A stretch of DNA of 64,000 nucleotides from Rathayibacter sp. VKM Ac-2879 (GTDB taxonomy: Bacteria; Actinomycetota; Actinomycetes; Actinomycetales; Microbacteriaceae): the NCBI RefSeq assembly GCF_015351245.1, contig NZ_JADKSO010000003.1, positions 1-64,000 of the forward strand. Direction: 5' to 3'. Made by a program: the position numbers and the translations under genes. The notes under the pieces were generated by a model. The model made no database searches, was not told the origin of the DNA, and was given only the letters and a program-made list of their open reading frames with translations. Of the stretch, positions 1-64,000 are shown piece by piece (positions within the stretch are counted from its first letter, which is position 1; each line of letters opens with the position of its first letter).

Positions 1-4
1 CTGG

Positions 5-385
5 TCACGGTGCGCGCGGGAACTCCGGATGCTGCCGGGTAGGCGACGCTCGTGACGCGGCCTCGATCATCGAGGGTGACGCAGATCCAGGCGCTATCAG
101 AGGTGCGCTCTTCTCAGTCTTCACGAAACCGCCCTGGCTCGATCCGACAGGCACTCCGCAGGCCGACGCGCTGAGCGTGTCGCCGATCGCGAAGTACGTG
201 ATCGATAGTCCGTTCGTGGTCGGCGAGAGGTTGGAGGCGGTCGCCGCGGGGAGCGTCTTCCCGGTGCGGCGCCAGCCCTGGTCCGCGCCGGCGTACTGCG
301 TCGCGGTCGTGAGGCTGAGCCCCGTGGGGTCGATCGAGGTAGCTGCGACGATGCCGAGCCACTGCTGGTCGGATCGAGCCGTCAC
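5..385 (-). CDS. Hypothetical protein, possibly a fragment
   Basis: A GTG start at 385 lies 6 bases after the stop of the upstream membrane-protein gene, so it could be the third gene of that small unit. The 126 residues contain a patch rich in Thr, Ser, Ala and Gly (WLGIVAATSIDPTGLSL) but no signal peptide, membrane segment or motif I recognise. The last 35 residues look like random high-GC translation, so the reading frame may be truncated or broken. I assign no function. It could also be a chance frame. Confidence 0.35.
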   Translation of the reverse strand: MTARSDQQWLGIVAATSIDPTGLSLTTATQYAGADQGWRRTGKTLPAATASNLSPTTNGLSITYFAIGDTLSASACGVPVGSSQGGFVKTEKSAPLIAPGSASPSMIEAASRASPTRQHPEFPRAP

Positions 386-391
386 ATTGTC

Positions 392-829
392 TTAATCTCT
401 CACAATCGCTTTAATCCGCTGCAGACGCTCGTCCCGATCAGCATCGTTGAGGACTTCCTCCCCGCGTCGACGGATCACTTGTCCTGAATTTCCATCGACT
501 TCCGGAAAATTCAAGAACCCTGAACTGCTTGTTGTATATCCCGCCGAAAGCTCTGCAGTCATCACGGCCTCAGACTTCCGATAGAGAGAATAGTGCCGAA
601 AATAGGCGTAGGGTGCATACAAGAGCACGACGAAACCCAACAACCTCCAAGGCGATGCGAGAAAATTTATAAGTAATGCCGCGGCAAGTACGGAGGCGAT
701 CATTGCACGGAGATAATAGCGCAGACGACGCAAGTACGATTCTAGCGTGGGACCTTGCACCATATTTACTTGCTCAAAAAGCTCAAAGTTGCCCGGCCGG
801 TCCCCAGCAGTGTCTCGTATCATCACCAA
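392..829 (-). CDS. Small membrane protein of unknown function
   Basis: 145 residues. Two adjacent hydrophobic segments (about residues 42-60 and 63-75) follow a basic stretch, and a soluble charged C-terminal half ends in an Arg/Glu/Asp-rich segment. The frame opens with TTG-GTG-ATG in succession. A good AGGAGG (837-842) sits 7 bases before the TTG at 829, which is why that start is kept. It begins 23 bases after the secreted-protein gene at 853-1296 and is probably cotranscribed with it. Base composition is less GC-rich than the chromosomal genes to the right. It could be a partner or immunity protein for its neighbour, but that is only an inference from position. Confidence 0.6.
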   Translation of the reverse strand: MVMIRDTAGDRPGNFELFEQVNMVQGPTLESYLRRLRYYLRAMIASVLAAALLINFLASPWRLLGFVVLLYAPYAYFRHYSLYRKSEAVMTAELSAGYTTSSSGFLNFPEVDGNSGQVIRRRGEEVLNDADRDERLQRIKAIVRD

Positions 830-836
830 CCGAACA

Positions 837-842
837 CCTCCT
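837..842 (-). promoter_or_regulatory. Ribosome binding site AGGAGG
   Basis: On the minus strand AGGAGG lies 7 bases before a TTG, 10 before a GTG and 13 before an ATG, all in one frame. The spacing favours the TTG at 829 or the GTG at 826 as the start of the membrane-protein gene. Confidence 0.5.
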
Positions 843-852
843 CGCCTGTCCG

Positions 853-1296
853 CTAATCACCGATGGCGCCAGCGCCAACACCGACTGCATTATAGCTGCG
901 GTACATCTGCGTGGCCTGCTTTACGATAGTTATTTCTCCCGCTCTGACTGCTCCTCGCACCGCCGCAGCTCCTACACCGGGAGCTGCAGCACTGACTAAC
1001 CCAAGACCGCAATTGATCCAACCGCCACGTCCAGATATCGCTTGGCCACAGTCGATGGCCGCTGCGGCAATACTTGTTGCCGCAGCGACTACGAGCAGCG
1101 CCTGGCCGACTATTGGCACCCATGATAACGCGACGCTGACGATACTGATCACACTTAGCACGGTGCTAACTTGACCCCAATCGACCGTCGCTGGCGCTGG
1201 CGAAGCAGAACTGACGTCAACGACGGTGGCCCCTAGTACGACAGCAAGCGACGCTGCCAAGACCGACACAACAGAACGAATACGGCGACGAGACAC
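853..1296 (-). CDS. Secreted Ala/Gly-rich hydrophobic protein, pretoxin-like
   Basis: 147 residues from a GTG at 1296 with GGGGGAG just upstream; an earlier TTG at 1374 is open but has no ribosome binding site. The N-terminus (SRRRIRSVVSVLAASLAVVL, then an Ala-rich region) looks like a Sec signal peptide. The mature part has the pattern WVPIVGQALLVV, Ala-rich helix, DCGQ...NCGLG, AAPGVGAA. This resembles the hydrophobic PVVG...PGVG linker found before toxin domains in actinobacterial polymorphic toxins, but no toxin domain follows. The two Cys in the middle could pair. Function unknown. A stand-alone bacteriocin-like or effector fragment are both possible. Confidence 0.55.
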   Translation of the reverse strand: MSRRRIRSVVSVLAASLAVVLGATVVDVSSASPAPATVDWGQVSTVLSVISIVSVALSWVPIVGQALLVVAAATSIAAAAIDCGQAISGRGGWINCGLGLVSAAAPGVGAAAVRGAVRAGEITIVKQATQMYRSYNAVGVGAGAIGD

Positions 1297-1374
1297 GCCA
1301 CTCCCCCAAGGCTGAAACGACCTCCGCGAAGTGGGAGACAGCTCAGAGAACCCGACGAGGAAGCACAGAATCAA

Positions 1375-1941
1375 AGCGACACGCCGAGTTTACGCTTGAC
1401 TCACCCCAATAGGGCACACGCGATGATTGCTCGTTTCATCAGCACACAGCTTGTCCCCGGCAGGCGCGGAGTCGGTTTGCAGCGCGGGTGGGTTCAGCAT
1501 GCGGCGCGTCCGCAGCCTCGTCCACGTCGACACACTAGCGCGGCCAGGGCCGGGCGACCCTTGGCGGCAACGCCTCTGGGCGCAGGGCACATCGAGCTGC
1601 TCGACCACAATCGACGCGTCGGAGGACACCACGGCAACGTCCGCGATCCTCGGCGCTGCCATCCCCGCGCTGGTCGGCGCCGCGGCCCTGCCCTTTCGCG
1701 CGACTCGTCCGCCGATGTCAAGCTGCGGTGCTCACCGCGCGCCGGAAGACAAGACCATGCCGGACACAGCTGGCTCCGCCAGCATCCCGTGCGGGCCGGC
1801 ATGAACAGCCCGCCCTAAGCGCGGTCCGCGAGGCCGCCCAAGGGGGAGCAACACAAAAAGGCGCCGGAGAAAAACTCCGACGCCTCCACCAAGACCAGCC
1901 TCAGCCAACATCCCGATGTCATTTGTTCGAGTACACATGTC
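1375..1941. other. 567-base stretch without a convincing gene
   Basis: Overlapping open frames exist on both strands, but none has a ribosome binding site with a recognisable protein, and their translations are the Arg/Pro/Ala mixtures expected of high-GC noise. The only clear signal is the minus-strand terminator hairpin at 1855-1884. The stretch may be a decayed gene. Confidence 0.5.
1855..1884 (-). terminator. Intrinsic terminator, minus strand
   Basis: Read on the minus strand, a 10-bp stem with one G-T pair (arms 1860-1869 and 1875-1884, five-base loop) is followed by TTTTT. No intact minus-strand gene lies directly upstream of it, so it may be the leftover of a deleted gene. Confidence 0.7.
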
Positions 1942-2388
1942 TTGGTAGGCCCTACTGGTAACTACTCCAATAATTCGGCCAACCTGCCACCGGCGCGCTC
2001 GGAGCTCCTCAAGCTGGCCGCGCTCAAACCGACGCGGACTTCCACTCCTCTGCCAGCCGGAGACGCGGTCCGCTCCCTGAACCGTCGACTCGGACAGGCG
2101 GTGACTCAAGAGCTGGCCAAACGGTACCGGTCTGGCGAACACACCACTGACCTCGCCAAGGAGTACGGCCTCTCGGCAAACGGGGTCATCTCCGTCCTCG
2201 CAGCTCAGGGAGTCAGTCTTCGGCGTCGACCCCTGACGATCGAGCAACAGGCAGACGCCGAACGCCTCTACCTCGCCGGCACATCGGTCCAAAATATCGC
2301 GGACCGTATGACCGTCAGCTACAACTGCGTACGCCAGCACCTCGTCCGAGCCGACATCCCGCGACGACCACGCGGGGCGCGACACTGA
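1942..2388 (+). CDS. Double helix-turn-helix protein (recombinase-type HTH)
   Basis: 148 residues. The C-terminal 90 residues contain two tandem helix-turn-helix units. The first is around LAKEYGLSANGVISVLAAQG, with the basic RRRPLT linker after it, and the second is around IADRMTVSYNCVRQHLVRAD. They resemble the HTH of resolvases and invertases, which is often found as an orphan beside mobile elements. There is no catalytic recombinase domain. The start is uncertain: TTG at 1942, or an internal GTG at 2101 that still keeps both HTH units. The context is an accessory region with an IS3 element and a recombinase relic. It is probably a DNA-binding protein or the remnant of a recombinase. Confidence 0.6.
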   Translation: MVGPTGNYSNNSANLPPARSELLKLAALKPTRTSTPLPAGDAVRSLNRRLGQAVTQELAKRYRSGEHTTDLAKEYGLSANGVISVLAAQGVSLRRRPLTIEQQADAERLYLAGTSVQNIADRMTVSYNCVRQHLVRADIPRRPRGARH

Positions 2389-2637
2389 TTCGGCAACTAC
2401 GCGGTATAGTCTGCGCCGCAGCTCTGCTCCCGGTCCACCTGCAGTGCAAGTTGCGATGGAACCATTGTGAGCCGTTTGTAGCCGATGACAGGACGATCAT
2501 CCTCGCTGGCAACCCGCAGATCTTCGCGCCCACTTGTCTCTCTGACGAGCGCTCGTCTCTCCAACCCGCGGCTGAAACAGTACTTCCCCCAGAACCACGA
2601 TCGAATCGGCCGCTCGGAGGCATGCGAGACTCAACCC

Positions 2638-3513
2638 ATGAAGAAGTCCCACATCATGAGCACACAGGTATCGGGTCTGGTGGTCGCCGCGCTCCTCTTC
2701 TCTGGTTGCGCAACCAGCGACCTCCCAGGCGATCAGCAGTCAGTCGACCTAAGTGAGATAAGCAAGGAAATCGACACACTTTCGGGCATCAGCGTTTCAA
2801 GCATCTCTACCGTCCCGACGTCGGCACTTGAGAGAGGGACTCGCATTCGAGTGGCCGCGACCGTCGATTCACCGCTATCTATTGATGCGATCACGGCGCT
2901 AACAGACTATGGCGAGACGGTTGCGGCGGGCAACGATACGATCCTCCAGATCACCGTGTCAGACGGCACCTCTCTAATCGACCTGTCTACTGACGAGCAG
3001 TCGAACATCACGAGATTTCAGCTGGTAAGCGAATTAGAAGGCATCCACTCAGGCCCGATCTGGATCCGCTCCCCCTGGCAGGTCAGTCCTTTCGCCTCCG
3101 ACTCAGACAACCAGGCACTTAATATATTGACGCAGCTGTCATTGAAGGACTTCAGTTCCGACCTTCCTGCGATATTGCTCGGCAAGGTGCAGAAACGGGA
3201 CTTCCTAAACGCATCCCTCACTCTGACTGACGGGGAGCTTTCGACCTACTCAGACACTGATCATCCGCGCGATGCACACCAAGCTCTACTTGCGATCTCC
3301 TCTCCCATTGAAATGACCGATTTAAGCTGCCTGGGGACGCTGAGCGCAACGTCGAGCGTCTCTGGGTTCTTCCTCACAATACCACCAACTGCAAAAACTT
3401 CTGACGACGGAAGGTTCATTAGCAGCGATCCGGAGACTGCGAGCAACTTTGCAACGAGTGCTGAATGTGCACCCCTACTGACGAACGTGCCCCTTATTCC
3501 CGTGAGGAAGTAA
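2638..3513 (+). CDS. Putative lipoprotein of unknown function
   Basis: 291 residues from ATG 2638. The first 24 residues form a lipoprotein signal ending in the lipobox LFSGC (Cys24), so the protein should be lipidated and anchored outside the membrane. The mature part is Ser/Thr/Asp-rich, with regularly spaced short beta-like segments and a Cys pair (LSCLGT and SAECAP) near the C-terminus. I recognise no family. An in-frame ATG at 2656 is an alternative start. It converges on the large lysin gene, whose stop is only 17 bases away. Its A+T content is higher than that of the core genes, as expected for acquired DNA. Confidence 0.7.
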   Translation: MKKSHIMSTQVSGLVVAALLFSGCATSDLPGDQQSVDLSEISKEIDTLSGISVSSISTVPTSALERGTRIRVAATVDSPLSIDAITALTDYGETVAAGNDTILQITVSDGTSLIDLSTDEQSNITRFQLVSELEGIHSGPIWIRSPWQVSPFASDSDNQALNILTQLSLKDFSSDLPAILLGKVQKRDFLNASLTLTDGELSTYSDTDHPRDAHQALLAISSPIEMTDLSCLGTLSATSSVSGFFLTIPPTAKTSDDGRFISSDPETASNFATSAECAPLLTNVPLIPVRK

Positions 3514-3530
3514 GGGGCACGTTCGCTGGG

Positions 3531-6500
3531 TTAGATTTTTGAAACGAGTACGTCCACCCAGGCATAGGCAAGGGCAGTAAGCTGCAGCACTGAGAACTCG
3601 CTCACCGACGTAGCCGCGCCGTTCGACTCGGGATGCTGGAGAAGATACGTCCTGGAGCCGTTGAACAGCGTCGTGTCGACATTCGTGGCTCCCTGCGAGA
3701 ACACCTGGTTTGCACACGTTCGAGCGTTTGCCTGCGAACCAAACCGAAGGCGAAGGAACGTTGCGTAACGATTCTCACCGGACACCAGGGTATCAGTGAC
3801 TGCCCTGACCGTTAAGTCAGCAATCGATCCCATGCCGCCCTGGCCATGCCAGCGAGTGGCGACGTTGTAGCCATCGACATCCTGAATAAAGTCCAGAAGT
3901 CCATAGCTCAACTTGTTCGCTCCGGTTCCGCCGATAACTCTCCGACCAAAAGTATCAATCGACTCGCCGAGCGGCTGACCACTTTTCTTGTAATCACCGA
4001 GAGTGGTGATGAGGTCTCCAGCCCACCCGCCGATGTCGACAAACTCGGGACCAGTCTGTCGCGTGGTACGGGGTCGGTGCAGATAACCGTTCATCGTTGC
4101 GAAGAAGTGGTCAACTGCGACAGCAGATAGCCCCGGCAGGTTGTAGGTCGTTACGATCGGGCGCCGCGCCGCCGTCGCTCGCCGTTCGACGAAGCTAACC
4201 CAATCCCCATATCGAGGTCCAGCGAGAAGAGTCCAGTCTAGGCCCACGTAAACATCGTCCCGGAGGTACTGCGCAATGAGTTCGGGCACATTCGGCCCAT
4301 CGTTATGCGAAGTAAACCAGTCCTCTGCCTGCGCTTCGAGCCAATACAGGAACTCAAAGAAAGCCGAGTTACTTACTCCGGAAGACGGAACGGGCGTCGG
4401 GTTGGTGGGGAACGGAGTTGCAGTCGCGGCGCCTGCAACGAGAAGCGCCGCCAGCCCGGCATAGGTTCGCGGGCCGGGATCGCCATCAATAGGGCCATTG
4501 TAACCCCCTCGCGCGGCGAGAGCCTGAAGGCTCCGGTACGTGTTCGTACCGGGGACTCCGTCGATCGGTCCTGTATAGCCAACTCCGCTCAGGAGGGACT
4601 GGATACCCTTCCAGGTGTTGGGGCCAGGAACACCGTCACTAGGTCCGGTGTAGCCGCCGATCTTGGCGAGTGCCTGAAGCGCGACGTAGGTGTCCGTGCC
4701 CGGTGCTCCGTCGATCGGCCCGGTATATCCGAAGCCACGAAGAACCGTCTGAACTCCCTTCCAGGAGTTCACACCCATCACGCCATCGACAGTGCCCGTG
4801 TAGCCACCCTTCGCGGCGAGACGCTGGAGCGCCTTCCAAGAGTTCGAACCCATTTCACCATCGACCGGCCCTACGTACCCGTACCCAGCGAGAACTTGCT
4901 GCATTCCTTTCCAGGTGTTTGTGCCCGGTGCTCCGTCTAGCGCTCCCGTGTAGCCACCAGCCTGGGCGATTCGCTGAATTGTCTGCCCGTCGCTGCCTGT
5001 CGCCGCACTGCCGCCAGCGCTATCGAGGTAGGCGCTGACCCCCGCATACGTGTTCGGACCCGGGTCCCCGTCGATCGGGCCGGTGTAACCGTAGGCTCGC
5101 GCGAGAAGCTGAACGCCCTTGTAGGTGTTGACTCCCGGTGATCCGTCAATCGGGCCGTCGTAGAAGCCGAGCGTTCGCAGCTGCTGCTGGACACCCTTCC
5201 AGGTGTTCGCACCCGGAGCACCGTCAAGCGGCCCCGTGTAGCCGCCCCGCTGCGCGAGACGCTGCAGGATCACCCCCTGCGACTGCGTCGAGGTGACGGG
5301 AGTTCCCGAACCACCGGAAACGATGCCGCCGGTCGGCGGAGCAGTTTCACCGTACGGAACGGGCGAAAGGCCGTCAAATGCACTCGCTCGCGCGATGTTC
5401 ACGTCAACCGGAATGCCATTGATGCTCGCCGACGACGAGTACTGGTGGATCGCCCACGAGGGGAACGCGCTTCCGATGTTGGGCGAGGCGGGCGTCGTGT
5501 AGTGGGCGATCCAGAGCTTAGATCCGACTGCCTTCGTCTGAGTCCACGTGTTCGCGATGAGCATCGCGGAGTAGGTGTAGAGGAAAGGGGCTCGTCCGAG
5601 TCGGTTCTTGACGACCTGCATGAACGATGCGGTCTTCGCGTCGTCCCAGAAGATGCCGTCGTCGATTTTCTCGTTGTCCAGCGCAAGAATGTCGCCGTCT
5701 CGGTAGTCGTACAGATGGTCGACGAAGAAGTTGGCGTCACCGACTGGATCCGTTGACCCTGCCATCCAGTAGTGGCCAACGTTCAGGCCCGCACTGCGCG
5801 CGCGGGTAACCTGGTCGTGATAGTGAGGTGCCACATAGATGGGTGCAACATTCGTCCCGCCGGCCTTGACGATCGCGAACTGATATCCAGCGGCACGGAC
5901 GGCATTGAAATCCAGATCCCGCTGCGTCGTTCCGGTGTCGATACCGTAAACGCCACGTGGACCAGTCGGAACTGACGGGGAAGTGGTGCCGTTGCCTGCG
6001 AGCCAGTTATTCAAACCGGTGTACGTATTGGTCCCAGGGACCCCGTCGATCGGACCGGTGTACCCACCTTCCTGGGCGAGCCTCTGCAGAGCCATCCAGG
6101 TGTTCACTCCTGGGGCGCCATCGATGGGCCCCGTGTACCCATAACCGCGCATGAAGGTCTGGATGCCAATCCACGTGTTGGTTCCGGGCACCCCGTCGAG
6201 AGGACCGGTGTAGCCGCCCTTCTGTGCCACCTTCTGCAAAGTCACGCCATCGACGTTGCTGATTCCGCCGCTCGGAGTTCCCGTCCCAGCAGCAGGAGTA
6301 CCAACGTCAGCAAGCTTTTGCCCGACGAAGTCGAGCGACCAGCCTGCATAAGCAGCACCACCGTAGCCTGCCCAGGAGATCGTCCCGATTGCGGTGCCGT
6401 AGTTGCTAACTTTCGAACTCGCCATCAGCAGGCGGGTTCCGCCGCCATCCAGGTCGAGCGCTACGTGGCCTTCTGAGCCCATGCGCCACCAGTGGAAAGC

Positions 6501-6707
6501 ACCGGCAGGGGCGGCCGAGGGGTTCGTCGAAATGATGCCGCTGTTGTACGAGCCCTCAGCAGCGGTGTCGCACGAACGGTCAAAGTTCCCTGCCCAGAAC
6601 ATAAGTGCTGCGCACCAGCCGGACCAGGAAGGTCCCCCCGCTCCAACATTCTTTGTTGGGTGCGCAATTGCCCAAGCATTCGCCTGGGAAACCGTGTTGA
6701 ATGCCAT
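3531..6707 (-). CDS. Modular peptidoglycan hydrolase: CHAP-like, GH25 and 13 short repeats
   Basis: 1058 residues. Rough order of domains: 1-140, a CHAP-like amidase/endopeptidase module (WSGWCAALMFWAG for the Cys; GSEGHVALDLDG for the His); 157-240, three 33-36-residue repeats of the type GYTGPIDGxPGxNTW; 252-442, a GH25 muramidase domain (GVYGIDTG, ALDNEK with the catalytic acidic pair, LWIAHY, AIHQYSS, VDVNIA); 477-755, ten more repeats; 775-1058, an unrecognised C-terminal domain with DIGGWAGDL and DFIQDVDGYNV. There is no signal peptide, so export would need a holin, lysis or a dedicated system. The start is chosen from GGAGAAG immediately upstream of ATG 6707, although the frame stays open to 6893. 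The architecture recalls phage endolysins and secreted autolysins. The repeats are probably wall-binding. Confidence 0.85.
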   Translation of the reverse strand: MAFNTVSQANAWAIAHPTKNVGAGGPSWSGWCAALMFWAGNFDRSCDTAAEGSYNSGIISTNPSAAPAGAFHWWRMGSEGHVALDLDGGGTRLLMASSKVSNYGTAIGTISWAGYGGAAYAGWSLDFVGQKLADVGTPAAGTGTPSGGISNVDGVTLQKVAQKGGYTGPLDGVPGTNTWIGIQTFMRGYGYTGPIDGAPGVNTWMALQRLAQEGGYTGPIDGVPGTNTYTGLNNWLAGNGTTSPSVPTGPRGVYGIDTGTTQRDLDFNAVRAAGYQFAIVKAGGTNVAPIYVAPHYHDQVTRARSAGLNVGHYWMAGSTDPVGDANFFVDHLYDYRDGDILALDNEKIDDGIFWDDAKTASFMQVVKNRLGRAPFLYTYSAMLIANTWTQTKAVGSKLWIAHYTTPASPNIGSAFPSWAIHQYSSSASINGIPVDVNIARASAFDGLSPVPYGETAPPTGGIVSGGSGTPVTSTQSQGVILQRLAQRGGYTGPLDGAPGANTWKGVQQQLRTLGFYDGPIDGSPGVNTYKGVQLLARAYGYTGPIDGDPGPNTYAGVSAYLDSAGGSAATGSDGQTIQRIAQAGGYTGALDGAPGTNTWKGMQQVLAGYGYVGPVDGEMGSNSWKALQRLAAKGGYTGTVDGVMGVNSWKGVQTVLRGFGYTGPIDGAPGTDTYVALQALAKIGGYTGPSDGVPGPNTWKGIQSLLSGVGYTGPIDGVPGTNTYRSLQALAARGGYNGPIDGDPGPRTYAGLAALLVAGAATATPFPTNPTPVPSSGVSNSAFFEFLYWLEAQAEDWFTSHNDGPNVPELIAQYLRDDVYVGLDWTLLAGPRYGDWVSFVERRATAARRPIVTTYNLPGLSAVAVDHFFATMNGYLHRPRTTRQTGPEFVDIGGWAGDLITTLGDYKKSGQPLGESIDTFGRRVIGGTGANKLSYGLLDFIQDVDGYNVATRWHGQGGMGSIADLTVRAVTDTLVSGENRYATFLRLRFGSQANARTCANQVFSQGATNVDTTLFNGSRTYLLQHPESNGAATSVSEFSVLQLTALAYAWVDVLVSKI

Positions 6708-6710
6708 GAT

Positions 6711-6717
6711 CTTCTCC
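6711..6717 (-). promoter_or_regulatory. Ribosome binding site that sets the lysin start
   Basis: GGAGAAG on the minus strand overlaps an in-frame ATG at 6719 and lies 3 bases before the ATG at 6707. Translation should therefore begin at 6707, which shortens the open frame by 62 residues of low-complexity sequence. Confidence 0.6.
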
Positions 6718-6881
6718 ATGTGTTTAGTGCGCTTGCCGCGCAGAAGACAGACAAGCGGCAACCGATGGGGCGCGAACTCGACCATGTGGGACAAAGTTCC
6801 TACATACTGCGGGCCAGGTTCGGGTGGCGGGCGGCCGCGGTTCCGACGGATTTCGCGTGCCTGGCCTGGTAGTTTCCGTGC

Positions 6882-7505
6882 ATGAGCATCCAAAAAATCA
6901 CCGCCGTCGGTACTTGCGTCCTTATTGCTGGGTTGCTGCTGAGCGGATGCTCAGGTAGGACAGGCGCGCCCAATGGCGTGACCACGACGCCTGCTTCCTC
7001 CCCCGTGAACACCGTAGCCACCACCTCTACTCCCACACCGACGCCGTCAACCACCGCTTCAGCTTCGGTTTGTCAGGACGAGATAACGGTCCAGCTCGAG
7101 GAGACCCCGGAGGAGGTAGCGGGCTCCGGATACCTCGTCTTCAGCAACGGGGGCGAGCGCGTTTGTGACATCTCTGGGTTCCCCCTCGTCTCCTTCATCG
7201 ATGACGCCGGTACTCCGTTCGGCACCCAGGACGAGGCTGACGCGAATGCCGTAGGTGGCCAGGTTGTGCACCTCGAGGCGGGAACGCAGGCCTACGCCTG
7301 GAAGCGGTGGATCCCTGCCGAATCAACGAACGGCGACTGCGGCAATCAGGTGCATGCTGCCGGGCTCCGCGTTCAAATCCCAGGCGCAACGCGTGCGACC
7401 TCGCTCCCCATTAATGTGACCCTCTGCTCCGCGACGTCGTACGCGCAGGAACTGTCCGTCGGGCCGATCGACGCCGAGCGGCGCACGGCGAGCAAGGGCT
7501 ACTGA
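6882..7505 (+). CDS. DUF4232-like lipoprotein
   Basis: 207 residues. The lipoprotein signal has the lipobox LLLSGC (Cys23), followed by a Pro/Thr/Ser-rich linker to about residue 62. The rest matches the actinobacterial DUF4232 pattern: a first Cys near VCQDEITV, a strand GYLVFSNGGERVCDISGFPLVSF, VVHLEAGTQAYA, a Cys at NGDCG, LRVQIPG, and a final VTLCS followed by LSVGP. The family is secreted and of unknown biochemical role. The gene is divergent from the lysin, whose start is 174 bases away, so the two may share a regulatory region. Confidence 0.75.
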   Translation: MSIQKITAVGTCVLIAGLLLSGCSGRTGAPNGVTTTPASSPVNTVATTSTPTPTPSTTASASVCQDEITVQLEETPEEVAGSGYLVFSNGGERVCDISGFPLVSFIDDAGTPFGTQDEADANAVGGQVVHLEAGTQAYAWKRWIPAESTNGDCGNQVHAAGLRVQIPGATRATSLPINVTLCSATSYAQELSVGPIDAERRTASKGY

Positions 7506-7760
7506 GCCGGAGCAGATGGCGAAGCGGTGAATCCGCTAGCGCTCCCCCACGCCTGACCGAGGATTGTTAGCCCAGGTCAGGAGCAGTTTTCCATGGAAAG
7601 GTGGGCCGAAGCGCCCATTGAAAGTGGCCTGATCGCCGGATCCTGAGGGATCCTCCTGCGCTCTACTCTGTCGAACGTATCTTCGAGTGTCGGTGGCATC
7701 GTTTACCGTCCCGACTGGGGAGATCACACACCAGCAGAGCGCGACCCGGGGGTACCCACC

Positions 7761-8081
7761 ATGTCCATCCACGACCCACACCAGCCGAGCGACGGCGCAG
7801 GCCCTCGCGCGCCAGAAGCGGCGAGGGGCCTCAACCGGCGGCTCTTTGCACGGGCACTGGTGCAATTCGTACCGACCGTAAACGCGGTTCTCTTAGTGGT
7901 TCAAGCAGTCCTGGTGCAGCCTCCCTACGACACGCTTCTGCCAGCGTGGATCTATCTCGTCGTGAATGCCGCGGTCGTCTTGTGCGCCGCGCTTGTGCGC
8001 ATCGTCGTCATCGTGACGAGCAACCCGGTGGTTCGTGCGTGGATCGGACTTGCAAACTCGACCGAGAACGAGCTCGGCTGA
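7761..8081 (+). CDS. Holin-like small membrane protein
   Basis: 106 residues with two hydrophobic segments (about 30-53 and 61-86) joined by a short turn (QPPYDTLLPAW). The N-terminus is Arg/Pro-rich and hydrophilic and the C-terminal tail is short. Size and topology fit phage holins, and motifs such as PAWIYLVVNAAVV, Arg and NPVVRAWIG resemble those of actinophage holins, but I cannot confirm homology. The lysin 1 kb to the left makes a lysis pair conceivable, although it is on the other strand. The 255 bases before it (7506-7760) show no gene and no strong signal apart from a short GGATCC palindrome. Confidence 0.6.
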   Translation: MSIHDPHQPSDGAGPRAPEAARGLNRRLFARALVQFVPTVNAVLLVVQAVLVQPPYDTLLPAWIYLVVNAAVVLCAALVRIVVIVTSNPVVRAWIGLANSTENELG

Positions 8082-8131
8082 TGATCGCAGCAATTTCTTT
8101 GGAGGAGACAGTTCACAATATTGAGGACAAA

Positions 8132-8743
8132 ATGACCGCGGCAGTTGTTCTACGGCAGCGTCTATTCGCCGGCGCGCTCGCGTCATCCCTCCTGACAGGA
8201 ACCGGACTAAACGTTGTCGGTGTCGGTTGTGACGGCAACGACGCCATCTTTCTAAGCCGGGTACATCGCCCACGAGTACTCGTGTTGGACGCGAACCTGA
8301 GTGGTCCGCCGAGGGCGCTGGTCATGGACTCAATCGCGCTTTACGCACCCGCAACCCGCATCTTGGAAATTAGCAGCGACCCCGCGCCCGCTAGCCGTAG
8401 TTCCCTATCGAAGCAGGTGTGGGACGTGCGAGGCTACCAAGAAGAACTCGATGAGCTTGTTCTGGCCGTTGAGTCTGTGGCCAAATCGTCCAAACGTAGC
8501 TCTATTCATGTGAGCACCGGCCCGCAACCGCTACACGTTCGTTCATCCGTACTGACGGGACGAGAGACGGAAGTGCTGACACAACTTGCAGAAGGATTGA
8601 CGAATATTGAGATCGGAGTCGCACTGCACATTAGCGCAGGCACCGTCAAGCGTCATTTGGCGAATATCTACTCGAAGCTTGGGGTCAATTCTCGGGTCGA
8701 AGCACTTCGGCAGGCGTCCGCCCTCGGCGTAGTAAGGCTCTAA
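8132..8743 (+). CDS. LuxR-family response regulator with an atypical receiver
   Basis: 203 residues. The N-terminal 115 residues follow the receiver fold and keep the phospho-acceptor Asp in RVLVLDANLSG. The first strand (AAVVLRQRLF) lacks the acidic pair, and the usual Lys after GY is absent. The C-terminal 65 residues are a classic LuxR helix-turn-helix (LTGRETEVLTQLAEGLTN through GTVKRHLANIYSKLGV). GAGGA six bases before ATG 8132 supports this start. An in-frame ATG at 8081 overlaps the holin-like stop as TGATG and is the alternative. No sensor kinase lies nearby, so it may act without phosphorylation. Confidence 0.8.
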   Translation: MTAAVVLRQRLFAGALASSLLTGTGLNVVGVGCDGNDAIFLSRVHRPRVLVLDANLSGPPRALVMDSIALYAPATRILEISSDPAPASRSSLSKQVWDVRGYQEELDELVLAVESVAKSSKRSSIHVSTGPQPLHVRSSVLTGRETEVLTQLAEGLTNIEIGVALHISAGTVKRHLANIYSKLGVNSRVEALRQASALGVVRL

Positions 8744-8859
8744 CGTCCCAGCGAGCACCTCCAGCGACGTGACCGCCTGCACCGCCAGTAGAGATTTCAT
8801 CCGCGCGGGGCCCGGGATCCAACACTGCGCCCTCGCCGATTGCCCCAATAATCCGGGAC

Positions 8860-8883
8860 TGAAGCGCCCTGGTTTTGTTGGAG
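8860..8883 (+). repeat. Left terminal inverted repeat of the IS3 element
   Basis: It begins TGAAGCGCCCTGG and ends TTGTTGGAG. It matches the reverse complement of 10185-10208 in 20 of 24 positions. Confidence 0.9.
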
Positions 8884-8916
8884 GCTGCTGACCTTGGAAA
8901 CGAGGATGGAGTCGTG

Positions 8917-9258
8917 GTGTCGGATCAGGGATCTGGGAAACCAACAGCACGTTGGTATTCGCCAGAGGAGAAGGCTGCAGCGGTCCGGATGGTGCGCATG
9001 CTGCGGGCGGAGCTGGGGACCGAGCACGGGACGGTCGATCGGGTCGCGTCGCAACTCGGTTGCGGGGTCGAGTCGGTGCGAATGTGGGTCATGCAAGCCG
9101 ATGTCGACGACGGCCACGTCGCGGGCGTGAGCATCGCGGAGGCGCGCCGGGTTCGGGAGCTTGAGCAGGAAGTGCGTGAGTTGCGTCGGGCGAACGAAAT
9201 TTTGACGAGGGCCGCGTCTTTCTTCGGGGCGGAGCTCGACCGCCAACACCGGAAGTAG
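8917..9258 (+). CDS. IS3-family transposase OrfA (DNA-binding subunit)
   Basis: 113 residues. An N-terminal helix-turn-helix (YSPEEKAAAVRMV through VASQLGCGVESVRMWV) is followed by a leucine-zipper-like helix (RVRELEQEVRELRRANEIL) ending in the typical AASFFGAELDR. GGAG upstream supports GTG 8917; GTG 8914 is adjacent. OrfA would bind the terminal repeats and form OrfAB by -1 frameshifting into orfB, which lies in the -1 frame. The subunit itself looks intact. Confidence 0.9.
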   Translation: MSDQGSGKPTARWYSPEEKAAAVRMVRMLRAELGTEHGTVDRVASQLGCGVESVRMWVMQADVDDGHVAGVSIAEARRVRELEQEVRELRRANEILTRAASFFGAELDRQHRK

Positions 9259-10208
9259 TCGCGGTCATCGACGCGAACAAGAACGACGTCGTCGAAGGTC
9301 GACCGCTCGGAGTCGAGCCCATCTGCAGCCTGTTGCAGGTGGCTCCGAGCACGTATTACGCCGCGAAGGACCGTGCCCCGTCAGCGCGGGCGCTCAGCGA
9401 CGCGGTCCTCACCCCGGAGTTAGTGACGCTCTGGAAGACGAACTACTGCGTCTACGGGGTTCGCACACTCTGGAAGAGCGCCCGCCGCGCCGGGATCGAC
9501 ATCGGCCGGGACCAGACAGGCCGACTCATGCGCGCCGCGGGAATCGAAGGCGCGACCCGCTCAAGCGGGTCAAGACCACCCGGCCCGATCCGACCGCCGC
9601 ACGGCACCCTGACCTGGTGAAGCGGGAGTTCACCGCGACGGGCCCGAACCGGCTCTGGGTGACCGATCTGACGTTCGTGCCGACGTGGGCCGGCGTCGCG
9701 TACGTCTGTTTCATCATCGACGTCTTCAGCAGGATGATCGTCGGCTGGCGGTGCGCGTCTCATATGCGCACCGAAATGGTCCTCGACGCAATCGAGATGG
9801 CCCGCTGGTCACGCGGTCGCCACCATGAGAATCTGCGCTGTCACAGCGACGCGGGATCTCAATTCACATCTATTCGCTACGGCGAACGACTGGCCGAGAT
9901 CGGCGCCACCCCGTCGATCGGAACCGTCGGCGACAGCTATGACAATGCTCTCGCCGAGACCGTCAACGGCTATTACACGACCGAACTCGTCCGCGGACCC
10001 GCCCGCCCCGGCCCGGGGAAGACGGTCGAGGACCCCGAGCTCACGACCCTCGGGTGGGTGCACTGGCACAACACCAAGCGTCTCCACGGCTACCTCAGGG
10101 ACATCCCACCCATGGAGTTCGAGCACGCGTTCTATGCTGTCCAAACCGACCGCGATCCGCTGGCGGGAATCAAAGAGCGCGAATCTCCAACGGACCCAGG
10201 GCGCTTCA
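9240..10208 (+). pseudogene. IS3-family transposase OrfB, frameshifted
   Basis: The rve/DDE integrase half of the transposase. Reading in the -1 frame of orfA gives GVEPICSLLQVAPSTYY and YCVYGVRTLWKSARRAG, which stops at 9620. The second half, in another frame from about 9563, contains WVTDLTF (first Asp), CHSDAGSQFTS (second Asp), YDNALAETVNG (Glu) and WVHWHNTKRLHGYL. The change of frame fits loss of one base in the codon before AAGCGGGTC at 9563. The normal stop is also missing, so the second frame runs on past the right inverted repeat. Confidence 0.9.
10185..10208 (+). repeat. Right terminal inverted repeat of the IS3 element
   Basis: It reads CTCCAACGGACCC and ends in CAGGGCGCTTCA. It is the partner of 8860-8883. 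Confidence 0.9.
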
Positions 10209-10314
10209 ACTACCGTTTCAGTTCCACGGCCAGCGTTCATTCGCCATGCTTCCACGCCAGGCGCACTCCCATAAGCCGGAGGAAGTGCACGTCCTCATCG
10301 AGCGCTGTAGCCCC

Positions 10315-10690
10315 GGCCCACGGCATCGAGCTCGCGATGGACGGCTCCGTCGACGTGCCTGCGCTGAAGGTCAAGCTCGAGCAGACCACGCTACAAAAAG
10401 ATGCGCTCGCCGAGAAACTCAGCGAGGGAGATGAACGACTCGAGTACGGAGCGGAGAAGGCCGCAGCCTATGTAGAACTCCTAGCGGATCCGGGCGCACT
10501 GTACCGAGGAACCACCGATCCGGTCCGCCGCGACCTGCTTCTGGCGTTCTTCACCCGCATGATCGTCGAGATCGATGACGACCGCGCCCTCGAACTCAGC
10601 AGTGACCGCAACACGGCGAACGCCGCCGTCCACCGACTGGCCGGGCATATCACCGAACACCCATCCGAGACAGCGGAACAGACACAAAAA
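10315..10690 (+). pseudogene. C-terminal relic of a large serine recombinase
   Basis: The frame shows a coiled-coil stretch (ALKVKLEQTTLQKDALAEKL) and then YVELLADPGALYRG, VRRDLLLAFFTRMIVEIDDD. This is the pattern of the C-terminal coiled coil and tail of large serine integrases. The catalytic, recombinase and zinc-ribbon parts are absent. The IS3 element lies directly upstream and may have displaced them. There is no proper stop: the frame runs into the tRNA-Gln terminator. The left limit is approximate. It suggests that the accessory region was once an integrative element. Confidence 0.65.
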
Positions 10691-10714
10691 AGCCCCGGCA
10701 CTCCTGCCGGGGCT
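10686..10714 (-). terminator. Intrinsic terminator downstream of tRNA-Gln
   Basis: On the minus strand, a perfect 10-bp GC-rich stem (arms 10691-10700 and 10705-10714) with a 4-base loop is followed by a run of six T. It lies about 55 bases past the tRNA 3' end and should end that transcript. Confidence 0.85.
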
Positions 10715-10769
10715 CCCGAAATGTACGAACTTTGGTCTACTCGTTCTCTTGGTTCGAGTAAGACGCATC

Positions 10770-10844
10770 TGGCTGGGGTACCTGGACTCGAACCAAGAAC
10801 AACTGAACCAGAATCAGCCGTGTTGCCAATTACACCATACCCCA
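10770..10844 (-). tRNA. tRNA-Gln (anticodon CUG)
   Basis: A cloverleaf folds with acceptor TGGGGTA/TACCCCA, D arm with TAATTGGCAA, anticodon stem GCTGA/TCAGT, loop TTCTGGT (anticodon CTG), T arm with GGTTCGAGTCC, and encoded CCA (10770-10772). It marks the border between the accessory region on the left and core genes on the right. Confidence 0.95.
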
Positions 10845-10918
10845 ATGGCCATCCGAAGGTGCCTTCGTGGCCCTGCGGCGAGCGGAACGAGTCCCGAGCG
10901 CCGAGGTACGACAGTACC

Positions 10919-11917
10919 CTATGGCCGCACGCTGCCCAAATCCGGCCCGTGGATCGCGAAGATCTCCGACTCAGGGGCCGCCTCGCCCAGGCGCGCGCGC
11001 ACGAGATCGCGGTTGACAGCGGAGGCGACCTGGGCTCCCGACCCCGCCGCGACGATCAGCTGCTGCGGCCCGGGCGCGGTGACCTCGCCCGCTCCGTAGA
11101 GTCCGGGCACCGAGGTGCGTCCGCCGGCGTCGACGCGAAGGAACCCTTCGGCGTCGCGGGCGGGACCGGCCGCATCGAGGAAGTCGAGCACGGGCACCCA
11201 CACGGGCCGCACGAAGGCTCCGGTGCGCGGGACGACATCGCCGTCGCTCAGCGCGACCCCGGTCATCTCGGCGAGCTCGCCGACGAGATCGGCGACCGGG
11301 CGGCGCTCGACGCGCACGCCGATCGAGCCGAGCAGGGACTCGTCGGCATCGCTGACGACTCCCGTGCCGTTCGTGAACACCACGAGGTCGGTCGACCACT
11401 GCGAGAGGAGCATCGCTCGCTCGGCGAGGTCGTCCGTCTCGCCGATGAGGGCGAGCGCCTCGCCCGCCTTCTCGTAACCGTCGCACTCCATGCAGCTGTG
11501 CACAGCAGTGCCGTAGTAGGCGCGGAGGCTCGGCAGGGCCGGGAGTCGCTCGGAAAGCCCGGCGGCGACCACCACGGCCGTCGCGACGACGGAGCGGTCG
11601 GCGGAACCGCGTACGCCGCGCGCGGAGACGACGAACTCGCCTCCCGAGCGCTCGACGCCGGTGACGAGGGCCATGCCGACCTCGGCGGCCTCGTAGCGCT
11701 CGAACTCCTCGCGACCGAGGCGCCGCAGTTCGAGGGGCGAGATGCCGTCGCGGGTGAGGAAGCCGTGCGAGTGCAGGGTCGCTGCGTTGCGCGGGCGGCT
11801 GCTGTCGAGGAGGAGGACGCTGCGGCGCGCGCGCACCAGGTTGAGGGCCGCCGAGAGCCCCGCGGGACCCGCGCCGATCACGACGACGTCGTAGCGGCCT
11901 CCGATCGCCTCCCCCAC
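10919..11917 (-). CDS. Thioredoxin-reductase-like FAD oxidoreductase
   Basis: 332 residues from a GTG two bases past the gltX stop, so it is probably cotranscribed with gltX. The N-terminus has the FAD dinucleotide fold (VVVIGAGPAGLSAALNL). A redox motif CMECDG sits where thioredoxin reductases carry CATCDG, and the C-terminus has the FAD-contacting GLYGAGEVT and QQLIVAAGSGAQVA. The NADPH loop reads ALIGETDDLAE and lacks the usual GGGDSA, so the electron donor or partner may differ from classic TrxB. No thioredoxin gene is adjacent. The frame is open further upstream, but that part is antisense-like sequence within gltX. Confidence 0.85.
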   Translation of the reverse strand: MGEAIGGRYDVVVIGAGPAGLSAALNLVRARRSVLLLDSSRPRNAATLHSHGFLTRDGISPLELRRLGREEFERYEAAEVGMALVTGVERSGGEFVVSARGVRGSADRSVVATAVVVAAGLSERLPALPSLRAYYGTAVHSCMECDGYEKAGEALALIGETDDLAERAMLLSQWSTDLVVFTNGTGVVSDADESLLGSIGVRVERRPVADLVGELAEMTGVALSDGDVVPRTGAFVRPVWVPVLDFLDAAGPARDAEGFLRVDAGGRTSVPGLYGAGEVTAPGPQQLIVAAGSGAQVASAVNRDLVRARLGEAAPESEIFAIHGPDLGSVRP

Positions 11918-11919
11918 GC

Positions 11920-13476
11920 TCAGGCCTGTCGCGAGGCGGTGAGGTGGGCCGAGAGCTGGTCGAGGCGCGCGAGCGACTCGCGCTTGCCGAGGATCTCCAT
12001 CGACTCGAACAGCGGAGGCGAGACGCGGCGCCCCGAGATCGCGGTGCGCAGCGGGCCGTAGGCGATGCGCGACTTCAGGCCCAGCCCTTCGATGAGCGCG
12101 GAGGCGAGCGCCTCCTGGACCGAGGCGGTCAGCCACTCCGACTCGGGCACGAGCTCGAGCGCGCCGACGGACGCGGCGAGAACCTCGCCGGCGTTCGCGG
12201 GCAGGCCCTTCAGCGCGTCCTCGTCGTAGCTGAGCGCATCGGCCGTGGTGAACAGGAACCCGAGCATGCCGGGAGCCTCGCCGAGCAGACCGATCCGCTC
12301 CTGCACGAGCGGCGCCGCGGCGTCGAGCACGGCGCGCTGCTCGGCGCCCGGCGCCCCCTCGAGCACCCCCGCTGCCACGAGGTAGGGGATGGTCCGCTCG
12401 GTGAAATCGTCGACCGCGAGGAGGCGGATGTGGTCGCCGTTGATCGACTCGGCCTTCTTGAGGTCGAAGCGCGCCGGGTTGGGGTTGACGTCGACGACGT
12501 CGAACGCCGCGACCATCTCGTCGATCGAGAAGACGTCGCGATCGTGGGTGAGCGACCAGCCCAGCAGGGCCAGGTAGTTGACCAGGCCCTCGGGGATGAA
12601 GCCCCGGTCACGGTGATGGAAGAGGTTCGAGGAGGGGTCGCGCTTGGAGAGCTTCTTGTTTCCGTCGCCCATCACGTAGGGCAGGTGGCCGAAGCGCGGC
12701 ACGAAGGTGGTGACCCCGATGTCGATGAGCGCGTGGTAGAGCGCGATCTGGCGCGCGGTCGAGGGCAGGATGTCCTCGCCGCGGAGCACGTGCGTGATCT
12801 GCATGAGCGCGTCGTCGACCGGGTTCACGAGCGTGTAGAGCGGCTGCCCGTTGGGGCGGACGACGACGAAGTCGCTGAAGGAGCCGGCCGGGAAGGTGAT
12901 CGGGCCGCGGACCAGGTCGTCGAACGAGAGATCGGCGTCGGGGACACGCAGGCGCAGAGCCGGCTGACGGCCCTCGGCGCGGAAGGCGGCGCGCTGCTCC
13001 TCGGTGAGCCCGCGGTCGTGGTTGTCGTAGCCGTGCTGCTTCGCGCGACCGGCAGCCTCATTGCGCGCGTCGATCTCCTCCGCCGTGGAGTAGCTCTCGT
13101 AGAGGTGCCCGGAGGCGAGCAGGCGCGCGATCACGTCGAGGTAGACGTCGGTGCGCTCGGACTGACGGTACGGGCCGTGCGGGCCGCCGACCCCGACGCC
13201 CTCGTCCCAGTCGAGTCGCAGCCAGCGCAGGGCGTCGAGGATCTGCTCGACACTCTCCTCGCTGTCGCGCGCGGCGTCGGTGTCCTCGATCCGGAACACG
13301 AAGGTGCCCCCCGTGTGCCGCGCATACGCCCAGTTGAACAGGGCGGTGCGGATGAGTCCGACGTGGGGGGTGCCGGTCGGCGACGGGCAGAAGCGGACGC
13401 GGACGTCGCTCCCGGTCGCGGTGGTGAACGGGTGCGCGTCCGGCGCGCGATCCAGGGGCGGAGTGAGCTCAGACAT
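11920..13476 (-). CDS. gltX: Glutamate--tRNA ligase
   Basis: 518 residues. Class I synthetase that charges tRNA-Glu. It has the HIGH-type motif in [20 protein letters not shown] near residue 32, FRIEDTD, and the KMSKS-type KKLSKRD near residue 272. Length is slightly above the usual 480-500, with about 25 extra residues at the N-terminus. The ATG at 13476 faces a 204-base gap to the divergent sigma-factor gene. In actinobacteria this enzyme is often nondiscriminating and also charges tRNA-Gln, but the specificity cannot be read here. Confidence 0.97.
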
Positions 13477-13680
13477 ACGAGGGGAATCCTACCGGCGACG
13501 CCGAGCACGCGCCCCGGCGGGTGCCTCGCCGCATACCCCGGCGCACTGCTCCGAGTCAACCGACTCGACCACGAGAAGGAGCAGTGGTGCGCTGGGCCCG
13601 GGCCCGTCGAGTCGTCCGAGTCGCGCAGCACGCCGCACCGGAGACTCCCTTCGGCGTGCCCGGAAGGAGCACGCATCAGC

Positions 13681-14562
13681 ATGATCGACCTCGACACCGC
13701 AACGGACCGACCCCTCGGGCTCAGCGAGAGCGCCCGGGAGGAGAAGGACGCGCGCACCCTCTCCCTGTTCCACGAAGCGGCCGGCGCAAGCGGTGCAGAG
13801 GGCGATCGGATCCGCGAGCGGATCGTGCTCGACCACCTCGGTCTGGCCGAGGCGATGGCCCGACGCGTGTCGCGAGGAGGAGGCGACTGGGCGGAGCTGC
13901 GCCAGGTCGCCTACGTGGGCTTGGTCAAGGCGGCATCACGATTCACTCCCGAGCGCGGTGCAAGCTTCGCGGCCTTCGCGGTGCCGACGATCACCGGCGA
14001 GCTCAAGCGGCACCTCCGCGATCTGGGCTGGACGATCCGTCCGCCGCGAGGAGTGCAGGACCTGCACCGGCGCTCGGTCGTGGTCGCGGACGAACTCGCG
14101 CAGGAGCTCGGGCGACAGCCCGGCGACCACGAGATCGCGCGACGCCTCGGAGTGAGCGCCGCGGAGGTCGCCGACGCGCGCAGCGCCGGGCACCCGCTCT
14201 CGCTCGATGAGACCGTGGGCGCGGGTGAGAGCGGTGTGCGGCTCGGCGACACGCTCGGCGGGGAGGACGAGCGCCTCCTCGAGATCGACCGGCGGCACGG
14301 GCTCGCCGAGGCCCTCGCCGAGCTCGACGACGGGCAGCGCGAGCTGCTGAGCATGCGTTTCGTCGAGGAACGGACGCAGCAGCAGATCGCGGACGCCCTC
14401 GGGATCACCCAGATGCAGGTGTCGCGTCTCCAGCGCCGGATCCTCGCGCAGCTGGCCGAACGTCTCGGAGCGCCTTCGCGCCGGCATCAGCCCCGCGCAC
14501 CGCGGGCGCGCGTCGCGACGGTCACGCCGGTGCAACCGGCCGCTCAGCTGCGCTCGGCCTGA
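13681..14562 (+). CDS. Alternative sigma factor, SigB/SigF/SigG type
   Basis: 293 residues. Region 2 is clear (DHLGLAEAMARRVSRGGGDW, YVGLVKAASRFTPERGASFAAFAVPTI, GELKRHLRDLGWTIRPPR), region 3 follows (ELGRQPGDHEIARRLGVSAAEV), and region 4 (RELLSMRFVEERTQQQIADALGITQMQVSRLQRRIL) is complete. Region 1.1 is absent, as in group 3 stress/sporulation sigma factors. GGAAGGAG precedes ATG 13681. No anti-sigma or anti-anti-sigma gene is next to it. Its last 41 bases overlap the 3' end of the convergent GT9 gene. Regulon unknown. Confidence 0.9.
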   Translation: MIDLDTATDRPLGLSESAREEKDARTLSLFHEAAGASGAEGDRIRERIVLDHLGLAEAMARRVSRGGGDWAELRQVAYVGLVKAASRFTPERGASFAAFAVPTITGELKRHLRDLGWTIRPPRGVQDLHRRSVVVADELAQELGRQPGDHEIARRLGVSAAEVADARSAGHPLSLDETVGAGESGVRLGDTLGGEDERLLEIDRRHGLAEALAELDDGQRELLSMRFVEERTQQQIADALGITQMQVSRLQRRILAQLAERLGAPSRRHQPRAPRARVATVTPVQPAAQLRSA

Positions 14563-15568
14563 CCCTGGGTACCCCTCCCGCGCGCGAGCGAGCCCCCTCC
14601 CGCGCGGGCAGGGAGGCGAGGGCCGCGAGCACGTCGTCGACCTGCACGGCCAGCAGTGCCGGATCGGGTTCCGCCGAGAAGACATCGCCGCGGCGCAGCG
14701 ACGCGTCGGTGAGCACGACGTGCGGCCCGGAGGCGGGCGGTCCCCACGCCTCGGGCGAGGCCGGACCGAAGATCACGACCGAGGGGACGGCGTAGGCCGA
14801 CGCGAGATGAGCGGCGCCGGTATCGACGGTAACGACGAGTTCGGCCGCAGCGACGACGGCCGCGAACTCGACGAGGTCGACGGCTCCCGCGAGCACCTCC
14901 CCCGTGCCGGCCAGCTCGGCGACGCGGGAGGCGCGAGCGGCCTCGTTAGCGCCTCCCGTGTAGACGACGCGGCGGCCCTCGGCGGCGAGCGCGCGGGAGA
15001 CCTCGGCGAAACGCTCCTCCGGCCACTCCCGCGAACCGTAGAAGGCGCCGATGTGCACGACGGCTGCTCCCGCGACAGGCGCTGGCGCCTCCGGGATCCT
15101 GATCGCGACGTCGTCCGGGTCGGCGTCGAGGCCGATCGAGCCGACCAGGCGGGCCCAGCGTGCGCGTTCGAGTTCGCCGTCGATCCAAAGCGGACGCGGA
15201 TCGCCGGGCCCAGCACCGGGGTCGAGGGCCGGCACACGGAACTCGAGCGTGCGCTGCGGGGCGATCTCGCGCAGCCGCCGCCGCGACTCCGGCCCGTTTC
15301 CGTGCAGGTTGACGGCGAGCTCGGTCCGCCCCTGGTCGATCGGGAGCGGGTCGTCGAGGCCGTGCAGAGTGGGCACGAGGGCGTCGACCCCCTCGACGAG
15401 GTCGACGATCGGCTCGAGCCAGGGCGTCGTGGCCAGGACCAGCCGATGCTCGGGAAAGCCGCGCCGCAGCGCCTTCAGAGCCGGGACGGCGACAAGCAGG
15501 TCGCCGAGCTTGAGGGCACGGAGGGCGAGAATCTCCGGGGTGCCGTCCGGAGCGGCGAGAGCGAGCAA
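14522..15568 (-). CDS. GT9 (heptosyltransferase-like) glycosyltransferase
   Basis: 348 residues with the GT9/ADP-heptose:LPS heptosyltransferase fold. The N-terminus is LRALKLGDLLVAVPALKALRRGFP. The C-terminal nucleotide-sugar site is VVTVDTGAAHLASAYAVPSVVIFG. There is no signal or membrane segment, so it acts on the cytoplasmic face. It is divergent from gmhB, whose GTG is 155 bases away, and belongs with the heptose genes. The acceptor is unknown; in a Gram-positive cell this cannot be lipopolysaccharide. The C-terminal coding end overlaps the sigma-factor gene on the opposite strand. Confidence 0.88.
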   Translation of the reverse strand: MLALAAPDGTPEILALRALKLGDLLVAVPALKALRRGFPEHRLVLATTPWLEPIVDLVEGVDALVPTLHGLDDPLPIDQGRTELAVNLHGNGPESRRRLREIAPQRTLEFRVPALDPGAGPGDPRPLWIDGELERARWARLVGSIGLDADPDDVAIRIPEAPAPVAGAAVVHIGAFYGSREWPEERFAEVSRALAAEGRRVVYTGGANEAARASRVAELAGTGEVLAGAVDLVEFAAVVAAAELVVTVDTGAAHLASAYAVPSVVIFGPASPEAWGPPASGPHVVLTDASLRRGDVFSAEPDPALLAVQVDDVLAALASLPAREGARSRAGGVPRVRPSAAERPVAPA

Positions 15569-15722
15569 GGCGCCTCCTTCCTGTCACGGTCCCGGTACCC
15601 CGCGGAGCGAGGCTCAGACGCGCCAGGAGGATCCGGCCGACGCCCTGCGCATCGACGCGCCCGAGCCGACGACTTCTCCTCCTCCGCGGTTTACAACCCC
15701 GCGCAGGGGGTACGAGAAGGAG

Positions 15723-16313
15723 GTGAGCCAGCCGATCCCCCGCACCGCGCCAAGCGACAACGACACGCGCCGGGCGAGCCCTCAGCTCCGGGGGATCCTC
15801 TTCGACCGCGACGCGACCCTCATCGTCGATGTGCCCTACAACGGCGACCCGGAGCGGGTCGAGCCGATGCCGACGGCCCTCGACGCGGTCGAGCGCGCTC
15901 GGGAAGCACAGCTCGCGGTGGGAGTCGTCACGAACCAGTCCGGCATCGCCCGCGGCATCATCGACCGCGCACAGGCCGAGGCGGTGAACCGTCGCGTCGA
16001 CGAGCTCTTCGGCGGCTTCGACGTGTGGATGCTGTGCCCGCACGCTCCCGGAGACGGCTGCGCCTGCCGCAAGCCCGCGCCCGGGATGGTCCTCGGCGCC
16101 GCAGAGGCGCTCGGGCTGCCCGCCGACACCCTCGCCGTGATCGGCGACATCGGCGCCGACGTGGGCGCCGCGACGGCCGCCGGCGCCCGCGGCGTGCTGG
16201 TGCCGACTCCGATCACCCGCGCCGAGGAGGTCGCGGCGGCCGAGGTGTGCGCGCCCACCCTCCTCGAAGCGGTCGAGCTGCTGCTCGCCGCACAGCCGGA
16301 GGACACGGAGTGA
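15723..16313 (+). CDS. gmhB: D-glycero-D-manno-heptose 1,7-bisphosphate phosphatase
   Basis: 196 residues of a HAD-IIIA phosphatase: LFDRDATLI (catalytic DxDxT), VTNQSGIARG, the zinc-loop Cys residues in MLCPHAPGDGCACRKPAPGM, and VIGDIGADVGAATAAG. It removes the C7... C1/C7 bisphosphate to give heptose 1-phosphate in nucleotide-heptose synthesis. The start is doubtful: the GTG at 15723 is immediately preceded by AAGGAG with no spacing, and no better start is in frame. It is the first gene of a tightly overlapped unit; its stop overlaps the next start as GTGA. Anomer preference (alpha or beta) cannot be told. Confidence 0.88.
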   Translation: MSQPIPRTAPSDNDTRRASPQLRGILFDRDATLIVDVPYNGDPERVEPMPTALDAVERAREAQLAVGVVTNQSGIARGIIDRAQAEAVNRRVDELFGGFDVWMLCPHAPGDGCACRKPAPGMVLGAAEALGLPADTLAVIGDIGADVGAATAAGARGVLVPTPITRAEEVAAAEVCAPTLLEAVELLLAAQPEDTE

Positions 16314-17362
16314 CCCGCCGGGTGCTCGTGGCGCGGCTCGACAGCGCCGGCGACGTGCTGCTGTGCGGGCCGGCGGTGCGCGCGATTGCCGACGACGCCG
16401 AGGTGCTGCTGCTCTGCGGCCCCCAGGGCGCGGCCGCCGCGGCGCTGCTCCCCGGCCCCTCCGTGGTGCGCACCTGGTGGTGCCCGTGGATCGGCGACGC
16501 CTCACGGCCGGCGGACGCGGGCCTCGTCGAGGAGCTGCGCGCCATCGTGGAGGAGTTCGCACCCGACGAGGCCGTGATCCTCACCTCCTTCCACCAGTCG
16601 CCGCTGCCGCTCGCACTTCTGCTGCGCGTGTTCGGAGTCGGCCGCGTCTCGGGCGCCTCCGTGGACTTCGCCGGCGCCCTGCTCGACGTGCGCCTCGTGC
16701 CGGGCGAGACCCTCGCGGACGATCAGCCGGAACCCGAGCGCGCGCTCCAGATCGCGGCCGCGGCCGGGTTCACGCTGCCGGACGGCGACGACGGACGCCT
16801 GCGGGTGCGGCGCGAGGGTCACCTCCCCGCCGCCCTCGACGGCATCGGGCCCTACGTCGTCCTGCATCCGGGAGCCGCCGTGCCCGCACGCACATGGCCC
16901 GCCGCGAGCGCCGCGCAGGCCGTCGAGCTGCTCGCCGACTCGGGCGTCGCGGTGGTCGTCACCGGCGGCCCAGGCGAGCGGGCGCTGACGGCCCAGGTCG
17001 CAGGGACGCGGGGCCTGGACCTGGGCGGCGCGACCGACTTCGCGGGGACCGCCGAGGTACTCGCGGGCGCCTCGGTGGCGATCTGCGGCAACACCGGCCC
17101 GGCCCACCTCGCCGCAGCGGTCGGCACACCCGTGGTCAGCCTCTTCGCCCCGGTCGTGCCGGCCGTGCGCTGGGCGCCCTACGGCGTGCCTGTCGCTCTG
17201 CTGGGCGATCAGCACGCGCCGTGCGCGGGCTCCCGGGCGCGCGTGTGCCCCGTGCCCGGGCATCCGTGCCTCGCGGGCGTGAGCGCCGAGGAGGCGGTGG
17301 CCGCGGCCCTGCGCCTCCGCCGCGCCGCCCGAGCGACCCCGGATCGAGAGGCGATCGCATGA
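16310..17362 (+). CDS. GT9 (heptosyltransferase-like) glycosyltransferase
   Basis: 350 residues. N-terminal RVLVARLDSAGDVLLCGPAV is the GT9 opening, and the C-terminal ICGNTGPAHLAAAVGTPVVSLF is the nucleotide-sugar site. VVLHPGA lies in the linker between the Rossmann domains. The C-terminal tail carries closely spaced Cys residues (HAPCAG, RVCPVPGHPCL). It starts inside the gmhB stop (GTGA) and its own stop overlaps the next ATG (ATGA), so it is translationally coupled on both sides. Likely transfers a heptose to a surface glycan precursor. Confidence 0.87.
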   Translation: MTRRVLVARLDSAGDVLLCGPAVRAIADDAEVLLLCGPQGAAAAALLPGPSVVRTWWCPWIGDASRPADAGLVEELRAIVEEFAPDEAVILTSFHQSPLPLALLLRVFGVGRVSGASVDFAGALLDVRLVPGETLADDQPEPERALQIAAAAGFTLPDGDDGRLRVRREGHLPAALDGIGPYVVLHPGAAVPARTWPAASAAQAVELLADSGVAVVVTGGPGERALTAQVAGTRGLDLGGATDFAGTAEVLAGASVAICGNTGPAHLAAAVGTPVVSLFAPVVPAVRWAPYGVPVALLGDQHAPCAGSRARVCPVPGHPCLAGVSAEEAVAAALRLRRAARATPDREAIA

Positions 17363-18348
17363 GGATCCTGCTCTGGCATGTGCACGGAGGGTGGGCCGAC
17401 GCGTTCGTCCGCGGCGCGCACGAGTACTTGCTGCCCACGACCGCCGCTCGCGACGGCTGGGGCCTGGGCGCGGGAGGGCGCGACTGGCCGAACGCCGTCG
17501 AGATCGCTCCCGACCGGGTGCGGGACACCGAGGTCGATGCGGTGCTCCTCCAGCGCCCGGAGGAGCTCGCTGAGGCGGAGCGCCTGCTCGGCCGGCGCCT
17601 GGGCCGCGAGATCCCGGCCGTGTACGTCGAGCACAACACCCCTCGCGGCGACGCTCCCACGACACGGCACCCCTTCGCCGACCGAGACGAGCTGCTGATC
17701 GTGCACGTCACGCACTTCAACGCTCTGATGTGGGACACGGGCTCCACGCCGACCACGGTGATCGAGCACGGCATCCGCGATCCCGGCCCCCTCTACACCG
17801 GCGAGCTCTCGCACTTCGGAGTCGTCGTGAACGAGCCCGTGCGCCGCGGCCGCGTCGCGGGCACCGACCTCCTCCCCCGCTTTGCCGCCGTCGCGCCGCT
17901 CGATGTCTTCGGGATGAAGGCCGAGCAGCTGACCGCACTGCCCGGTCTCGAGACGGCGACCGTGCTCGGCGACGTCCGCACGGAGGCGATGCACGCCGCG
18001 CTCGCCCGCCGCCGCGTGTACCTGCACCCGTTCCGCTGGACCTCCCTCGGCCTCGCCCTGCTCGAGGCGATGCACCTGGGCATGCCCGTCGTCGCGCTCG
18101 AGGTGACGGAGGCGGGCCGTGCCGTGCCTCCCGAGGCCGGCGCGATCTCGAACGACCTCGACACGCTGCTCGCCTCCGCTCGCCGGCTGGTCGAGGACCC
18201 GGAACGGGCCGCACGGGCCGGAGCGGTGGCCCGGGAAGCCGCACTCGAGCGCTACGGCCTCGCTCGGTTCCACCGCGACTGGGACGAGGTGCTCGGCGGC
18301 CTGCGCCCTCGAGTCCCCGCCACCATCCTCGAAGGGAGCACCCGATGA
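17359..18348 (+). CDS. GT4-type glycosyltransferase
   Basis: 329 residues. It has an N-terminal [27 protein letters not shown] near the domain junction, and a C-terminal retaining-GT donor site around [27 protein letters not shown] with the E-x7-E-like acidic pair. That pattern is GT-B, family 4-like, with a shortened N-terminal domain. ATGA overlaps couple it to both neighbours. Donor and acceptor are unknown. Its place between two GTs and gmhA suggests a step in assembly of the same heptose-containing glycan. Confidence 0.82.
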
Positions 18349-19661
18349 AGCAGCATCCCACCGCCCGTGCGCTGACGATCGCGCTGGTCTCGGAGCACGC
18401 GAGCCCTCTCGCGACGCTCGGCGGCGTCGACGCCGGGGGCCAGAACGTGCATGTCGCGGCGCTCGCCGACGCGCTCGCCCGCCGCGGTCACCGCGTGACG
18501 GTCTACACGCGTCGCGACGACCCCTCCCTCCCCCGCCGCGTGGCCTTCACGTCGGGAGTCGAGGTCGTGCACGTCGACGCCGGGCCCGCCGCTCCCGTCC
18601 CGAAGGACGAGCTGTTGCCCTTCATGGGCGACTTCGCCGTCGACCTCGCGCAGGACTGGCAGCGAGAGCGGCCCGACCTCGTGCACAGCCACTTCTGGAT
18701 GTCCGGCGTCGCGGCGCTCGACGCGTCCGACAGGGTCGAGCGCGCGACCGGTGACCGCGTGCCGGTGTTCCACACCTTCCACGCCCTCGGCGTCGTCAAG
18801 CGCCGCCAGCAGGGCGCACTCGACACGAGTCCCGAGGAACGCGCCTGGCTGGAGCCGGGCGTCGGCCAGCGCGTCGACGGCGTGATCGCAACCTGCTCCG
18901 ACGAGGCGTTCGAGCTCAAGGGCCTCGGCGTTCCGACGGCACGCATCTCGGTCGTGCCGTGCGGAGTCGACATCGACCGGTTCACGGTCGACGGCCCGGT
19001 CGCGCCGCGCGGGGAGCGCCGACGGCTGATGACCATCGGCCGGCTCGTGCCGCGCAAAGGTATGGGGATCTCCATCGAGGCGCTGTCCGGAGTGGTCGCA
19101 GCCGGCGTCGACGCCGAGCTGGTGATCGTCGGCGGCTCCGGCTCGGGAGATGCCCTCACCGCCGACCCCGAGTACCAGCGCCTGCACGCGGTCGCTGAGA
19201 GCCTCGGAGTCGCCGACCGAGTCGACTTCGTGGGGCAGCTCTCGCAGAACGAGATGCCGGCGATGCTGCGCTCGGCCGAGGTCGTGGTGTGCGCGCCCTG
19301 GTACGAGCCGTTCGGCATCACTCCGCTGGAGGCGATGGCCTGCGGAGTGCCGGTTGTCGCGACCTCCGTCGGCGGGCTGATCGACACGGTGGTCGAGGAC
19401 GTCACCGGCGTGCACGTTCCGCCGCGCGACCCCGCGGCCCTCGCCGCGGCCCTCACCGCACTCCTCACCGACCCCGAACGGGCTCGCGCATACGGAGCCG
19501 CGGGCCGCGACCGGGTCGAGTCCCGCTACTCCTGGGAGCGCGTGGCCGCCGATACCGAACGCGCATACACCGCGACCCTCGCGGCGCTCGGCGAGGACCG
19601 GCCCCTGCTCACCGGCACCCCCTCATCCCCCAGCTCCCGGAAGGCGGCACCGCGACGATGA
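18345..19661 (+). CDS. GT4-family glycosyltransferase
   Basis: 438 residues. Clear GT-B retaining enzyme: [20 protein letters not shown] at the N-terminus (the glycine loop of GT4 enzymes such as sucrose- and trehalose-type synthases), [24 protein letters not shown], and the donor site [20 protein letters not shown] with the E-x7-E pair. The C-terminal 20 residues are a Ser/Pro-rich tail. Start and stop both overlap neighbours (ATGA). Donor sugar unknown. The GGQNV loop is common in enzymes that use UDP- or ADP-sugars. Confidence 0.88.
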
Positions 19662-20278
19662 CCCTCGACACCGTTCTCGACACTCCCACCGACGCCGCGC
19701 GACGACTGGTCGATGACCACGTCGCGCATGCGCTCGACGTCGTCGCACAACTCGGACGTCACTCCGACCGGATCGCCGCGTGGGGCGCGGAACTGGCCGA
19801 CCGCCTGCATGCGGGCGCGCGTCTGCTCGCCGCCGGGAACGGCGGCTCGGCGGCGGAGGCCCAGCACCTGACGGCCGAGCTCGTCGGCCGCTTCGACGGC
19901 GACCGCATCCCTTTCTCGGCCCTCTCTCTGCACGCCGAGACCTCGAGCGTGACCGCGATCGGCAACGACTACGGCTTCGACCACGTCTTCGCACGGCAGG
20001 TCACCGCGCACGCGAGGTCCGGCGACATCGTCGTGCTGCTGTCCACGAGCGGGCGCAGCGCGAACCTCCTCCACGCTGCCGACGCCGCTCGCGCCGCGGG
20101 AGCCCGCTCGTGGGCGCTGACGGGCGCCGGTCCGAACCCCCTGACCGAGATCTGCGACGAGTCGATCGCCCTCGAGGGGCACGGGGCGAACGTGCAAGAG
20201 GCGCAGCTCGTGCTCGTGCACGCGCTCTGCCGCGCCTTCGAGCACCGCATCCGCGCCCGGACGGGGGCGACGGCGTGA
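19658..20278 (+). CDS. gmhA: Sedoheptulose 7-phosphate isomerase
   Basis: 206 residues of a single SIS domain: [24 protein letters not shown] is a diagnostic GmhA segment, followed by [26 protein letters not shown] and [14 protein letters not shown], and the C-terminal [13 protein letters not shown]. It converts sedoheptulose 7-phosphate to D-glycero-D-manno-heptose 7-phosphate, the first committed step towards nucleotide-heptose. Start (ATGA) and stop (GTGA) both overlap neighbouring genes, which ties it to the HldE-like gene that follows. Confidence 0.93.
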
Positions 20279-21639
20279 GCCGGATCGCCGTCGTCGGCGA
20301 CGTGATGCTCGACATCGACCTCGCCGGGCCGGCCGAACGACTGAGCCCCGACGCTCCAGTGCCCGTGGTCGATGTGACGGCCCGCAGCGTGCGGGCGGGA
20401 GGCGCCGGGCTCGTCGCGAGGATGCTCGCGCGCGACGGACACGAGGTGACGCTGGTGACGGCGCTCGCGGCCGACGACGATCCCGACGTCGCCGAGCTGC
20501 GCGCCGAGCTCGACGGGATCCGCGTCATCGCAGGACCCTCGGGGGCGCCCACGCCCGTGAAGACGCGCGTCGCCGCCTCCGGACAGGCCGTCGTGCGGAT
20601 CGATCGCGGCTGCGAGACTCCGCCGATCCCCGGCATCACCGCCGAGATGCTCGCCGCGCTCGGCGAGGTCGACGCGGTGGTCGTCGCCGACTACGGCCGA
20701 AGGCTCACCGAGCACGCCGAGCTGCGCGCCGCGCTCGAGAGGCTCACCGTTCCTCTGGTCTGGGACCCGCATCCGCGCGGCTCGCGGCCGGTCGCCACGA
20801 CCGCCCTCGCGACTCCGAACCTCGCCGAGGCGAGCGCATTCTCGGGAGCGACCGGGCGCGGAGTGGCGCGGGCCGAGTCGGCGGCGAGCACCCTTCTCGA
20901 GCGGTGGGGCTGCGCGGCCGTCGCCGTCACCATGGGCTCCTCCGGTGCGCTGCTGCGCGCGCGGGGCGCGAGCGTGCCCGTGGTGGTGCCCGCCGCCTCC
21001 GTGCCCGCGGGGGACCCGTGCGGGGCGGGCGACCGGTTCGCCGCCTCCGCAGCGGTCGCGCTCGCCCGCGGGGCCACGGCTGCCGAGGCCGTGGCCACGG
21101 CGGTCGCCGCCGCCGGCGCCTACCTGCTGGCGGGCGGAGTCGCCTCCCTCGCCATGCCCGCCGACCCGGCTCCTCTGCGCGGAGACGTCGACGCCCTGCG
21201 CGTCGCCGAGGCGGTGCGCAGCGCAGGAGGCACCGTGGTGGCCACGGGAGGCTGCTTCGACCTGCTGCACGCCGGCCATGCCCGCACGCTGTCGGCGGCC
21301 CGGTCGCTCGGCGACTGCCTCATCGTGTGCCTCAACTCGGACGACTCTGTGCGCCGCCTCAAGGGGGCGTCGCGGCCGATCATCCCCGAGGACGACCGCG
21401 TCGACCTGCTGCTCGCGCTCGAGTGCGTCGACGCCGTGGTCGTCTTCGGCGAGGACACGCCGGACGAGGCGCTGCGTCGCGTCCGGCCGGACGTCTGGGT
21501 GAAGGGCGGCGACTACTCCGCCGAGTCCCTGCCCGAGACGGCCACCGTCGCCGAGTGGGGCGGGCGCGTGCTGACCGTGCCCTACCACCCGGGCCGCTCG
21601 ACCACCCATCTCGCCGCCGCACTCGCGCGCGTCGGCTGA
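20275..21639 (+). CDS. HldE-like bifunctional heptose kinase/nucleotidyltransferase (copy 1)
   Basis: 454 residues. Residues 1-300 are a PfkB-type sugar kinase (VVGDVMLDIDLAG, DPCGAGDRFAASAAVAL with the catalytic Asp). Residues 315-454 are a nucleotidyltransferase (TGGCFDLLHAGHARTL, RRLKGASRPIIPEDDR, DVWVKGGDYS). It should phosphorylate heptose 7-phosphate at C1 and later activate heptose 1-phosphate. The kinase half deviates from canonical HldE (GGAGLVA in place of GGAANVA), so one activity may be altered. A second, more canonical copy lies at 25041-26513. It is coupled to gmhA through a GTGA overlap. Confidence 0.88.
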   Translation: MSRIAVVGDVMLDIDLAGPAERLSPDAPVPVVDVTARSVRAGGAGLVARMLARDGHEVTLVTALAADDDPDVAELRAELDGIRVIAGPSGAPTPVKTRVAASGQAVVRIDRGCETPPIPGITAEMLAALGEVDAVVVADYGRRLTEHAELRAALERLTVPLVWDPHPRGSRPVATTALATPNLAEASAFSGATGRGVARAESAASTLLERWGCAAVAVTMGSSGALLRARGASVPVVVPAASVPAGDPCGAGDRFAASAAVALARGATAAEAVATAVAAAGAYLLAGGVASLAMPADPAPLRGDVDALRVAEAVRSAGGTVVATGGCFDLLHAGHARTLSAARSLGDCLIVCLNSDDSVRRLKGASRPIIPEDDRVDLLLALECVDAVVVFGEDTPDEALRRVRPDVWVKGGDYSAESLPETATVAEWGGRVLTVPYHPGRSTTHLAAALARVG

Positions 21640-21665
21640 TCGATCCACCCCTCCGGAAGGACACC

Positions 21666-22370
21666 ATGAGCACCACTCCCACTCCCCTCGGCCGCATCCT
21701 GATCACGGGAGGCGCCTCCGGCCTGGGTGCCGCCGTCGCTGCCGCGGTCACCGCCGCGGGAGGCACTCCGATCGTGCTCGACCGCGATGTGTCGACCGTG
21801 CACGACGGCGTCGCCGCCTACCGGGTCGACGTCGCCCAGACCCGAGAGGCCGAGAAGGCTGTCGCCGAGATCGCGCGTGAGCACGGCGGACTCGACGCGG
21901 TCGTGACCGCGGCGGGCATCGACCGCTGCGGTCGCCTGGTCGACGTCGAGCCGGAGGAGTGGGAACGTGTCATCGCGGTCAACCTCCTCGGCACTGCGGC
22001 CGTCGTCCGCGCGGCCCTGCCGTTCCTCACCGAGACCCACGGCCGCGTCGTGACGGTCGCGTCGTCGCTCGCGATCAAGGCCGTCTCGGACGCGACAGCG
22101 TATTGTGCGTCCAAGTTCGGGGTGCTCGGCTTCACCCGCGCCCTGGCGGCCGAGACCAAGGGGGAGATCGGTGTCACCACGCTGATCCCCTCCGGGATGA
22201 AGACGCGCTTCTTCGACGACCGCGACGAGCAGTACAAGCCCGGGCCGGACGCGCTGCTGAACGATCCGGAGAACGTTGCGAATGCCGTGCTGTTCGTCCT
22301 CGGCCAGCCCCGCGGGTGCGAGGTGCGCGAGCTCGTCATCACCCATGAGGAGGAGCCGTCCTGGCCGTGA
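21666..22370 (+). CDS. Short-chain dehydrogenase/reductase
   Basis: 234 residues of a classical SDR: ILITGGASGLGAAVA (cofactor loop TGxxxGxG), VTAAGID, the catalytic Ser in VASSLAIKAV, and YCASK (Tyr-x3-Lys). GGA about 10 bases before ATG 21666 gives a plausible start, and it follows hldE copy 1 by 26 bases. It is too short and of the wrong SDR class for an ADP-heptose epimerase (HldD is an extended SDR). It may reduce or oxidise a sugar or aglycone in the cluster. The substrate is unknown. It ends 32 bases before a dispersed palindrome. Confidence 0.85.
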   Translation: MSTTPTPLGRILITGGASGLGAAVAAAVTAAGGTPIVLDRDVSTVHDGVAAYRVDVAQTREAEKAVAEIAREHGGLDAVVTAAGIDRCGRLVDVEPEEWERVIAVNLLGTAAVVRAALPFLTETHGRVVTVASSLAIKAVSDATAYCASKFGVLGFTRALAAETKGEIGVTTLIPSGMKTRFFDDRDEQYKPGPDALLNDPENVANAVLFVLGQPRGCEVRELVITHEEEPSWP

Positions 22371-22402
22371 CCCGTTGACCCCCTCCGCCTCCTCCTCCTC
22401 CC

Positions 22403-22465
22403 CCGCGAGATGCCACTTATGAGCCCCCGCCTCGGCGTGTCGTGCGCATAAGTGGCATCTCGCGG
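22403..22465. repeat. Dispersed palindrome, copy 1
   Basis: 22-bp arms (22403-22424 and 22444-22465, one mismatch) of the type CCGCGAGATGCCACTTATG, with a 19-base loop containing CGGCGTGTCG (22433-22442). It sits between the convergent SDR and GT9 genes, one base from the GT9 stop codon. There is no T-run after either arm, so it is not a textbook intrinsic terminator. Confidence 0.95.
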
Positions 22466-22466
22466 C

Positions 22467-23543
22467 TCACCGGGTCAGCAGCTCGCGGACGTCGGCGAGA
22501 ACGGAGGCGGGGAGCACGTCGTCGACGAAGCTCGGCTCGTGCTCGCAGCGAGGAGCCGTCCAGCCGACCTGGGTCGCGTCGCGACCGCAGACGGGGCAGT
22601 GCGTCGTCCAGCTGAGCTGCACCCGGTGGCGCCCCCGGCCCAACGGAGCCGCGTTGATCGCGTTGCCGACCCAGAAGACTCCCACCGTCGGCGTGCCGAC
22701 CGCAGCAGCCAGGTGCCGAGGGCCGCTGTCGTTGCCCAGCACCACGTCGGCGAGCGAGAGCAGTGCCGGCAGATCGCCCAGTTCGACCACGTCGACCCAG
22801 GACACGGCTCCAGGCGCCTGCGCGACGATCTCGTCCGCGGCGACGGCATCGGAGGCGTCGCCGACCACGAGCACGCGCGCCCCGTCGGCGAGCAGTGCCC
22901 GGGCCACGTCGGCGAAGGAGGCGGCGGGCCAGCGCCGCCGCGGATCCGTCGCCCCGGGATGGACCATCACGAGCGGGCCGGCGCCGGGCAGCGCCGGGGC
23001 GAGCCGATCGCGCCGCCGCGGCTCCACCGGCACCTCGGGCTCGAGCCGCACCGCAGCGGCTCCCGCGAGACCGACGATCTCGAGCGCGCGCAGCATCTCG
23101 TGCTGGTAGTAGAGGTACGGGACGGTGCGCTCGAGCTCGGCCGCATCGGGGGTGCGGCTGCCGATCGTGTGCCGAGCGCCGAGCCGCGCGAGGAACGGGT
23201 TGGAGTAGCGGCCGCCTCCATGCAGCTGCACCGCGAGATCGAAGCGGCGGCCCCGCATCCGAGCGGTGAAGTCCTCGACGACCCGCTCGTCCTCCCCCTC
23301 GCCGTCCCGGACGCCCTGGGCCACCGGCAGTATCTCGACGTCGCCGATCGCGGAGCCGACTCCGCCGAGCAGCACCCGGTGAGCCGGCGTGCCGAGCAGC
23401 GTGATCTCAGCGCCCGGGTACGCCTGGGCGAGCGCGTCCACAGCGGGCAGCGCGAACAGCAGGTCGCCGAGTCCGCCGCCGCGCAGCACGGCGATTCTCT
23501 CGACTCCCTCGAAGCGGTCGTGGAGCGGGGCGATGGCGACCAC
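22467..23543 (-). CDS. GT9 (heptosyltransferase-like) glycosyltransferase
   Basis: 358 residues from a GTG at 23543 preceded by GAGAGGA with 7-base spacing; the open frame further upstream is antisense-like. N-terminus: IAVLRGGGLGDLLFALPAVDALA. VMVHPGA lies in the linker. C-terminal site: VLGNDSGPRHLAAAVGTPTVGVF. After it comes a Cys cluster (THCPVCGRD then PRCEHE) that could bind a metal. It is transcribed against the rest of the cluster and divergent from the aldehyde dehydrogenase gene. Third GT9 of the cluster. Acceptor unknown. Confidence 0.87.
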   Translation of the reverse strand: MVAIAPLHDRFEGVERIAVLRGGGLGDLLFALPAVDALAQAYPGAEITLLGTPAHRVLLGGVGSAIGDVEILPVAQGVRDGEGEDERVVEDFTARMRGRRFDLAVQLHGGGRYSNPFLARLGARHTIGSRTPDAAELERTVPYLYYQHEMLRALEIVGLAGAAAVRLEPEVPVEPRRRDRLAPALPGAGPLVMVHPGATDPRRRWPAASFADVARALLADGARVLVVGDASDAVAADEIVAQAPGAVSWVDVVELGDLPALLSLADVVLGNDSGPRHLAAAVGTPTVGVFWVGNAINAAPLGRGRHRVQLSWTTHCPVCGRDATQVGWTAPRCEHEPSFVDDVLPASVLADVRELLTR

Positions 23544-23721
23544 GGCGGGTTCCTCTCGGTGGGGCGGAGCACGCGGCTCCGGGATGGTGCTCCCCTCCAC
23601 TTCCCACCGGGGCCGATCCGAAACCGGATCGCTCGCATGTCTGAGCGGGCGAGCCGCGGGTACCGGAGGGGTGCACGCGCGTCCGCGACCTGAGCTGACG
23701 CCTCCGACCCGAGAGGTGACC

Positions 23722-25044
23722 GTGACCATCGACACCGCGACCCCCGCCGCCACCAGCAGCACCGCCGTCCACCGCGCGCGCGCCGCGTTCCCCTCCTGGG
23801 CCGCGACTCCCCCCGCCGAGCGAGGAGCCCTCCTCCGCGCCGCGGCTCACCGGGTGGCCGAGCACGAGCAAGAACTCGCCGCCCTCAACGCCGACGAGAC
23901 CGGCAAGCCAGCGGGCGATGCCCTCGGCGGGGTCCGCGCGGGAGTCGACACCCTGCTCCAGTACGCCGAGCTCGGCCCCGTGCACCGAGGCCGCTCGCTC
24001 CGAGGAGGCGCCCTCCACGTCGACCTCGCCCTCCCGCATCCGCGCGGCGTCGTCCTCGCGCTGACCCCGTGGAACGACCCCGTCGCCGTCGCCGCAGGCC
24101 TGCTCGGCGCCGCGATCGTCTCGGGAGACGTCGTCGTGCATAAGCCGAGCGAGCGCAGCCCGCGCACGGGCGCGCTCTTCACGAGCATCCTCGCCGATGC
24201 TCTGCCCGAGGGCGTGCTGACGCTGGTCGAGGGAGGCGGCGCGGTCGGCGACGAGCTGGCCCGCACCGAGGGGGTCGATGTCCTCGCGCACGTCGGATCC
24301 ACCGCCACCGGCCGCGCGCTCGCGCGGGTCGCTGCGGTCACCGGCGCCCACGTGATCCTCGAGAACGGCGGCAATGACGCCCTCGTGGTCGACCGGGACG
24401 TCGACCCGGTCTGGGCCGCCGAGCAGGCCGCGCTCGGCGCCTTCGCGAACGCGGGCCAGATCTGCACCTCCGTCGAGCGGGTTTACGTGCACCGCGAGAT
24501 CGCCGAGGCCTTCACGGCCGCGCTGGTCGCCGAGGCCGAGCGCTGGAGCGCCGGTCCCCTCCCGCGCCTGGTCGACGGGCGGATGCGCGATGCCGTGCAC
24601 GAGCACGTCGCCGAGGCTCTCGCCTCGGGCGCCAGGGCGCTGACCGGCGGCACCCCCGGCGACGGCACCTTCTACCCGGCCACCGTCCTCGCCGACTGCA
24701 CCGACGAGATGCTGGTGATGACCGAGGAGACGTTCGGCCCGGTCGCTCCGATCCTCGTCGTCGACTCCTTCGACGAAGGCCTCGCCCGAGCCGCCGCCAG
24801 CCCCTACGGCCTCGCCGCGAGCGTCCTCACCGCCGACATGGAGCATGCGCACCGTGCCGCCGCGACCCTCCCCGTCGGCACCGTGAAGGTCAATGGCGTC
24901 TTCGGAGGCGCGCCGGGCGGCAGCGCGCAGCCTCGCGGCACCTCGGGCTCGGGCTTCGGCTACGGCCCGGAACTGCTCGACGAGATGACCACGACCACGG
25001 TCGTCCACTTCGGGCTTCCCGTCCTTCTCGGCGGCGCACGATGA
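23722..25044 (+). CDS. Aldehyde dehydrogenase family protein
   Basis: 440 residues, slightly short for the family. It has the NAD site residues LTPWNDPVAVAAG, VVVHKPSE and HVGSTATGRALA, the general-base Glu in HVILENGGND (usually ELGGK), and the nucleophile Cys in ANAGQICTSVERVYV. MTEETFGPVAPIL is typical of the C-terminal half. GAGAGG precedes GTG 23722. The stop overlaps the hldE copy 2 start (ATGA), so the two are translationally coupled. The usual GGKDP turn is altered. It probably oxidises an aldehyde made in the glycan or heptose route, but the substrate is not evident. Confidence 0.85.
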   Translation: MTIDTATPAATSSTAVHRARAAFPSWAATPPAERGALLRAAAHRVAEHEQELAALNADETGKPAGDALGGVRAGVDTLLQYAELGPVHRGRSLRGGALHVDLALPHPRGVVLALTPWNDPVAVAAGLLGAAIVSGDVVVHKPSERSPRTGALFTSILADALPEGVLTLVEGGGAVGDELARTEGVDVLAHVGSTATGRALARVAAVTGAHVILENGGNDALVVDRDVDPVWAAEQAALGAFANAGQICTSVERVYVHREIAEAFTAALVAEAERWSAGPLPRLVDGRMRDAVHEHVAEALASGARALTGGTPGDGTFYPATVLADCTDEMLVMTEETFGPVAPILVVDSFDEGLARAAASPYGLAASVLTADMEHAHRAAATLPVGTVKVNGVFGGAPGGSAQPRGTSGSGFGYGPELLDEMTTTTVVHFGLPVLLGGAR

Positions 25045-26513
25045 GCCTCGAGGGCTCGGCCCTGCACCGGGCGAGCGCGCTGATGGCGCAGGTCCACCAG
25101 CGACCGCCGGTCGTCGCCGTCATCGGCGACCTCATCCTCGACTCCTGGTGGCTCGGCGAAACAGAGCGGGTCGCTCGGGAGGCGCCCGCGCCGGTCTTGC
25201 GCCTCGAGGACGTGGTCGACGTGGCCGGTGGCGCGGCGAACACCGCCGCGAACCTGCGCGCCCTCGGCGCCGTGGTCCGCGCGGTCGGAGTCGCCGGGCG
25301 CGACTCGGAGGGTGACCGCCTCGTGGGCGCGCTCGAGCGCGCCGGCCTGAGCGCCGACGCGATCGTGCGCACCACCGCCTCGACCACGGTCAAGACCCGC
25401 GTCGTCGGCGGGGACAGTGTCATGCTGCGGGTCGACTCCGGCCCGCACCGCCCGACGCCCGAGGAGCTCGAGCTGCTCACGGAGGCCGCCATGAACGCTG
25501 CCGCCGATGCCGATGCCGTGCTCATCTGCGACTACGGCTCGGGGATCCTCCGCTCGGCCGTCGAGCGGCTGCTCGCCGTCACGCGCCCCGGGCTGCTCGT
25601 CGTCGACGCGCACGATCTCGCCGGCTGGGCCTTCGCGCGGCCCGATCTGGTGACGCCCAACGCGAAGGAGGCGGAGCGGCTGCTCGGAGTCTCCCTCGGA
25701 CGCGGCTCCGAGAGGGCTGTCGCGGTGCGCGATGCCGCCGAGCAGTTGCGCTCCCGCTCCGGCGCTCGCCACGTCGTCGTCACCCTCGACCGCGACGGCT
25801 CGGCCGCGCTCGACGAAGACGGCACGCTCAGCCGGACCTTCGCCCAGCCCGCCGAAGAGAAGCAGGCCTCGGGAGCCGGCGACACGTTCGCCGCGACCGC
25901 CACGCTCGCCCTCGCCGCCGGCCGCTCGCTCGCCACCGCCGTCGACCTCGCGCAGGCGGCCGCCGATGTCGTCGTGCAGCGGCCGGGCACCTCCGTCTGC
26001 TCAGCGGATGACCTGCTCGCCTCCCTCGCTGCCCCCGGCGCGGTCGTGCTCGGCGAGGAGGCGCTCGTCGAGGTCCTCGCGGAGCAGTCGCGGCGAGGCC
26101 GCCGGGTGGTCTTCACCAACGGCTGCTTCGACGTGCTGCACCGCGGCCACACCGCCTACCTGCGTCAGGCCCGCGAGCTGGGCGACGTGCTCGTCGTCGC
26201 GGTCAATGACGACGCCTCCGTGCGTCGGCTCAAAGGCGAGGGGCGCCCGATCAACCCCGAGGGCGATCGCGCCGGAGTCATCGCCGAGCTCGGCTGCGTC
26301 GACTACGTCACCCTCTTCGGCGGCGACACGCCGATCCCCCTGCTGGAGCGTGTGCGGCCCGACGTCTACGTGAAGGGCGGCGACTACAACCCCGACATGC
26401 TCGCGGAGGCGGCGGTGGTCCGCTCGTACGGCGGCACCGTCACCACGGTCGGCTACGTCTCCGAGCATTCGACGAGCGAGATGGTGCAGCGCATCCGATC
26501 GGTGGCGCCGTGA
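25041..26513 (+). CDS. hldE: HldE-like bifunctional heptose kinase/nucleotidyltransferase (copy 2)
   Basis: 490 residues. Kinase domain about 25-325 (VIGDLILDSWWLGETERVA, VAGGAANTAANLRALGA, KQASGAGDTFAATATLAL); nucleotidyltransferase domain about 345-485 (TNGCFDVLHRGHTAYLRQA, RRLKGEGRPINPEGDRA, DVYVKGGDYNPDML, STSEMVQRI). Every motif matches canonical HldE, so this copy is the best candidate for both steps: heptose 7-phosphate to 1,7-bisphosphate, and heptose 1-phosphate to the ADP- (or other NDP-) sugar. ATGA and GTGA overlaps join it to the aldehyde dehydrogenase and GT2 genes. Confidence 0.93.
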   Translation: MSLEGSALHRASALMAQVHQRPPVVAVIGDLILDSWWLGETERVAREAPAPVLRLEDVVDVAGGAANTAANLRALGAVVRAVGVAGRDSEGDRLVGALERAGLSADAIVRTTASTTVKTRVVGGDSVMLRVDSGPHRPTPEELELLTEAAMNAAADADAVLICDYGSGILRSAVERLLAVTRPGLLVVDAHDLAGWAFARPDLVTPNAKEAERLLGVSLGRGSERAVAVRDAAEQLRSRSGARHVVVTLDRDGSAALDEDGTLSRTFAQPAEEKQASGAGDTFAATATLALAAGRSLATAVDLAQAAADVVVQRPGTSVCSADDLLASLAAPGAVVLGEEALVEVLAEQSRRGRRVVFTNGCFDVLHRGHTAYLRQARELGDVLVVAVNDDASVRRLKGEGRPINPEGDRAGVIAELGCVDYVTLFGGDTPIPLLERVRPDVYVKGGDYNPDMLAEAAVVRSYGGTVTTVGYVSEHSTSEMVQRIRSVAP

Positions 26514-27382
26514 CCAGCCGCCGTTGGTCGGGACGTTGGGGCACGCCCGCCGCTCCCGAGCCGCCCGTGGTCGACGTGCTCGTCCCCACCGCCGGCCGGC
26601 GCGCCGAGCTCGCTGCGACGCTGGCCGGTCTCGCAGCGCAGGACGATCCTCCGTTCCGCGTCATCATCAGCGATCAGTCCGACGAGGCCGTCACCGAGAG
26701 TGATCCGACCGTCCGGGCCCTGCTGCGGGTGCTGGAGGCGCAGGGGCGCGCGCCCCTCGTGCGCCGCCACCTCCCCCGCCGTGGCCTGGCGGAGCAGCGC
26801 CACTCTCTGCTCTCGTGGGCGAGCGCGCCCGCGGTGTTGTTCCTTGACGACGATGTGTGGCTGGAGCCGGGGACGCTCGCGCGACTGCATGAGGCGCTGG
26901 AGCGACTCGGCTGCGGCTTCGTCGGGTCGGCCGTGCAGGGGTTGTCGTACCTCGACGACATCCGACCGCACGAGACGGAGGCGTTCGAGACGTGGGAGGA
27001 GCGCGTGCGGCCTGAGCGGGTGCGCCGGGGGACTCCGGAGTTCGAGCGCTGGCCCCTGCACAATGCGGCCAACCTCACGCATGTCGCGGCGCGCCTGGAT
27101 GTGCCGGAGGGCGGCTGGCGCGCCTACCGTGTCGCCTGGCTCGGCGCGTGCGTGCTCTACCGCCGAGATGCCCTTCTGGCCGTCGGCGGCTTCGACTTCT
27201 GGGAGCGGCTGCCCCCGGAGCACAGCGGCGAGGACGTCGCCGCGCAGTGGCGCGTCATGGAGCGCTTCGGCGGCGCGGGTCTCGTGCCCAGCGGCGCCGT
27301 GCACCTCGAGACGCCCACGACGGTCACCGACCGGCGCGTCGACGCCGTCGACCGGCTCTTCGCCGAAGAGCACAGTCAGTGA
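26510..27382 (+). CDS. GT2-family glycosyltransferase
   Basis: 290 residues of a GT-A enzyme: VDVLVPTAGRRAELAATLAGL at the N-terminus, VIISDQSDE, and the metal-binding AVLFLDDDVWLEPGTL near residue 110. The acceptor-side segment includes VAWLGACVLYRRDALLAVGGFD and HSGEDVAAQWRVME. No transmembrane segment. Its GTG overlaps the hldE stop. It is the last enzyme gene of the cluster and could add a non-heptose sugar. Donor unknown. Confidence 0.87.
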   Translation: MTSRRWSGRWGTPAAPEPPVVDVLVPTAGRRAELAATLAGLAAQDDPPFRVIISDQSDEAVTESDPTVRALLRVLEAQGRAPLVRRHLPRRGLAEQRHSLLSWASAPAVLFLDDDVWLEPGTLARLHEALERLGCGFVGSAVQGLSYLDDIRPHETEAFETWEERVRPERVRRGTPEFERWPLHNAANLTHVAARLDVPEGGWRAYRVAWLGACVLYRRDALLAVGGFDFWERLPPEHSGEDVAAQWRVMERFGGAGLVPSGAVHLETPTTVTDRRVDAVDRLFAEEHSQ

Positions 27383-27402
27383 GACCACTGAAGGACAGCA
27401 CG

Positions 27403-27594
27403 ATGGATGCACCCAACCCGATCCAGATCCAGAAGTACCTCGCGGGCATCGACTACCCGGCGTCGAAGGACACGATCGTCGAGACGGCCGAGAAGGAGGG
27501 AGCCGACACGAACGTCCTCGACGCACTCCGCGCGATCCCTGAGGGCGACTACGCCAAGCCCACCGACGTGAGCTCCGCCGTGTCGAAGGCCTGA
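27403..27594 (+). CDS. DUF2795 domain protein
   Basis: 63 residues that are almost entirely the DUF2795 fold: IQIQKYLAGIDYPASKDTIVETAEKEGA and LDALRAIPEGDYAKPTDVSSAV. AAGGA lies 11 bases before ATG 27403. The family is widespread in actinobacteria and without a proven role. It lies 20 bases after the GT2 stop and may be cotranscribed with the cluster, but nothing else links it to glycan synthesis. Confidence 0.9.
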   Translation: MDAPNPIQIQKYLAGIDYPASKDTIVETAEKEGADTNVLDALRAIPEGDYAKPTDVSSAVSKA

Positions 27595-27605
27595 CCCCTC
27601 CCCCA

Positions 27606-27668
27606 CCGCGAGATGCCACTTATGAGCCCCGACACGCCGTGCGGGCCCCTCATAAGTGGCATCTCGCG
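27606..27668. repeat. Dispersed palindrome, copy 2
   Basis: A perfect 20-bp stem (arms 27607-27626 and 27649-27668) with a 22-base loop. The loop core CGACACGCCG (27630-27639) is the reverse complement of the core in copies 1 and 3, so this copy is inverted. It sits between the convergent DUF2795 and FAH-family genes, 12 bases after the DUF2795 stop. Confidence 0.95.
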
Positions 27669-27728
27669 CAAGGCACCGTCCGCTGAGGCATGCGTCACGT
27701 CGACGGAGGCATTCCCACGCGGCCCGCG

Positions 27729-28514
27729 TCAGGCGCGCACGACCACCGGATTGAAGAGCGTGCCGATCCCCTCGATGTCGATCGCGACCGTGTCCCCGTT
27801 GGCGATCGGCCCGACACCGGCGGGGGTCCCGGTGAGGATCACGTCGCCCGGGAGCAGCGTGAACACCCGCGAGACGTAGGCGACGATCTCGGGCACGCCG
27901 TGGATCATGTCGCCCGTGCTACCGGACTGCTGCACGCGCCCGTTGACGCGCGTCTCGAGCGCGCTCTCGTTCCAGATGAACTCGGTCTCGATCACCGGCC
28001 CGAGCGGGCAGAAGGTGTCGTAGCCCTTGGCGCGCGCCCACTGCCCGTCCGAGCGTTGCAGATCGCGTGCCGTCACGTCGTTGGCGATGGTGTAACCGAA
28101 CACCACGTCCTCGTAATCCTCCGCGCGCACGTGGCGGGCGACCGCCCCGATCACGATCGCCAGTTCGCCCTCGAACTCGACCTGCTGGCTGTCCTCGGGG
28201 AGCACGATCGCCTCGTCCGGCCCGATCACGGCGGTGTTGGGCTTGAGGAACACCAGCGGCTCGGCGGGAGCCTCGCCACCCATCTCGGCCGCGTGGTCGG
28301 AGTAGTTCTTGCCGATGCCGATCACCTTCGAGCGCGGGATCACCGGTGCGAGGAGCTTCGCCTCCGCGAGCGGGATGCGCTCGCCCGTCGTCTCGAACCC
28401 GGCGAACATCGGGTCGCCGGCGAGCACGACGAGGTCGTCCTCGTCGAGGATCCCGAAATGGATCGCGCCGCCGTTGTCGCCTGCGCGCTGTGTGGAGAAC
28501 CGTGCGATCTTCAT
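27729..28514 (-). CDS. Fumarylacetoacetate hydrolase family protein
   Basis: 261 residues. MKIARF start, GIGKNYSDHAAEMG, FLKPNTAVIGPDEAI, the metal-binding QQVEFEGELAIVIG, GYTIANDVTARDLQ, FCPLGPVIET, and GDVILTGTPAGVGP are typical of the FAH-type hydratase/decarboxylase/acylpyruvase group. Members cleave or decarboxylate small 2-oxo acids with Mg. The ATG overlaps the ilvE stop (ATGA), so it is the last gene of a leuB-ilvE-FAH unit. The substrate cannot be assigned; a role with branched-chain 2-oxo acids is only a guess from position. Confidence 0.9.
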   Translation of the reverse strand: MKIARFSTQRAGDNGGAIHFGILDEDDLVVLAGDPMFAGFETTGERIPLAEAKLLAPVIPRSKVIGIGKNYSDHAAEMGGEAPAEPLVFLKPNTAVIGPDEAIVLPEDSQQVEFEGELAIVIGAVARHVRAEDYEDVVFGYTIANDVTARDLQRSDGQWARAKGYDTFCPLGPVIETEFIWNESALETRVNGRVQQSGSTGDMIHGVPEIVAYVSRVFTLLPGDVILTGTPAGVGPIANGDTVAIDIEGIGTLFNPVVVRA

Positions 28515-29629
28515 GCGTCCAACCTCGTCATCCAGCCGTGCTTGTCCTCGCGACGTCCGTATTGGATGTCGGTGAGCTCCTCGCGCAGCGACATCGTGAG
28601 AGCGCCGGCCGGCGCACCCTCGTGGCCGATCGAGAAGCCCTCGCCCTTCAGCTCGGCGATGGGAGTGATCACGGCAGCGGTCCCGCACGCGAATACCTCG
28701 ACCACGTCGCCCGAGGCCACTCCGTCACGCCACTCGTCGATCGAGACCTGTCGGCGCTCGATCCGATGTCCGCGGTCCTCTGCGAGCTGGAGCACGCTGT
28801 CCCGCGTGATCCCCTCGAGGATCGAGTCCGAGTCGGGCGTCACGAGCGTGCCGTCCTTCTTCACGAGCACCACGTTCATGCCCCCGAGCTCCTCGATCCA
28901 GCGCGACTCGGCCGAGTCGAGGAACAGCACCTGCGCGCAGCCGTGGCTGTACGCCTCCTGCTGCGGCAGGAGCGAGGAGGCGTAGTTACCGCCGGTCTTC
29001 GCCGCTCCCGTCCCGCCCTTCCCCGCGCGAGCATACGAGGTCGAGAGCCAGATCGACACCGGCGCGACGCCTCCCGAGAAGTAGGCCCCGGCCGGGCTCG
29101 CGATGACGTAGTAGCCCACCTTCTCGGCCGCGCGCACGCCGAGGAAAGCCTCCTTCGCGAACATGAAGGGGCGCAGGTAGAGGCTCGTCCCGGGCTCCGA
29201 GGGAACCCACGCGCCGTCGAGGGCGATCAGCTGGCGCAGCGACTCCACGAACAGGTCGCTCGGCAGCTCGGGCAGCGCGAGGCGCGCGGCAGAGCGCTGG
29301 AGGCGTCGCGCGTTCGCGTCGGGGCGGAACGTCCAGATCGACCCGTCCGCGTGGCGGTAGGCCTTCATCCCCTCGAAGATCTCTTGCGCGTAGTGCAGCA
29401 CCGAGGCCGCGGGGTCGAGCGCGATCGGCCCGTACGGCTGGACGCGGGGACGATGCCAGCCTCCGGCGCGCGACCAGCAGATGTCGACCATGTGGTCGGT
29501 GAAGTGGAGGCCGAAGCCGGGATTCGCGAGGATCGTCGCGCGCTCCTCGACGGAGCGCGGCGAGCCGTTCGGGATGACCTCGAAGGCGAGGTCGGTGGAG
29601 GACTGCTTCGGGGTGAGGTCGAGGGTCAT
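28511..29629 (-). CDS. ilvE: Branched-chain amino acid aminotransferase
   Basis: 372 residues of the fold-type IV PLP class: DHMVDICWSRAGGWH, LHYAQEIFEGMKAYRH, FRPDANARRLQRSA, KTGGNYASSLLPQQEA with the Lys for the Schiff base, LGGMNVVLV, LEGITRDSVLQLA, and CGTAAVITPI. It performs the last step of Val, Leu and Ile synthesis with glutamate as amino donor. It lies 23 bases after leuB and overlaps the FAH gene downstream. Length and motifs are normal for actinobacterial IlvE. Confidence 0.97.
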   Translation of the reverse strand: MTLDLTPKQSSTDLAFEVIPNGSPRSVEERATILANPGFGLHFTDHMVDICWSRAGGWHRPRVQPYGPIALDPAASVLHYAQEIFEGMKAYRHADGSIWTFRPDANARRLQRSAARLALPELPSDLFVESLRQLIALDGAWVPSEPGTSLYLRPFMFAKEAFLGVRAAEKVGYYVIASPAGAYFSGGVAPVSIWLSTSYARAGKGGTGAAKTGGNYASSLLPQQEAYSHGCAQVLFLDSAESRWIEELGGMNVVLVKKDGTLVTPDSDSILEGITRDSVLQLAEDRGHRIERRQVSIDEWRDGVASGDVVEVFACGTAAVITPIAELKGEGFSIGHEGAPAGALTMSLREELTDIQYGRREDKHGWMTRLDA

Positions 29630-29652
29630 CGTCGTTCTTCTTTCGGGAGGGG

Positions 29653-30702
29653 TCAGCGGAGGCGGGCGACGATCGAGTCGCCGATCGCGGCGGTGGCGCG
29701 CCGGGTGCCGTCGCGCGCCTCGATGTCGGCGGTGACCGCAGCGGTGACGCGGGCGGCCTCGTCGCCGCGGCCGAGGTGGTCGAGCAGCATCGCCACCGAG
29801 AGGATCGCGGCGGTCGGGTCGGCGAGCTGCTTCCCGGCGATGTCCGGCGCGGATCCGTGGACCGGCTCGAACATGCTGGGGAACGCGCCCTCGGGGTTGA
29901 TGTTGCCCGAGGCGGCGAGTCCGATGCCGCCGCTGATCGCGCCGGCCAGATCGGTCAGGATGTCGCCGAAGAGGTTGTCGGTGACGATGACGTCGAACCT
30001 AGCAGGATCGGTGACCAGGAAGATCGTCGCCGCATCGACGTGGAGGTAGTCGACGGCCACGTCCTCGTAGGTGGCCCCTACCTCGTCGACGACGCGCTTC
30101 CACAGCGAGCCGGCGAAGACGAGCACGTTGGTCTTGTGCACGAGGGTGAGGCGTGAGCGGCGCTTGCGGGCGAGCTCGAAGGCGTGCCGCACGACACGCT
30201 CGACGCCGTACGCCGTGTTCACCGAGACCTCGTTCGCGATCTCGTGTTCCGTGCCCTGGCGGATCGAGCCTCCGGTGCCGACGTAGGGCCCTTCCGTGCC
30301 CTCGCGGACGACGACGAAGTCGACCTCTCCTGGGTCTGCGAGGGGCGACGGCACCCCGGTGTAGAGACGAGTCGGGCGCAGGTTCACGTAGTGGTCGAGC
30401 GCGAACCGCAGTCGCAGGAGAAGGCCGCGCTCGATGGAGGCGTCCTTCAGTCGCGGGTCGCCGGGTGCGCCGCCGACCGCCCCGAGGAGGATCGCATCGT
30501 GACCGGCGATCGCCGCGAGATCCTCGTCGGTGAGCACGTCGCCCGTCTCGAGGTAGCGCGCGGCGCCGAGCGAGAATGTCGTCTTCTCGATCGCCAGCCC
30601 GGAGTCGGCGGTGACCGCGTCGAGGACCTTCACGGCCTCGGCGACCACCTCGGGACCGATCCCGTCTCCGGGAATGACGGCGAGCTTCACGGTGCGGGGC
30701 AT
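29653..30702 (-). CDS. leuB: 3-isopropylmalate dehydrogenase
   Basis: 349 residues: [21 protein letters not shown] at the N-terminus, [66 protein letters not shown], and [20 protein letters not shown]. It oxidises and decarboxylates 3-isopropylmalate in leucine synthesis (NAD, Mg). It heads the leuB-ilvE-FAH unit. About 150 bases to the MFS gene upstream hold its promoter; I see only a weak TTGACG-like box there. leuA, leuC and leuD are not in the window. Confidence 0.97.
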
Positions 30703-30852
30703 GGGGATCCTCAGGCATGCGGGGGCAGGGTCCCGTCAAGCGTACTCTCGGGCGCGTCAGCCCTCCCGTCGAACGGGCGGCGCGCTGTCGTCGGCGACTG
30801 ATCCTTCTCGTCAGGGGCGCCGCGGGCTCCGACCCGCTCGGCCGCGCACCGA

Positions 30853-32394
30853 TCAGCTGCGCCGCAGTCGCACCGCCGCCACCACGCCCGCCGCGAGCAC
30901 GAGCGCGACGCCGATCCACGCCGCTCCCGTCACTCCGGCGTCGAAGGCGGCGCCGGCCGAGGCGAGCAGGCTCGCGGCGGAGTCGGCGGGCAGCTCGTGC
31001 GCGACCGCGACCGCACCGCCGAGGGTCTCGCTTGCGCGCTGCGCTTGCGAGGCGTCGAGACCCGCGGGAACCACGACTCCCGCGCGGTACACCGCCGTCA
31101 GCACCGTGCCGAGCGTGGCCGTGCCGAGCACCGCGCCAAGCTCGTAGGCGGTCTCGGAGACGGCGGAGGCGGCTCCCGCCTTGTCGGCGGGCGCGTTCGC
31201 GAGGATCAGCTCGTTCGAGACCGTCTCGGCGGCGCCGATGCCCAGGCCGAGGAAGGCGAAGGCGACCGCGACGGTGAGCGCCGAGGCGCCTCCTGGAGCA
31301 CCGCTCGCGACGGCCAGCACCAGGTAACCGACCGCCGAGACGGCGAGGCCCACGGGCACGACGATGCGCGGCGCCACCCGGCGTGCGATCGGCACGACCC
31401 CCAGACCCGCTGCGATCATCACCGCGAGCCCCGGCACCAGTACGAGCCCGGCCGCGAGCGGCGAGAGCCCCGTCACCAGCTGGAGGTGTTGCGAGACGAA
31501 GAAGAGGCCGCCCACGAGAGCCGTCACGCTCAGCAGGTTGACGATGATCGCCGCGCTGAAGGAGCCGCGGCGGAACAGCGTCAGGTCGAGCATCGGCACC
31601 TCGCGCCGCTGTTGACGGCGCACGAAGAGGACACCGCTCGTCGCCCCGACGAGCAGCGCGAGCACCGCGATCGCGTCGACTCCGTGTTCGGCCGCGGACT
31701 TCACGCCGTAGACGATCGGCGCCATCGTCGCGAGCGAGAGCACGATGCTGATCACGTCGACCGGCCCGGGGTGCGGGTCGCGCGACTCCGGGACGAGGAT
31801 CGGCACGAGCACCACGAGCGGGAGCAGCACCGGCACCGCGAGGAGGAACACCGATCCCCAGGCGAAGTTCTCGAGCAGCACGCCGCCGACGAGCGGGCCG
31901 ATCGCCGAGCCGACCGCGAATCCGGTCGCCCAGATCGCGATGGCCAGGCGCCGCTGGTCGCGGTTCGGGAACAGGCTCCGCAGGAGCGAGAGCGTCGAGG
32001 GCATGAGGGTCGCGCCGAAGAGCCCGAGTGCAGCTCGAGCCGCGATGAGGGCCCCCGCGCTGGGCGCGAAGGCGGCGGCGACCGAGACAGCGGCGAAGCC
32101 GACGGCACCCACCATCAGGAGGCGACGCCGCCCGATCCTGTCGCCCAGGCTTCCCATCGCCACGAGCAGCCCGGCGAGCACGAGCGGGTAGGCGTCGACG
32201 ATCCAGAGCAGCTCGGTGCCGCTCGGGCCGAGGCTTTCGGCGATGAGGGGCAGCGCGAAGTTGAGGACCGTGTTGTCGACGGACACGAGCAGCACCGGCA
32301 GCATCAGCACGGCGAGAGCGAACCAGGCGCGTCGACCGACACGCTCGTCGGGACGAGGCGAGGAGACGGGCGGGGACGCGGTGTGCGACGGCAC
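30853..32394 (-). CDS. DHA2-type MFS efflux transporter
   Basis: 513 residues with about 14 hydrophobic segments, the DHA2 (EmrB/QacA-like) count. SVDNTVLNFALPLIAESLG matches the first-helix motif of this family, MGSLGDRIGRRRLLMVGA is motif A, and LGLFGATLMPSTLSLL follows. It should export toxic compounds with the proton gradient. It is divergent from the TetR gene at 32470, with a palindrome in between, a standard layout for a repressor and its efflux target. Substrate unknown. Confidence 0.92.
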   Translation of the reverse strand: MPSHTASPPVSSPRPDERVGRRAWFALAVLMLPVLLVSVDNTVLNFALPLIAESLGPSGTELLWIVDAYPLVLAGLLVAMGSLGDRIGRRRLLMVGAVGFAAVSVAAAFAPSAGALIAARAALGLFGATLMPSTLSLLRSLFPNRDQRRLAIAIWATGFAVGSAIGPLVGGVLLENFAWGSVFLLAVPVLLPLVVLVPILVPESRDPHPGPVDVISIVLSLATMAPIVYGVKSAAEHGVDAIAVLALLVGATSGVLFVRRQQRREVPMLDLTLFRRGSFSAAIIVNLLSVTALVGGLFFVSQHLQLVTGLSPLAAGLVLVPGLAVMIAAGLGVVPIARRVAPRIVVPVGLAVSAVGYLVLAVASGAPGGASALTVAVAFAFLGLGIGAAETVSNELILANAPADKAGAASAVSETAYELGAVLGTATLGTVLTAVYRAGVVVPAGLDASQAQRASETLGGAVAVAHELPADSAASLLASAGAAFDAGVTGAAWIGVALVLAAGVVAAVRLRRS

Positions 32395-32429
32395 GGGGAC
32401 GACCTTTCAGGGTGGGATCGCAGCGAGTA

Positions 32430-32445
32430 TACCGTCCAGCCGGTA
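32430..32445. promoter_or_regulatory. Probable TetR operator between MFS and tetR
   Basis: Inverted repeat TACCG-6-CGGTA. It overlaps TATACT on the minus strand, a likely -10 box of the MFS gene, and lies next to TACAGT on the plus strand, a likely -10 box of tetR. Binding here would silence both genes. Confidence 0.6.
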
Positions 32446-32469
32446 CAGTTGTCTCTTCTCCGCCGTAGA

Positions 32470-33039
32470 ATGGTTGCCGTGTCCTCCCCCGTCCCCGCGC
32501 GTGATCGCGTCCTCGATGCCTTCGAGAGCCTGCTCGACGAGCAAGGCGAGCGCGCCGCCACCCTCGACGCCGTCGCGCGCGCGGCCGGCGTCTCCAAGGG
32601 AGGCCTGCTCTACCACTTCCCGTCGAAGGAGGCGCTGGTCGGCGGCCTGCTCGCCCGCCTCGACGAGCGACTCGCCGAGGACATCGACCGCATCCGCACC
32701 TCGGAGGACGGCGTCGTCCCGTACCTGATCCGCACCTCCTTCGCGGCCGACACCCCCTTCGACCGCACGATCCTCGCCGTCTCGCGCATCGCACAGGGCA
32801 ACGACGAGCGCGCGAGCGCGGGCCTCGCCCGCATCCACGACAGCTGGAACGCGGTGGTGACGGAGGCCGTCGGCGACCCGCTGATCGCGCGCGCGATCGT
32901 GCTCATGAGCGACGGCCTGTACTACAACTCTGCGCTTCTGTCCGCGGGCAGCACCTCGCGCGGGGAGGCGGAGGATGTCCTCGCGGTCATCGACCGCCTC
33001 CTCGCCGCGCCGTCCTCGACCGACACGGCCCAGCCGTAG
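32470..33039 (+). CDS. TetR-family repressor
   Basis: 189 residues from ATG 32470 (GTG 32479 also possible). N-terminal helix-turn-helix: RDRVLDAFESLLDEQGERAATLDAVARAAGVSKGGLLYHFPSKEALVGGLL. The C-terminal ligand domain is unremarkable. The start lies close after a TACAGT box, so the leader is very short. Divergent from the DHA2 transporter, which it probably represses until a ligand binds. A GC-rich hairpin separates it from serA. Confidence 0.92.
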   Translation: MVAVSSPVPARDRVLDAFESLLDEQGERAATLDAVARAAGVSKGGLLYHFPSKEALVGGLLARLDERLAEDIDRIRTSEDGVVPYLIRTSFAADTPFDRTILAVSRIAQGNDERASAGLARIHDSWNAVVTEAVGDPLIARAIVLMSDGLYYNSALLSAGSTSRGEAEDVLAVIDRLLAAPSSTDTAQP

Positions 33040-33068
33040 CCGGCGCTCCGCCTCGTCCGAGATGAGCG

Positions 33069-33107
33069 ACGGCGGGCCGGAGCCCGACGGCGACGCCTGC
33101 CCGCCGT
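33069..33107. terminator. Hairpin between convergent tetR and serA
   Basis: ACGGCGGGC (33069-33077) pairs with GCCCGCCGT (33099-33107) around a 21-base loop. No T-run follows on either strand. It fills the place that a dispersed palindrome occupies in other convergent gaps, but is unrelated in sequence. Confidence 0.5.
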
Positions 33108-33114
33108 GGAGCGA

Positions 33115-34707
33115 CTACTGCTCGGTGATGTCGATCTCCTGCATGATGTCCGCGTCGATCGCGACGCGCACCGACTCGAGCAGTCCCGCCGGGGCAGGCG
33201 AGTCGATCGTGATGACCGAGAGCGCCTTGCCACCCGCCTCCGTGCGCGCAATCTGCATGCCCGCGATGTTGACCGAGGCCTCGCCGAACTCGCGACCGTA
33301 GACCGCGACGATGCCGGGGCGGTCGACGTAGCTCATCACGACGTGGTGCTTCGCAATGGGGACCTCGACGTCGTAGCCATTGATCGCGACGATCTTCTCG
33401 ACCTGCTTCGTGCCCGTGAGAGTGCCCGACACCGAGATCTGCGAGCCGTCCGAGAGCGCGCCGCGCAGAGTGATGACGTTGCGGTACTCGTCCGAGACCG
33501 ACTCCGTGATCAGGCGCACCTCGATGCCGCGCTGCTCGGCGAGGACAGGGGCGTTGACGTACGAGACCGTCTCGGAGACGACGTTCGTGAACACGCCCTT
33601 GAGCGCCGCGAGCTTGAGCACCTTGACGTCGTAGCCCGCGAGCTCGCCGCGCACCTCCACGTCGATCGAGGTGACGGGCGAGGCAGCGAGGCCCGAGAAC
33701 ACCTGGCCGAGCTTCTCGACCAGCGGGATGCCCGGCCGCACATACTCGTCGATGACGCCTCCGGCCACGTTGACCGCGTCCGGCACGAGCTCGCCCGAGA
33801 GCGCGAGGCGCACCGAGCGGGCCACCGAGACTCCAGCCTTCTCCTGCGCCTCGTCGGTCGAGGCACCCAGGTGCGGGGTGACGACCACGTTCTCGAGCGC
33901 GAGCAGCGGCGAGTCGGTCGGCGGCTCCTTCACGAACACGTCGAGACCGGCGCCGGCGATGGTCTTCGCGACCAGCGCACGGTGCAGAGCAGCCTCGTCG
34001 ATCAGGCCGCCGCGCGCGACGTTCACAAGGAACGCCGTCGGCTTCATCAGCGCGAGCTGCTCATCCGAGATCATGCCCGTGGTCTCGGGGGTCTTCGGCA
34101 TGTGGATCGTGATGAAGTCGCTCTGCGCGAGCAGCTCCTCGAGGCTCAGCAGCGTCACGCCGAGCTGCTGCGCGCGGGCACTCGTGACGTAGGGGTCGTA
34201 GGCGACCACGGTCACGCCGAAGGCCTGCAAGCGGGCCGTGATGAGCGCGCCGATGCGGCCGAGGCCGATGATGCCGACGGTCTTCTCGTAGAGCTCGACG
34301 CCCGTGTACTTCGAGCGCTTCCAGAGGCCCTGCGCGAGCGCGCTGTGCGCGGCGGGGATGTGGCGGGCAAGGCTCAGGATGTGGCCGACCGTCAGCTCGG
34401 CGGCCGAGATGATGTTGGAGGTGGGCGCGTTGACGACCATGACACCCGCGGCGGTCGCGGCCGTGATGTCGACGTTGTCGAGACCCACGCCGGCGCGTGC
34501 GATGACCTTGAGCCGCGGAGCGGCGGCGATCGCCTCCGCGTCGACCTGCGTCGCCGAGCGCACGAGGATCGCGTCGGCCGAGCCGAGCGCCTCGAGCAGC
34601 GCCGGGCGATCCGTGCCGTCGACCGAGCGGACCTCGAAGTCGGGGCCGAGGGCGTCGACGGTGGCGGGCGAGAGTTCTTCGGCGATCAGGACGACCGGCT
34701 TAGTCAC
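33115..34707 (-). CDS. serA: D-3-phosphoglycerate dehydrogenase
   Basis: 530 residues from GTG 34707, the usual length of the long actinobacterial type. Substrate/catalytic residues: NAPTSNIISAAELTVGHIL, NAD loop VGIIGLGRIGALITARL, VNVARGGLIDEAAL, GAGLDVFVKEPP, VTPHLGASTDEAQEKAG. After residue 315 come the intervening allosteric domain and a C-terminal ACT domain (VDRPGIVAVYGREFGEASVNIAGMQ). It makes 3-phosphohydroxypyruvate for serine synthesis and is probably inhibited by serine through the ACT domain. A single-gene unit. Confidence 0.97.
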   Translation of the reverse strand: MTKPVVLIAEELSPATVDALGPDFEVRSVDGTDRPALLEALGSADAILVRSATQVDAEAIAAAPRLKVIARAGVGLDNVDITAATAAGVMVVNAPTSNIISAAELTVGHILSLARHIPAAHSALAQGLWKRSKYTGVELYEKTVGIIGLGRIGALITARLQAFGVTVVAYDPYVTSARAQQLGVTLLSLEELLAQSDFITIHMPKTPETTGMISDEQLALMKPTAFLVNVARGGLIDEAALHRALVAKTIAGAGLDVFVKEPPTDSPLLALENVVVTPHLGASTDEAQEKAGVSVARSVRLALSGELVPDAVNVAGGVIDEYVRPGIPLVEKLGQVFSGLAASPVTSIDVEVRGELAGYDVKVLKLAALKGVFTNVVSETVSYVNAPVLAEQRGIEVRLITESVSDEYRNVITLRGALSDGSQISVSGTLTGTKQVEKIVAINGYDVEVPIAKHHVVMSYVDRPGIVAVYGREFGEASVNIAGMQIARTEAGGKALSVITIDSPAPAGLLESVRVAIDADIMQEIDITEQ

Positions 34708-34832
34708 GAGAGGCGCTTCCTTCAGGGAGGGGACGGAGCGGGCACCGGAGCGCGAGCCGCGGTGGAGCCCCCGCCACTGTAGCGGAGGGGGGCCACGCCT
34801 CCCCGCTGTGTGACGCCCGGTCGCGGTCGGTC

Positions 34833-35210
34833 TCAGTCGAGCGTGAGGAGGCTGCCGACTCCGAAGATCAGCTGCACGTCGAGCGAGAGCGCCGCCGAGA
34901 CGCAGAGCGCCGCCACGAGCAGCCCGATCCGTATCCCGAGCCCACGACGCCGTCCGAGCACGAGCGCCAGCACGAAGCTGACCGGCGGCAGCACGAGGCC
35001 GAGCCCCAGAACGATCCAGCCGGTGGCGTTGAGGTCGGTGCCCAGGCTCGCCGCATAGCTGCGCAGGCCCACGAGGTTGCCGACCGCTTCCCAGACGTCC
35101 CACGCGAGGAGCAGCCCGACGACGACCGCCGCGAGCACCGAGGCGAGCAGTCGCCGCCCGGAGCGTTCCCTGGCGCCGCCGAGAGTGGCCCTGGTTCCGG
35201 TCATGCTCAC
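34833..35210 (-). CDS. Small multi-pass membrane protein
   Basis: 125 residues from a GTG that overlaps the previous stop (GTGA); ATG 35204 is a second choice two codons later. Three hydrophobic segments (about 20-38, 60-80, 90-112) with short Arg-rich loops (LGRRRGLGIR). No motif that I recognise. It is translationally coupled to the 167-residue membrane protein and the pair may form a complex. The 125 bases between it and serA hold a short GC hairpin and no gene. Confidence 0.75.
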   Translation of the reverse strand: MSMTGTRATLGGARERSGRRLLASVLAAVVVGLLLAWDVWEAVGNLVGLRSYAASLGTDLNATGWIVLGLGLVLPPVSFVLALVLGRRRGLGIRIGLLVAALCVSAALSLDVQLIFGVGSLLTLD

Positions 35211-35710
35211 GCGCCCTTCACGAACGGCAGCGGCGCAAGCAGCACCGCACCGACGATCAGCCACAGGACCCGCGTTCGCACCCGCGCCTCCCGTGTCGCG
35301 AGCAGCACGACGGCGAACCACACGATCGGAGCGGCGACTGCGAGCCACAGCCCGAGCGAGTACAGGGCGCCGCCGAGCGCGTCGCCCGCAAAGGAGGCGG
35401 CGACCACCGCGTTCTGCTTGGTCGCCGTGATCAGCCACGCGATCGCGGAGAGGAGGTAGAGGCCCGCGGCGACGCCCGCGGCGACGAGCAGCACCGAGGA
35501 GGAGGCCGTTGCGCCTTCGTCGGCGCGGCCCGCCTCCTCGTCGGGGCCGGGATCGCCGCCCGCCGCCGCCCGCGGAGATCGGCGTACCGGAGCCTCCCCC
35601 GCCGCGAGCGTCGGGTCGACTCCCTCGCCAGCCCAGGCGAGCGCGTCGTCGTCCGTCGCGTCGTCCAGGCCCTCGTCCTCCGGGGCGACGCCCGAACTGT
35701 CCCTGATCAC
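35207..35710 (-). CDS. Membrane protein with acidic N-terminus
   Basis: 167 residues. The first 70 are acidic and low-complexity (DDATDDDALAWAGEG then DPTLAAGEAP). After that come three hydrophobic segments (about 72-93, 105-130, 146-163). The DALAWAGE...DPTL signature recurs in small membrane proteins of Microbacteriaceae, some of which carry misleading polymerase-tau annotations; nothing here supports a polymerase role. It overlaps the downstream small membrane protein gene. Function unknown. Confidence 0.75.
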   Translation of the reverse strand: MIRDSSGVAPEDEGLDDATDDDALAWAGEGVDPTLAAGEAPVRRSPRAAAGGDPGPDEEAGRADEGATASSSVLLVAAGVAAGLYLLSAIAWLITATKQNAVVAASFAGDALGGALYSLGLWLAVAAPIVWFAVVLLATREARVRTRVLWLIVGAVLLAPLPFVKGA

Positions 35711-35817
35711 CGCAACACCCTAACCGCGTCCGGCTCGCAGGAGGCTCGGAGCCGGTCGCCATCCGCCCGTCACCGCGCGGACACCGGCCGGCCTCCCCGG
35801 CGAGGCACGCTCTTCGG

Positions 35818-36639
35818 ATGGGCGAACGCGATGCAGCGCGAGAGGGGCGCCGCTTCGTCGCGATCGGCGACTCCTTCACCGAGGGCGTCGGCGACCCGCA
35901 CCCGCGCCTGCCCAACGGCGTGCGAGGGTGGGCCGACCGAGTCGCGGACCGCCTCGCCCGAGCCGAGCCCGGCTGGGAGTACGCGAACCTCGCCATCCGC
36001 TCGAAGCGTCTCGCGCAGATCGCCGCGGAGCAGCTCCCGCCCGCCCTCGCCCTGCGGCCGACGCTCATCACCCTCTATGCGGGCGGCAACGACATCCTCG
36101 ATCTCCCGACCGATATGACCGAGCTGATCCGCCGCTACGAGGCCCTCGTCGACGCGCTCGCGACGACGGGCGCCTCCCTCGTGCTGTTCACGGGGTTCGA
36201 CATCCCCGGGCTGCCCGCTCCGCGCATGTTCCTCCGCCGCAACCGGGTCTACAACGCCGCCGTTCGCCGGATCGCCCGCGAGCGGGGCGCGATCCTCGTC
36301 GACTACTGGCGGATGCAGGCGTTCCGCGAGCCGATGATGTGGTCGCCCGACCGGATGCACCTCTCCAAGCGCGGCCACCGCTACCTTGCCGCGCAGGTGC
36401 TCGACACCCTGGGCGTGCCGCACTCGATCTCGACCGGGCCGTGGGATCCGCCCGAGCCGCTGACCTCGCTCGAATGGCTGCACGACCAGCGCCGCTGGGC
36501 GGCCGACTGGGTGCTGCCCCTCGTCGGGCGGAAGCTGCGACGTGTCACTCTCGGCGACGCCCTCTCGCCGCGCTGGCCCGACCCCGTGCTCGTTCCGCCG
36601 AAGGGTGGCCTGCGTCGGCTCGCGCGCGAGTCGGGCTGA
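35818..36639 (+). CDS. SGNH/GDSL-type hydrolase
   Basis: 273 residues. Catalytic blocks: FVAIGDSFTEGVGDP (Ser), the Gly/Asn positions in LYAGGNDILDLP, and WSPDRMHLSKRGHRYLA (Asp-x2-His). No signal peptide, so probably cytoplasmic. The family hydrolyses esters or acyl groups; the substrate is not evident. GEG-type blocks and length match a common actinobacterial subgroup. It converges on ilvC across 159 bases that contain two nested inverted repeats. Confidence 0.9.
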   Translation: MGERDAAREGRRFVAIGDSFTEGVGDPHPRLPNGVRGWADRVADRLARAEPGWEYANLAIRSKRLAQIAAEQLPPALALRPTLITLYAGGNDILDLPTDMTELIRRYEALVDALATTGASLVLFTGFDIPGLPAPRMFLRRNRVYNAAVRRIARERGAILVDYWRMQAFREPMMWSPDRMHLSKRGHRYLAAQVLDTLGVPHSISTGPWDPPEPLTSLEWLHDQRRWAADWVLPLVGRKLRRVTLGDALSPRWPDPVLVPPKGGLRRLARESG

Positions 36640-36643
36640 GCGT

Positions 36644-36789
36644 CACAACCTCAGCCAGGACGCGGTCTCGCGCACCATCGTCGATGAGCGGCCGTCTCAG
36701 CTGACGTTGTGCGATCGCGGCGATGCAGAGAGGACCCTGACCCCGCCGACCCGCGACCTGCGGGCGATCGACGGAACCGGGGTCCTCTC
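36644..36789. repeat. Two inverted repeats between the SGNH hydrolase and ilvC genes
   Basis: The first pair is CACAACCTCAGC (36644-36655) with GCTGACGTTGTG (36700-36711), one mismatch over 12 bp and partial pairing further in. The second is GAGAGGACCC (36728-36737) with GGGTCCTCTC (36780-36789), perfect over 10 bp. The second could fold as a terminator for either convergent transcript. Unrelated to the dispersed palindrome. Confidence 0.6.
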
Positions 36790-36798
36790 CAGCGGCGA

Positions 36799-37884
<1,086 letters not shown>

Positions 37885-38394
37885 TCAGTTCTTGAAGACG
37901 CGCTCGGTGATCGACTTCGAGCCGCGCCCGATGGCGAGCAGGCCCGACTGCGCGATCTCCTTGATCCCGTAGGGCTCGATGACCCGGAGGAACGCGGTGG
38001 TCTTGCCGGTGTCCCCCGTGACCTCGATGACGAGGGCGTCGGTCGCCACGTCGACCACGCGCGCGCGGAAGAGCGTGACGGCCTCGAGGACCTGCGAGCG
38101 GGTGACGTGGTCGACGCGCACCTTCACGAGCAGGTGCTCGCGCTGCACCGACTGGTCGGTGTCGAGCTCGACGATCTTGATCACGTTGACGAGCTTGTTG
38201 AGCTGCTTGGTGACCTGCTCGAGCGGCAGGTCCTCGACGTCGACGGCGACCGTGATGCGCGAGAGGCCTGGAAGCTCGGTCGGTCCGACGGCGAGCGACT
38301 CGATGTTGAAGCCGCGGCGCGCGAAGAGCCCGGCGACACGGGTGAGCAGTCCGGGCTTGTCTTCGACGAGCAGGGAGAGAACGTGGTGCGTCAT
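37885..38394 (-). CDS. ilvN: Acetolactate synthase small (regulatory) subunit
   Basis: 169 residues: an N-terminal ACT domain (HVLSLLVEDKPGLLTRVAGLFARRGFNIESLAVGPTE) and a C-terminal domain with ITGDTGK-like EVTGDTGKTTAFL and YGIKEIAQSGLLAI. It binds valine and other branched-chain amino acids and sets the feedback control of IlvB. It begins 3 bases after the ilvB stop, so the two subunits are made together. Confidence 0.97.
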   Translation of the reverse strand: MTHHVLSLLVEDKPGLLTRVAGLFARRGFNIESLAVGPTELPGLSRITVAVDVEDLPLEQVTKQLNKLVNVIKIVELDTDQSVQREHLLVKVRVDHVTRSQVLEAVTLFRARVVDVATDALVIEVTGDTGKTTAFLRVIEPYGIKEIAQSGLLAIGRGSKSITERVFKN

Positions 38395-38397
38395 GGT

Positions 38398-40230
38398 CTA
38401 CTCCTCGTCGTCCCAGCTCGGGCTGTGGTCTCTCGCGTACTGGACGTAACTGTTCGAGACTCCCTGGGGGACCATCGGCCAGACCATGGAGTCTCGGCTC
38501 ACCACGAAGTCGATGACCACGGGCCGGTCGTTGGTGGCGATGGCGAGCTCGATCGCCGCGTCGATCTCTTCCACCTTCGTGACGCGGATGCCGAGGGCGC
38601 CGTACGCCTCCGCGAGCTTCACGAAGTCGGGCACGCGGACGGTGTCGTGACCCGTGTTGAGGTCGGTGTTCGAGTAGCGGCCCTCATAGAAGAGGGTCTG
38701 CCACTGGCGCACCATGCCCAGCGAGGAGTTGTTGATGATCGCGACCTTGATCGGGATGTCGTTGATCGTGCAGGTGGCGAGCTCTTGATTGGTCATCTGG
38801 AAGCAGCCGTCGCCGTCGATCGCCCACACCGTGCGGTCGGGCTCGCCGACCTTGGCGCCCATCGCGGCGGGCACCGAGTAGCCCATCGTGCCGGCACCGC
38901 CGGAGTTGAGCCACGAGTTGGGGCGTTCGTACTGGATGAACTGCGCCGCCCACATCTGGTGCTGGCCGACTCCGGAGGCGAACACGCCCTCCGGTCCGGT
39001 GATCTCGCCGATGCGCTTGATGACGTACTGCGGCGAGAGCAGGCCGTCGGCGGGCTCGGTGTAGCCGAGCGGGAACTCCTCCTGGAGCCCCTTGAGGTAG
39101 CTCCACCAGGCGTCCGTCTCGGCGCGGCCCCCGGCCGCGGCTGCGACGAACGCCTCCGTGAGGTCGGGCAGGACGTCTTTGAGGTCGCCCACGATCGGCA
39201 CGTCGGCGGTGCGGATCTTGGAGATCTCGGCGGGGTCGATGTCGACGTGCACGACCTTCGCGTGCGGCGCGAAGAGCGCCGCCTTGCCGGTCACACGGTC
39301 GTCGAAGCGCGAGCCGAGCGCGAGGATCAGGTCGGCCTCCTGGAGTGCGAGCACCGCGGGGACGGTGCCGTGCATTCCGGGCATACCCAGGTGCTGCTCG
39401 TGCGAGTCGGGAAACGCGCCGCGCGCCATCAGCGTCGTGACGACGGGGGCGCCGCTCGCCTCGGCGAACGCGCGCAGCTCCTTGGAGGCGCGGGCGCGGA
39501 TGATGCCGCCTCCCACGTAGAGCACGGGCTTCTTCGACTCGGTCAGCAGCTGCGCCGCGGCCTGGATTTGCTTGCCGTGCGCCTTCGTGACGGGGCGGTA
39601 GCCGGGCAGGTCGATCTTGGGCGGCCAGAGGAACGGGGCCTGGTCCTGCTGCGCGTCCTTCGTGATGTCGACGAGCACCGGTCCGGGGCGGCCGGTCGTC
39701 GCGATCAGCGCGGCGGAGGCGAGCGCCGAGGGGATGTCTTCGGGGCGGGTCACGAGGATGGAGTGCTTCGTGATCGGCATCGTGATGCCGACGATGTCCG
39801 CCTCCTGGAACGCGTCGGTGCCCATGAGCGTCGAGAACACCTGGCCGGTGATCGCGAGCATCGGCACCGAGTCCATGTAGGCGTCCGCGATCGCGGTGAC
39901 GAGGTTGGTCGCGCCCGGGCCGGATGTCGCGATGCAGACGCCGAGCTTGCCCGTCGCCGAGGCGTAGCCCTCGGCGGCGTGTCCGGCGCCCTGCTCGTGG
40001 CGGACGAGGATGTGGCGGATGGTGGAGGAGTCCATCAGCGGGTCGTAGACCGGGAGGATCGCGCCGCCGGGCAGACCGAAGACGTCCTCGATGCCGAGCA
40101 TCTCGAGCGAGCGGACGACCGCCTGCGCTCCGGTGAGGACCTCGACCGCGGGGGCTGTGCCCTGGCTCGCGGAGGGACGGGGTGGGTGGGGTGTCGGTGC
40201 GGCTGGCGCGGCGGACTGGTCCGGGGTCAT
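38398..40230 (-). CDS. ilvB: Acetolactate synthase large subunit
   Basis: 610 residues from ATG 40230, preceded by GAAGGA at a distance of 12 bases. A Pro/Ala-rich lead of about 30 residues precedes the ThDP fold: [38 protein letters not shown] (catalytic Glu), and [19 protein letters not shown], the GDG-x-N ThDP/Mg motif. It condenses pyruvate with pyruvate or 2-oxobutyrate. It pairs with IlvN 3 bases downstream. The 103-base gap to ilvD contains a short GTG-to-TAG frame that is not a convincing attenuator leader. Confidence 0.98.
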
Positions 40231-40333
40231 GCGGGTGTCTATTCCTTCGGAACGTGGTGCGGCGACGAGCGGGGGTCGATGACCACCCGTGCTCGGGAGG
40301 CGCGAGTGCGCGGCCGGCCGGGGAGGGCCGGGC

Positions 40334-42028
40334 TCACCCGGTGGTGGCGCCCTCGGCGGCCGAGCGGACGAGCTTGGCGTACTTGGCGAGGACACCGCGG
40401 GTGTAGCGCGGAGGGAGGGGTGCCCAGCCTTCTCGGCGGGCGGCGAGCTCAGAGTCGTCGACGAGTAGGTCGATCGAGCGAGCGGCGATGTCGACCCGAA
40501 TCGGGTCTCCGTCGCGAACGAATGCGATGGGACCTGCGTCCACCGATTCGGGAGCTATGTGTCCGATGCAGAGGCCGGTTGTGCCGCCCGAGAATCGTCC
40601 GTCCGTCAACAGTAGTACATCCTTGCCGAGCCCGGCGCCCTTGATGGCGGCGGTGATGGCGAGCATCTCGCGCATCCCAGGCCCGCCCTTTGGCCCCTCG
40701 TAGCGGATGACGACCACGTCGCCCTTCTCGATCTCGCCGTTCGTCAGGGCGTCCATCGCGGCTCGCTCGCGCTCGAACACGCGGGCCGGGCCCTCGAAGA
40801 CGGAGGCGTCGAAGCCCGCGGTCTTGACCACCGCGCCCTCGGGGGCGAGGGAGCCCTTGAGGATCGTCAGGCCGCCTGTCGCGTGGATCGGATTGTCGAG
40901 CGTGCGGATGACTTCGCCGTCCAACGGCGCGATGTCCATCGCGGCAAGGTTCTCGGCGACGGTCGCGCCGGTGACCGTGAGGCAGTCGCCGTGCAGGAGG
41001 CCTGCGTCGAGCAGCGCCTTCATGACGGCCGGCACGCCGCCGTGGCGGTCGACGTCGTTCATGACGTACTTGCCGAAGGGCTTGAGGTCGCCGATGTGCG
41101 GGATGGTGTCGCCGATGCGGTTGAAGTCGTCGATCGTGAGATCGACCTCGGCCTCATTGGCGATCGCGAGCAGGTGCAGGATGACGTTCGTGGAGCCTCC
41201 GAAGGCCATCGCCACCGCGATCGCGTTCTCGAACGCCTTCTTCGTGAGGATGTCGCGCGCCGTGATGCCCTGGCGCAGCAGCCCGACGACCGCCTCCCCC
41301 GACTTGCGCGCGAAGTAGTCGCGGCGGCGGTCGGCGGCGGCGGGTGACGCCGAGCCGGGGAGGCTCATGCCGAGCGCCTCCGCGACGCTCGCCATCGTGT
41401 TGGCGGTGTACATGCCTCCGCAGGAGCCCTCGCCCGGGGCGAAGGCGCACTCGATCCGCTTGGCGTCCTCCTCGGACATGATCCCGGCCTTGACGCCGCC
41501 GACCGCCTCGAAGGAGTCGATGATCGTGATGTCCTTCTCGGTGCCGTCCGAGAGTTTGACCCAGCCCGGGGCGATCGAGCCGGCGTAGACGAAGACGGCG
41601 GCGAGGTCGAGGCGCGCAGCGGCCATGAGCATTCCGGGCAGGGACTTGTCGCAGCCGGCGAGCATGACGGTGCCGTCGAGGCGCTCCGCCATCATCACAG
41701 TCTCGACGGAGTCGGCGATGACCTCGCGCGAGACGAGCGAGAAGTGCATGCCCTCGTGGCCCATCGAGATGCCGTCCGACACCGAGATCGTGCCGAACTG
41801 CAACGGGTAGCCGCCGCCCGAGTGCACGCCTTCTTTCGCGGAGCGCGCGAGGCGCTCGAGGGAGAGGTTGCAGGGGGTGATCTCGTTCCAGGAGGACGCG
41901 ATGCCGATCTGGGGCTTCTCCCAGTCGTCGTCGCCCATCCCGACGGCTCGAAGCATCCCGCGCGACGTCGTGGCCTCGATGCCGTCCGTGACGGTACGCG
42001 AGCGGGGTTTCCAATCGATTTCCGGCAT
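40334..42028 (-). CDS. ilvD: Dihydroxy-acid dehydratase
   Basis: 564 residues. Iron-sulfur and Mg ligands: [35 protein letters not shown], and a Cys earlier in [14 protein letters not shown]. The C-terminal segment has [12 protein letters not shown] and [15 protein letters not shown]. It dehydrates dihydroxy-isovalerate and -methylvalerate to the 2-oxo acids. First gene of the ilv run; the promoter should lie in the 106 bases between it and otsB, where I see no clear boxes. Confidence 0.98.
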
Positions 42029-42078
42029 GTGACGAGGCTACCGCCTCGCGCAAACGTCCTAGCGCATACACCGGCCAC

Positions 42079-42098
42079 GCTGAGGGGGGCGCCTCAGC
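42079..42098. terminator. Short hairpin after otsB
   Basis: GCTGAGG (42079-42085) pairs with CCTCAGC (42092-42098). There is no T-run. It lies between the otsB stop and the ilvD start and could end the ots transcript. Confidence 0.4.
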
Positions 42099-42134
42099 GC
42101 TCTCGACAGGGAGGCACCGAGACGCCGGCCCACC

Positions 42135-42917
42135 TCAGCGGCCGGCGCCCCTCAGCTCCGCGAGCAGCCGCAGCGCGTGCGCCACCTGCTGCGGCCCGCG
42201 CACGCGGTAGGCCGCCGTCGTCGTCCCCTCGCCGCTCTTGATGCCGACGTCGCCCTCGCCGAGCACCGCGAAGGCGTCCTCGTCGGTGACGTCGTCGCCC
42301 GCGTAGAGCACGGCGGTCGCTCCCGTGTAGCGGCGGAGGTGCTGAACGGCCTCGCCCTTGGTGGTCGAGCGCACGGAGAACTCGAGCACGTTCTTGCCCT
42401 CGCGGATGGTCACGCCCTGCACCTCGGCGCGCGCCTCCGAGAGGGCGACGACGTGGGCGACCCGGCTGTGGCGCTCGGTCGCCAGACGTGTGTGCAGGGC
42501 GAAGCCGGCCGGCTTGTCCTCGATCCAGACGTTGTCGATGCCGCGCGCGATGCCCTTCAGCACGTCCTCGAGCACTCCGACGCGCACCAGCTCGTCGTCG
42601 TCGAGCTGCACCGCATCCTCGGAGGGGTCGAGACGGATCTCGATGCCGTGCGAGCCGACGAGCAACGCCTCGTCGGGCAGCTGCGCCACCTCCTCGAGAC
42701 TCCCGAGCGCACGCCCGGAGACAAGCGCGACGCGCGTGGCCGGCAGGGCGAGCAGCCGCAGCACCGCGTCTCGCGCCTCCGGGAGCGCGCGGGCACGCGC
42801 GGGGTCGTCGACCTCGGGTGCGAGGGTGCCGTCGAAGTCGAGGGCGACAAGGAGGCGATCGGTCGCGGCGAGCTCGCGCAGCGCCGTCCGGAGGCGATCG
42901 GGCACGCCGTCGCTCAT
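42135..42917 (-). CDS. otsB: Trehalose-6-phosphate phosphatase
   Basis: 260 residues of a HAD phosphatase: [18 protein letters not shown] (nucleophile Asp and general acid), [21 protein letters not shown], a cap domain with [15 protein letters not shown], and [16 protein letters not shown] for metal binding. It removes phosphate from trehalose 6-phosphate. Its start overlaps the otsA stop as ATGA, so the two trehalose enzymes are coupled. Confidence 0.96.
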
Positions 42918-44581
42918 CGCCCCTCCGCCTCCTGCGTCTCGATCTCCCGCGCCTGGGCCTCCTGGCCGCGGTCGGCGTCCGCGCGGTGCTCCGCCTCCTG
43001 GCCCCGTGGCGCCTCCGCGCCTCGCGCGGCCGGGTGCACATCGAGCTGCTGCCCGGCGGCGTGCTCGGTGAGCGACGCGAGGAAGGCTTCTGACCAGCGG
43101 GTGACGTCGCTCTCGAGCACGCGACGGCGCAGTGCCCGCATCCTGCGCGCGCGCTCGGGGCGGGGCATCCGCACGGAGGCCTCGATCGCGTCCTTGAGGC
43201 CGGCGATGTCGTGCGGGTTGACCTGCACGGCCTGCTTGAGCTCGTCGGCCGCGCCCGTGAACTCGCTCAACACGAGCACGCCGTCGTTGTCGAAGCGGGA
43301 GGCGACATACTCCTTGGCGACGAGGTTCATCCCGTCGCGGAGCGCCGTCACGAGCATGACGTCGGCCGCGAGGTAGAGGGCGACCATCTCTTCTCGTGGA
43401 TAGCCGTGGTGCAGGTAGCTGATCGCGGGGTGCCCGAGGGTCGAATAGTCGCCGTTGATGCGCCCGACCTGCAGCTCGATGTCGTCTCGCAGTTGCCGAT
43501 ACGTGTCGACGCGTTCACGGCTGGGGCTCGCGACCTGCACCAGCACGGCGTCCTCGGAGGAGAGGCGGCCGTCGGCGAGCAGCTCGCCGAACGCCTTCAA
43601 ACGGTGGCCGATGCCCTTGGTGTAGTCGAGGCGGTCGACGCCGAGCATCACCGTCTCGGGGTCGCCGAGCTCGGCACGGATCTGACGTGCCCGCGCCTGG
43701 ATCTCTGGCGTGCGCGCCATTGCCTCGAACGCGGAGGAGTCGATCGAGATCGGGAAGTGGCGGGCGACCACGGGGCGCACGCTCGCCCCGCGCCGCGAGC
43801 GGTTGACCCTCCTCGTGCCACCCACCGCGTCGTCCTCGACCGGCACCTCCACCACGGTGCTGCGAGTGTCGTAGCCGAGCAGCCGCCGGACGGCGCGCAG
43901 GAAGCTGCCCGCGTCTCCTTGACGCTGGAAGCCGATGACGTCGGCGCCGAGCAGGCCCTCGACGATCTGCTTGCGCCACGGGAGCTGCGCGAAGATCCCG
44001 TACGGCGGGAACGGGATGTGGTTGAAGAAGCCGATCGTGATGTCGGGCCGGAGCTCGCGCAGCATCTTCGGCACGAGCTGCAACTGGTAGTCCTGCACCC
44101 AGACCACGCCGTTCTCCTCCGTGACCTCGGCGGCGGTCTCGGCGAAGCGCCGGTTGACGCGCACGTACGCCTCCCACCAGTCGCGGTGGTACGTGGGAGG
44201 CGCGATCACGTCGTGGTAGAGCGGCCAGAGGGTGTCGTTCGAGAAGCCCTCGTAGTAGTCCTCGAGCTCCTGGGCGCTGAGCCTGACCGGCACGATGAGG
44301 ACGCCGTCGTTCTCGAACGGCGCCACCTCCTCGTCGGCGACGCCGGGCCAGCCCACCCAGGCGCCCTCGTTCGCCCGCATGACGGGCTCGAGCGCGGTCA
44401 CGAGGCCACCGGGCGAGGTCTTCCACAGGGCGGTGCCGTCGGCGGCCACGACGCGGTCGACCGGGAGGCGGTTCGAGACCACCACGAAGGCATTGCGCGC
44501 CTGCGTCGACGGGTTCGGGTCGGAGGCGTTCGGAGCGTCGGAGGAACGGGAAGCGGAGTGGGCGGAAATGGTCGTCCCCAT
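42914..44581 (-). CDS. otsA: Trehalose-6-phosphate synthase
   Basis: 555 residues of GT20: [79 protein letters not shown], and [14 protein letters not shown]. It makes trehalose 6-phosphate from a nucleotide-glucose and glucose 6-phosphate. There are about 25 extra N-terminal residues rich in Ser/Asn and a C-terminal tail of about 50 residues ([16 protein letters not shown]) that is charged and probably disordered. First gene of the otsA-otsB pair. Confidence 0.96.
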
Positions 44582-44644
44582 CGTCGGTCGAGCCGTCTTC
44601 TTACGCCGCGAGGCTACCAGCCGACCCCGAACGGGAGGTGCGCG

Positions 44645-45802
44645 TCAGCCGTGCACGAGGGCGAGCGCGAGGGTCGCGCCTCCCACCGTCGGCACCACGG
44701 CGACGAGCCCGAGGAGCGCGTACTGGCGCCACGAGATGTGCACGCCGAGCGCGGTGAGGCGCTGGTGCCAGAGGAGCGTCGCGAGCGAGGCCCACGGAGT
44801 GATCAGGGGGCCGGCGTTGACACCGATCAGCAACGCGACGTGCCGCAACGGATCGGCAGCGACGGGCTCGAGCGCAAGATATGCGGGCAGGTTGTCGACG
44901 AGGTTCGCCGCGATCGCGCCCGAGCCCGAGAGGCGCAGCAGATCGCCGACTCCGCTGCCCTCGCCCGCGACCACGGCGAGCGCCGCACCCAGGCCCAGCT
45001 GATGTGCCGCCTCCATGGCCACGAAGAGCCCTGCCGCGAAGACGACGAGCTGCCATGGCAGGAGGGAGGGCCGCAGCGCGGACGGCCGGCGGACGGCGAA
45101 GAGCACGACGAGCGCGAGGGCGGCGACGGTGGCCGGGATCCACACCTCGAGCCCCGAGACCAGGGCGGGCAGCAGGAGCGCCACCACGACGCCCGCGCCG
45201 AGGAGGAGCACGCGATCTTCGACGGGAGTCCGCTCGCCCGGAGTGTAGCGGCCGGTCAGCTCGCGGCGATATCGCACCGCGAGCACGATCACGGGGACGG
45301 CGGCGGCGATCAGCGCGGGCAGTGCGGTCAGGGCCGCGAAGGCGAGGGGTCCGTCGACGCCGAGGCTCCGCTCCGCGAGCAGATTGGTGAGGTTCGAGAC
45401 AGGGAGCAGCAGGGAGGCGCAGTTCGCCAGCCACACGGTCGCCATCGCGAAAGGCAGCGGCGAGACGCGCACGTGGGCGGCGAGCAACACGACGACGGGG
45501 GTGAGCAGCACCGCGGTCGTGTCGAGCGAGAGGAACACGGTGCTCACGACGGCCATCGCGACCACGAGGAGCCACAGAACGGCGGTCCGTCCGCGCCCCC
45601 ACGTGGCAGCGCGCTCGGCGACGACCGTGAACACCCCCGCCTCCGACGCGAGCTCGGCGACCACGGTCACGGCGACGACGAACGCGAGGATCGGTGCCGT
45701 GCGCTCCACGAGCTCGCCCAGCGCCTCCAGAGGAAGCACGCCCAGGGCCACGGCAATCGCACCGACGACGAGCAGCGCCGCTCCGATCACAGCCGTGCGC
45801 AT
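44645..45802 (-). CDS. SLC13/ArsB-type anion permease
   Basis: 385 residues with about ten hydrophobic segments. TTAVLLTPVVVLLA, WLANCASLLLPVSNLTNLL and NLVDNLPAYLALEP are the two helix-hairpin signatures of the ion-transporter superfamily (SLC13, ArsB, NhaD), with the Asn-Pro/Asn-Leu tips. ATG 45802 is used; the frame upstream is hydrophilic noise. It lies 63 bases upstream of otsA on the same strand. Substrate (arsenite, dicarboxylate, sulfate) unknown; no arsR or arsC is adjacent. Confidence 0.85.
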   Translation of the reverse strand: MRTAVIGAALLVVGAIAVALGVLPLEALGELVERTAPILAFVVAVTVVAELASEAGVFTVVAERAATWGRGRTAVLWLLVVAMAVVSTVFLSLDTTAVLLTPVVVLLAAHVRVSPLPFAMATVWLANCASLLLPVSNLTNLLAERSLGVDGPLAFAALTALPALIAAAVPVIVLAVRYRRELTGRYTPGERTPVEDRVLLLGAGVVVALLLPALVSGLEVWIPATVAALALVVLFAVRRPSALRPSLLPWQLVVFAAGLFVAMEAAHQLGLGAALAVVAGEGSGVGDLLRLSGSGAIAANLVDNLPAYLALEPVAADPLRHVALLIGVNAGPLITPWASLATLLWHQRLTALGVHISWRQYALLGLVAVVPTVGGATLALALVHG

Positions 45803-45941
45803 GTCGTTCCCGTCCTTCTCGGATCGTCGCCCCCAGAGCGGTGGCGGTTCACCGTAGCGGGGAAACGCGGCCGTCGTGTCAACCGTTGCCGCGCGGCCGG
45901 CCGCACCCGCTAGCGTCGGAGCAACCACGGGAGGCATTCGC

Positions 45942-46139
45942 ATGCGCAAGTTCATCCTCAACTCCAGCGTCATCAGCGCGATCGTCGGAGGCTGGTCCAT
46001 CCTCCAGACGACGCGCAAGGGGCCGCGCGACTGGCGCCTGGCGCTGCAGTGGGTCAGCTGGGCGATCTCGGTGACCGTCGCCCTCGGCTCGGTATCGTAC
46101 GACTCGAAGCAGCTCGACCAGCGGGGCGCGAAGCGCTGA
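45942..46139 (+). CDS. Small membrane-associated protein
   Basis: 65 residues from ATG 45942, with GGAGG 7 bases upstream. N-terminus MRKFILNSSVISAIVGGWSILQTTRKGPRDW, then a hydrophobic segment (LQWVSWAISVTVALGSV) and a basic end. Too short for a fold I know, but the ribosome binding site and the amphipathic layout argue that it is real. It is divergent from the permease gene, 139 bases away. Confidence 0.7.
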   Translation: MRKFILNSSVISAIVGGWSILQTTRKGPRDWRLALQWVSWAISVTVALGSVSYDSKQLDQRGAKR

Positions 46140-46242
46140 TCGCGCCTCGTGTGACCTCGCCCGCGGCGTGTCAGAGCGACGGCACGAGCCCGTGCAGCGA
46201 CACTGGTCATCGCAGCTCATCGCGCGGGAAACGGGGATCGAC

Positions 46243-46641
46243 ATGAGGTTTCGTCTGAGGCGCCGTCAGCCGGCGCCCCAGGTGGTCACGGCTCCCGCTC
46301 TGACCCAGGACGAGCTCTTCGCGGTGGTGCACGAGCGTCTCGCCGCCTTCGTCGGCGCGGAGGGAGCGTGGGTCGTCACGCGTCGCAGCCACGACGACCG
46401 CGATCCGATCTTCCACGGGATGCTCGCCCGTTCGCTCGCGCACGAGCTCTCGGCCGCGATCCAGCAGGAGCAGCTCCGGGCAGGCGTCCCCGAGACGGCC
46501 GCTCCCGTGACCGACGCAATTCCGGCCATGCGGGCGTCGACTCCCCCGGTCGAGCCGGCGGCCCTCACTTGGGAGCCTCAGCCGATCGCCGTGTGGGCCG
46601 ACCCGGCCGTACCCGAGTCGTCGGCTCCCGTCTCCCGCTGA
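46243..46641 (+). CDS. Hypothetical protein
   Basis: 132 residues from ATG 46243. It starts with a basic patch (RFRLRRRQPA). A region of about 60 residues (LTQDELFAVVHERLAAFVGAEGAWVVTRR then DPIFHGMLARSLAHELSAAI) is predicted to be helical, and a Pro/Ala-rich tail follows. No family recognised. The ribosome binding site is weak, so the start is uncertain. It is convergent with the G6PDH-like gene, with a short GC hairpin in the 37-base gap. Confidence 0.55.
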   Translation: MRFRLRRRQPAPQVVTAPALTQDELFAVVHERLAAFVGAEGAWVVTRRSHDDRDPIFHGMLARSLAHELSAAIQQEQLRAGVPETAAPVTDAIPAMRASTPPVEPAALTWEPQPIAVWADPAVPESSAPVSR

Positions 46642-46678
46642 GGAGCGGGCGCTCGAGACGCCCGGCGCCTCCGCGCGC

Positions 46679-48052
46679 TCAGGCCTTCGGCCATCCCTCC
46701 GGTCCCTCGCTGCCCGCGGGGTACTCGTCGAGCGGCACCCGGTCGGCATGCCACGCGTCGAGCGCCGGCTGCACGATGCGCCAGCATTCCTCGGCCGCGT
46801 CGCCGCGGACCGACAGGGACGGATCGTCGTCGAGGATGCCCGAGATGACCTCGCCGTAGGCTAGCAGCTCCCCCTCGCCGAAAGTCGCCTCGAGGGAGGC
46901 CCGCTCCAGCGAGTAGGGATCGCCGGGGCCGTTGATGTTCAGCTCGAGCGCCATCTCGTCGGGCGCCAGGAAGAGCCGCAGCACCGAGGGCTCCGCTGTG
47001 CCGTGGAAGCCGGCAGGCAGGTGCGGAACGGGCTTGAAACGGATGACGACCTCGCGCCTGCGCTCTTTGAGCGCCTTGCCCGAACGCAGCGTGAAGGGCA
47101 CACCCGCCCAACGCCTGTTGTCGATCTCGACCGTCAGTTCGGCGAGGGTCTCGGTCTCGCGCGACGGATCGACACCCTTCTCGTCGGTGTACGACGGCAG
47201 CTCGCGTCCCTCGACCGTGCCCCGGGTGTAGCGCGCGCGGCGGGAGGAGGCGGTCGGGTCGTCGCCCCGCAGGCGGGTGGCTCGCAGCACGACAGCCTTG
47301 GCGTCGCGCAGATCGGCGGCGTCCAGTGTCGACGGCGGCTCCATCGCGATCACCGCGAGCACCTGGAGGAGGTGGCTCTGGATCATGTCGATGAGCGCCC
47401 CCGCGCCGTCGTAGTAGGAGGCGCGTCCCTCGAGTCCCAGCTGCTCGTCGTAGACGATCTCGACGCTGTCGACGTGCTCCGCGCTCCACAACGGCTCGAG
47501 GATCCGGTTGGCGAAGCGCAGCCCGAGCACGTTCATCACGGTCGCTCGGCCGAGGAAGTGGTCGACGCGGTGGATGCGGTCTTCGGGGACGAGTGTCGCG
47601 AGCTGCTCGTTGAGCGTGTGGGCGCTCGCCTCGTCGGTGCCGAACGGCTTCTCCAGGGCGAGCACGGTCCCATCGGGGAGGTCGTGGGGAGAGAGCGCGC
47701 TGCACGCCTTCGCAGCGATGGCGGGAGGCAGGGCGAAGTACACCGCGACGGGTCCCTCGCAACTCCGAAGCAGCGCGGCGAGCGCCTTCGGGTCGGTGAC
47801 GTCGACCTGCTGGTAGCGGGTGCCCGACACGAGCGCCTCGACGGCGGCGCCGCTCGCGTCGACGGTGCCGAACGAGGAGGCGAGGACCTCGCGCCAGTGC
47901 TCCTGCGTCCAGTCCTCCCGTCCGGCGCCGACGAGAGCGACCCTGCGATCCGACTCCCGGCTCACCAGCTGACCCACCGCGGGCAGGAGCAGACGGGAGG
48001 AGAGATCCCCTGTCGCACCGAGGATGAGCAGGGTCGAGACCGTCTGTGACAT
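46679..48052 (-). CDS. Glucose-6-phosphate dehydrogenase paralogue
   Basis: 457 residues from ATG 48052. The fold is clear: LLILGATGDLSSRLLLPAV (NADP loop GxxGDLxxR), LALEKPFGTD, and HRVDHFLGRATVMN in place of the usual RIDHYLGKE. The substrate Lys of that motif is replaced by Arg at about residue 169. The C-terminal half has FTLRSGKAL. It stands alone, without the tal and opcA partners of the main actinobacterial zwf, so it is probably a second copy with altered substrate or cofactor preference. It is divergent from the GH15 gene, 81 bases away. Confidence 0.88.
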   Translation of the reverse strand: MSQTVSTLLILGATGDLSSRLLLPAVGQLVSRESDRRVALVGAGREDWTQEHWREVLASSFGTVDASGAAVEALVSGTRYQQVDVTDPKALAALLRSCEGPVAVYFALPPAIAAKACSALSPHDLPDGTVLALEKPFGTDEASAHTLNEQLATLVPEDRIHRVDHFLGRATVMNVLGLRFANRILEPLWSAEHVDSVEIVYDEQLGLEGRASYYDGAGALIDMIQSHLLQVLAVIAMEPPSTLDAADLRDAKAVVLRATRLRGDDPTASSRRARYTRGTVEGRELPSYTDEKGVDPSRETETLAELTVEIDNRRWAGVPFTLRSGKALKERRREVVIRFKPVPHLPAGFHGTAEPSVLRLFLAPDEMALELNINGPGDPYSLERASLEATFGEGELLAYGEVISGILDDDPSLSVRGDAAEECWRIVQPALDAWHADRVPLDEYPAGSEGPEGWPKA

Positions 48053-48133
48053 GTCGCTCACCCTATGACCGAGCGTCGTATCGCCGCTCCGCCTTGACTG
48101 GGAGGCCACAGCCGCAGCTGAGAGGATCACCGC

Positions 48134-49906
48134 ATGGTCTCCCCGATCGAGGACTACGCGGTCCTCTCCGACTGTCGCACCGCCGCTCTCGTCTCGAGGG
48201 ACGGCGGCATCGACTGGCTCTGTCTGCCTCGCTTCGACTCCGCCTCCGTCTTCGGAGCGCTGCTGGGAGGCGACGACCAGGGGCGATGGTCGCTGCGGCC
48301 GGTAGACGCCGACGCAACGAGCGAGCGCCACTACCTCGACGACACGCTCGCGCTGGTCACACGTTGGACGACTCCGAGCGGTGTGGTCGAGGTGATCGAC
48401 GTGATGCCGCTGCGCGACGAGCGCCCCGAGCTGGTGCGGCGGGTGCGCGGCGTCCACGGCGCGGTGCGGCTGCGGCAGGAGCTGCGGATCCGCTTCGACT
48501 ACGCGCGCACGCTGCCGTGGGTCCGCCAGGAAGGGACGGACGAGGATCCGATGCTCGTCGCCGTCGCCGGTCCCGATGCCGTCGTGGTGCGGGGCATGCG
48601 GCTCACGGCGACCGACCACGTGCACTCGGCCGAGTTCGACGTCGCCGAGGGTGAGACAGTCGACCTCTCGATGACGTGGTTCCCGTCGCACCAGAAGGCG
48701 CCCAAAAAGCTCGACGTCGACCGGGCCCTCGAGCGCACCCTCGATTGGTGGCGCTCCTGGGCCTCGTCGATCAGCTACGACGGGCCGCATCGCGACGCCG
48801 TGGTCCGCTCGCTCCTCACCTTGCGCGCCCTGACCGACGACGAGACCGGCGGCATCGTGGCGGCGGCCACCACGTCCCTCCCCGAGCAGTTCGGCGGCTC
48901 CCGCAACTGGGACTACCGCTACGTGTGGTTGCGCGACGCGTCGCTGACCCTCCAGGCGCTCATGGCGCACGGCTTCGAGAAGGAGGCGCAGAAGTGGCGG
49001 TCGTGGTTGCTGCGAGCGGTCGCCGGTGCCCCGGAGGACGTGCAGATCATGTACGGCCTCGCCGGTGAGCGCGACCTTCCCGAGCGCACGATGGCGAGCC
49101 TGCCCGGCTACGACGGCGCCTCTCCTGTGCGGATCGGCAACGCCGCCGTCGACCAGTACCAGGCCGACGTGATCGGCGAAGTGATGGTGGCCCTGCACGA
49201 GGCGCGCCAGGGCGGAGTCGACGAGACTCAGTTCTCGTGGCCGCTCCAGCGCGCGCTGTTGGGCTTCGTGGAGGAGAACTGGCAGCGTCCGGACAACGGC
49301 ATCTGGGAGATCCGCGGCGAACCCCGCCATTTCACGCACTCCCGGGTGATGGTGTGGGCGGCGCTCGATCGCGGTGTGCGCGCGGTGCGCGAGAACGGCC
49401 TTCCCGGCCCGGTCGAGACGTGGGAGCGGCTGCGCGAGGAGGTGCGTGCCGAGATCCAGGCGCAGGGCTTCGATGCCGACCGTGGGCACTTCGTGCAGTC
49501 GTACGGGTCGACCGAGGTCGACGCCTCCCTCCTCGTGCTGCCGATGGTCGGCTTCGTCGAGGCCGACGATCCTCGGATGCTCGGCACGGTCGCCGAGTTG
49601 GAGCGCGTCCTCCTGCAGGAGGGCCTCCTGCACCGCTATCGCACCGAGTCGTCGGTCGACGGCCTCGCCGGCTCGGAGCATCCGTTCCTCGCCTGCTCGT
49701 TCTGGCTCGTGCGCCAGTACGCCTACTCGGGGCGCCTCGACGACGCGACGACGCTCATGGAGCGCCTCGTCGGCCTCTGCAACGACGTCGGGCTGCTCTC
49801 GGAGGAGTACGACGTCGATGGTCACCGCCACGCCGGCAATACGCCGCAGGCCCTCTCGCACCTCGCCCTCGTCCAGGCGGCCGACGCTATCGCCGCCCAC
49901 CTCTGA
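48134..49906 (+). CDS. GH15 glycoside hydrolase (glucoamylase/trehalase type)
   Basis: 590 residues. The N-terminus PIEDYAVLSDCRTAALVSRDGGIDWLCLPRFDS is the signature of the actinobacterial trehalase-like GH15 group. The (alpha/alpha)6 part has FGGSRNWDYRYVWLRDASLTLQAL and, later, PDNGIWEIRGEPRHFTHSRVMVW with a catalytic Glu. There is no signal peptide, so it is cytoplasmic. Relatives in mycobacteria hydrolyse trehalose. The otsAB genes 3.5 kb away make trehalose turnover plausible, but glucan or other substrates cannot be excluded. Confidence 0.9.
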   Translation: MVSPIEDYAVLSDCRTAALVSRDGGIDWLCLPRFDSASVFGALLGGDDQGRWSLRPVDADATSERHYLDDTLALVTRWTTPSGVVEVIDVMPLRDERPELVRRVRGVHGAVRLRQELRIRFDYARTLPWVRQEGTDEDPMLVAVAGPDAVVVRGMRLTATDHVHSAEFDVAEGETVDLSMTWFPSHQKAPKKLDVDRALERTLDWWRSWASSISYDGPHRDAVVRSLLTLRALTDDETGGIVAAATTSLPEQFGGSRNWDYRYVWLRDASLTLQALMAHGFEKEAQKWRSWLLRAVAGAPEDVQIMYGLAGERDLPERTMASLPGYDGASPVRIGNAAVDQYQADVIGEVMVALHEARQGGVDETQFSWPLQRALLGFVEENWQRPDNGIWEIRGEPRHFTHSRVMVWAALDRGVRAVRENGLPGPVETWERLREEVRAEIQAQGFDADRGHFVQSYGSTEVDASLLVLPMVGFVEADDPRMLGTVAELERVLLQEGLLHRYRTESSVDGLAGSEHPFLACSFWLVRQYAYSGRLDDATTLMERLVGLCNDVGLLSEEYDVDGHRHAGNTPQALSHLALVQAADAIAAHL

Positions 49907-49913
49907 CGCCTCC

Positions 49914-49976
49914 CCGCGAGATGCCACTTGTGCGCGCCTCCCTCGGCGTGTCGCGCGCACAAGTGGCATCTCGCGG
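49914..49976. repeat. Dispersed palindrome, copy 3
   Basis: A perfect 24-bp stem (49914-49937 with 49953-49976) and a 15-base loop. Core CGGCGTGTCG at 49944-49953, the same orientation as copy 1. Arms read CCACTTGTGCGC where the other copies have CCACTTATG; both arms changed together. Convergent gap between GH15 and mscS, 7 bases after one stop and 5 before the other. Confidence 0.95.
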
Positions 49977-49981
49977 AGGGG

Positions 49982-51154
49982 TCAGTCGCGCTGAGGAGGC
50001 TCGCGCAGATCGATCAGCCCCGTGAAGAGCGCACCGCGCTCGTCCGAGGCCTGATCGCCCGAGAAGAGATTGTCAGGGGCCGAGGAGGGGTGGCGGCGCG
50101 GAGGCGTCCGGGGCGGCTCCTGCTCCAGCTCGACGCGCTGGCGCGGCAGGGCCACAGGGTCGTTCTCGTGCAGCCACGACACGAGGCGCTCACGCACGTA
50201 GCACCGCAGGTCGAAGAGCGTCGGCGCGTCCTTGGCGGTCACGAGCACGCGGATGCGCACGAATCCTCCGGTCGCGTCCGTCACCTGGAGCACGCTCGTC
50301 CGCCCGTCCCACAGCTCGGTCTCCTCGAGCACATGGTGCAGTTCCTCGCGCATCTGCTCGGGACTCACCCGCCAGTCGAGGTCGAGCTCCACCGCGCCGA
50401 GCAGCTCGGAGCCCGTGCGAGTCCAGTTCTGGAACGGCTGGGTCGTGAAGTAGTTGGTGGGCAGGACCAGGCGGCGGTCGTCCCACAGGTGCACGACGAC
50501 GTAGGTCAGCGTGATCTCCTCGATCCGACCCCACTCGTTCTCGACGATCACCACATCGTCGAGGCGGATCGCATCGCTGAAGGCGAGCTGCATCCCCGCG
50601 AAGATGTTCGTGAGGCTCGACTGTGCCGCGAGGCCCGCGACGATCGAGAGCACACCCGCCGAGGCGAGGACACTCGCCCCCGCTGTGCGCGCCTCCGGGA
50701 AGGTGAGGAGCGAGGCGCCGATCGCGATCACGACGACGGCGGCGACGGCCACGCGCCGGATGATCGTCATCTGCGTGCGGAGGCGTCTCGCGCGCCGGTT
50801 GTCGGCCGTGTCGGTGCGGTAGCGCTCGGCTCCCAGGTCCTCGACGAACACGAAGAGCGCGCCGACGACCCACGCGGCCGCGCCGATCGTCGCGATCTGG
50901 AACACGCGGTCGAGGAGGGTCGGCCAGGTGTCGCCGGAGGCGGTCACCGCCAGCGCCACCCATATCGCGATGGTCAGCAGCAGCACGCGGAACGGGATGC
51001 GCAGGCGCCGGATGAGCAGGCGCGCCCAGGTTCTGCGCTTGCCGATCGAGCGGAACGCAAGGGCGACCGCGGCGGTCGCCACGACGGCGATCACGACCGC
51101 GATGACGACGGCGAGCGCGACGGAGCCGATCTCGGGGAGGACGTCTTCGGGCAC
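49982..51154 (-). CDS. MscS-family mechanosensitive channel
   Basis: 390 residues. Three to four N-terminal hydrophobic segments (about 8-32, 50-72, 85-108, 135-160), then the pore and beta domain: GVLSIVAGLAAQSSLTNIFAGMQLAFSDAIRLDDVVIVENEWGRIEEITLTYVVVHLWDDRRLVLPTNYF. A soluble C-terminal domain and a Pro/Arg-rich tail follow. It should release solutes on hypo-osmotic shock, which fits the trehalose genes nearby. The 276 bases upstream (51155-51430) show no gene. Confidence 0.93.
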   Translation of the reverse strand: MPEDVLPEIGSVALAVVIAVVIAVVATAAVALAFRSIGKRRTWARLLIRRLRIPFRVLLLTIAIWVALAVTASGDTWPTLLDRVFQIATIGAAAWVVGALFVFVEDLGAERYRTDTADNRRARRLRTQMTIIRRVAVAAVVVIAIGASLLTFPEARTAGASVLASAGVLSIVAGLAAQSSLTNIFAGMQLAFSDAIRLDDVVIVENEWGRIEEITLTYVVVHLWDDRRLVLPTNYFTTQPFQNWTRTGSELLGAVELDLDWRVSPEQMREELHHVLEETELWDGRTSVLQVTDATGGFVRIRVLVTAKDAPTLFDLRCYVRERLVSWLHENDPVALPRQRVELEQEPPRTPPRRHPSSAPDNLFSGDQASDERGALFTGLIDLREPPQRD

Positions 51155-51430
51155 GGCGGTCCTTTCGGTAGAAGAGGAATCGGCGGGGATGCGGTAGCGA
51201 ACAGACAGCGTTCCACGCGCTCCACGCGCAAGCGACGTTCTGCGCCGGACACCGTGCGGATGCCCAGGCGGCGTTCCCGCCGCACCGTCGACGGCCCGCC
51301 GGTGATCTCAGGCCTTCGCCGATCGACGATCCGCCGCGGCCGACGGGCTCGCCCGGAGCATCGCGATGTCGACCGTCGCCGATCACGGCGCCACGAGCGA
51401 CACGAGCCGCACCGACGTCTCCACGTACGA

Positions 51431-51464
51431 CAACAAAGCCCCGTACCTCGAGGAGGTGCGGGGC
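51431..51464 (-). terminator. Intrinsic terminator downstream of tRNA-Lys
   Basis: On the minus strand GCCCCGCACCTC pairs with GAGGTACGGGGC (51438-51464, one mismatch in the stem), followed by TTTGTTG. It sits 4 bases past the tRNA 3' end. Confidence 0.8.
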
Positions 51465-51468
51465 GGGT

Positions 51469-51544
51469 TGGTGCACCCCCTCGGACTTGAACCGAGAACC
51501 CACTGATTAAGAGTCAGTTGCTCTGCCGATTGAGCTAGAGGTGC
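51469..51544 (-). tRNA. tRNA-Lys (anticodon CUU)
   Basis: Acceptor GCACCTC/GGGGTGC, D arm AGCTCAATCGGCAGAGC, anticodon stem ACTGA/TCAGT with loop CTCTTAA, T arm CTCGGTTCAAGTCCGAG, and encoded CCA at 51469-51471. No integrase lies beside this tRNA. Confidence 0.96.
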
Positions 51545-51640
51545 GTTGGCGCCGGCGCGAAGTGCATGCCGAACCGAGGAGTCACATTACCAGCGACTCC
51601 CCCCGGTTCGTCAAATCGCCAGCGTGCGGCAGCCCGTCGG

Positions 51641-51646
51641 TATCGT
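51641..51646 (+). promoter_or_regulatory. -10 box of a leaderless hisN transcript
   Basis: TATCGT ends 6 bases before the GTG start at 51653, so transcription probably starts at the start codon. The -35 region is weak, and there is no ribosome binding site. Confidence 0.5.
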
Positions 51647-51652
51647 GATCCC

Positions 51653-52462
51653 GTGATCCTCCGCTCCGACGACCCTCGCTTCGACGACGACCTCCGCCTC
51701 GCCCTCCGCCTCGCCGACGCGGCCGACGCGATCTCGAGCGAGCGCTTCGGCGCGATCGACCTCGTCGTCGACACCAAACTCGACCGCACTCCCGTCACCG
51801 ACGCCGACCGTGCCGTCGAGGAGGCGATTCGCTCCCTCCTCGAGACGGAGCGCCCCGACGATGCGATCCTCGGCGAGGAGTTCGGCACGTCGGGCGACGC
51901 CTCGCGCCAATGGATCCTCGACCCGATCGACGGGACCGCACACTTCCTCCGCGGAGTGCCGATCTGGGCGACGCTGATCGCGCTCGCGGTCGACGGCGTG
52001 CCCGTGGTCGGCGTCGTGTCGGCCCCCGCCCTCGGTCAGCGGTGGTGGGCGGCGAAGGGGTCGGGTGCGTGGAGCACGGCGCTCCCCGCGACGGAGGAGC
52101 CTCGGCGCCTGCGTGTCTCGGGAGTGGCCGAGCTGGCCGACGCGACCTTCAGCTACAACAGCATCCAGCAGTGGGCGGGAGCGGGCCGCCTCGACCAGCT
52201 GCTCCTCCTCGCCGACTCGGTGTGGCGCGACCGCGCCTACGGCGACGCGTGGCCCTACATGCTCGTCGCCGAGGGGCTCCTCGATGGGGCGGGCGAGTTC
52301 GACGTCAAGCCGTACGACCTCGCCGCGCTCGTGCCCGTAGTCGAGGAGGCGGGCGGGCGTTTCACCTCGGCCGACGGGGAGCCCGGCCCCTGGCATGGCA
52401 GCTCCCTGGCGACCAACGGCGTGCTGCACGAGCAGGTGCTCTCCATCGTGGCCCGGCGATGA
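51653..52462 (+). CDS. hisN: Histidinol-phosphatase, inositol monophosphatase type
   Basis: 269 residues of the IMP/FBP fold: VTDADRAVEEAIRSLL, AILGEEFGTSG (metal-binding Glu), WILDPIDGTAHFLRGVPIWATLIAL (DPIDGT block), and DAWPYMLVAEGLLDG with FDVKPYDLAALVPVVEEAGG. In actinobacteria this clade removes phosphate from L-histidinol phosphate in histidine synthesis; an inositol monophosphatase role is the alternative. GTG start, probably leaderless. The stop overlaps the next lipoprotein gene (ATGA). Confidence 0.85.
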   Translation: MILRSDDPRFDDDLRLALRLADAADAISSERFGAIDLVVDTKLDRTPVTDADRAVEEAIRSLLETERPDDAILGEEFGTSGDASRQWILDPIDGTAHFLRGVPIWATLIALAVDGVPVVGVVSAPALGQRWWAAKGSGAWSTALPATEEPRRLRVSGVAELADATFSYNSIQQWAGAGRLDQLLLLADSVWRDRAYGDAWPYMLVAEGLLDGAGEFDVKPYDLAALVPVVEEAGGRFTSADGEPGPWHGSSLATNGVLHEQVLSIVARR

Positions 52463-52947
52463 TGCGTCGCGTCGTGCTGGTTCTGGTCGCGACGCTCGCG
52501 CTCCCGCTCGCCGGTTGCACCTCCCTCGCCGGCGCGGGCGCTCCGGAGGCGGTGCGCGACGAGGCGGGAGCCGTCGTCACCGCGGGCAGCAGCGACGCGT
52601 TCTCGTTGCGCCGCGGCGACTGCCTCCGCGACCCGGCCGAGGCTCGCGTGGCCGACGTCGAGCTCGTGCCCTGTGACCAGGAGCACGCCCTCGAGGTCTT
52701 CCACACCTTCGTGCAGTCGGGCGACGACTATACGAGCCGCAACACCCTCCTGGCGCAAGCCGATGCGGGGTGCGAGCCCGAATTCGGCGCGGTGATGGGA
52801 ATCGCCTACGGGGACTCGGCGCTGGAGTATCGCGCGCTCGTCCCCTCGTCCGTCAGCTGGCGGCACGGCGACCGCACGATCGTGTGCGCCGTGCACGACC
52901 CTGCGCTCGACTCCACGAGAGGGAGCTTCGCGGGCGCCGCCCGGTGA
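52459..52947 (+). CDS. Lipoprotein, septum-formation family-like
   Basis: 162 residues from an ATG that overlaps the hisN stop; a second ATG follows at once. Lipobox LPLAGC near residue 20. The mature domain has Cys in RRGDCLRD, VPCDQEHALEVFHTF, AGCEPEF and TIVCAVHD, and a Trp-Gly/His turn (SVSWRHGDR). This Cys/His pattern is that of the actinobacterial septum-formation/DUF4190-associated domain. Outer membrane-facing anchor; role unproven. It converges on the DUF6069-like gene. Confidence 0.8.
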   Translation: MMRRVVLVLVATLALPLAGCTSLAGAGAPEAVRDEAGAVVTAGSSDAFSLRRGDCLRDPAEARVADVELVPCDQEHALEVFHTFVQSGDDYTSRNTLLAQADAGCEPEFGAVMGIAYGDSALEYRALVPSSVSWRHGDRTIVCAVHDPALDSTRGSFAGAAR

Positions 52948-52989
52948 GAGGGGCGGACGCCGCACGGGGCGCCCGTGGCCGAGACGACG

Positions 52990-53430
52990 TCAGTTGCGGT
53001 GCGCCCGCTCCCGCGAGGCGAGCCAGTAGGCAGGGACGGCGCACGCGACGACGACGAGGTGCATCAGCATCAGGGCGATGACGGCGGGCGCGTTCGTGCC
53101 GGGGACGAATCGCACCGCGAGCAGCAGGATGTCGGGAACGAACGACAGGAGCGTCACCAGCGGGACGAGAACCATCAGCGTTCGGCGCGGATTCCGCGAG
53201 CGGGACTGGACGAAGAGCCAGCCCACCCACCCGATCGCGAGACCAACGATGGTGAGGAGTGCGTTCGCGGGGACGGTCAGCGGCCCGTAGCCGCTGGGCG
53301 CGCCGAGCGTGATGGCGGCCGCTGCGATGGCGGCGTTGACCGCGATGGCGATCACCCCGGCGCCCGCAAGAAGAAGTGTGGTCCGCACTCGGGAGCGAGA
53401 GTCCTGGCGTGGCAGCGAAGCGGTCATCAT
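52990..53430 (-). CDS. DUF6069-like membrane protein
   Basis: 146 residues with four hydrophobic segments (about 18-41, 56-76, 85-107, 115-137). YGPLTVPANALLTIVGLAIGWVG and SFVPDILLLAVRF are typical of the DUF6069 group of actinobacterial membrane proteins. It is divergent from the TetR gene at 53536, with a perfect inverted repeat in the 105-base gap, so it is probably the target of that repressor. Function unknown. Confidence 0.82.
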   Translation of the reverse strand: MMTASLPRQDSRSRVRTTLLLAGAGVIAIAVNAAIAAAAITLGAPSGYGPLTVPANALLTIVGLAIGWVGWLFVQSRSRNPRRTLMVLVPLVTLLSFVPDILLLAVRFVPGTNAPAVIALMLMHLVVVACAVPAYWLASRERAHRN

Positions 53431-53483
53431 GTGCCCTTCGATCAGCGCTCATGCGGAGCGCATCCTTTTACGGTTCCAATCGG

Positions 53484-53505
53484 TACCGTAATAGGACATA
53501 CGGTA
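53484..53505. promoter_or_regulatory. TetR operator between the DUF6069-like and tetR genes
   Basis: Perfect inverted repeat TACCGTA-8-TACGGTA. It lies 54 bases before the membrane-protein start and 31 before the tetR start, the expected place to control both. Confidence 0.7.
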
Positions 53506-53535
53506 CTGCAGAGAACCGGAAGTTACCATCGTTCC

Positions 53536-54138
53536 ATGCCGATAGAGCAGAGCCCGGCCCCAGCAGGCCGACCCCGCGATCCCGGGGTCGAGCACAGCAT
53601 CCTCACCGCGACGCAGGAGCTGCTCGTCGACCGCGGGTACGCAGGGACGACGATCGCCGCCGTCGCGAGCCGCGCCCGTTGCGGCAAGTCCGCGATCTAC
53701 CGCCGCTGGACCACGAAGCCAGAGCTTGTCGTCGCCGCCGTCCGCGCCACCCAGCACGCGCAGGAGACCCCTGACACCGGAAACCTCCGCGAGGATCTCC
53801 TCGGCGCTGCCCTGCACTTCGCCGACTCGGGAGACCGCTCTGGCCTCGTCCTCGCGAGCGTCCTGAGCGAGATCGGTCGCGATCCTCAGCTCTTCGAGGC
53901 CGCCTACCGAGTGATCGGCGGACCTCCTGTGGATGCCCTGATCGCGGTGATCGAGCGGTGGCAGGCGAAAGGAGCGATCTCTCCCGAGGTCCACGTGCGG
54001 CTGATCGCCGACATCGTGCCGACTGCGGCCTTCGGCAGCGTGACGCTGCGCAAACGCGGTCTCGATCGCGACACCGTGGCCGAACTCGTCGACCACGTCG
54101 TACTGCCCGCCCTCGGCGTGCCCGCACAGCGCGCCTGA
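53536..54138 (+). CDS. TetR-family repressor
   Basis: 200 residues. N-terminal helix-turn-helix: ILTATQELLVDRGYAGTTIAAVASRARCGKSAIYRRWTTKPELVVAAV, of the AcrR-like type with a TetR_C ligand domain (GLVLASVLSEIGRDPQLFEAAYR). It probably represses itself and the divergent DUF6069-like gene through the repeat at 53484-53505. Inducer unknown. Confidence 0.93.
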   Translation: MPIEQSPAPAGRPRDPGVEHSILTATQELLVDRGYAGTTIAAVASRARCGKSAIYRRWTTKPELVVAAVRATQHAQETPDTGNLREDLLGAALHFADSGDRSGLVLASVLSEIGRDPQLFEAAYRVIGGPPVDALIAVIERWQAKGAISPEVHVRLIADIVPTAAFGSVTLRKRGLDRDTVAELVDHVVLPALGVPAQRA

Positions 54139-54189
54139 CGCGCGCTTCGGAGACGAAGAAGACTTCACAGGTGCGACGACGACCGAGGG

Positions 54190-54560
54190 TGGAGATGGGG
54201 GGAATCGAACCCCCGTCCATCGCTGTGATTCTGCGCCTTCTACGGGTGTAGCCAGTGAGAGCGTTCTGCTCGGCCCCGACCGTTACCACTGGCGCATCGG
54301 TCGACGGGCCCAGCCCGAGTGCACGTCCCGCGTCGCCCTCAGGCGTAACGACGCAGCAAGTCCTCTTGATGACGCCAGGATCCGGGGCGAGGACACACCC
54401 ACGGGCTGACGGACTATCTACTCTGGCTTAGGCAGCGAGAGCGAAGTCGGTGCGCTTGTGTTCGGCACCTATTGTTTTTCAGAGATCGTTAACGAGATAA
54501 CCCTGAATCCTCGACCCGCTTCTCGCAGTTTCGCAGGCAATGTCGAAACCGATCATCCCC
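54190..54560 (-). ncRNA. ssrA: tmRNA (ssrA)
   Basis: The tRNA-like ends pair (GGGGATG at 54560 with CATCTCC at 54191-54197), and the T arm GGGGGTTCGATTCCCCCC is present. A discriminator A is at 54190; CCA is not encoded. The tag frame ends in RTDFALAA then TAA, about 12-13 codons beginning at a GCC or GGT before EHKRTDF. Pseudoknot-rich middle region as expected. It rescues stalled ribosomes with SmpB, whose gene is 1.6 kb upstream on the same strand. Confidence 0.95.
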
Positions 54561-54630
54561 GCGATCACTCGCCGGCTCGGGAGCCGGAGGAGTGGGTCGT
54601 CGTCGCACACTATGGAGTTGCGACTTCAGT

Positions 54631-56112
54631 CTACCGCGCCTCGCGCGCCGAGACCCGACGACGACGTAGATCGAGCAGCCCGAGCACGAGCGCGAGGGCG
54701 ATCAGGCCCAGGGTGACGAAGTAGCCGTGTCGGAACGCGTCGTGATACTGGGTGAGACCCTCTGCCATGCCCTGCTCACTCGCGAGTGTGGCGAAGAAGA
54801 CGGCGGAGGCACATGCCGTTCCGACCGCGGTCCCCACCCGCTGGCCGAGCTGGCCCACCGAGCCGGCCACCCCGCCCTGCGCCGGCGGAATCTCGGCGAG
54901 CGTGAGCGTCTGGTTCGGTGACACGACGAAGCCGCCGCCCGCTCCGGCGACGAGCATCGCGGCTCCCATGCCGTAGGCGGCCGTGTCGGCGGGCAGAGTC
55001 TCGGCAGCGAGGAGGACGAGGCTGAAGCCCGCTACCACGAGCACGATTCCGAGGACGACCAGCGCCCGGCCGTAGCGCTGCACCAGCTTGCCGCCGTACC
55101 ACGCCGAAATCGCCGAGGTCAGGGCGAACGGAATACTCACCATGCCCGCGAAGACGGGCGCGAGGCCTAACCCCTGTTGGAGAAACAGCGTCGTGAGCAG
55201 GAAGGTCGCCGGTATCGCCGCGAAGTAGGACGTGGCCACCAGAATGCCGTTGCGGTACGAGCTGGTGCGGAAGATGCGGAAGTCGATCATCGGAGTGCGC
55301 CCCCGGGCCGCGTAGCGCGCCTCCCACCGCACGAAGGCGGCCGCGGCGACCGCCGCGAGCGCGAGCCAGAACCAGCGGTAGGGAGAGTCGCTGGAGGAGC
55401 CGGTCGTGAGCAGGAACGGCAGCATGAACGCGAAGATCGCGACCGCGAGAAGGAGCAGTCCCACCGGGTCGAGCGAGGTGTCGCCGGTCGGTGCATTCTG
55501 CCGCTTGGGGAGGAGACGCCAGGCGAAGACGAAGGCCGCGATCCCGAGCGGGATGTTCATCCAGAACAACAAGCGCCAGCCGTCTTGCTCACCGCCCACG
55601 GCGATCAGCAGCCCGCCCAGAGTCGGCCCGAACGCGGTGGCGACGCCGACGGTGGCGCCGAAGACGCCGAAGGCGCGTGCCCGCGCGGCTCCCGTGAACA
55701 GCTGCTGCACCAGCCCGAGGACCTGCGGCATCTGAATGCCCGCGGCCACGCCCTGCAGGAAGCGCACCACCACGAGCACCTCGATGCTCGGCGCGAGCGC
55801 GCAGAGGAGGCTCGTGACCGTGAAGGCCGACAGACCGATGAGGAACAGCAGCCGCCGGGAGCGGAGATCGCCGAGTCGGCCCGACGGCACGAGCGCGAGC
55901 CCGAACGCCAGTGCGTAGCCCGCGACGATGAGCTGCAACTGGCTCGCATCCGCCGACAGAGACTTCTCGATCGAGGGCAATCCGACATTGACCTTCGACA
56001 GGTCGAGAATCGTGATGGCGGCGACGGACACCGCGACGGCGAAGGCACGCCAACGGGAGCGGTCGTCGATGCCGCTCGCGGGGGCAGGCTGTCGCGCGTC
56101 GGAGGAGGTCAC
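54631..56112 (-). CDS. DHA2-type MFS transporter
   Basis: 493 residues from GTG 56112 (GGAGA two bases before it). About 14 hydrophobic segments: ILDLSKVNVGLPSIEKSL, VPSGRLGDLRSRRLLFLIGL (motif A), VRFLQGVAAGIQMPQVLGLVQQLF, and FGPTLGGLLIAVGG. Likely a proton-driven drug or metabolite exporter; substrate unknown. It lies between smpB and ssrA on the same strand, an insertion between two functionally linked genes. Confidence 0.92.
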   Translation of the reverse strand: MTSSDARQPAPASGIDDRSRWRAFAVAVSVAAITILDLSKVNVGLPSIEKSLSADASQLQLIVAGYALAFGLALVPSGRLGDLRSRRLLFLIGLSAFTVTSLLCALAPSIEVLVVVRFLQGVAAGIQMPQVLGLVQQLFTGAARARAFGVFGATVGVATAFGPTLGGLLIAVGGEQDGWRLLFWMNIPLGIAAFVFAWRLLPKRQNAPTGDTSLDPVGLLLLAVAIFAFMLPFLLTTGSSSDSPYRWFWLALAAVAAAAFVRWEARYAARGRTPMIDFRIFRTSSYRNGILVATSYFAAIPATFLLTTLFLQQGLGLAPVFAGMVSIPFALTSAISAWYGGKLVQRYGRALVVLGIVLVVAGFSLVLLAAETLPADTAAYGMGAAMLVAGAGGGFVVSPNQTLTLAEIPPAQGGVAGSVGQLGQRVGTAVGTACASAVFFATLASEQGMAEGLTQYHDAFRHGYFVTLGLIALALVLGLLDLRRRRVSAREAR

Positions 56113-56221
56113 ACTCTCCAGTGTCGCAAAGAGCGACAGATGCCGGAGAGGCTTGCGCCGCAGCCGTCGGGCGACGTGCGCGCCGGCCCGACCGGGCACC
56201 TCCGCTGAAGACGGTGCGGCT

Positions 56222-56698
56222 CTACTCGCCCAGGCGCCGGCGTGTGGCCATCGCGCGGTCAGCCTCGCGACGGTCCTGACGTTCCCGCAGCACCTGGCGC
56301 TTGTCGTAATCCTTCTTGCCCTTCGCGACGGCCAGCTCGACCTTTGCCTTGCCGTCGCTGAAGTAGAGCGAGAGCGGGATCAACGTGTAGCCGCCCTCCT
56401 TGACCTTGTTGTGGATCTTGAGGATCTGCGCCTTGTGCAGCAGCAGCTTGCGCTTTCGGCGGGGCGGATGGTTGGTCCACGTCCCCTGCGCCCACTCGTT
56501 GATGTGCACGGCGTCGAGCCAGGCCTCGCCGCCATCGACGAAGGCGTAGCCGTCGACCAGGGAGGCACGGCCGGCGCGCAGCGACTTCACCTCGGTACCG
56601 GTCAGGACGAGGCCGGCCTCGTAGGTGTCCTCGATGAGGTAGTCGTGACGCGCCTTACGGTTGGTCGCGACGACCTTCTGACCCTGCTCTCTGGGCAC
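56222..56698 (-). CDS. smpB: SsrA-binding protein
   Basis: 158 residues: [103 protein letters not shown], and the basic C-terminal tail ([14 protein letters not shown]) that enters the mRNA channel. Partner of tmRNA. ATG 56698 with a hairpin and a TATACT box in the gap towards ftsX. Confidence 0.98.
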
Positions 56699-56720
56699 GA
56701 CGGATCCTCTCCGAAAACGA

Positions 56721-56754
56721 CTGATGGGCCACCCCGATCGGGGCAGCCCACCAG
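56721..56754 (-). terminator. Hairpin between ftsX and smpB
   Basis: CTGATGGGC (56721-56729) pairs with GCCCACCAG (56746-56754), one mismatch, with an inner CCCCGATCGGGG. On the minus strand it is followed at a distance by TTTT. TATACT (56755-56760 region, minus strand) just before it may be a -10 box for smpB. Confidence 0.5.
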
Positions 56755-56779
56755 TATACGCTCCGGTCGGAGGCGGCGA

Positions 56780-57690
56780 TCAGACCCGGAGGTAGCGCGC
56801 GATCGCGACGTTGGCCGAGACGGCCGCGAGTACGATGCCCACCACGACGAGGATCGGCACCACCAGCAACGCGTCGTCGAGCCCGACGAACGAGGTGAGT
56901 GGGATGCGGTACGCCAAGAAGCCCTGGACGAAGAACTGCACGATGGCCACCACCGCCACTCCCGCGAGGATCGACCCGATCAAGGCGGCGAACACCCCCT
57001 CGAGGATGAACGGGGTCTGGATGAACCGGTTCGAGGCTCCCACGAGGCGCATGATGCCCAACTCCCGTCTGCGCGAGAACGCCGAGAGGCGGATCGTCGT
57101 CGCGATGAGGAGCACGGCGGCCACGAGCATGAGCACCGCGATGCCGATGGCCGTGTAGCTCGCGGCGTTGAGAATCGAGAAGATCTGGTCGAGGTAGCGC
57201 CGCTGGTCGGTGACGCTCTCGACCCCCGAGACGTTCGACAGGCTCTCGACGATCACCTCCGACTGCGTCGGGTTCTTGAGGTTGATCCAGAAGGTCTGGT
57301 TGAGCAGATCGGGAGTGACGTACTCGGCGACCGGGTTGCCGGCGAACTGCTGCTGGAAGTTCGCGAACGCCTGGTCGTGGTTCTCGAAGTACGAGCGATC
57401 GATGTAGGGCGAGAGGGTCGGACCGTCGAGCTGCGCCTGGACTGCGTCGATCTGCTCCTTCGTGGCGTCGGAGCCGTTGCAGTTCGAGCCGCCGGAGGTG
57501 GCGGTGCACATGTACACGGCGACCTGGGCCTTGTCATACCAGAAGTTCTTCATCTGGCCGATCTGCATCTGGAGCAGGATCGCCGTGCCCACGAAGGTCA
57601 GCGAGATGAAGGTGACCAGGATCACCGAGACGACCATGGAGACGTTGCGTCGCAGGCCGCTCGCGACCTCCGACCAGATCAGTGCGAATC

Positions 57691-57694
<4 letters not shown>
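56780..57694 (-). CDS. ftsX: Cell division protein FtsX
   Basis: 304 residues. One N-terminal membrane segment (about 20-45), a periplasmic-facing/extracytoplasmic domain with [10 protein letters not shown] and a Cys pair ([10 protein letters not shown]), then three C-terminal segments and [28 protein letters not shown] of the FtsX/MacB domain. With FtsE it controls peptidoglycan hydrolases at the septum. Its ATG overlaps the ftsE stop (ATGA). Confidence 0.97.
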
Positions 57695-58812
<1,118 letters not shown>

Positions 58813-58885
58813 GTCGGTACGAGGGTAAGCGACGATCCCGAAGAGTCGGCCGAGACGGACCGCGGCGCGTCGAGACGCGCGATGA

Positions 58886-59986
58886 TCAGGCCGACTTCCG
58901 CCAGCGGATCCCCGCGGCGATGAAGCCGTCGATGTCGCCGTCGAAGACGTGCGAGGGGTTGCCGACCTCATGGTCGGTGCGGAGGTCCTTGACCATCTGG
59001 TACGGCGCGAGCACGTAGCTGCGCATCTGGTCGCCCCAGCTCGCCGTGATGTTCCCGGCCAGCTCCTTCTTGGTCGCCGCCTCCTGCTCCTTCTGGATCA
59101 GCAGGAGCCGCGACTGCAGGACGCGCATGGCCGCCGCACGGTTCTGGATCTGGCTCTTCTCGTTCTGCATCGACACGACCGTCCCCGTGGGGAGGTGGGT
59201 GATACGCACCGCGGAGTCGGTGGTGTTGACCGACTGACCGCCGGGCCCGGAGGATCGGAAGACGTCGACCCGGATGTCGCTGTCGGGGATCTCGACCGCG
59301 CCGGCCTCCTCCATCAACGGGATGACCTCGACCGCGGCGAAGGATGTCTGGCGCTTGCCCGCGGCACCGAAGGGGCTCATCCGCACGAGGCGGTGCGTGC
59401 CCGCCTCGACGGAGAGCGTGCCGAAGGCATAGGGCGCGTCGATCTCGAAGGTCGCCGACTTGATGCCGGCCTCTTCCGCGTAGCTCGCGTCCATGACCGT
59501 CGCGGTGTACTTGTGCTTCTCGGCCCAGCGCAGGTACATGCGCATCAGCATCTCGGCGAAGTCGGAGGCGTCCACTCCGCCCGCGCCGGCGCGGATCGTC
59601 ACGACCGCAGGGCGGTCGTCGTACTCGCCGTCGAGCAGCGTCTGCACCTCGAGCTCGCCCATCACCTTCTGCAGGGCGGTGAGCTCGGCGATCGCCTCCT
59701 GCTCCGACTCGGCGTCCTCGGCCTCGTTGGCCATCTCGACGAGCACCTCGAGGTCGTCGAGGCGCCGCTCGATCGACGTGATGCGAGCCAGCTCAGACTG
59801 GCGGTGGCTCAGAGCGCTCGTGATCTTCTGTGCGGCGTCGGTGTCGTCCCACAGGTCGGGGGCGCCTGCCTGCTCGCTCAACTCGGCGATCTTCGCGCGG
59901 AGCCCCTCGACGTCGATGACGGCTCGGATGTCGGAGAAGGTGGAGCGGAGAGCAGTGATCTGCTCGGTGAAGTCGTTGTCCAGCAT
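58886..59986 (-). CDS. prfB: Peptide chain release factor 2
   Basis: 366 residues. Class I release factor: coiled coil at the N-terminus, [23 protein letters not shown] with the SPF stop-recognition tripeptide, and [20 protein letters not shown] with the catalytic GGQ. It reads UGA and UAA. There is no in-frame internal UGA, so the programmed frameshift of many prfB genes is absent. It lies 73 bases upstream of ftsE, in the common prfB-ftsE-ftsX-smpB order. Confidence 0.97.
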
Positions 59987-60035
59987 GGTTCCCCCAGACT
60001 ACCGGGGGCCCGGACAGGGGTCTGGGAGCCGGGCG

Positions 60036-60041
60036 TACTCT
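60036..60041 (+). promoter_or_regulatory. -10 box of the MFS gene
   Basis: TACTCT lies 4 bases before ATG 60046 and 7 before the in-frame GTG 60049. The transcript is probably leaderless, in which case GTG 60049 may be the true start. Confidence 0.45.
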
Positions 60042-60045
60042 GGGG

Positions 60046-61302
60046 ATGGTGACCGCCTCCCCCTCGCGCCCGTTCCCCGTCGGTCCCCTGCTGCTGTCCA
60101 CCTTCCTCCCGACGCTGCTGTTCTCGATCGGCGAGGGCGCGATCATCCCGCTCCTCCCGGCCGCAGCGGGCGACCTCGGCGCAACCCTCGCGCTCGCGGG
60201 GCTCGTGGCGGGGATGATCATGATCGGCGAGCTCGCGGGCGACATCCCGAGCGGCTGGATCGTCTCGCGGATCGGCGAGCGCGGCGCGATGCTCTCGGCC
60301 TCGGGGGCGTCGATCCTCGGGCTCGTGGTGTGCCTTCTCTCGACCTCGTGGGTCGGACTGACGGTGGGCGTCTTCGTCATCGGGCTGGCGACGGCCGTGT
60401 TCGCCCTGGCACGGCACGCGTTCATGACCTCGTTCGTGCCCATCAGTCACCGGGCACGGGCGCTGAGCTCGCTGGCGGGAGTCTTCCGCGCCGGCTGGCT
60501 CGCCGGCCCGTTCCTCGCGGCCGGCGTCGTGCACCTCACTGGCTCGGTCGAGTCGGTGTTCTGGGTGCACATCGTCTGCTGCCTGGCCGCGGTCGTCGTG
60601 CTGCTGCTCGTGCCCGACCCGGCGACGGTGCTGCGCCGCGCGCAGGCCGCGAGCGGCGAGGCGCCGACCTCGCTCGCGCCGGAGTCGTCCGCGGGCCTCG
60701 TGCGCACCCTGCGCGACCACCGCGGCGTGCTGGCCCGGATGGGCTCGGGAGCGGCGGTGATCGGCGCGCTGCGCGGGAGTCGCACGCTGATCCTTCCGCT
60801 CTGGGCGGTGAGCATCGGCCTCGCCGAGACCGACACGGCGATCATCATCGGCGTCGCCGGGGCGCTCGACTTCGCCCTGTTCTACTTCGGCGGCGCCCTG
60901 ATGGATCGCTTCGGCCGAGGCGCGACGGCGATTCCGTCGATGATCGGGCTCGGAGCGGGACACATCGCCCTCGCCCTCTCGCTGTTCAGCGCGGATCCGG
61001 TGCCGTGGTTCATCGGGATCGCCTGCGTCCTCGCGATGGCCAACGGGATCGGTTCCGGCATTCTCATGACGATCGGCGCGGATCTGGCTCCAGCGGAGGA
61101 TCCTGCCCCGTTCCTCGGCGCGTTCCGCTTCACCGCCGACGCGGGAGGGGCGGCGGCTCCGGTGCTGCTGTCGCTGCTGACCGCCGCGATCTCGCTGCCG
61201 TTCGCCGCGGTCGGGATGGGCGCGCTGGGCCTCGCGGGCGCCGGCGCACTAGCCCGCTGGATCCCGCGATACGTGCCGCGCCGGCGGGCGACCGCCTCCT
61301 AA
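60046..61302 (+). CDS. MFS transporter, 12-segment type
   Basis: 418 residues with 12 hydrophobic segments. IPSGWIVSRIGERGAMLSASG is motif A after the second helix, and FALARHAFMTSFVPISHRARALSSLAGVFRAGWLAGPF follows. The middle loop (about residues 190-215) is hydrophilic. Unlike the two DHA2 transporters it is DHA1-like in size. Substrate unknown. It is divergent from prfB across 59 bases and is followed 15 bases later by tRNA-Leu. Confidence 0.9.
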   Translation: MVTASPSRPFPVGPLLLSTFLPTLLFSIGEGAIIPLLPAAAGDLGATLALAGLVAGMIMIGELAGDIPSGWIVSRIGERGAMLSASGASILGLVVCLLSTSWVGLTVGVFVIGLATAVFALARHAFMTSFVPISHRARALSSLAGVFRAGWLAGPFLAAGVVHLTGSVESVFWVHIVCCLAAVVVLLLVPDPATVLRRAQAASGEAPTSLAPESSAGLVRTLRDHRGVLARMGSGAAVIGALRGSRTLILPLWAVSIGLAETDTAIIIGVAGALDFALFYFGGALMDRFGRGATAIPSMIGLGAGHIALALSLFSADPVPWFIGIACVLAMANGIGSGILMTIGADLAPAEDPAPFLGAFRFTADAGGAAAPVLLSLLTAAISLPFAAVGMGALGLAGAGALARWIPRYVPRRRATAS

Positions 61303-61316
61303 GCTGGAGGCCGCAC

Positions 61317-61397
61317 GCGGGAGTGGTGAAATGGCAGACACGCAGGATTTAGGTTCCTGTGCCGAAAGGCGTGAGGGTTCGAGTCCCTCCTTCCGCA
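61317..61397 (+). tRNA. tRNA-Leu (anticodon UAG)
   Basis: Acceptor GCGGGAG/CTTCCGC, anticodon stem CAGGA/TCCTG with loop TTTAGGT (anticodon TAG), a long variable arm (GTGCCGAAAGGCGT), T arm GAGGGTTCGAGTCCCTC. Discriminator A at 61397; CCA is not encoded (CGA follows). Confidence 0.95.
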
Positions 61398-61555
61398 CGA
61401 CAGTGTCGTTACGAAGAACCCTTCGGCCGACGCGTTCCTCGGCGAAGGAGTCGGCGTCGACCGAGCGGAGCGAGCCGTGGCCGGTCGGGCACCCGCGCCG
61501 ATTCCGACGGGGCGGCCCGGTACGCTGAGCGGCACCGTCGACGACTGGAGAACCG

Positions 61556-62296
61556 TTGAACCACGCCGCCCTGATCCCCTGGCTCGATCCGGAGACGATC
61601 CTCACCTCCTTCGGACCGTGGGGCGTGCTCGTGGTCTGCCTGATCGTCTTCGCCGAAACGGGGCTGCTCATCGGCTTCCTCTTCCCCGGCGACACGTTGC
61701 TCATCATCACGGGTCTCCTCGCGCACGAGAACGCCTCTCAGGGCGGCTTGGGCGTGCCGATCTGGCTGATCTGCCTCGCCATCGGCCTCTCGGCGTTCCT
61801 CGGGGGTGAGGTCGGCTACCTGATCGGACACAAGGCCGGTCCGCGCATCTTCGAGCGCAAGGAGTCGGGCTTCTTCAGCATCGAGAACGTGAAGCGCACC
61901 AACGCGTTCTTCGAGCGCTTCGGCGGGTTCGCGGTGATCCTCGCGCGTTTCGTGCCGATCGTGCGCACCTTCGCTCCGATCGCGGCCGGCGTCGCTCACA
62001 TGAACTACCGCAGATACAGCCTGTACAACCTGATCGGCGCGCTGATCTGGGGAAGCGGCGTAACTCTCCTCGGCTGGCTTCTCGCCTTCATCCCGCCTGT
62101 CGCCGCGTTCGTGTCGCACTACATCGACGTGATCCTCATCGGTGCGGTGCTGCTCGCGCTCGTGCCGACGCTGTTCCACTTCTTCCGCCAGCAGCGCAGG
62201 GCGAAGCTCGCGAACGACAAGGGGACGGACGCCTCCGAGGCGAGCGCCTACGTGCTCGACCCCGAGACGCTCGACGACAAGCACCCTCGCGCCTGA
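61556..62296 (+). CDS. DedA-family membrane protein
   Basis: 246 residues from a TTG with GGAGA 6 bases before it. DedA/VTT signature: VFAETGLLIGFLFPGDTLLIITGLLA, EVGYLIGHKAGPRIFERKES, FARFVPIVRTFAPIAAGVAHMNYRRYSLYNLIGALIWG, and several hydrophobic segments. The family flips undecaprenyl phosphate or related lipids, needed for wall and glycan recycling. It ends 8 bases before dispersed palindrome copy 4. Confidence 0.93.
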   Translation: MNHAALIPWLDPETILTSFGPWGVLVVCLIVFAETGLLIGFLFPGDTLLIITGLLAHENASQGGLGVPIWLICLAIGLSAFLGGEVGYLIGHKAGPRIFERKESGFFSIENVKRTNAFFERFGGFAVILARFVPIVRTFAPIAAGVAHMNYRRYSLYNLIGALIWGSGVTLLGWLLAFIPPVAAFVSHYIDVILIGAVLLALVPTLFHFFRQQRRAKLANDKGTDASEASAYVLDPETLDDKHPRA

Positions 62297-62304
62297 CGCC
62301 TCTC

Positions 62305-62367
62305 CCGCGAGATGCCACTTATGAGCGCGACACGCCGACGCGCGAGCTCATAAGTGGCATCTCGCGG
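62305..62367. repeat. Dispersed palindrome, copy 4
   Basis: A perfect 22-bp stem (62305-62326 with 62346-62367) and a 19-base loop with core CGACACGCCG (62328-62337), so it is oriented like copy 2. Convergent gap between the DedA and rdgB genes. Confidence 0.95.
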
Positions 62368-62385
62368 CGGGCGGGCGGGCGGGGG

Positions 62386-63000
62386 TCAGAGGCGTGCCGA
62401 CAGCTGAGCGAGGGCCTCGCGGGCGGCGGTGAAGGCGCGAGCACGGTGGCTCTGCGCGTTCTTCTGCTCGGGAGTGAGCTCGGCGGCGGTCACCACCCCG
62501 GCCTCAGGGAGGAACACCGGGTCGTAGCCGTGGCCGTTCGCGCCGCGCGGTGCGGTCGCGATCGCTCCCTCCCAGCGTCCCTCGACGATCATCTCCTTGC
62601 CCCCGGGCAGCACGGAGTCGGGCACCACGACCGCGATCGTGCAGACGAAGTGCGCGCCGCGGTGCTCGGGCCTGACGTCGACCAGCTGCGCGAGCAGGAG
62701 CTCGAGGTTCGCCGTCGCGTCGTGAGCACGACCCGACCAGCGCGCCGAGAAGATCCCGGGCGCGCCTCCCAGCACGTCGACGCAGAGCCCGGAGTCGTCG
62801 GCGAGCGCGACCAGGCCGGTGTGAGCCGCCGCCGCGCGCGCCTTGATCAGCGCGTTCTCGGCGAAGGTGATGCCGTCCTCGACCGGCTCGGGGCCGTCGT
62901 AGGCGCGCACCCCGACTCCGGGCAGCGCGCCCGCAAGCATCGAGCGGAACTCCTCGACCTTGCCCGCGTTGTGGGTGGCGAGCACCAGCTCCAGGCTCAC
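62386..63000 (-). CDS. rdgB: Non-canonical purine NTP pyrophosphatase
   Basis: 204 residues of the HAM1/RdgB family: [14 protein letters not shown] at the N-terminus, [26 protein letters not shown], and [11 protein letters not shown] with a final basic/helical part. It hydrolyses XTP and dITP to keep them out of DNA and RNA. The GTG at 63000 overlaps the rph stop (GTGA). Confidence 0.96.
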
Positions 63001-63761
63001 GGACGCGGCTGCGCGGCGAGCGCCTCCGCCTGGAATCGCGCCAGGTCTGCAGCACCGCCGACGGCGAGGTCGAGCAGCGCGTCGAGCTCACGACGGTCGA
63101 AGGGGGCACCCTCGGCCGTGCCCTGCACCTCGACGAACAGACCACGACCGGTGACGACGACGTTCATGTCGGTCTCGGCGCGCACGTCCTCCGTGTAGGC
63201 GAGGTCGAGCAGGGGGACGCCGTCGACGATGCCGACCGAGACCGCCGAGAGGCTGTCGATGAGCGGCACCGCCTTCTGACCGACGAACTTCTTGCCGCGC
63301 GCCCACTCGATGGCATCGGCCATCGCGACGTAGGCGCCCGTGATCGCGGCGGTCCGCGTGCCTCCGTCGGCCTGGAGCACGTCGCAGTCGATCACGAGCG
63401 TGTTCTCACCCAGCGCCTTGGTGTCGACGACGGCCCGGAGGCTGCGGCCGATCAGGCGCGAGATCTCGTGGGTCCGGCCCCCCACCTTGCCTTTGACCGA
63501 CTCACGGTCCATCCGGGAGTCGGTGGCACGCGGCAGCATCGCGTACTCGGCCGTGACCCAGCCTTTGCCCTTGCCCTGCAACCAGCGCGGAACGCCGTTG
63601 GTGAAGCTCGCGGTGCAGAGCACGCGGGTGTGACCGAAGGAGATCAGCGCCGAGCCCTCGGCCTGCTTGCTCCAGCCGCGCTCGATGGTGACGGGGCGCA
63701 GCTCGTCGACGGCTCGGCCGTCTCGACGCGGACGGGTCGTGGGTGCGGTGCTCTCGGTCAC
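62997..63761 (-). CDS. rph: Ribonuclease PH
   Basis: 254 residues: [80 protein letters not shown], and [23 protein letters not shown] phosphorolytic 3' exonuclease that trims tRNA precursors. The GTG at 63761 overlaps the murI stop and its own stop overlaps rdgB, so murI-rph-rdgB is one unit. Confidence 0.98.
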
Positions 63762-64000
63762 TCTGTTCTCTCTCGGTCGGGGTGCGCGGCCCGGTCGAGC
63801 TCGCGCAGATTGATGGTGCCGGTCTCGACGAGGTCGACACTCGAGACCTCGGGGCCGAGGAAGCGGCGGGCGAGGCGCACGAAGTCGCTCGTGCCCGTCT
63901 CCTCCCAGCGGTAGGTGGGCGGGGACGAGGAGGTGCGCTGCAGTCCGTGCGCAACGAGCGTCCGGTAGACGTCGAGCGCCGTCTCCTCCGCGCTCGAGAC
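63758..64000 (-). CDS. murI: Glutamate racemase, C-terminal part
   Basis: The frame enters from beyond the window and ends at 63758. The last 80 residues contain [20 protein letters not shown] and [22 protein letters not shown], the C-terminal end of MurI, which supplies D-glutamate for peptidoglycan. It is 5' truncated only by the window edge. The stop overlaps the rph start. Confidence 0.85.

Follow-up and report, generated by a model that had tools for sequence, protein, structure and literature searches.

Four palindromes in convergent gaps

The window, by which we mean the whole analysed stretch of 64,000 nucleotides from Rathayibacter sp. VKM Ac-2879 (contig NZ_JADKSO010000003.1, positions 1 to 64,000), contains four copies of a palindrome, each located between two convergent genes. 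A preliminary description, made from the sequence alone, had given their coordinates and named the neighbouring gene pairs, and both were confirmed in our analysis. The features are as follows:

22403..22465, + strand: palindrome copy 1, convergent gap SDR / GT9
22406-22418 (+) and 22450-22462 (-): half-sites of copy 1
22433-22442, + strand: core CGGCGTGTCG of copy 1
27606..27668, - strand: palindrome copy 2, convergent gap DUF2795 / FAH
27630-27639, - strand: core of copy 2
49914..49976, + strand: palindrome copy 3, convergent gap GH15 / MscS
49944-49953, + strand: core of copy 3
62305..62367, - strand: palindrome copy 4, convergent gap VTT (DedA) / Ham1 (rdgB), traced through 15 related genomes
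62328-62337, - strand: core of copy 4

The outer arms are perfect in all four copies, the loop of copy 2 is one base longer, and the loop core is oriented, lying on the + strand in copies 1 and 3 and on the - strand in copies 2 and 4. With up to three mismatches allowed, the half-site CGAGATGCCACTTNTG occurs in the window exactly eight times, two per copy, against 1.46 expected, and none of 100 shuffles reached eight. The window has 52 gaps between called genes, 11 of them convergent; four of these 11 and none of the remaining gaps hold a copy (hypergeometric p=0.001), which agrees with the earlier estimate of four occupied gaps in about ten.

Both strands of the four copies fold into stable stem-loops (-41.5 to -53.6 kcal/mol). 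No T-run was found beside any of the four on either side, so that the earlier view that these are not ordinary intrinsic terminators stands: each is a stem-loop without a U-run. Terminator-like sites were not listed at copies 1 and 2, the two which the scan covered, and Rfam gave no match above gathering score at the palindromes of the window, L013, L007, L300 and L288.

A 63-bp repeat family of Rathayibacter

In Rathayibacter (Microbacteriaceae) there is a 63-bp repeat family to which the window palindromes belong. The search of relatives proposed in the preliminary description returned matches in 15 of 15 Rathayibacter genomes, and the richest genomes counted hold more than 80 copies with perfect arms. 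The common design consists of two constant 13-bp half-sites, an off-centre core CGGCGTGTCG and a fixed length. Compensating changes between the two sides occur in the inner arms, which are frequently mismatched while the outer arms are fixed; two of five covariation measures were not above shuffles. In other genera the core is often kept and the arms are different, and viral contigs gave no exact match to the Rathayibacter arms. The idea that a TGA exactly 6 bp outside serves as a built-in stop or belongs to a longer palindrome was dropped because the left and right flanks of one copy are not mirror images.

REPINs and REPs have similar properties: they are palindromic, lie outside genes, keep a fixed length and show compensating changes in the stem (excerpts of PMC3116915 and PMC8049555). 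As in that group, the copies are many, short and extragenic. The family differs from REPINs in being a single 63-bp palindrome with a central core, whereas a REPIN is composed of two tagged REP hairpins.

Placement relative to genes

The statement that the palindromes always lie between convergent genes holds for the window and fails genome-wide, as among 46 copies in 2.0 Mb of G403 26 are convergent, 15 tandem and 3 divergent. With respect to called genes, 44 of the 46 are intergenic, one lies within a gene and one at an edge. The enrichment in convergent gaps, a check which had been suggested beforehand, was evident in the same genome: it is eight-fold, with copies in 25 of 167 convergent gaps and in 18 of 834 remaining gaps of at least 70 bp (p=3e-10). 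The majority of copies are directly downstream of a stop codon and, because tandem pairs also hold many copies, what the placements have in common is the stop codon immediately upstream rather than convergence. The gene caller drops or shortens low-scoring genes, as with the partly called second nuclease paralog of G403, so some "gaps" may contain genes and the control set is without such genes.

Loop orientation is random relative to transcription, and no obvious replication-strand trend was seen across half a genome without a located origin. The palindrome is kept in 32 of 33 orthologous gaps, among which no movement was seen. Four in-place loop flips between orthologs were counted, leaving out a fifth candidate (L016) for which the unflipped alignment fits better. 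No target-site duplication was recognised in a comparison of one close empty site (L085) and diverged ones.

In-place flips and matched arm changes are what hairpin template switching is expected to produce, and the palindromes could in principle be maintained neutrally, with no partner enzyme, if template switching during replication perfected them and chance gene conversion copied them. We regard this as highly improbable, as the inner arms are often mismatched while the outer arms stay fixed, and the nuclease association presented below would be left unexplained.

A transcript-end role of the palindromes is plausible. It is conceivable that they are nothing else, that is, bidirectional U-less "I-shaped" terminators or barriers at mRNA 3' ends, selected and immobile, with a nuclease gene that simply lies between two of them. 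The long stem stable on both strands, the location right after stops, the convergent enrichment and the stability at orthologous sites all speak for such elements, and strong U-less stem-loops are reported to be common at Streptomyces transcript ends (excerpts of PMC8269248). The likeness to the I-shaped terminators of GC-rich bacteria covers a strong stem-loop, the missing U-run and the position after genes; the palindromes differ in that their arms and core have a fixed sequence, their length is constant, their families are specific to genomes and they are associated with a nuclease. Neither fixed arms and length nor an oriented core is needed in a terminator. The orientation of the core is random to transcription, and matched locus-specific palindromes flanking related nuclease genes, in one case on the 5' side, are not accounted for. 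We therefore consider a purely transcript-end nature of the palindromes unlikely.

A palindrome-bracketed nuclease gene

In 9 of 15 genomes of the genus, one conserved convergent gap contains a Vsr/EDxHD-type nuclease gene flanked by two copies of the palindrome; the nine bracketed genes occupy one orthologous gap and represent one ancestral case. A whole palindrome stands on each side of the gene and the putative recognition site is not split into halves. Four of the six genomes devoid of the bracketed gene still have one palindrome (G007) or a remnant recognised by eye (G404, G362 and G008), and G336 and G307 have none at this gap. These six hold 17-77 R1 matches each, and the number of R1 matches showed no significant difference with nuclease presence (p=0.17), five of the counts being lower bounds (at least). 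The evidence on the nuclease comes from the related genomes, not from the window's strain.

Of 40 loci with nuclease homologs elsewhere in Microbacteriaceae, 17 have a matched palindrome pair of their own around the gene, against 2 of 1,273 control genes, with a flank limit of 500 bp; at the other 23 loci matched palindromes are lacking. This count excludes L337, L341 and L352, of which L341 and L352 would have scored as false positives, and L300 and L296, found via their palindromes, were kept separate. Since loci were first fetched for holding palindromes, the unbiased test is the later bracketing test at the conserved gap. The palindromes at related nuclease genes are different in sequence and locus-specific. 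A further locus comparison used a flank limit of 700 bp and did not include L391, L373 and L398; the L057 locus covers one side of the gene. Across loci, arm likeness and protein likeness are weakly correlated (r=0.20, Mantel p=0.03). Altogether, the association between palindromes and nuclease is strong.

The nuclease protein

The nuclease has an EDxHD/Vsr-type catalytic domain whose catalytic residues are invariant across 18 homologs. Of 10 homologs tested, 8 scored above the DUF559 cut-off, which likens the protein to the DUF559/MTES_1575 group; all 10 remained below the cut-off of MTES_1575, which sets it apart. An AbiEi-like N-terminal region is present in some homologs, and AbiEi models gave no match to the Rathayibacter protein itself. 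NCBIfam yielded no match for L306, L068 and L334, and PHROGs one weak endonuclease match (L343). In the predicted structure the N-terminal domain has pLDDT below 50. Foldseek with the whole model returned nothing at E below 0.001, 3r3p could be matched through the C-terminal domain only, and unrelated mitoribosome proteins score almost as high as Vsr in structure comparison. A search of solved structures with a single sequence query gave no matches.

The two constant half-sites with fixed spacing and a constant core would also suit a binding site of a chromosomal or regulatory protein, such as an AbiEi-like nuclease acting as a binder only, placed where the positive supercoils of convergent genes accumulate; AbiEi reportedly binds inverted repeats (PMC7319586). 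Copies found also in tandem and a few divergent gaps, and catalytic residues which are invariant though needless for binding alone, make this quite unlikely in our judgement.

Comparison with known systems and interpretation

The preliminary description had considered sites for a protein or RNase III, an element that ends transcripts from both directions, and a mobile REP/MITE-like palindrome. The repeat family is indeed REP-like, being short, extragenic, high-copy and placed after genes (compare excerpts of PMC3733652, by which REPs favour convergent and tandem gaps), yet its movement by RAYT, or by an ordinary transposase as for a MITE, appears very improbable: the transposase search, which covered the RAYT family (Y1 transposase, PF01797), gave matches in 0 of 15 genus genomes against 5 of 14 control genomes, which led us to reject RAYT as the partner enzyme, and a different, palindrome-bounded nuclease is present instead. 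Taken as a whole, the earlier interpretation is partly supported.

REPIN/REP populations come with a partner gene that has been inherited over long times and has copies of the repeat at its flanks (excerpts of PMC3116915 and PMC8049555). Here, too, a vertically inherited gene is flanked by repeats, and the Vsr/EDxHD-type nuclease takes the place of RAYT. The catalytic domain is shared with Vsr and the EDxHD homing endonuclease I-Bth0305I, and relatives with sites empty of the gene recall EDxHD homing endonuclease genes; in contrast to these, the Rathayibacter gene is not intronic, has a whole palindrome per side rather than half of a split site, and is accompanied by many solitary palindromes elsewhere in the genome. 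Within the open-licence literature, at the level of titles and abstract starts, no palindrome partner was found in work naming DUF559, no link of palindromes with DUF559, MTES_1575, AbiEi/Vsr or EDxHD, and no nuclease link in work on Rathayibacter or Microbacteriaceae palindromes or actinobacterial REPs.

We hold it to be moderately probable that the palindromes form a REPIN-like population whose partner is the vertically inherited nuclease of the Vsr/EDxHD homing-endonuclease type and not a RAYT transposase. The nuclease would bind the palindrome as a dimer, with the arms as half-sites and the core as the cut site, and would cut or nick it. Repair of the break may then copy and homogenise palindromes across the genome, and selection would leave copies chiefly at 3' ends, and these long hairpins may act there as U-less transcript ends for both directions.

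A broader proposal, on which we are evenly divided, is that this is a second, independently evolved partnership of the REPIN/RAYT type. Vsr/EDxHD-type nucleases with a DNA-binding N-terminus would have, in each clade, their own palindrome of ~57-63 bp, recognised as a dimer, cut near the core and copied round the genome, with solitary palindromes as satellites and 3' ends as safe sites; the partnership may extend beyond Microbacteriaceae. If true, repeat populations of the REPIN kind arose more than once, and what keeps them becomes comparable across two unrelated enzymes. The nuclease group would also gain a possible role, and a conspicuous family of 3'-end hairpins would have an explanation. 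At E of 1e-30, the nuclease group was found in 217 of 398 Microbacteriaceae genomes.

Palindromes of the window

The four palindromes lie exactly where the preliminary description had placed them, and their outer arms are perfect:

22403-22465, copy 1, loop core in plus direction
27606-27668, copy 2, loop core in minus direction
49914-49976, copy 3, loop core in plus direction
62305-62367, copy 4, loop core in minus direction

Each copy of about 63 bp is composed of two arms, the outer parts of which are half-sites of 13 bp, and an off-centre, oriented loop core. The window contains eight half-sites, a pair in each copy, with a chance expectation of 1.46. As had been reported, no T-run is present on either side of any copy, and the palindromes occupy only some of the convergent gaps (4 of 11) and none of the others, with 52 gaps in total as defined by a codon-trained gene caller. 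Genome-wide tests were run on genomes of relatives.

Anatomy of the palindrome

The distance across the inner arm ends equals 53 bp in 141 of 147 copies, and the core is present in 124 of the 147. Variation falls in the inner arms and the left half of the loop, according to a conservation table which is chiefly informative on variable parts, as its copies were chosen for arms and core. In the surveyed 2.0 Mb of the Rathayibacter genome G403, a search allowing up to 3 mismatches per arm and free spacing returned 46 copies. All of these span 57 bp, and the arms of 35 are perfect; one further hit, which had 6 mismatches and a different spacing, was discarded as chance. Compensating changes in the inner arms amounted to 47 double-change cells versus 23.8 after shuffling, a value reached in 0 of 500 shuffles and not approached by slid controls (at most 13). 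Neither the pairs with double changes (5 versus 5.4) nor the pair types (19 versus 18.3) exceeded the shuffles, and no mirror symmetry was found between left and right flanks outside the 63 bp.

Gene context of the copies

The earlier statement that the palindromes always separate convergent genes holds in the window (4/4) but not in G403, where 26 copies are convergent, 15 tandem, 3 divergent, 1 is located within a called gene and 1 at an edge. The suggested enrichment in convergent gaps is nevertheless evident there: among gaps of at least 70 bp, 25/167 convergent and 18/834 other ones are occupied (odds ratio 8.0, p=3e-10), while tandem and divergent occupancy (15/563 versus 3/271) do not differ significantly (p=0.20). 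In loci selected for holding a copy, the 120 copies of the Rathayibacter group are distributed as convergent 52, tandem 50, divergent 8, inside gene 6 and edge 4, and the 20 of Naasia as 11, 8, 0, 0 and 1, respectively.

The upstream stop codon is at most 35 bp away for 36 of the 50 tandem copies (uniform placement: mean 18.6, maximum 29 in 2,000 draws), and 225 of 340 sides (170 copies in loci) have a stop within 150 bp. On 38 of these 225 sides the stop codon is exactly 6 bp from the palindrome, with C-rich intervening bases. Loop orientation relative to transcription is random (Rathayibacter-group loci: tandem 29 versus 21, convergent 24 versus 27; G403: tandem 11 versus 4, convergent 12 versus 14).

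Stability at orthologous sites

The palindrome is kept in 32 of 33 orthologous gaps, mainly of Rathayibacter sp. VKM Ac-2857 (G001) and VKM Ac-2856 (G002) versus G403, and in 39 of 40 under looser orthologue mapping. Arms are 98.9% identical, a figure reflecting change on the G403 side, as query copies were picked for perfect arms, and flanks 92.5%; 4 of the 32 retained palindromes have a loop flipped in place. In 15 genomes and the window, the gap of copy 4, between the convergent VTT (DedA) and Ham1 (rdgB) genes, holds an intact element in six, with both loop orientations among them, and a decayed one in two; it is short and lacks the element in six, and is filled by a different gene in two. 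Read on a tree of two genes, in which some deep nodes are weak, this distribution agrees with ancestral presence followed by decay and loss.

Spread of the repeat family

At least 120 stretches in a species-genome collection match both arms, and the matches listed come nearly all from Rathayibacter and Naasia, together with Microbacteriaceae VKM Ac-2854, one Arthrobacter MAG and one Coriobacteriaceae MAG. Palindromes of these two MAGs have similar outer arms (L105:6697-6749 and L080:1056-1115, respectively); no homolog of the nuclease described below was detected in either locus at E of 1e-5. Perfect-arm copies number 83 in VKM Ac-2857 and 87 in VKM Ac-2856; Naasia lichenicola has 22, and nine further genomes have 0-10. 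Perfect inner arms are present in 12 of 398 Microbacteriaceae genomes. No exact match to the arms was found in viral contigs.

The proposed search of relatives, carried out with a covariance model (R1), gave matches in 15/15 genus genomes, from 16 up to at least 150 per genome (five at the latter level), numbers which exceed those of copies since one palindrome can match on both strands. At E of 1e-6, 18 of 249 family genomes matched, including 13 that do not belong to the genus set. Nine of the 13 keep the core CGGCGTGTCG, a feature partly selected by the model, which contains it, in palindromes of 61-64 bp with quite different arms (e.g. GGGTGGCCACGAATGC, GCGAAGTGCTCGTTGTTGC), which are not selected; the core is absent from the matched palindromes of G005 (Naasia), G043, G069 and G161.

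The nuclease gene in Rathayibacter

Between neighbouring palindromes G403 encodes a 292-residue protein of Vsr/EDxHD nuclease type, matching DUF559 above and MTES_1575 below cut-off. Its relatives adjoin palindromes in the first loci examined, which had been chosen for palindromes; an unbiased test therefore consisted of a protein search of the genus (60 matches, 15 genomes, 30 with loci) followed by R1 on the loci. All nine best loci (G403, G002, G001, G006, G402, G180, G401 and G009, 73-100% identity; G011, 55%) bear R1 palindromes on both sides, and the 21 paralog loci of the genus gave no R1 match. All nine genes occupy one orthologous convergent gap and thus represent one ancestral arrangement, not nine events. 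Six genomes have a nuclease-less version of this gap: a single mutated palindrome is present in G007, a single remnant in G404, partial remnants, recognized by eye, in G362 and G008, and none in G336 or G307; the same two-gene tree requires about five separate nuclease losses.

The G403 genome has a second nuclease paralog (1079931-1080979), which is bracketed by palindromes of its own; their arms, CTCGCCCGAGAAGGCTCGTT, also flank the relative of this paralog in G180 (L334), and one dispersed relative of these palindromes is located at G403 549989. Further dispersed palindromes of G403 (L151-L250, 0-2.0 Mb; e.g. 28238, 460949, 1224629) are of GGGCGTATCGAGAYCCACC, GGCTACTCGACCAGCATG and GGCTCGC/GCGAGCC types.

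Nuclease homologs of other clades

As a generic palindrome finder revealed, homologs from other clades are often flanked on each side by matched palindromes of their own, whose arms do not resemble the Rathayibacter ones. Matching-arm pairs bracket 27 of 54 loci, 19 of 42 after removal of two artefacts, one incomplete locus and nine orthologs, and 17 of 40 after further removal of two loci found via their palindromes; these 17 are not all independent, as kinship links some of them (L338 and L345 share 80% identity). The matched palindromes measure about 44-70 bp (median 57). As controls, 10 of 816 cross-locus pairs match, and 3 of 1,274 G403 genes of at least 600 bp are bracketed, the nuclease itself among the three (17/40 versus 2/1,273, Fisher p=6e-26). 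In a phylum-wide sample 7 of 27 additional loci are bracketed; three of the seven come from genomes that the family sample had included, and the others may include related loci. Genomes new to the family sample in which DUF559-type nuclease genes are bracketed by matched palindromes include G500 (L384), G760 (L385), G708 (L393) and G412 (L378), two of which are 5.6-6.0 Mb in size.

The strongest statement that we make is that these palindromes and nucleases of this group are associated. From the fold, the symmetry, the fixed length and the pair of occupied and empty sites we infer a mechanism in which the nuclease would bind the palindrome as a dimer and would cut near the core, and the palindrome would then be copied by repair. 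The nearest functional analogue is REPIN/RAYT (PMC3116915, PMC8049555); the palindromes are not filed there because RAYT, its defining enzyme, was sought in the genus genomes and not found. A role at transcript ends is compatible with this reading and may be the reason for keeping copies; PMC8269248 describes strong U-less stem-loops at transcript ends in Streptomyces.

Other features of the window

1-10900: sparse, low-scoring gene calls, although the codon model works on the remainder; perhaps foreign DNA or unusual composition
3482-3525: inverted repeat of different sequence (20-nt arms, 90% paired, 4-nt loop)
9213-9347: borderline match to the Rfam ALIL pseudoknot
54187-54560, minus strand: tmRNA
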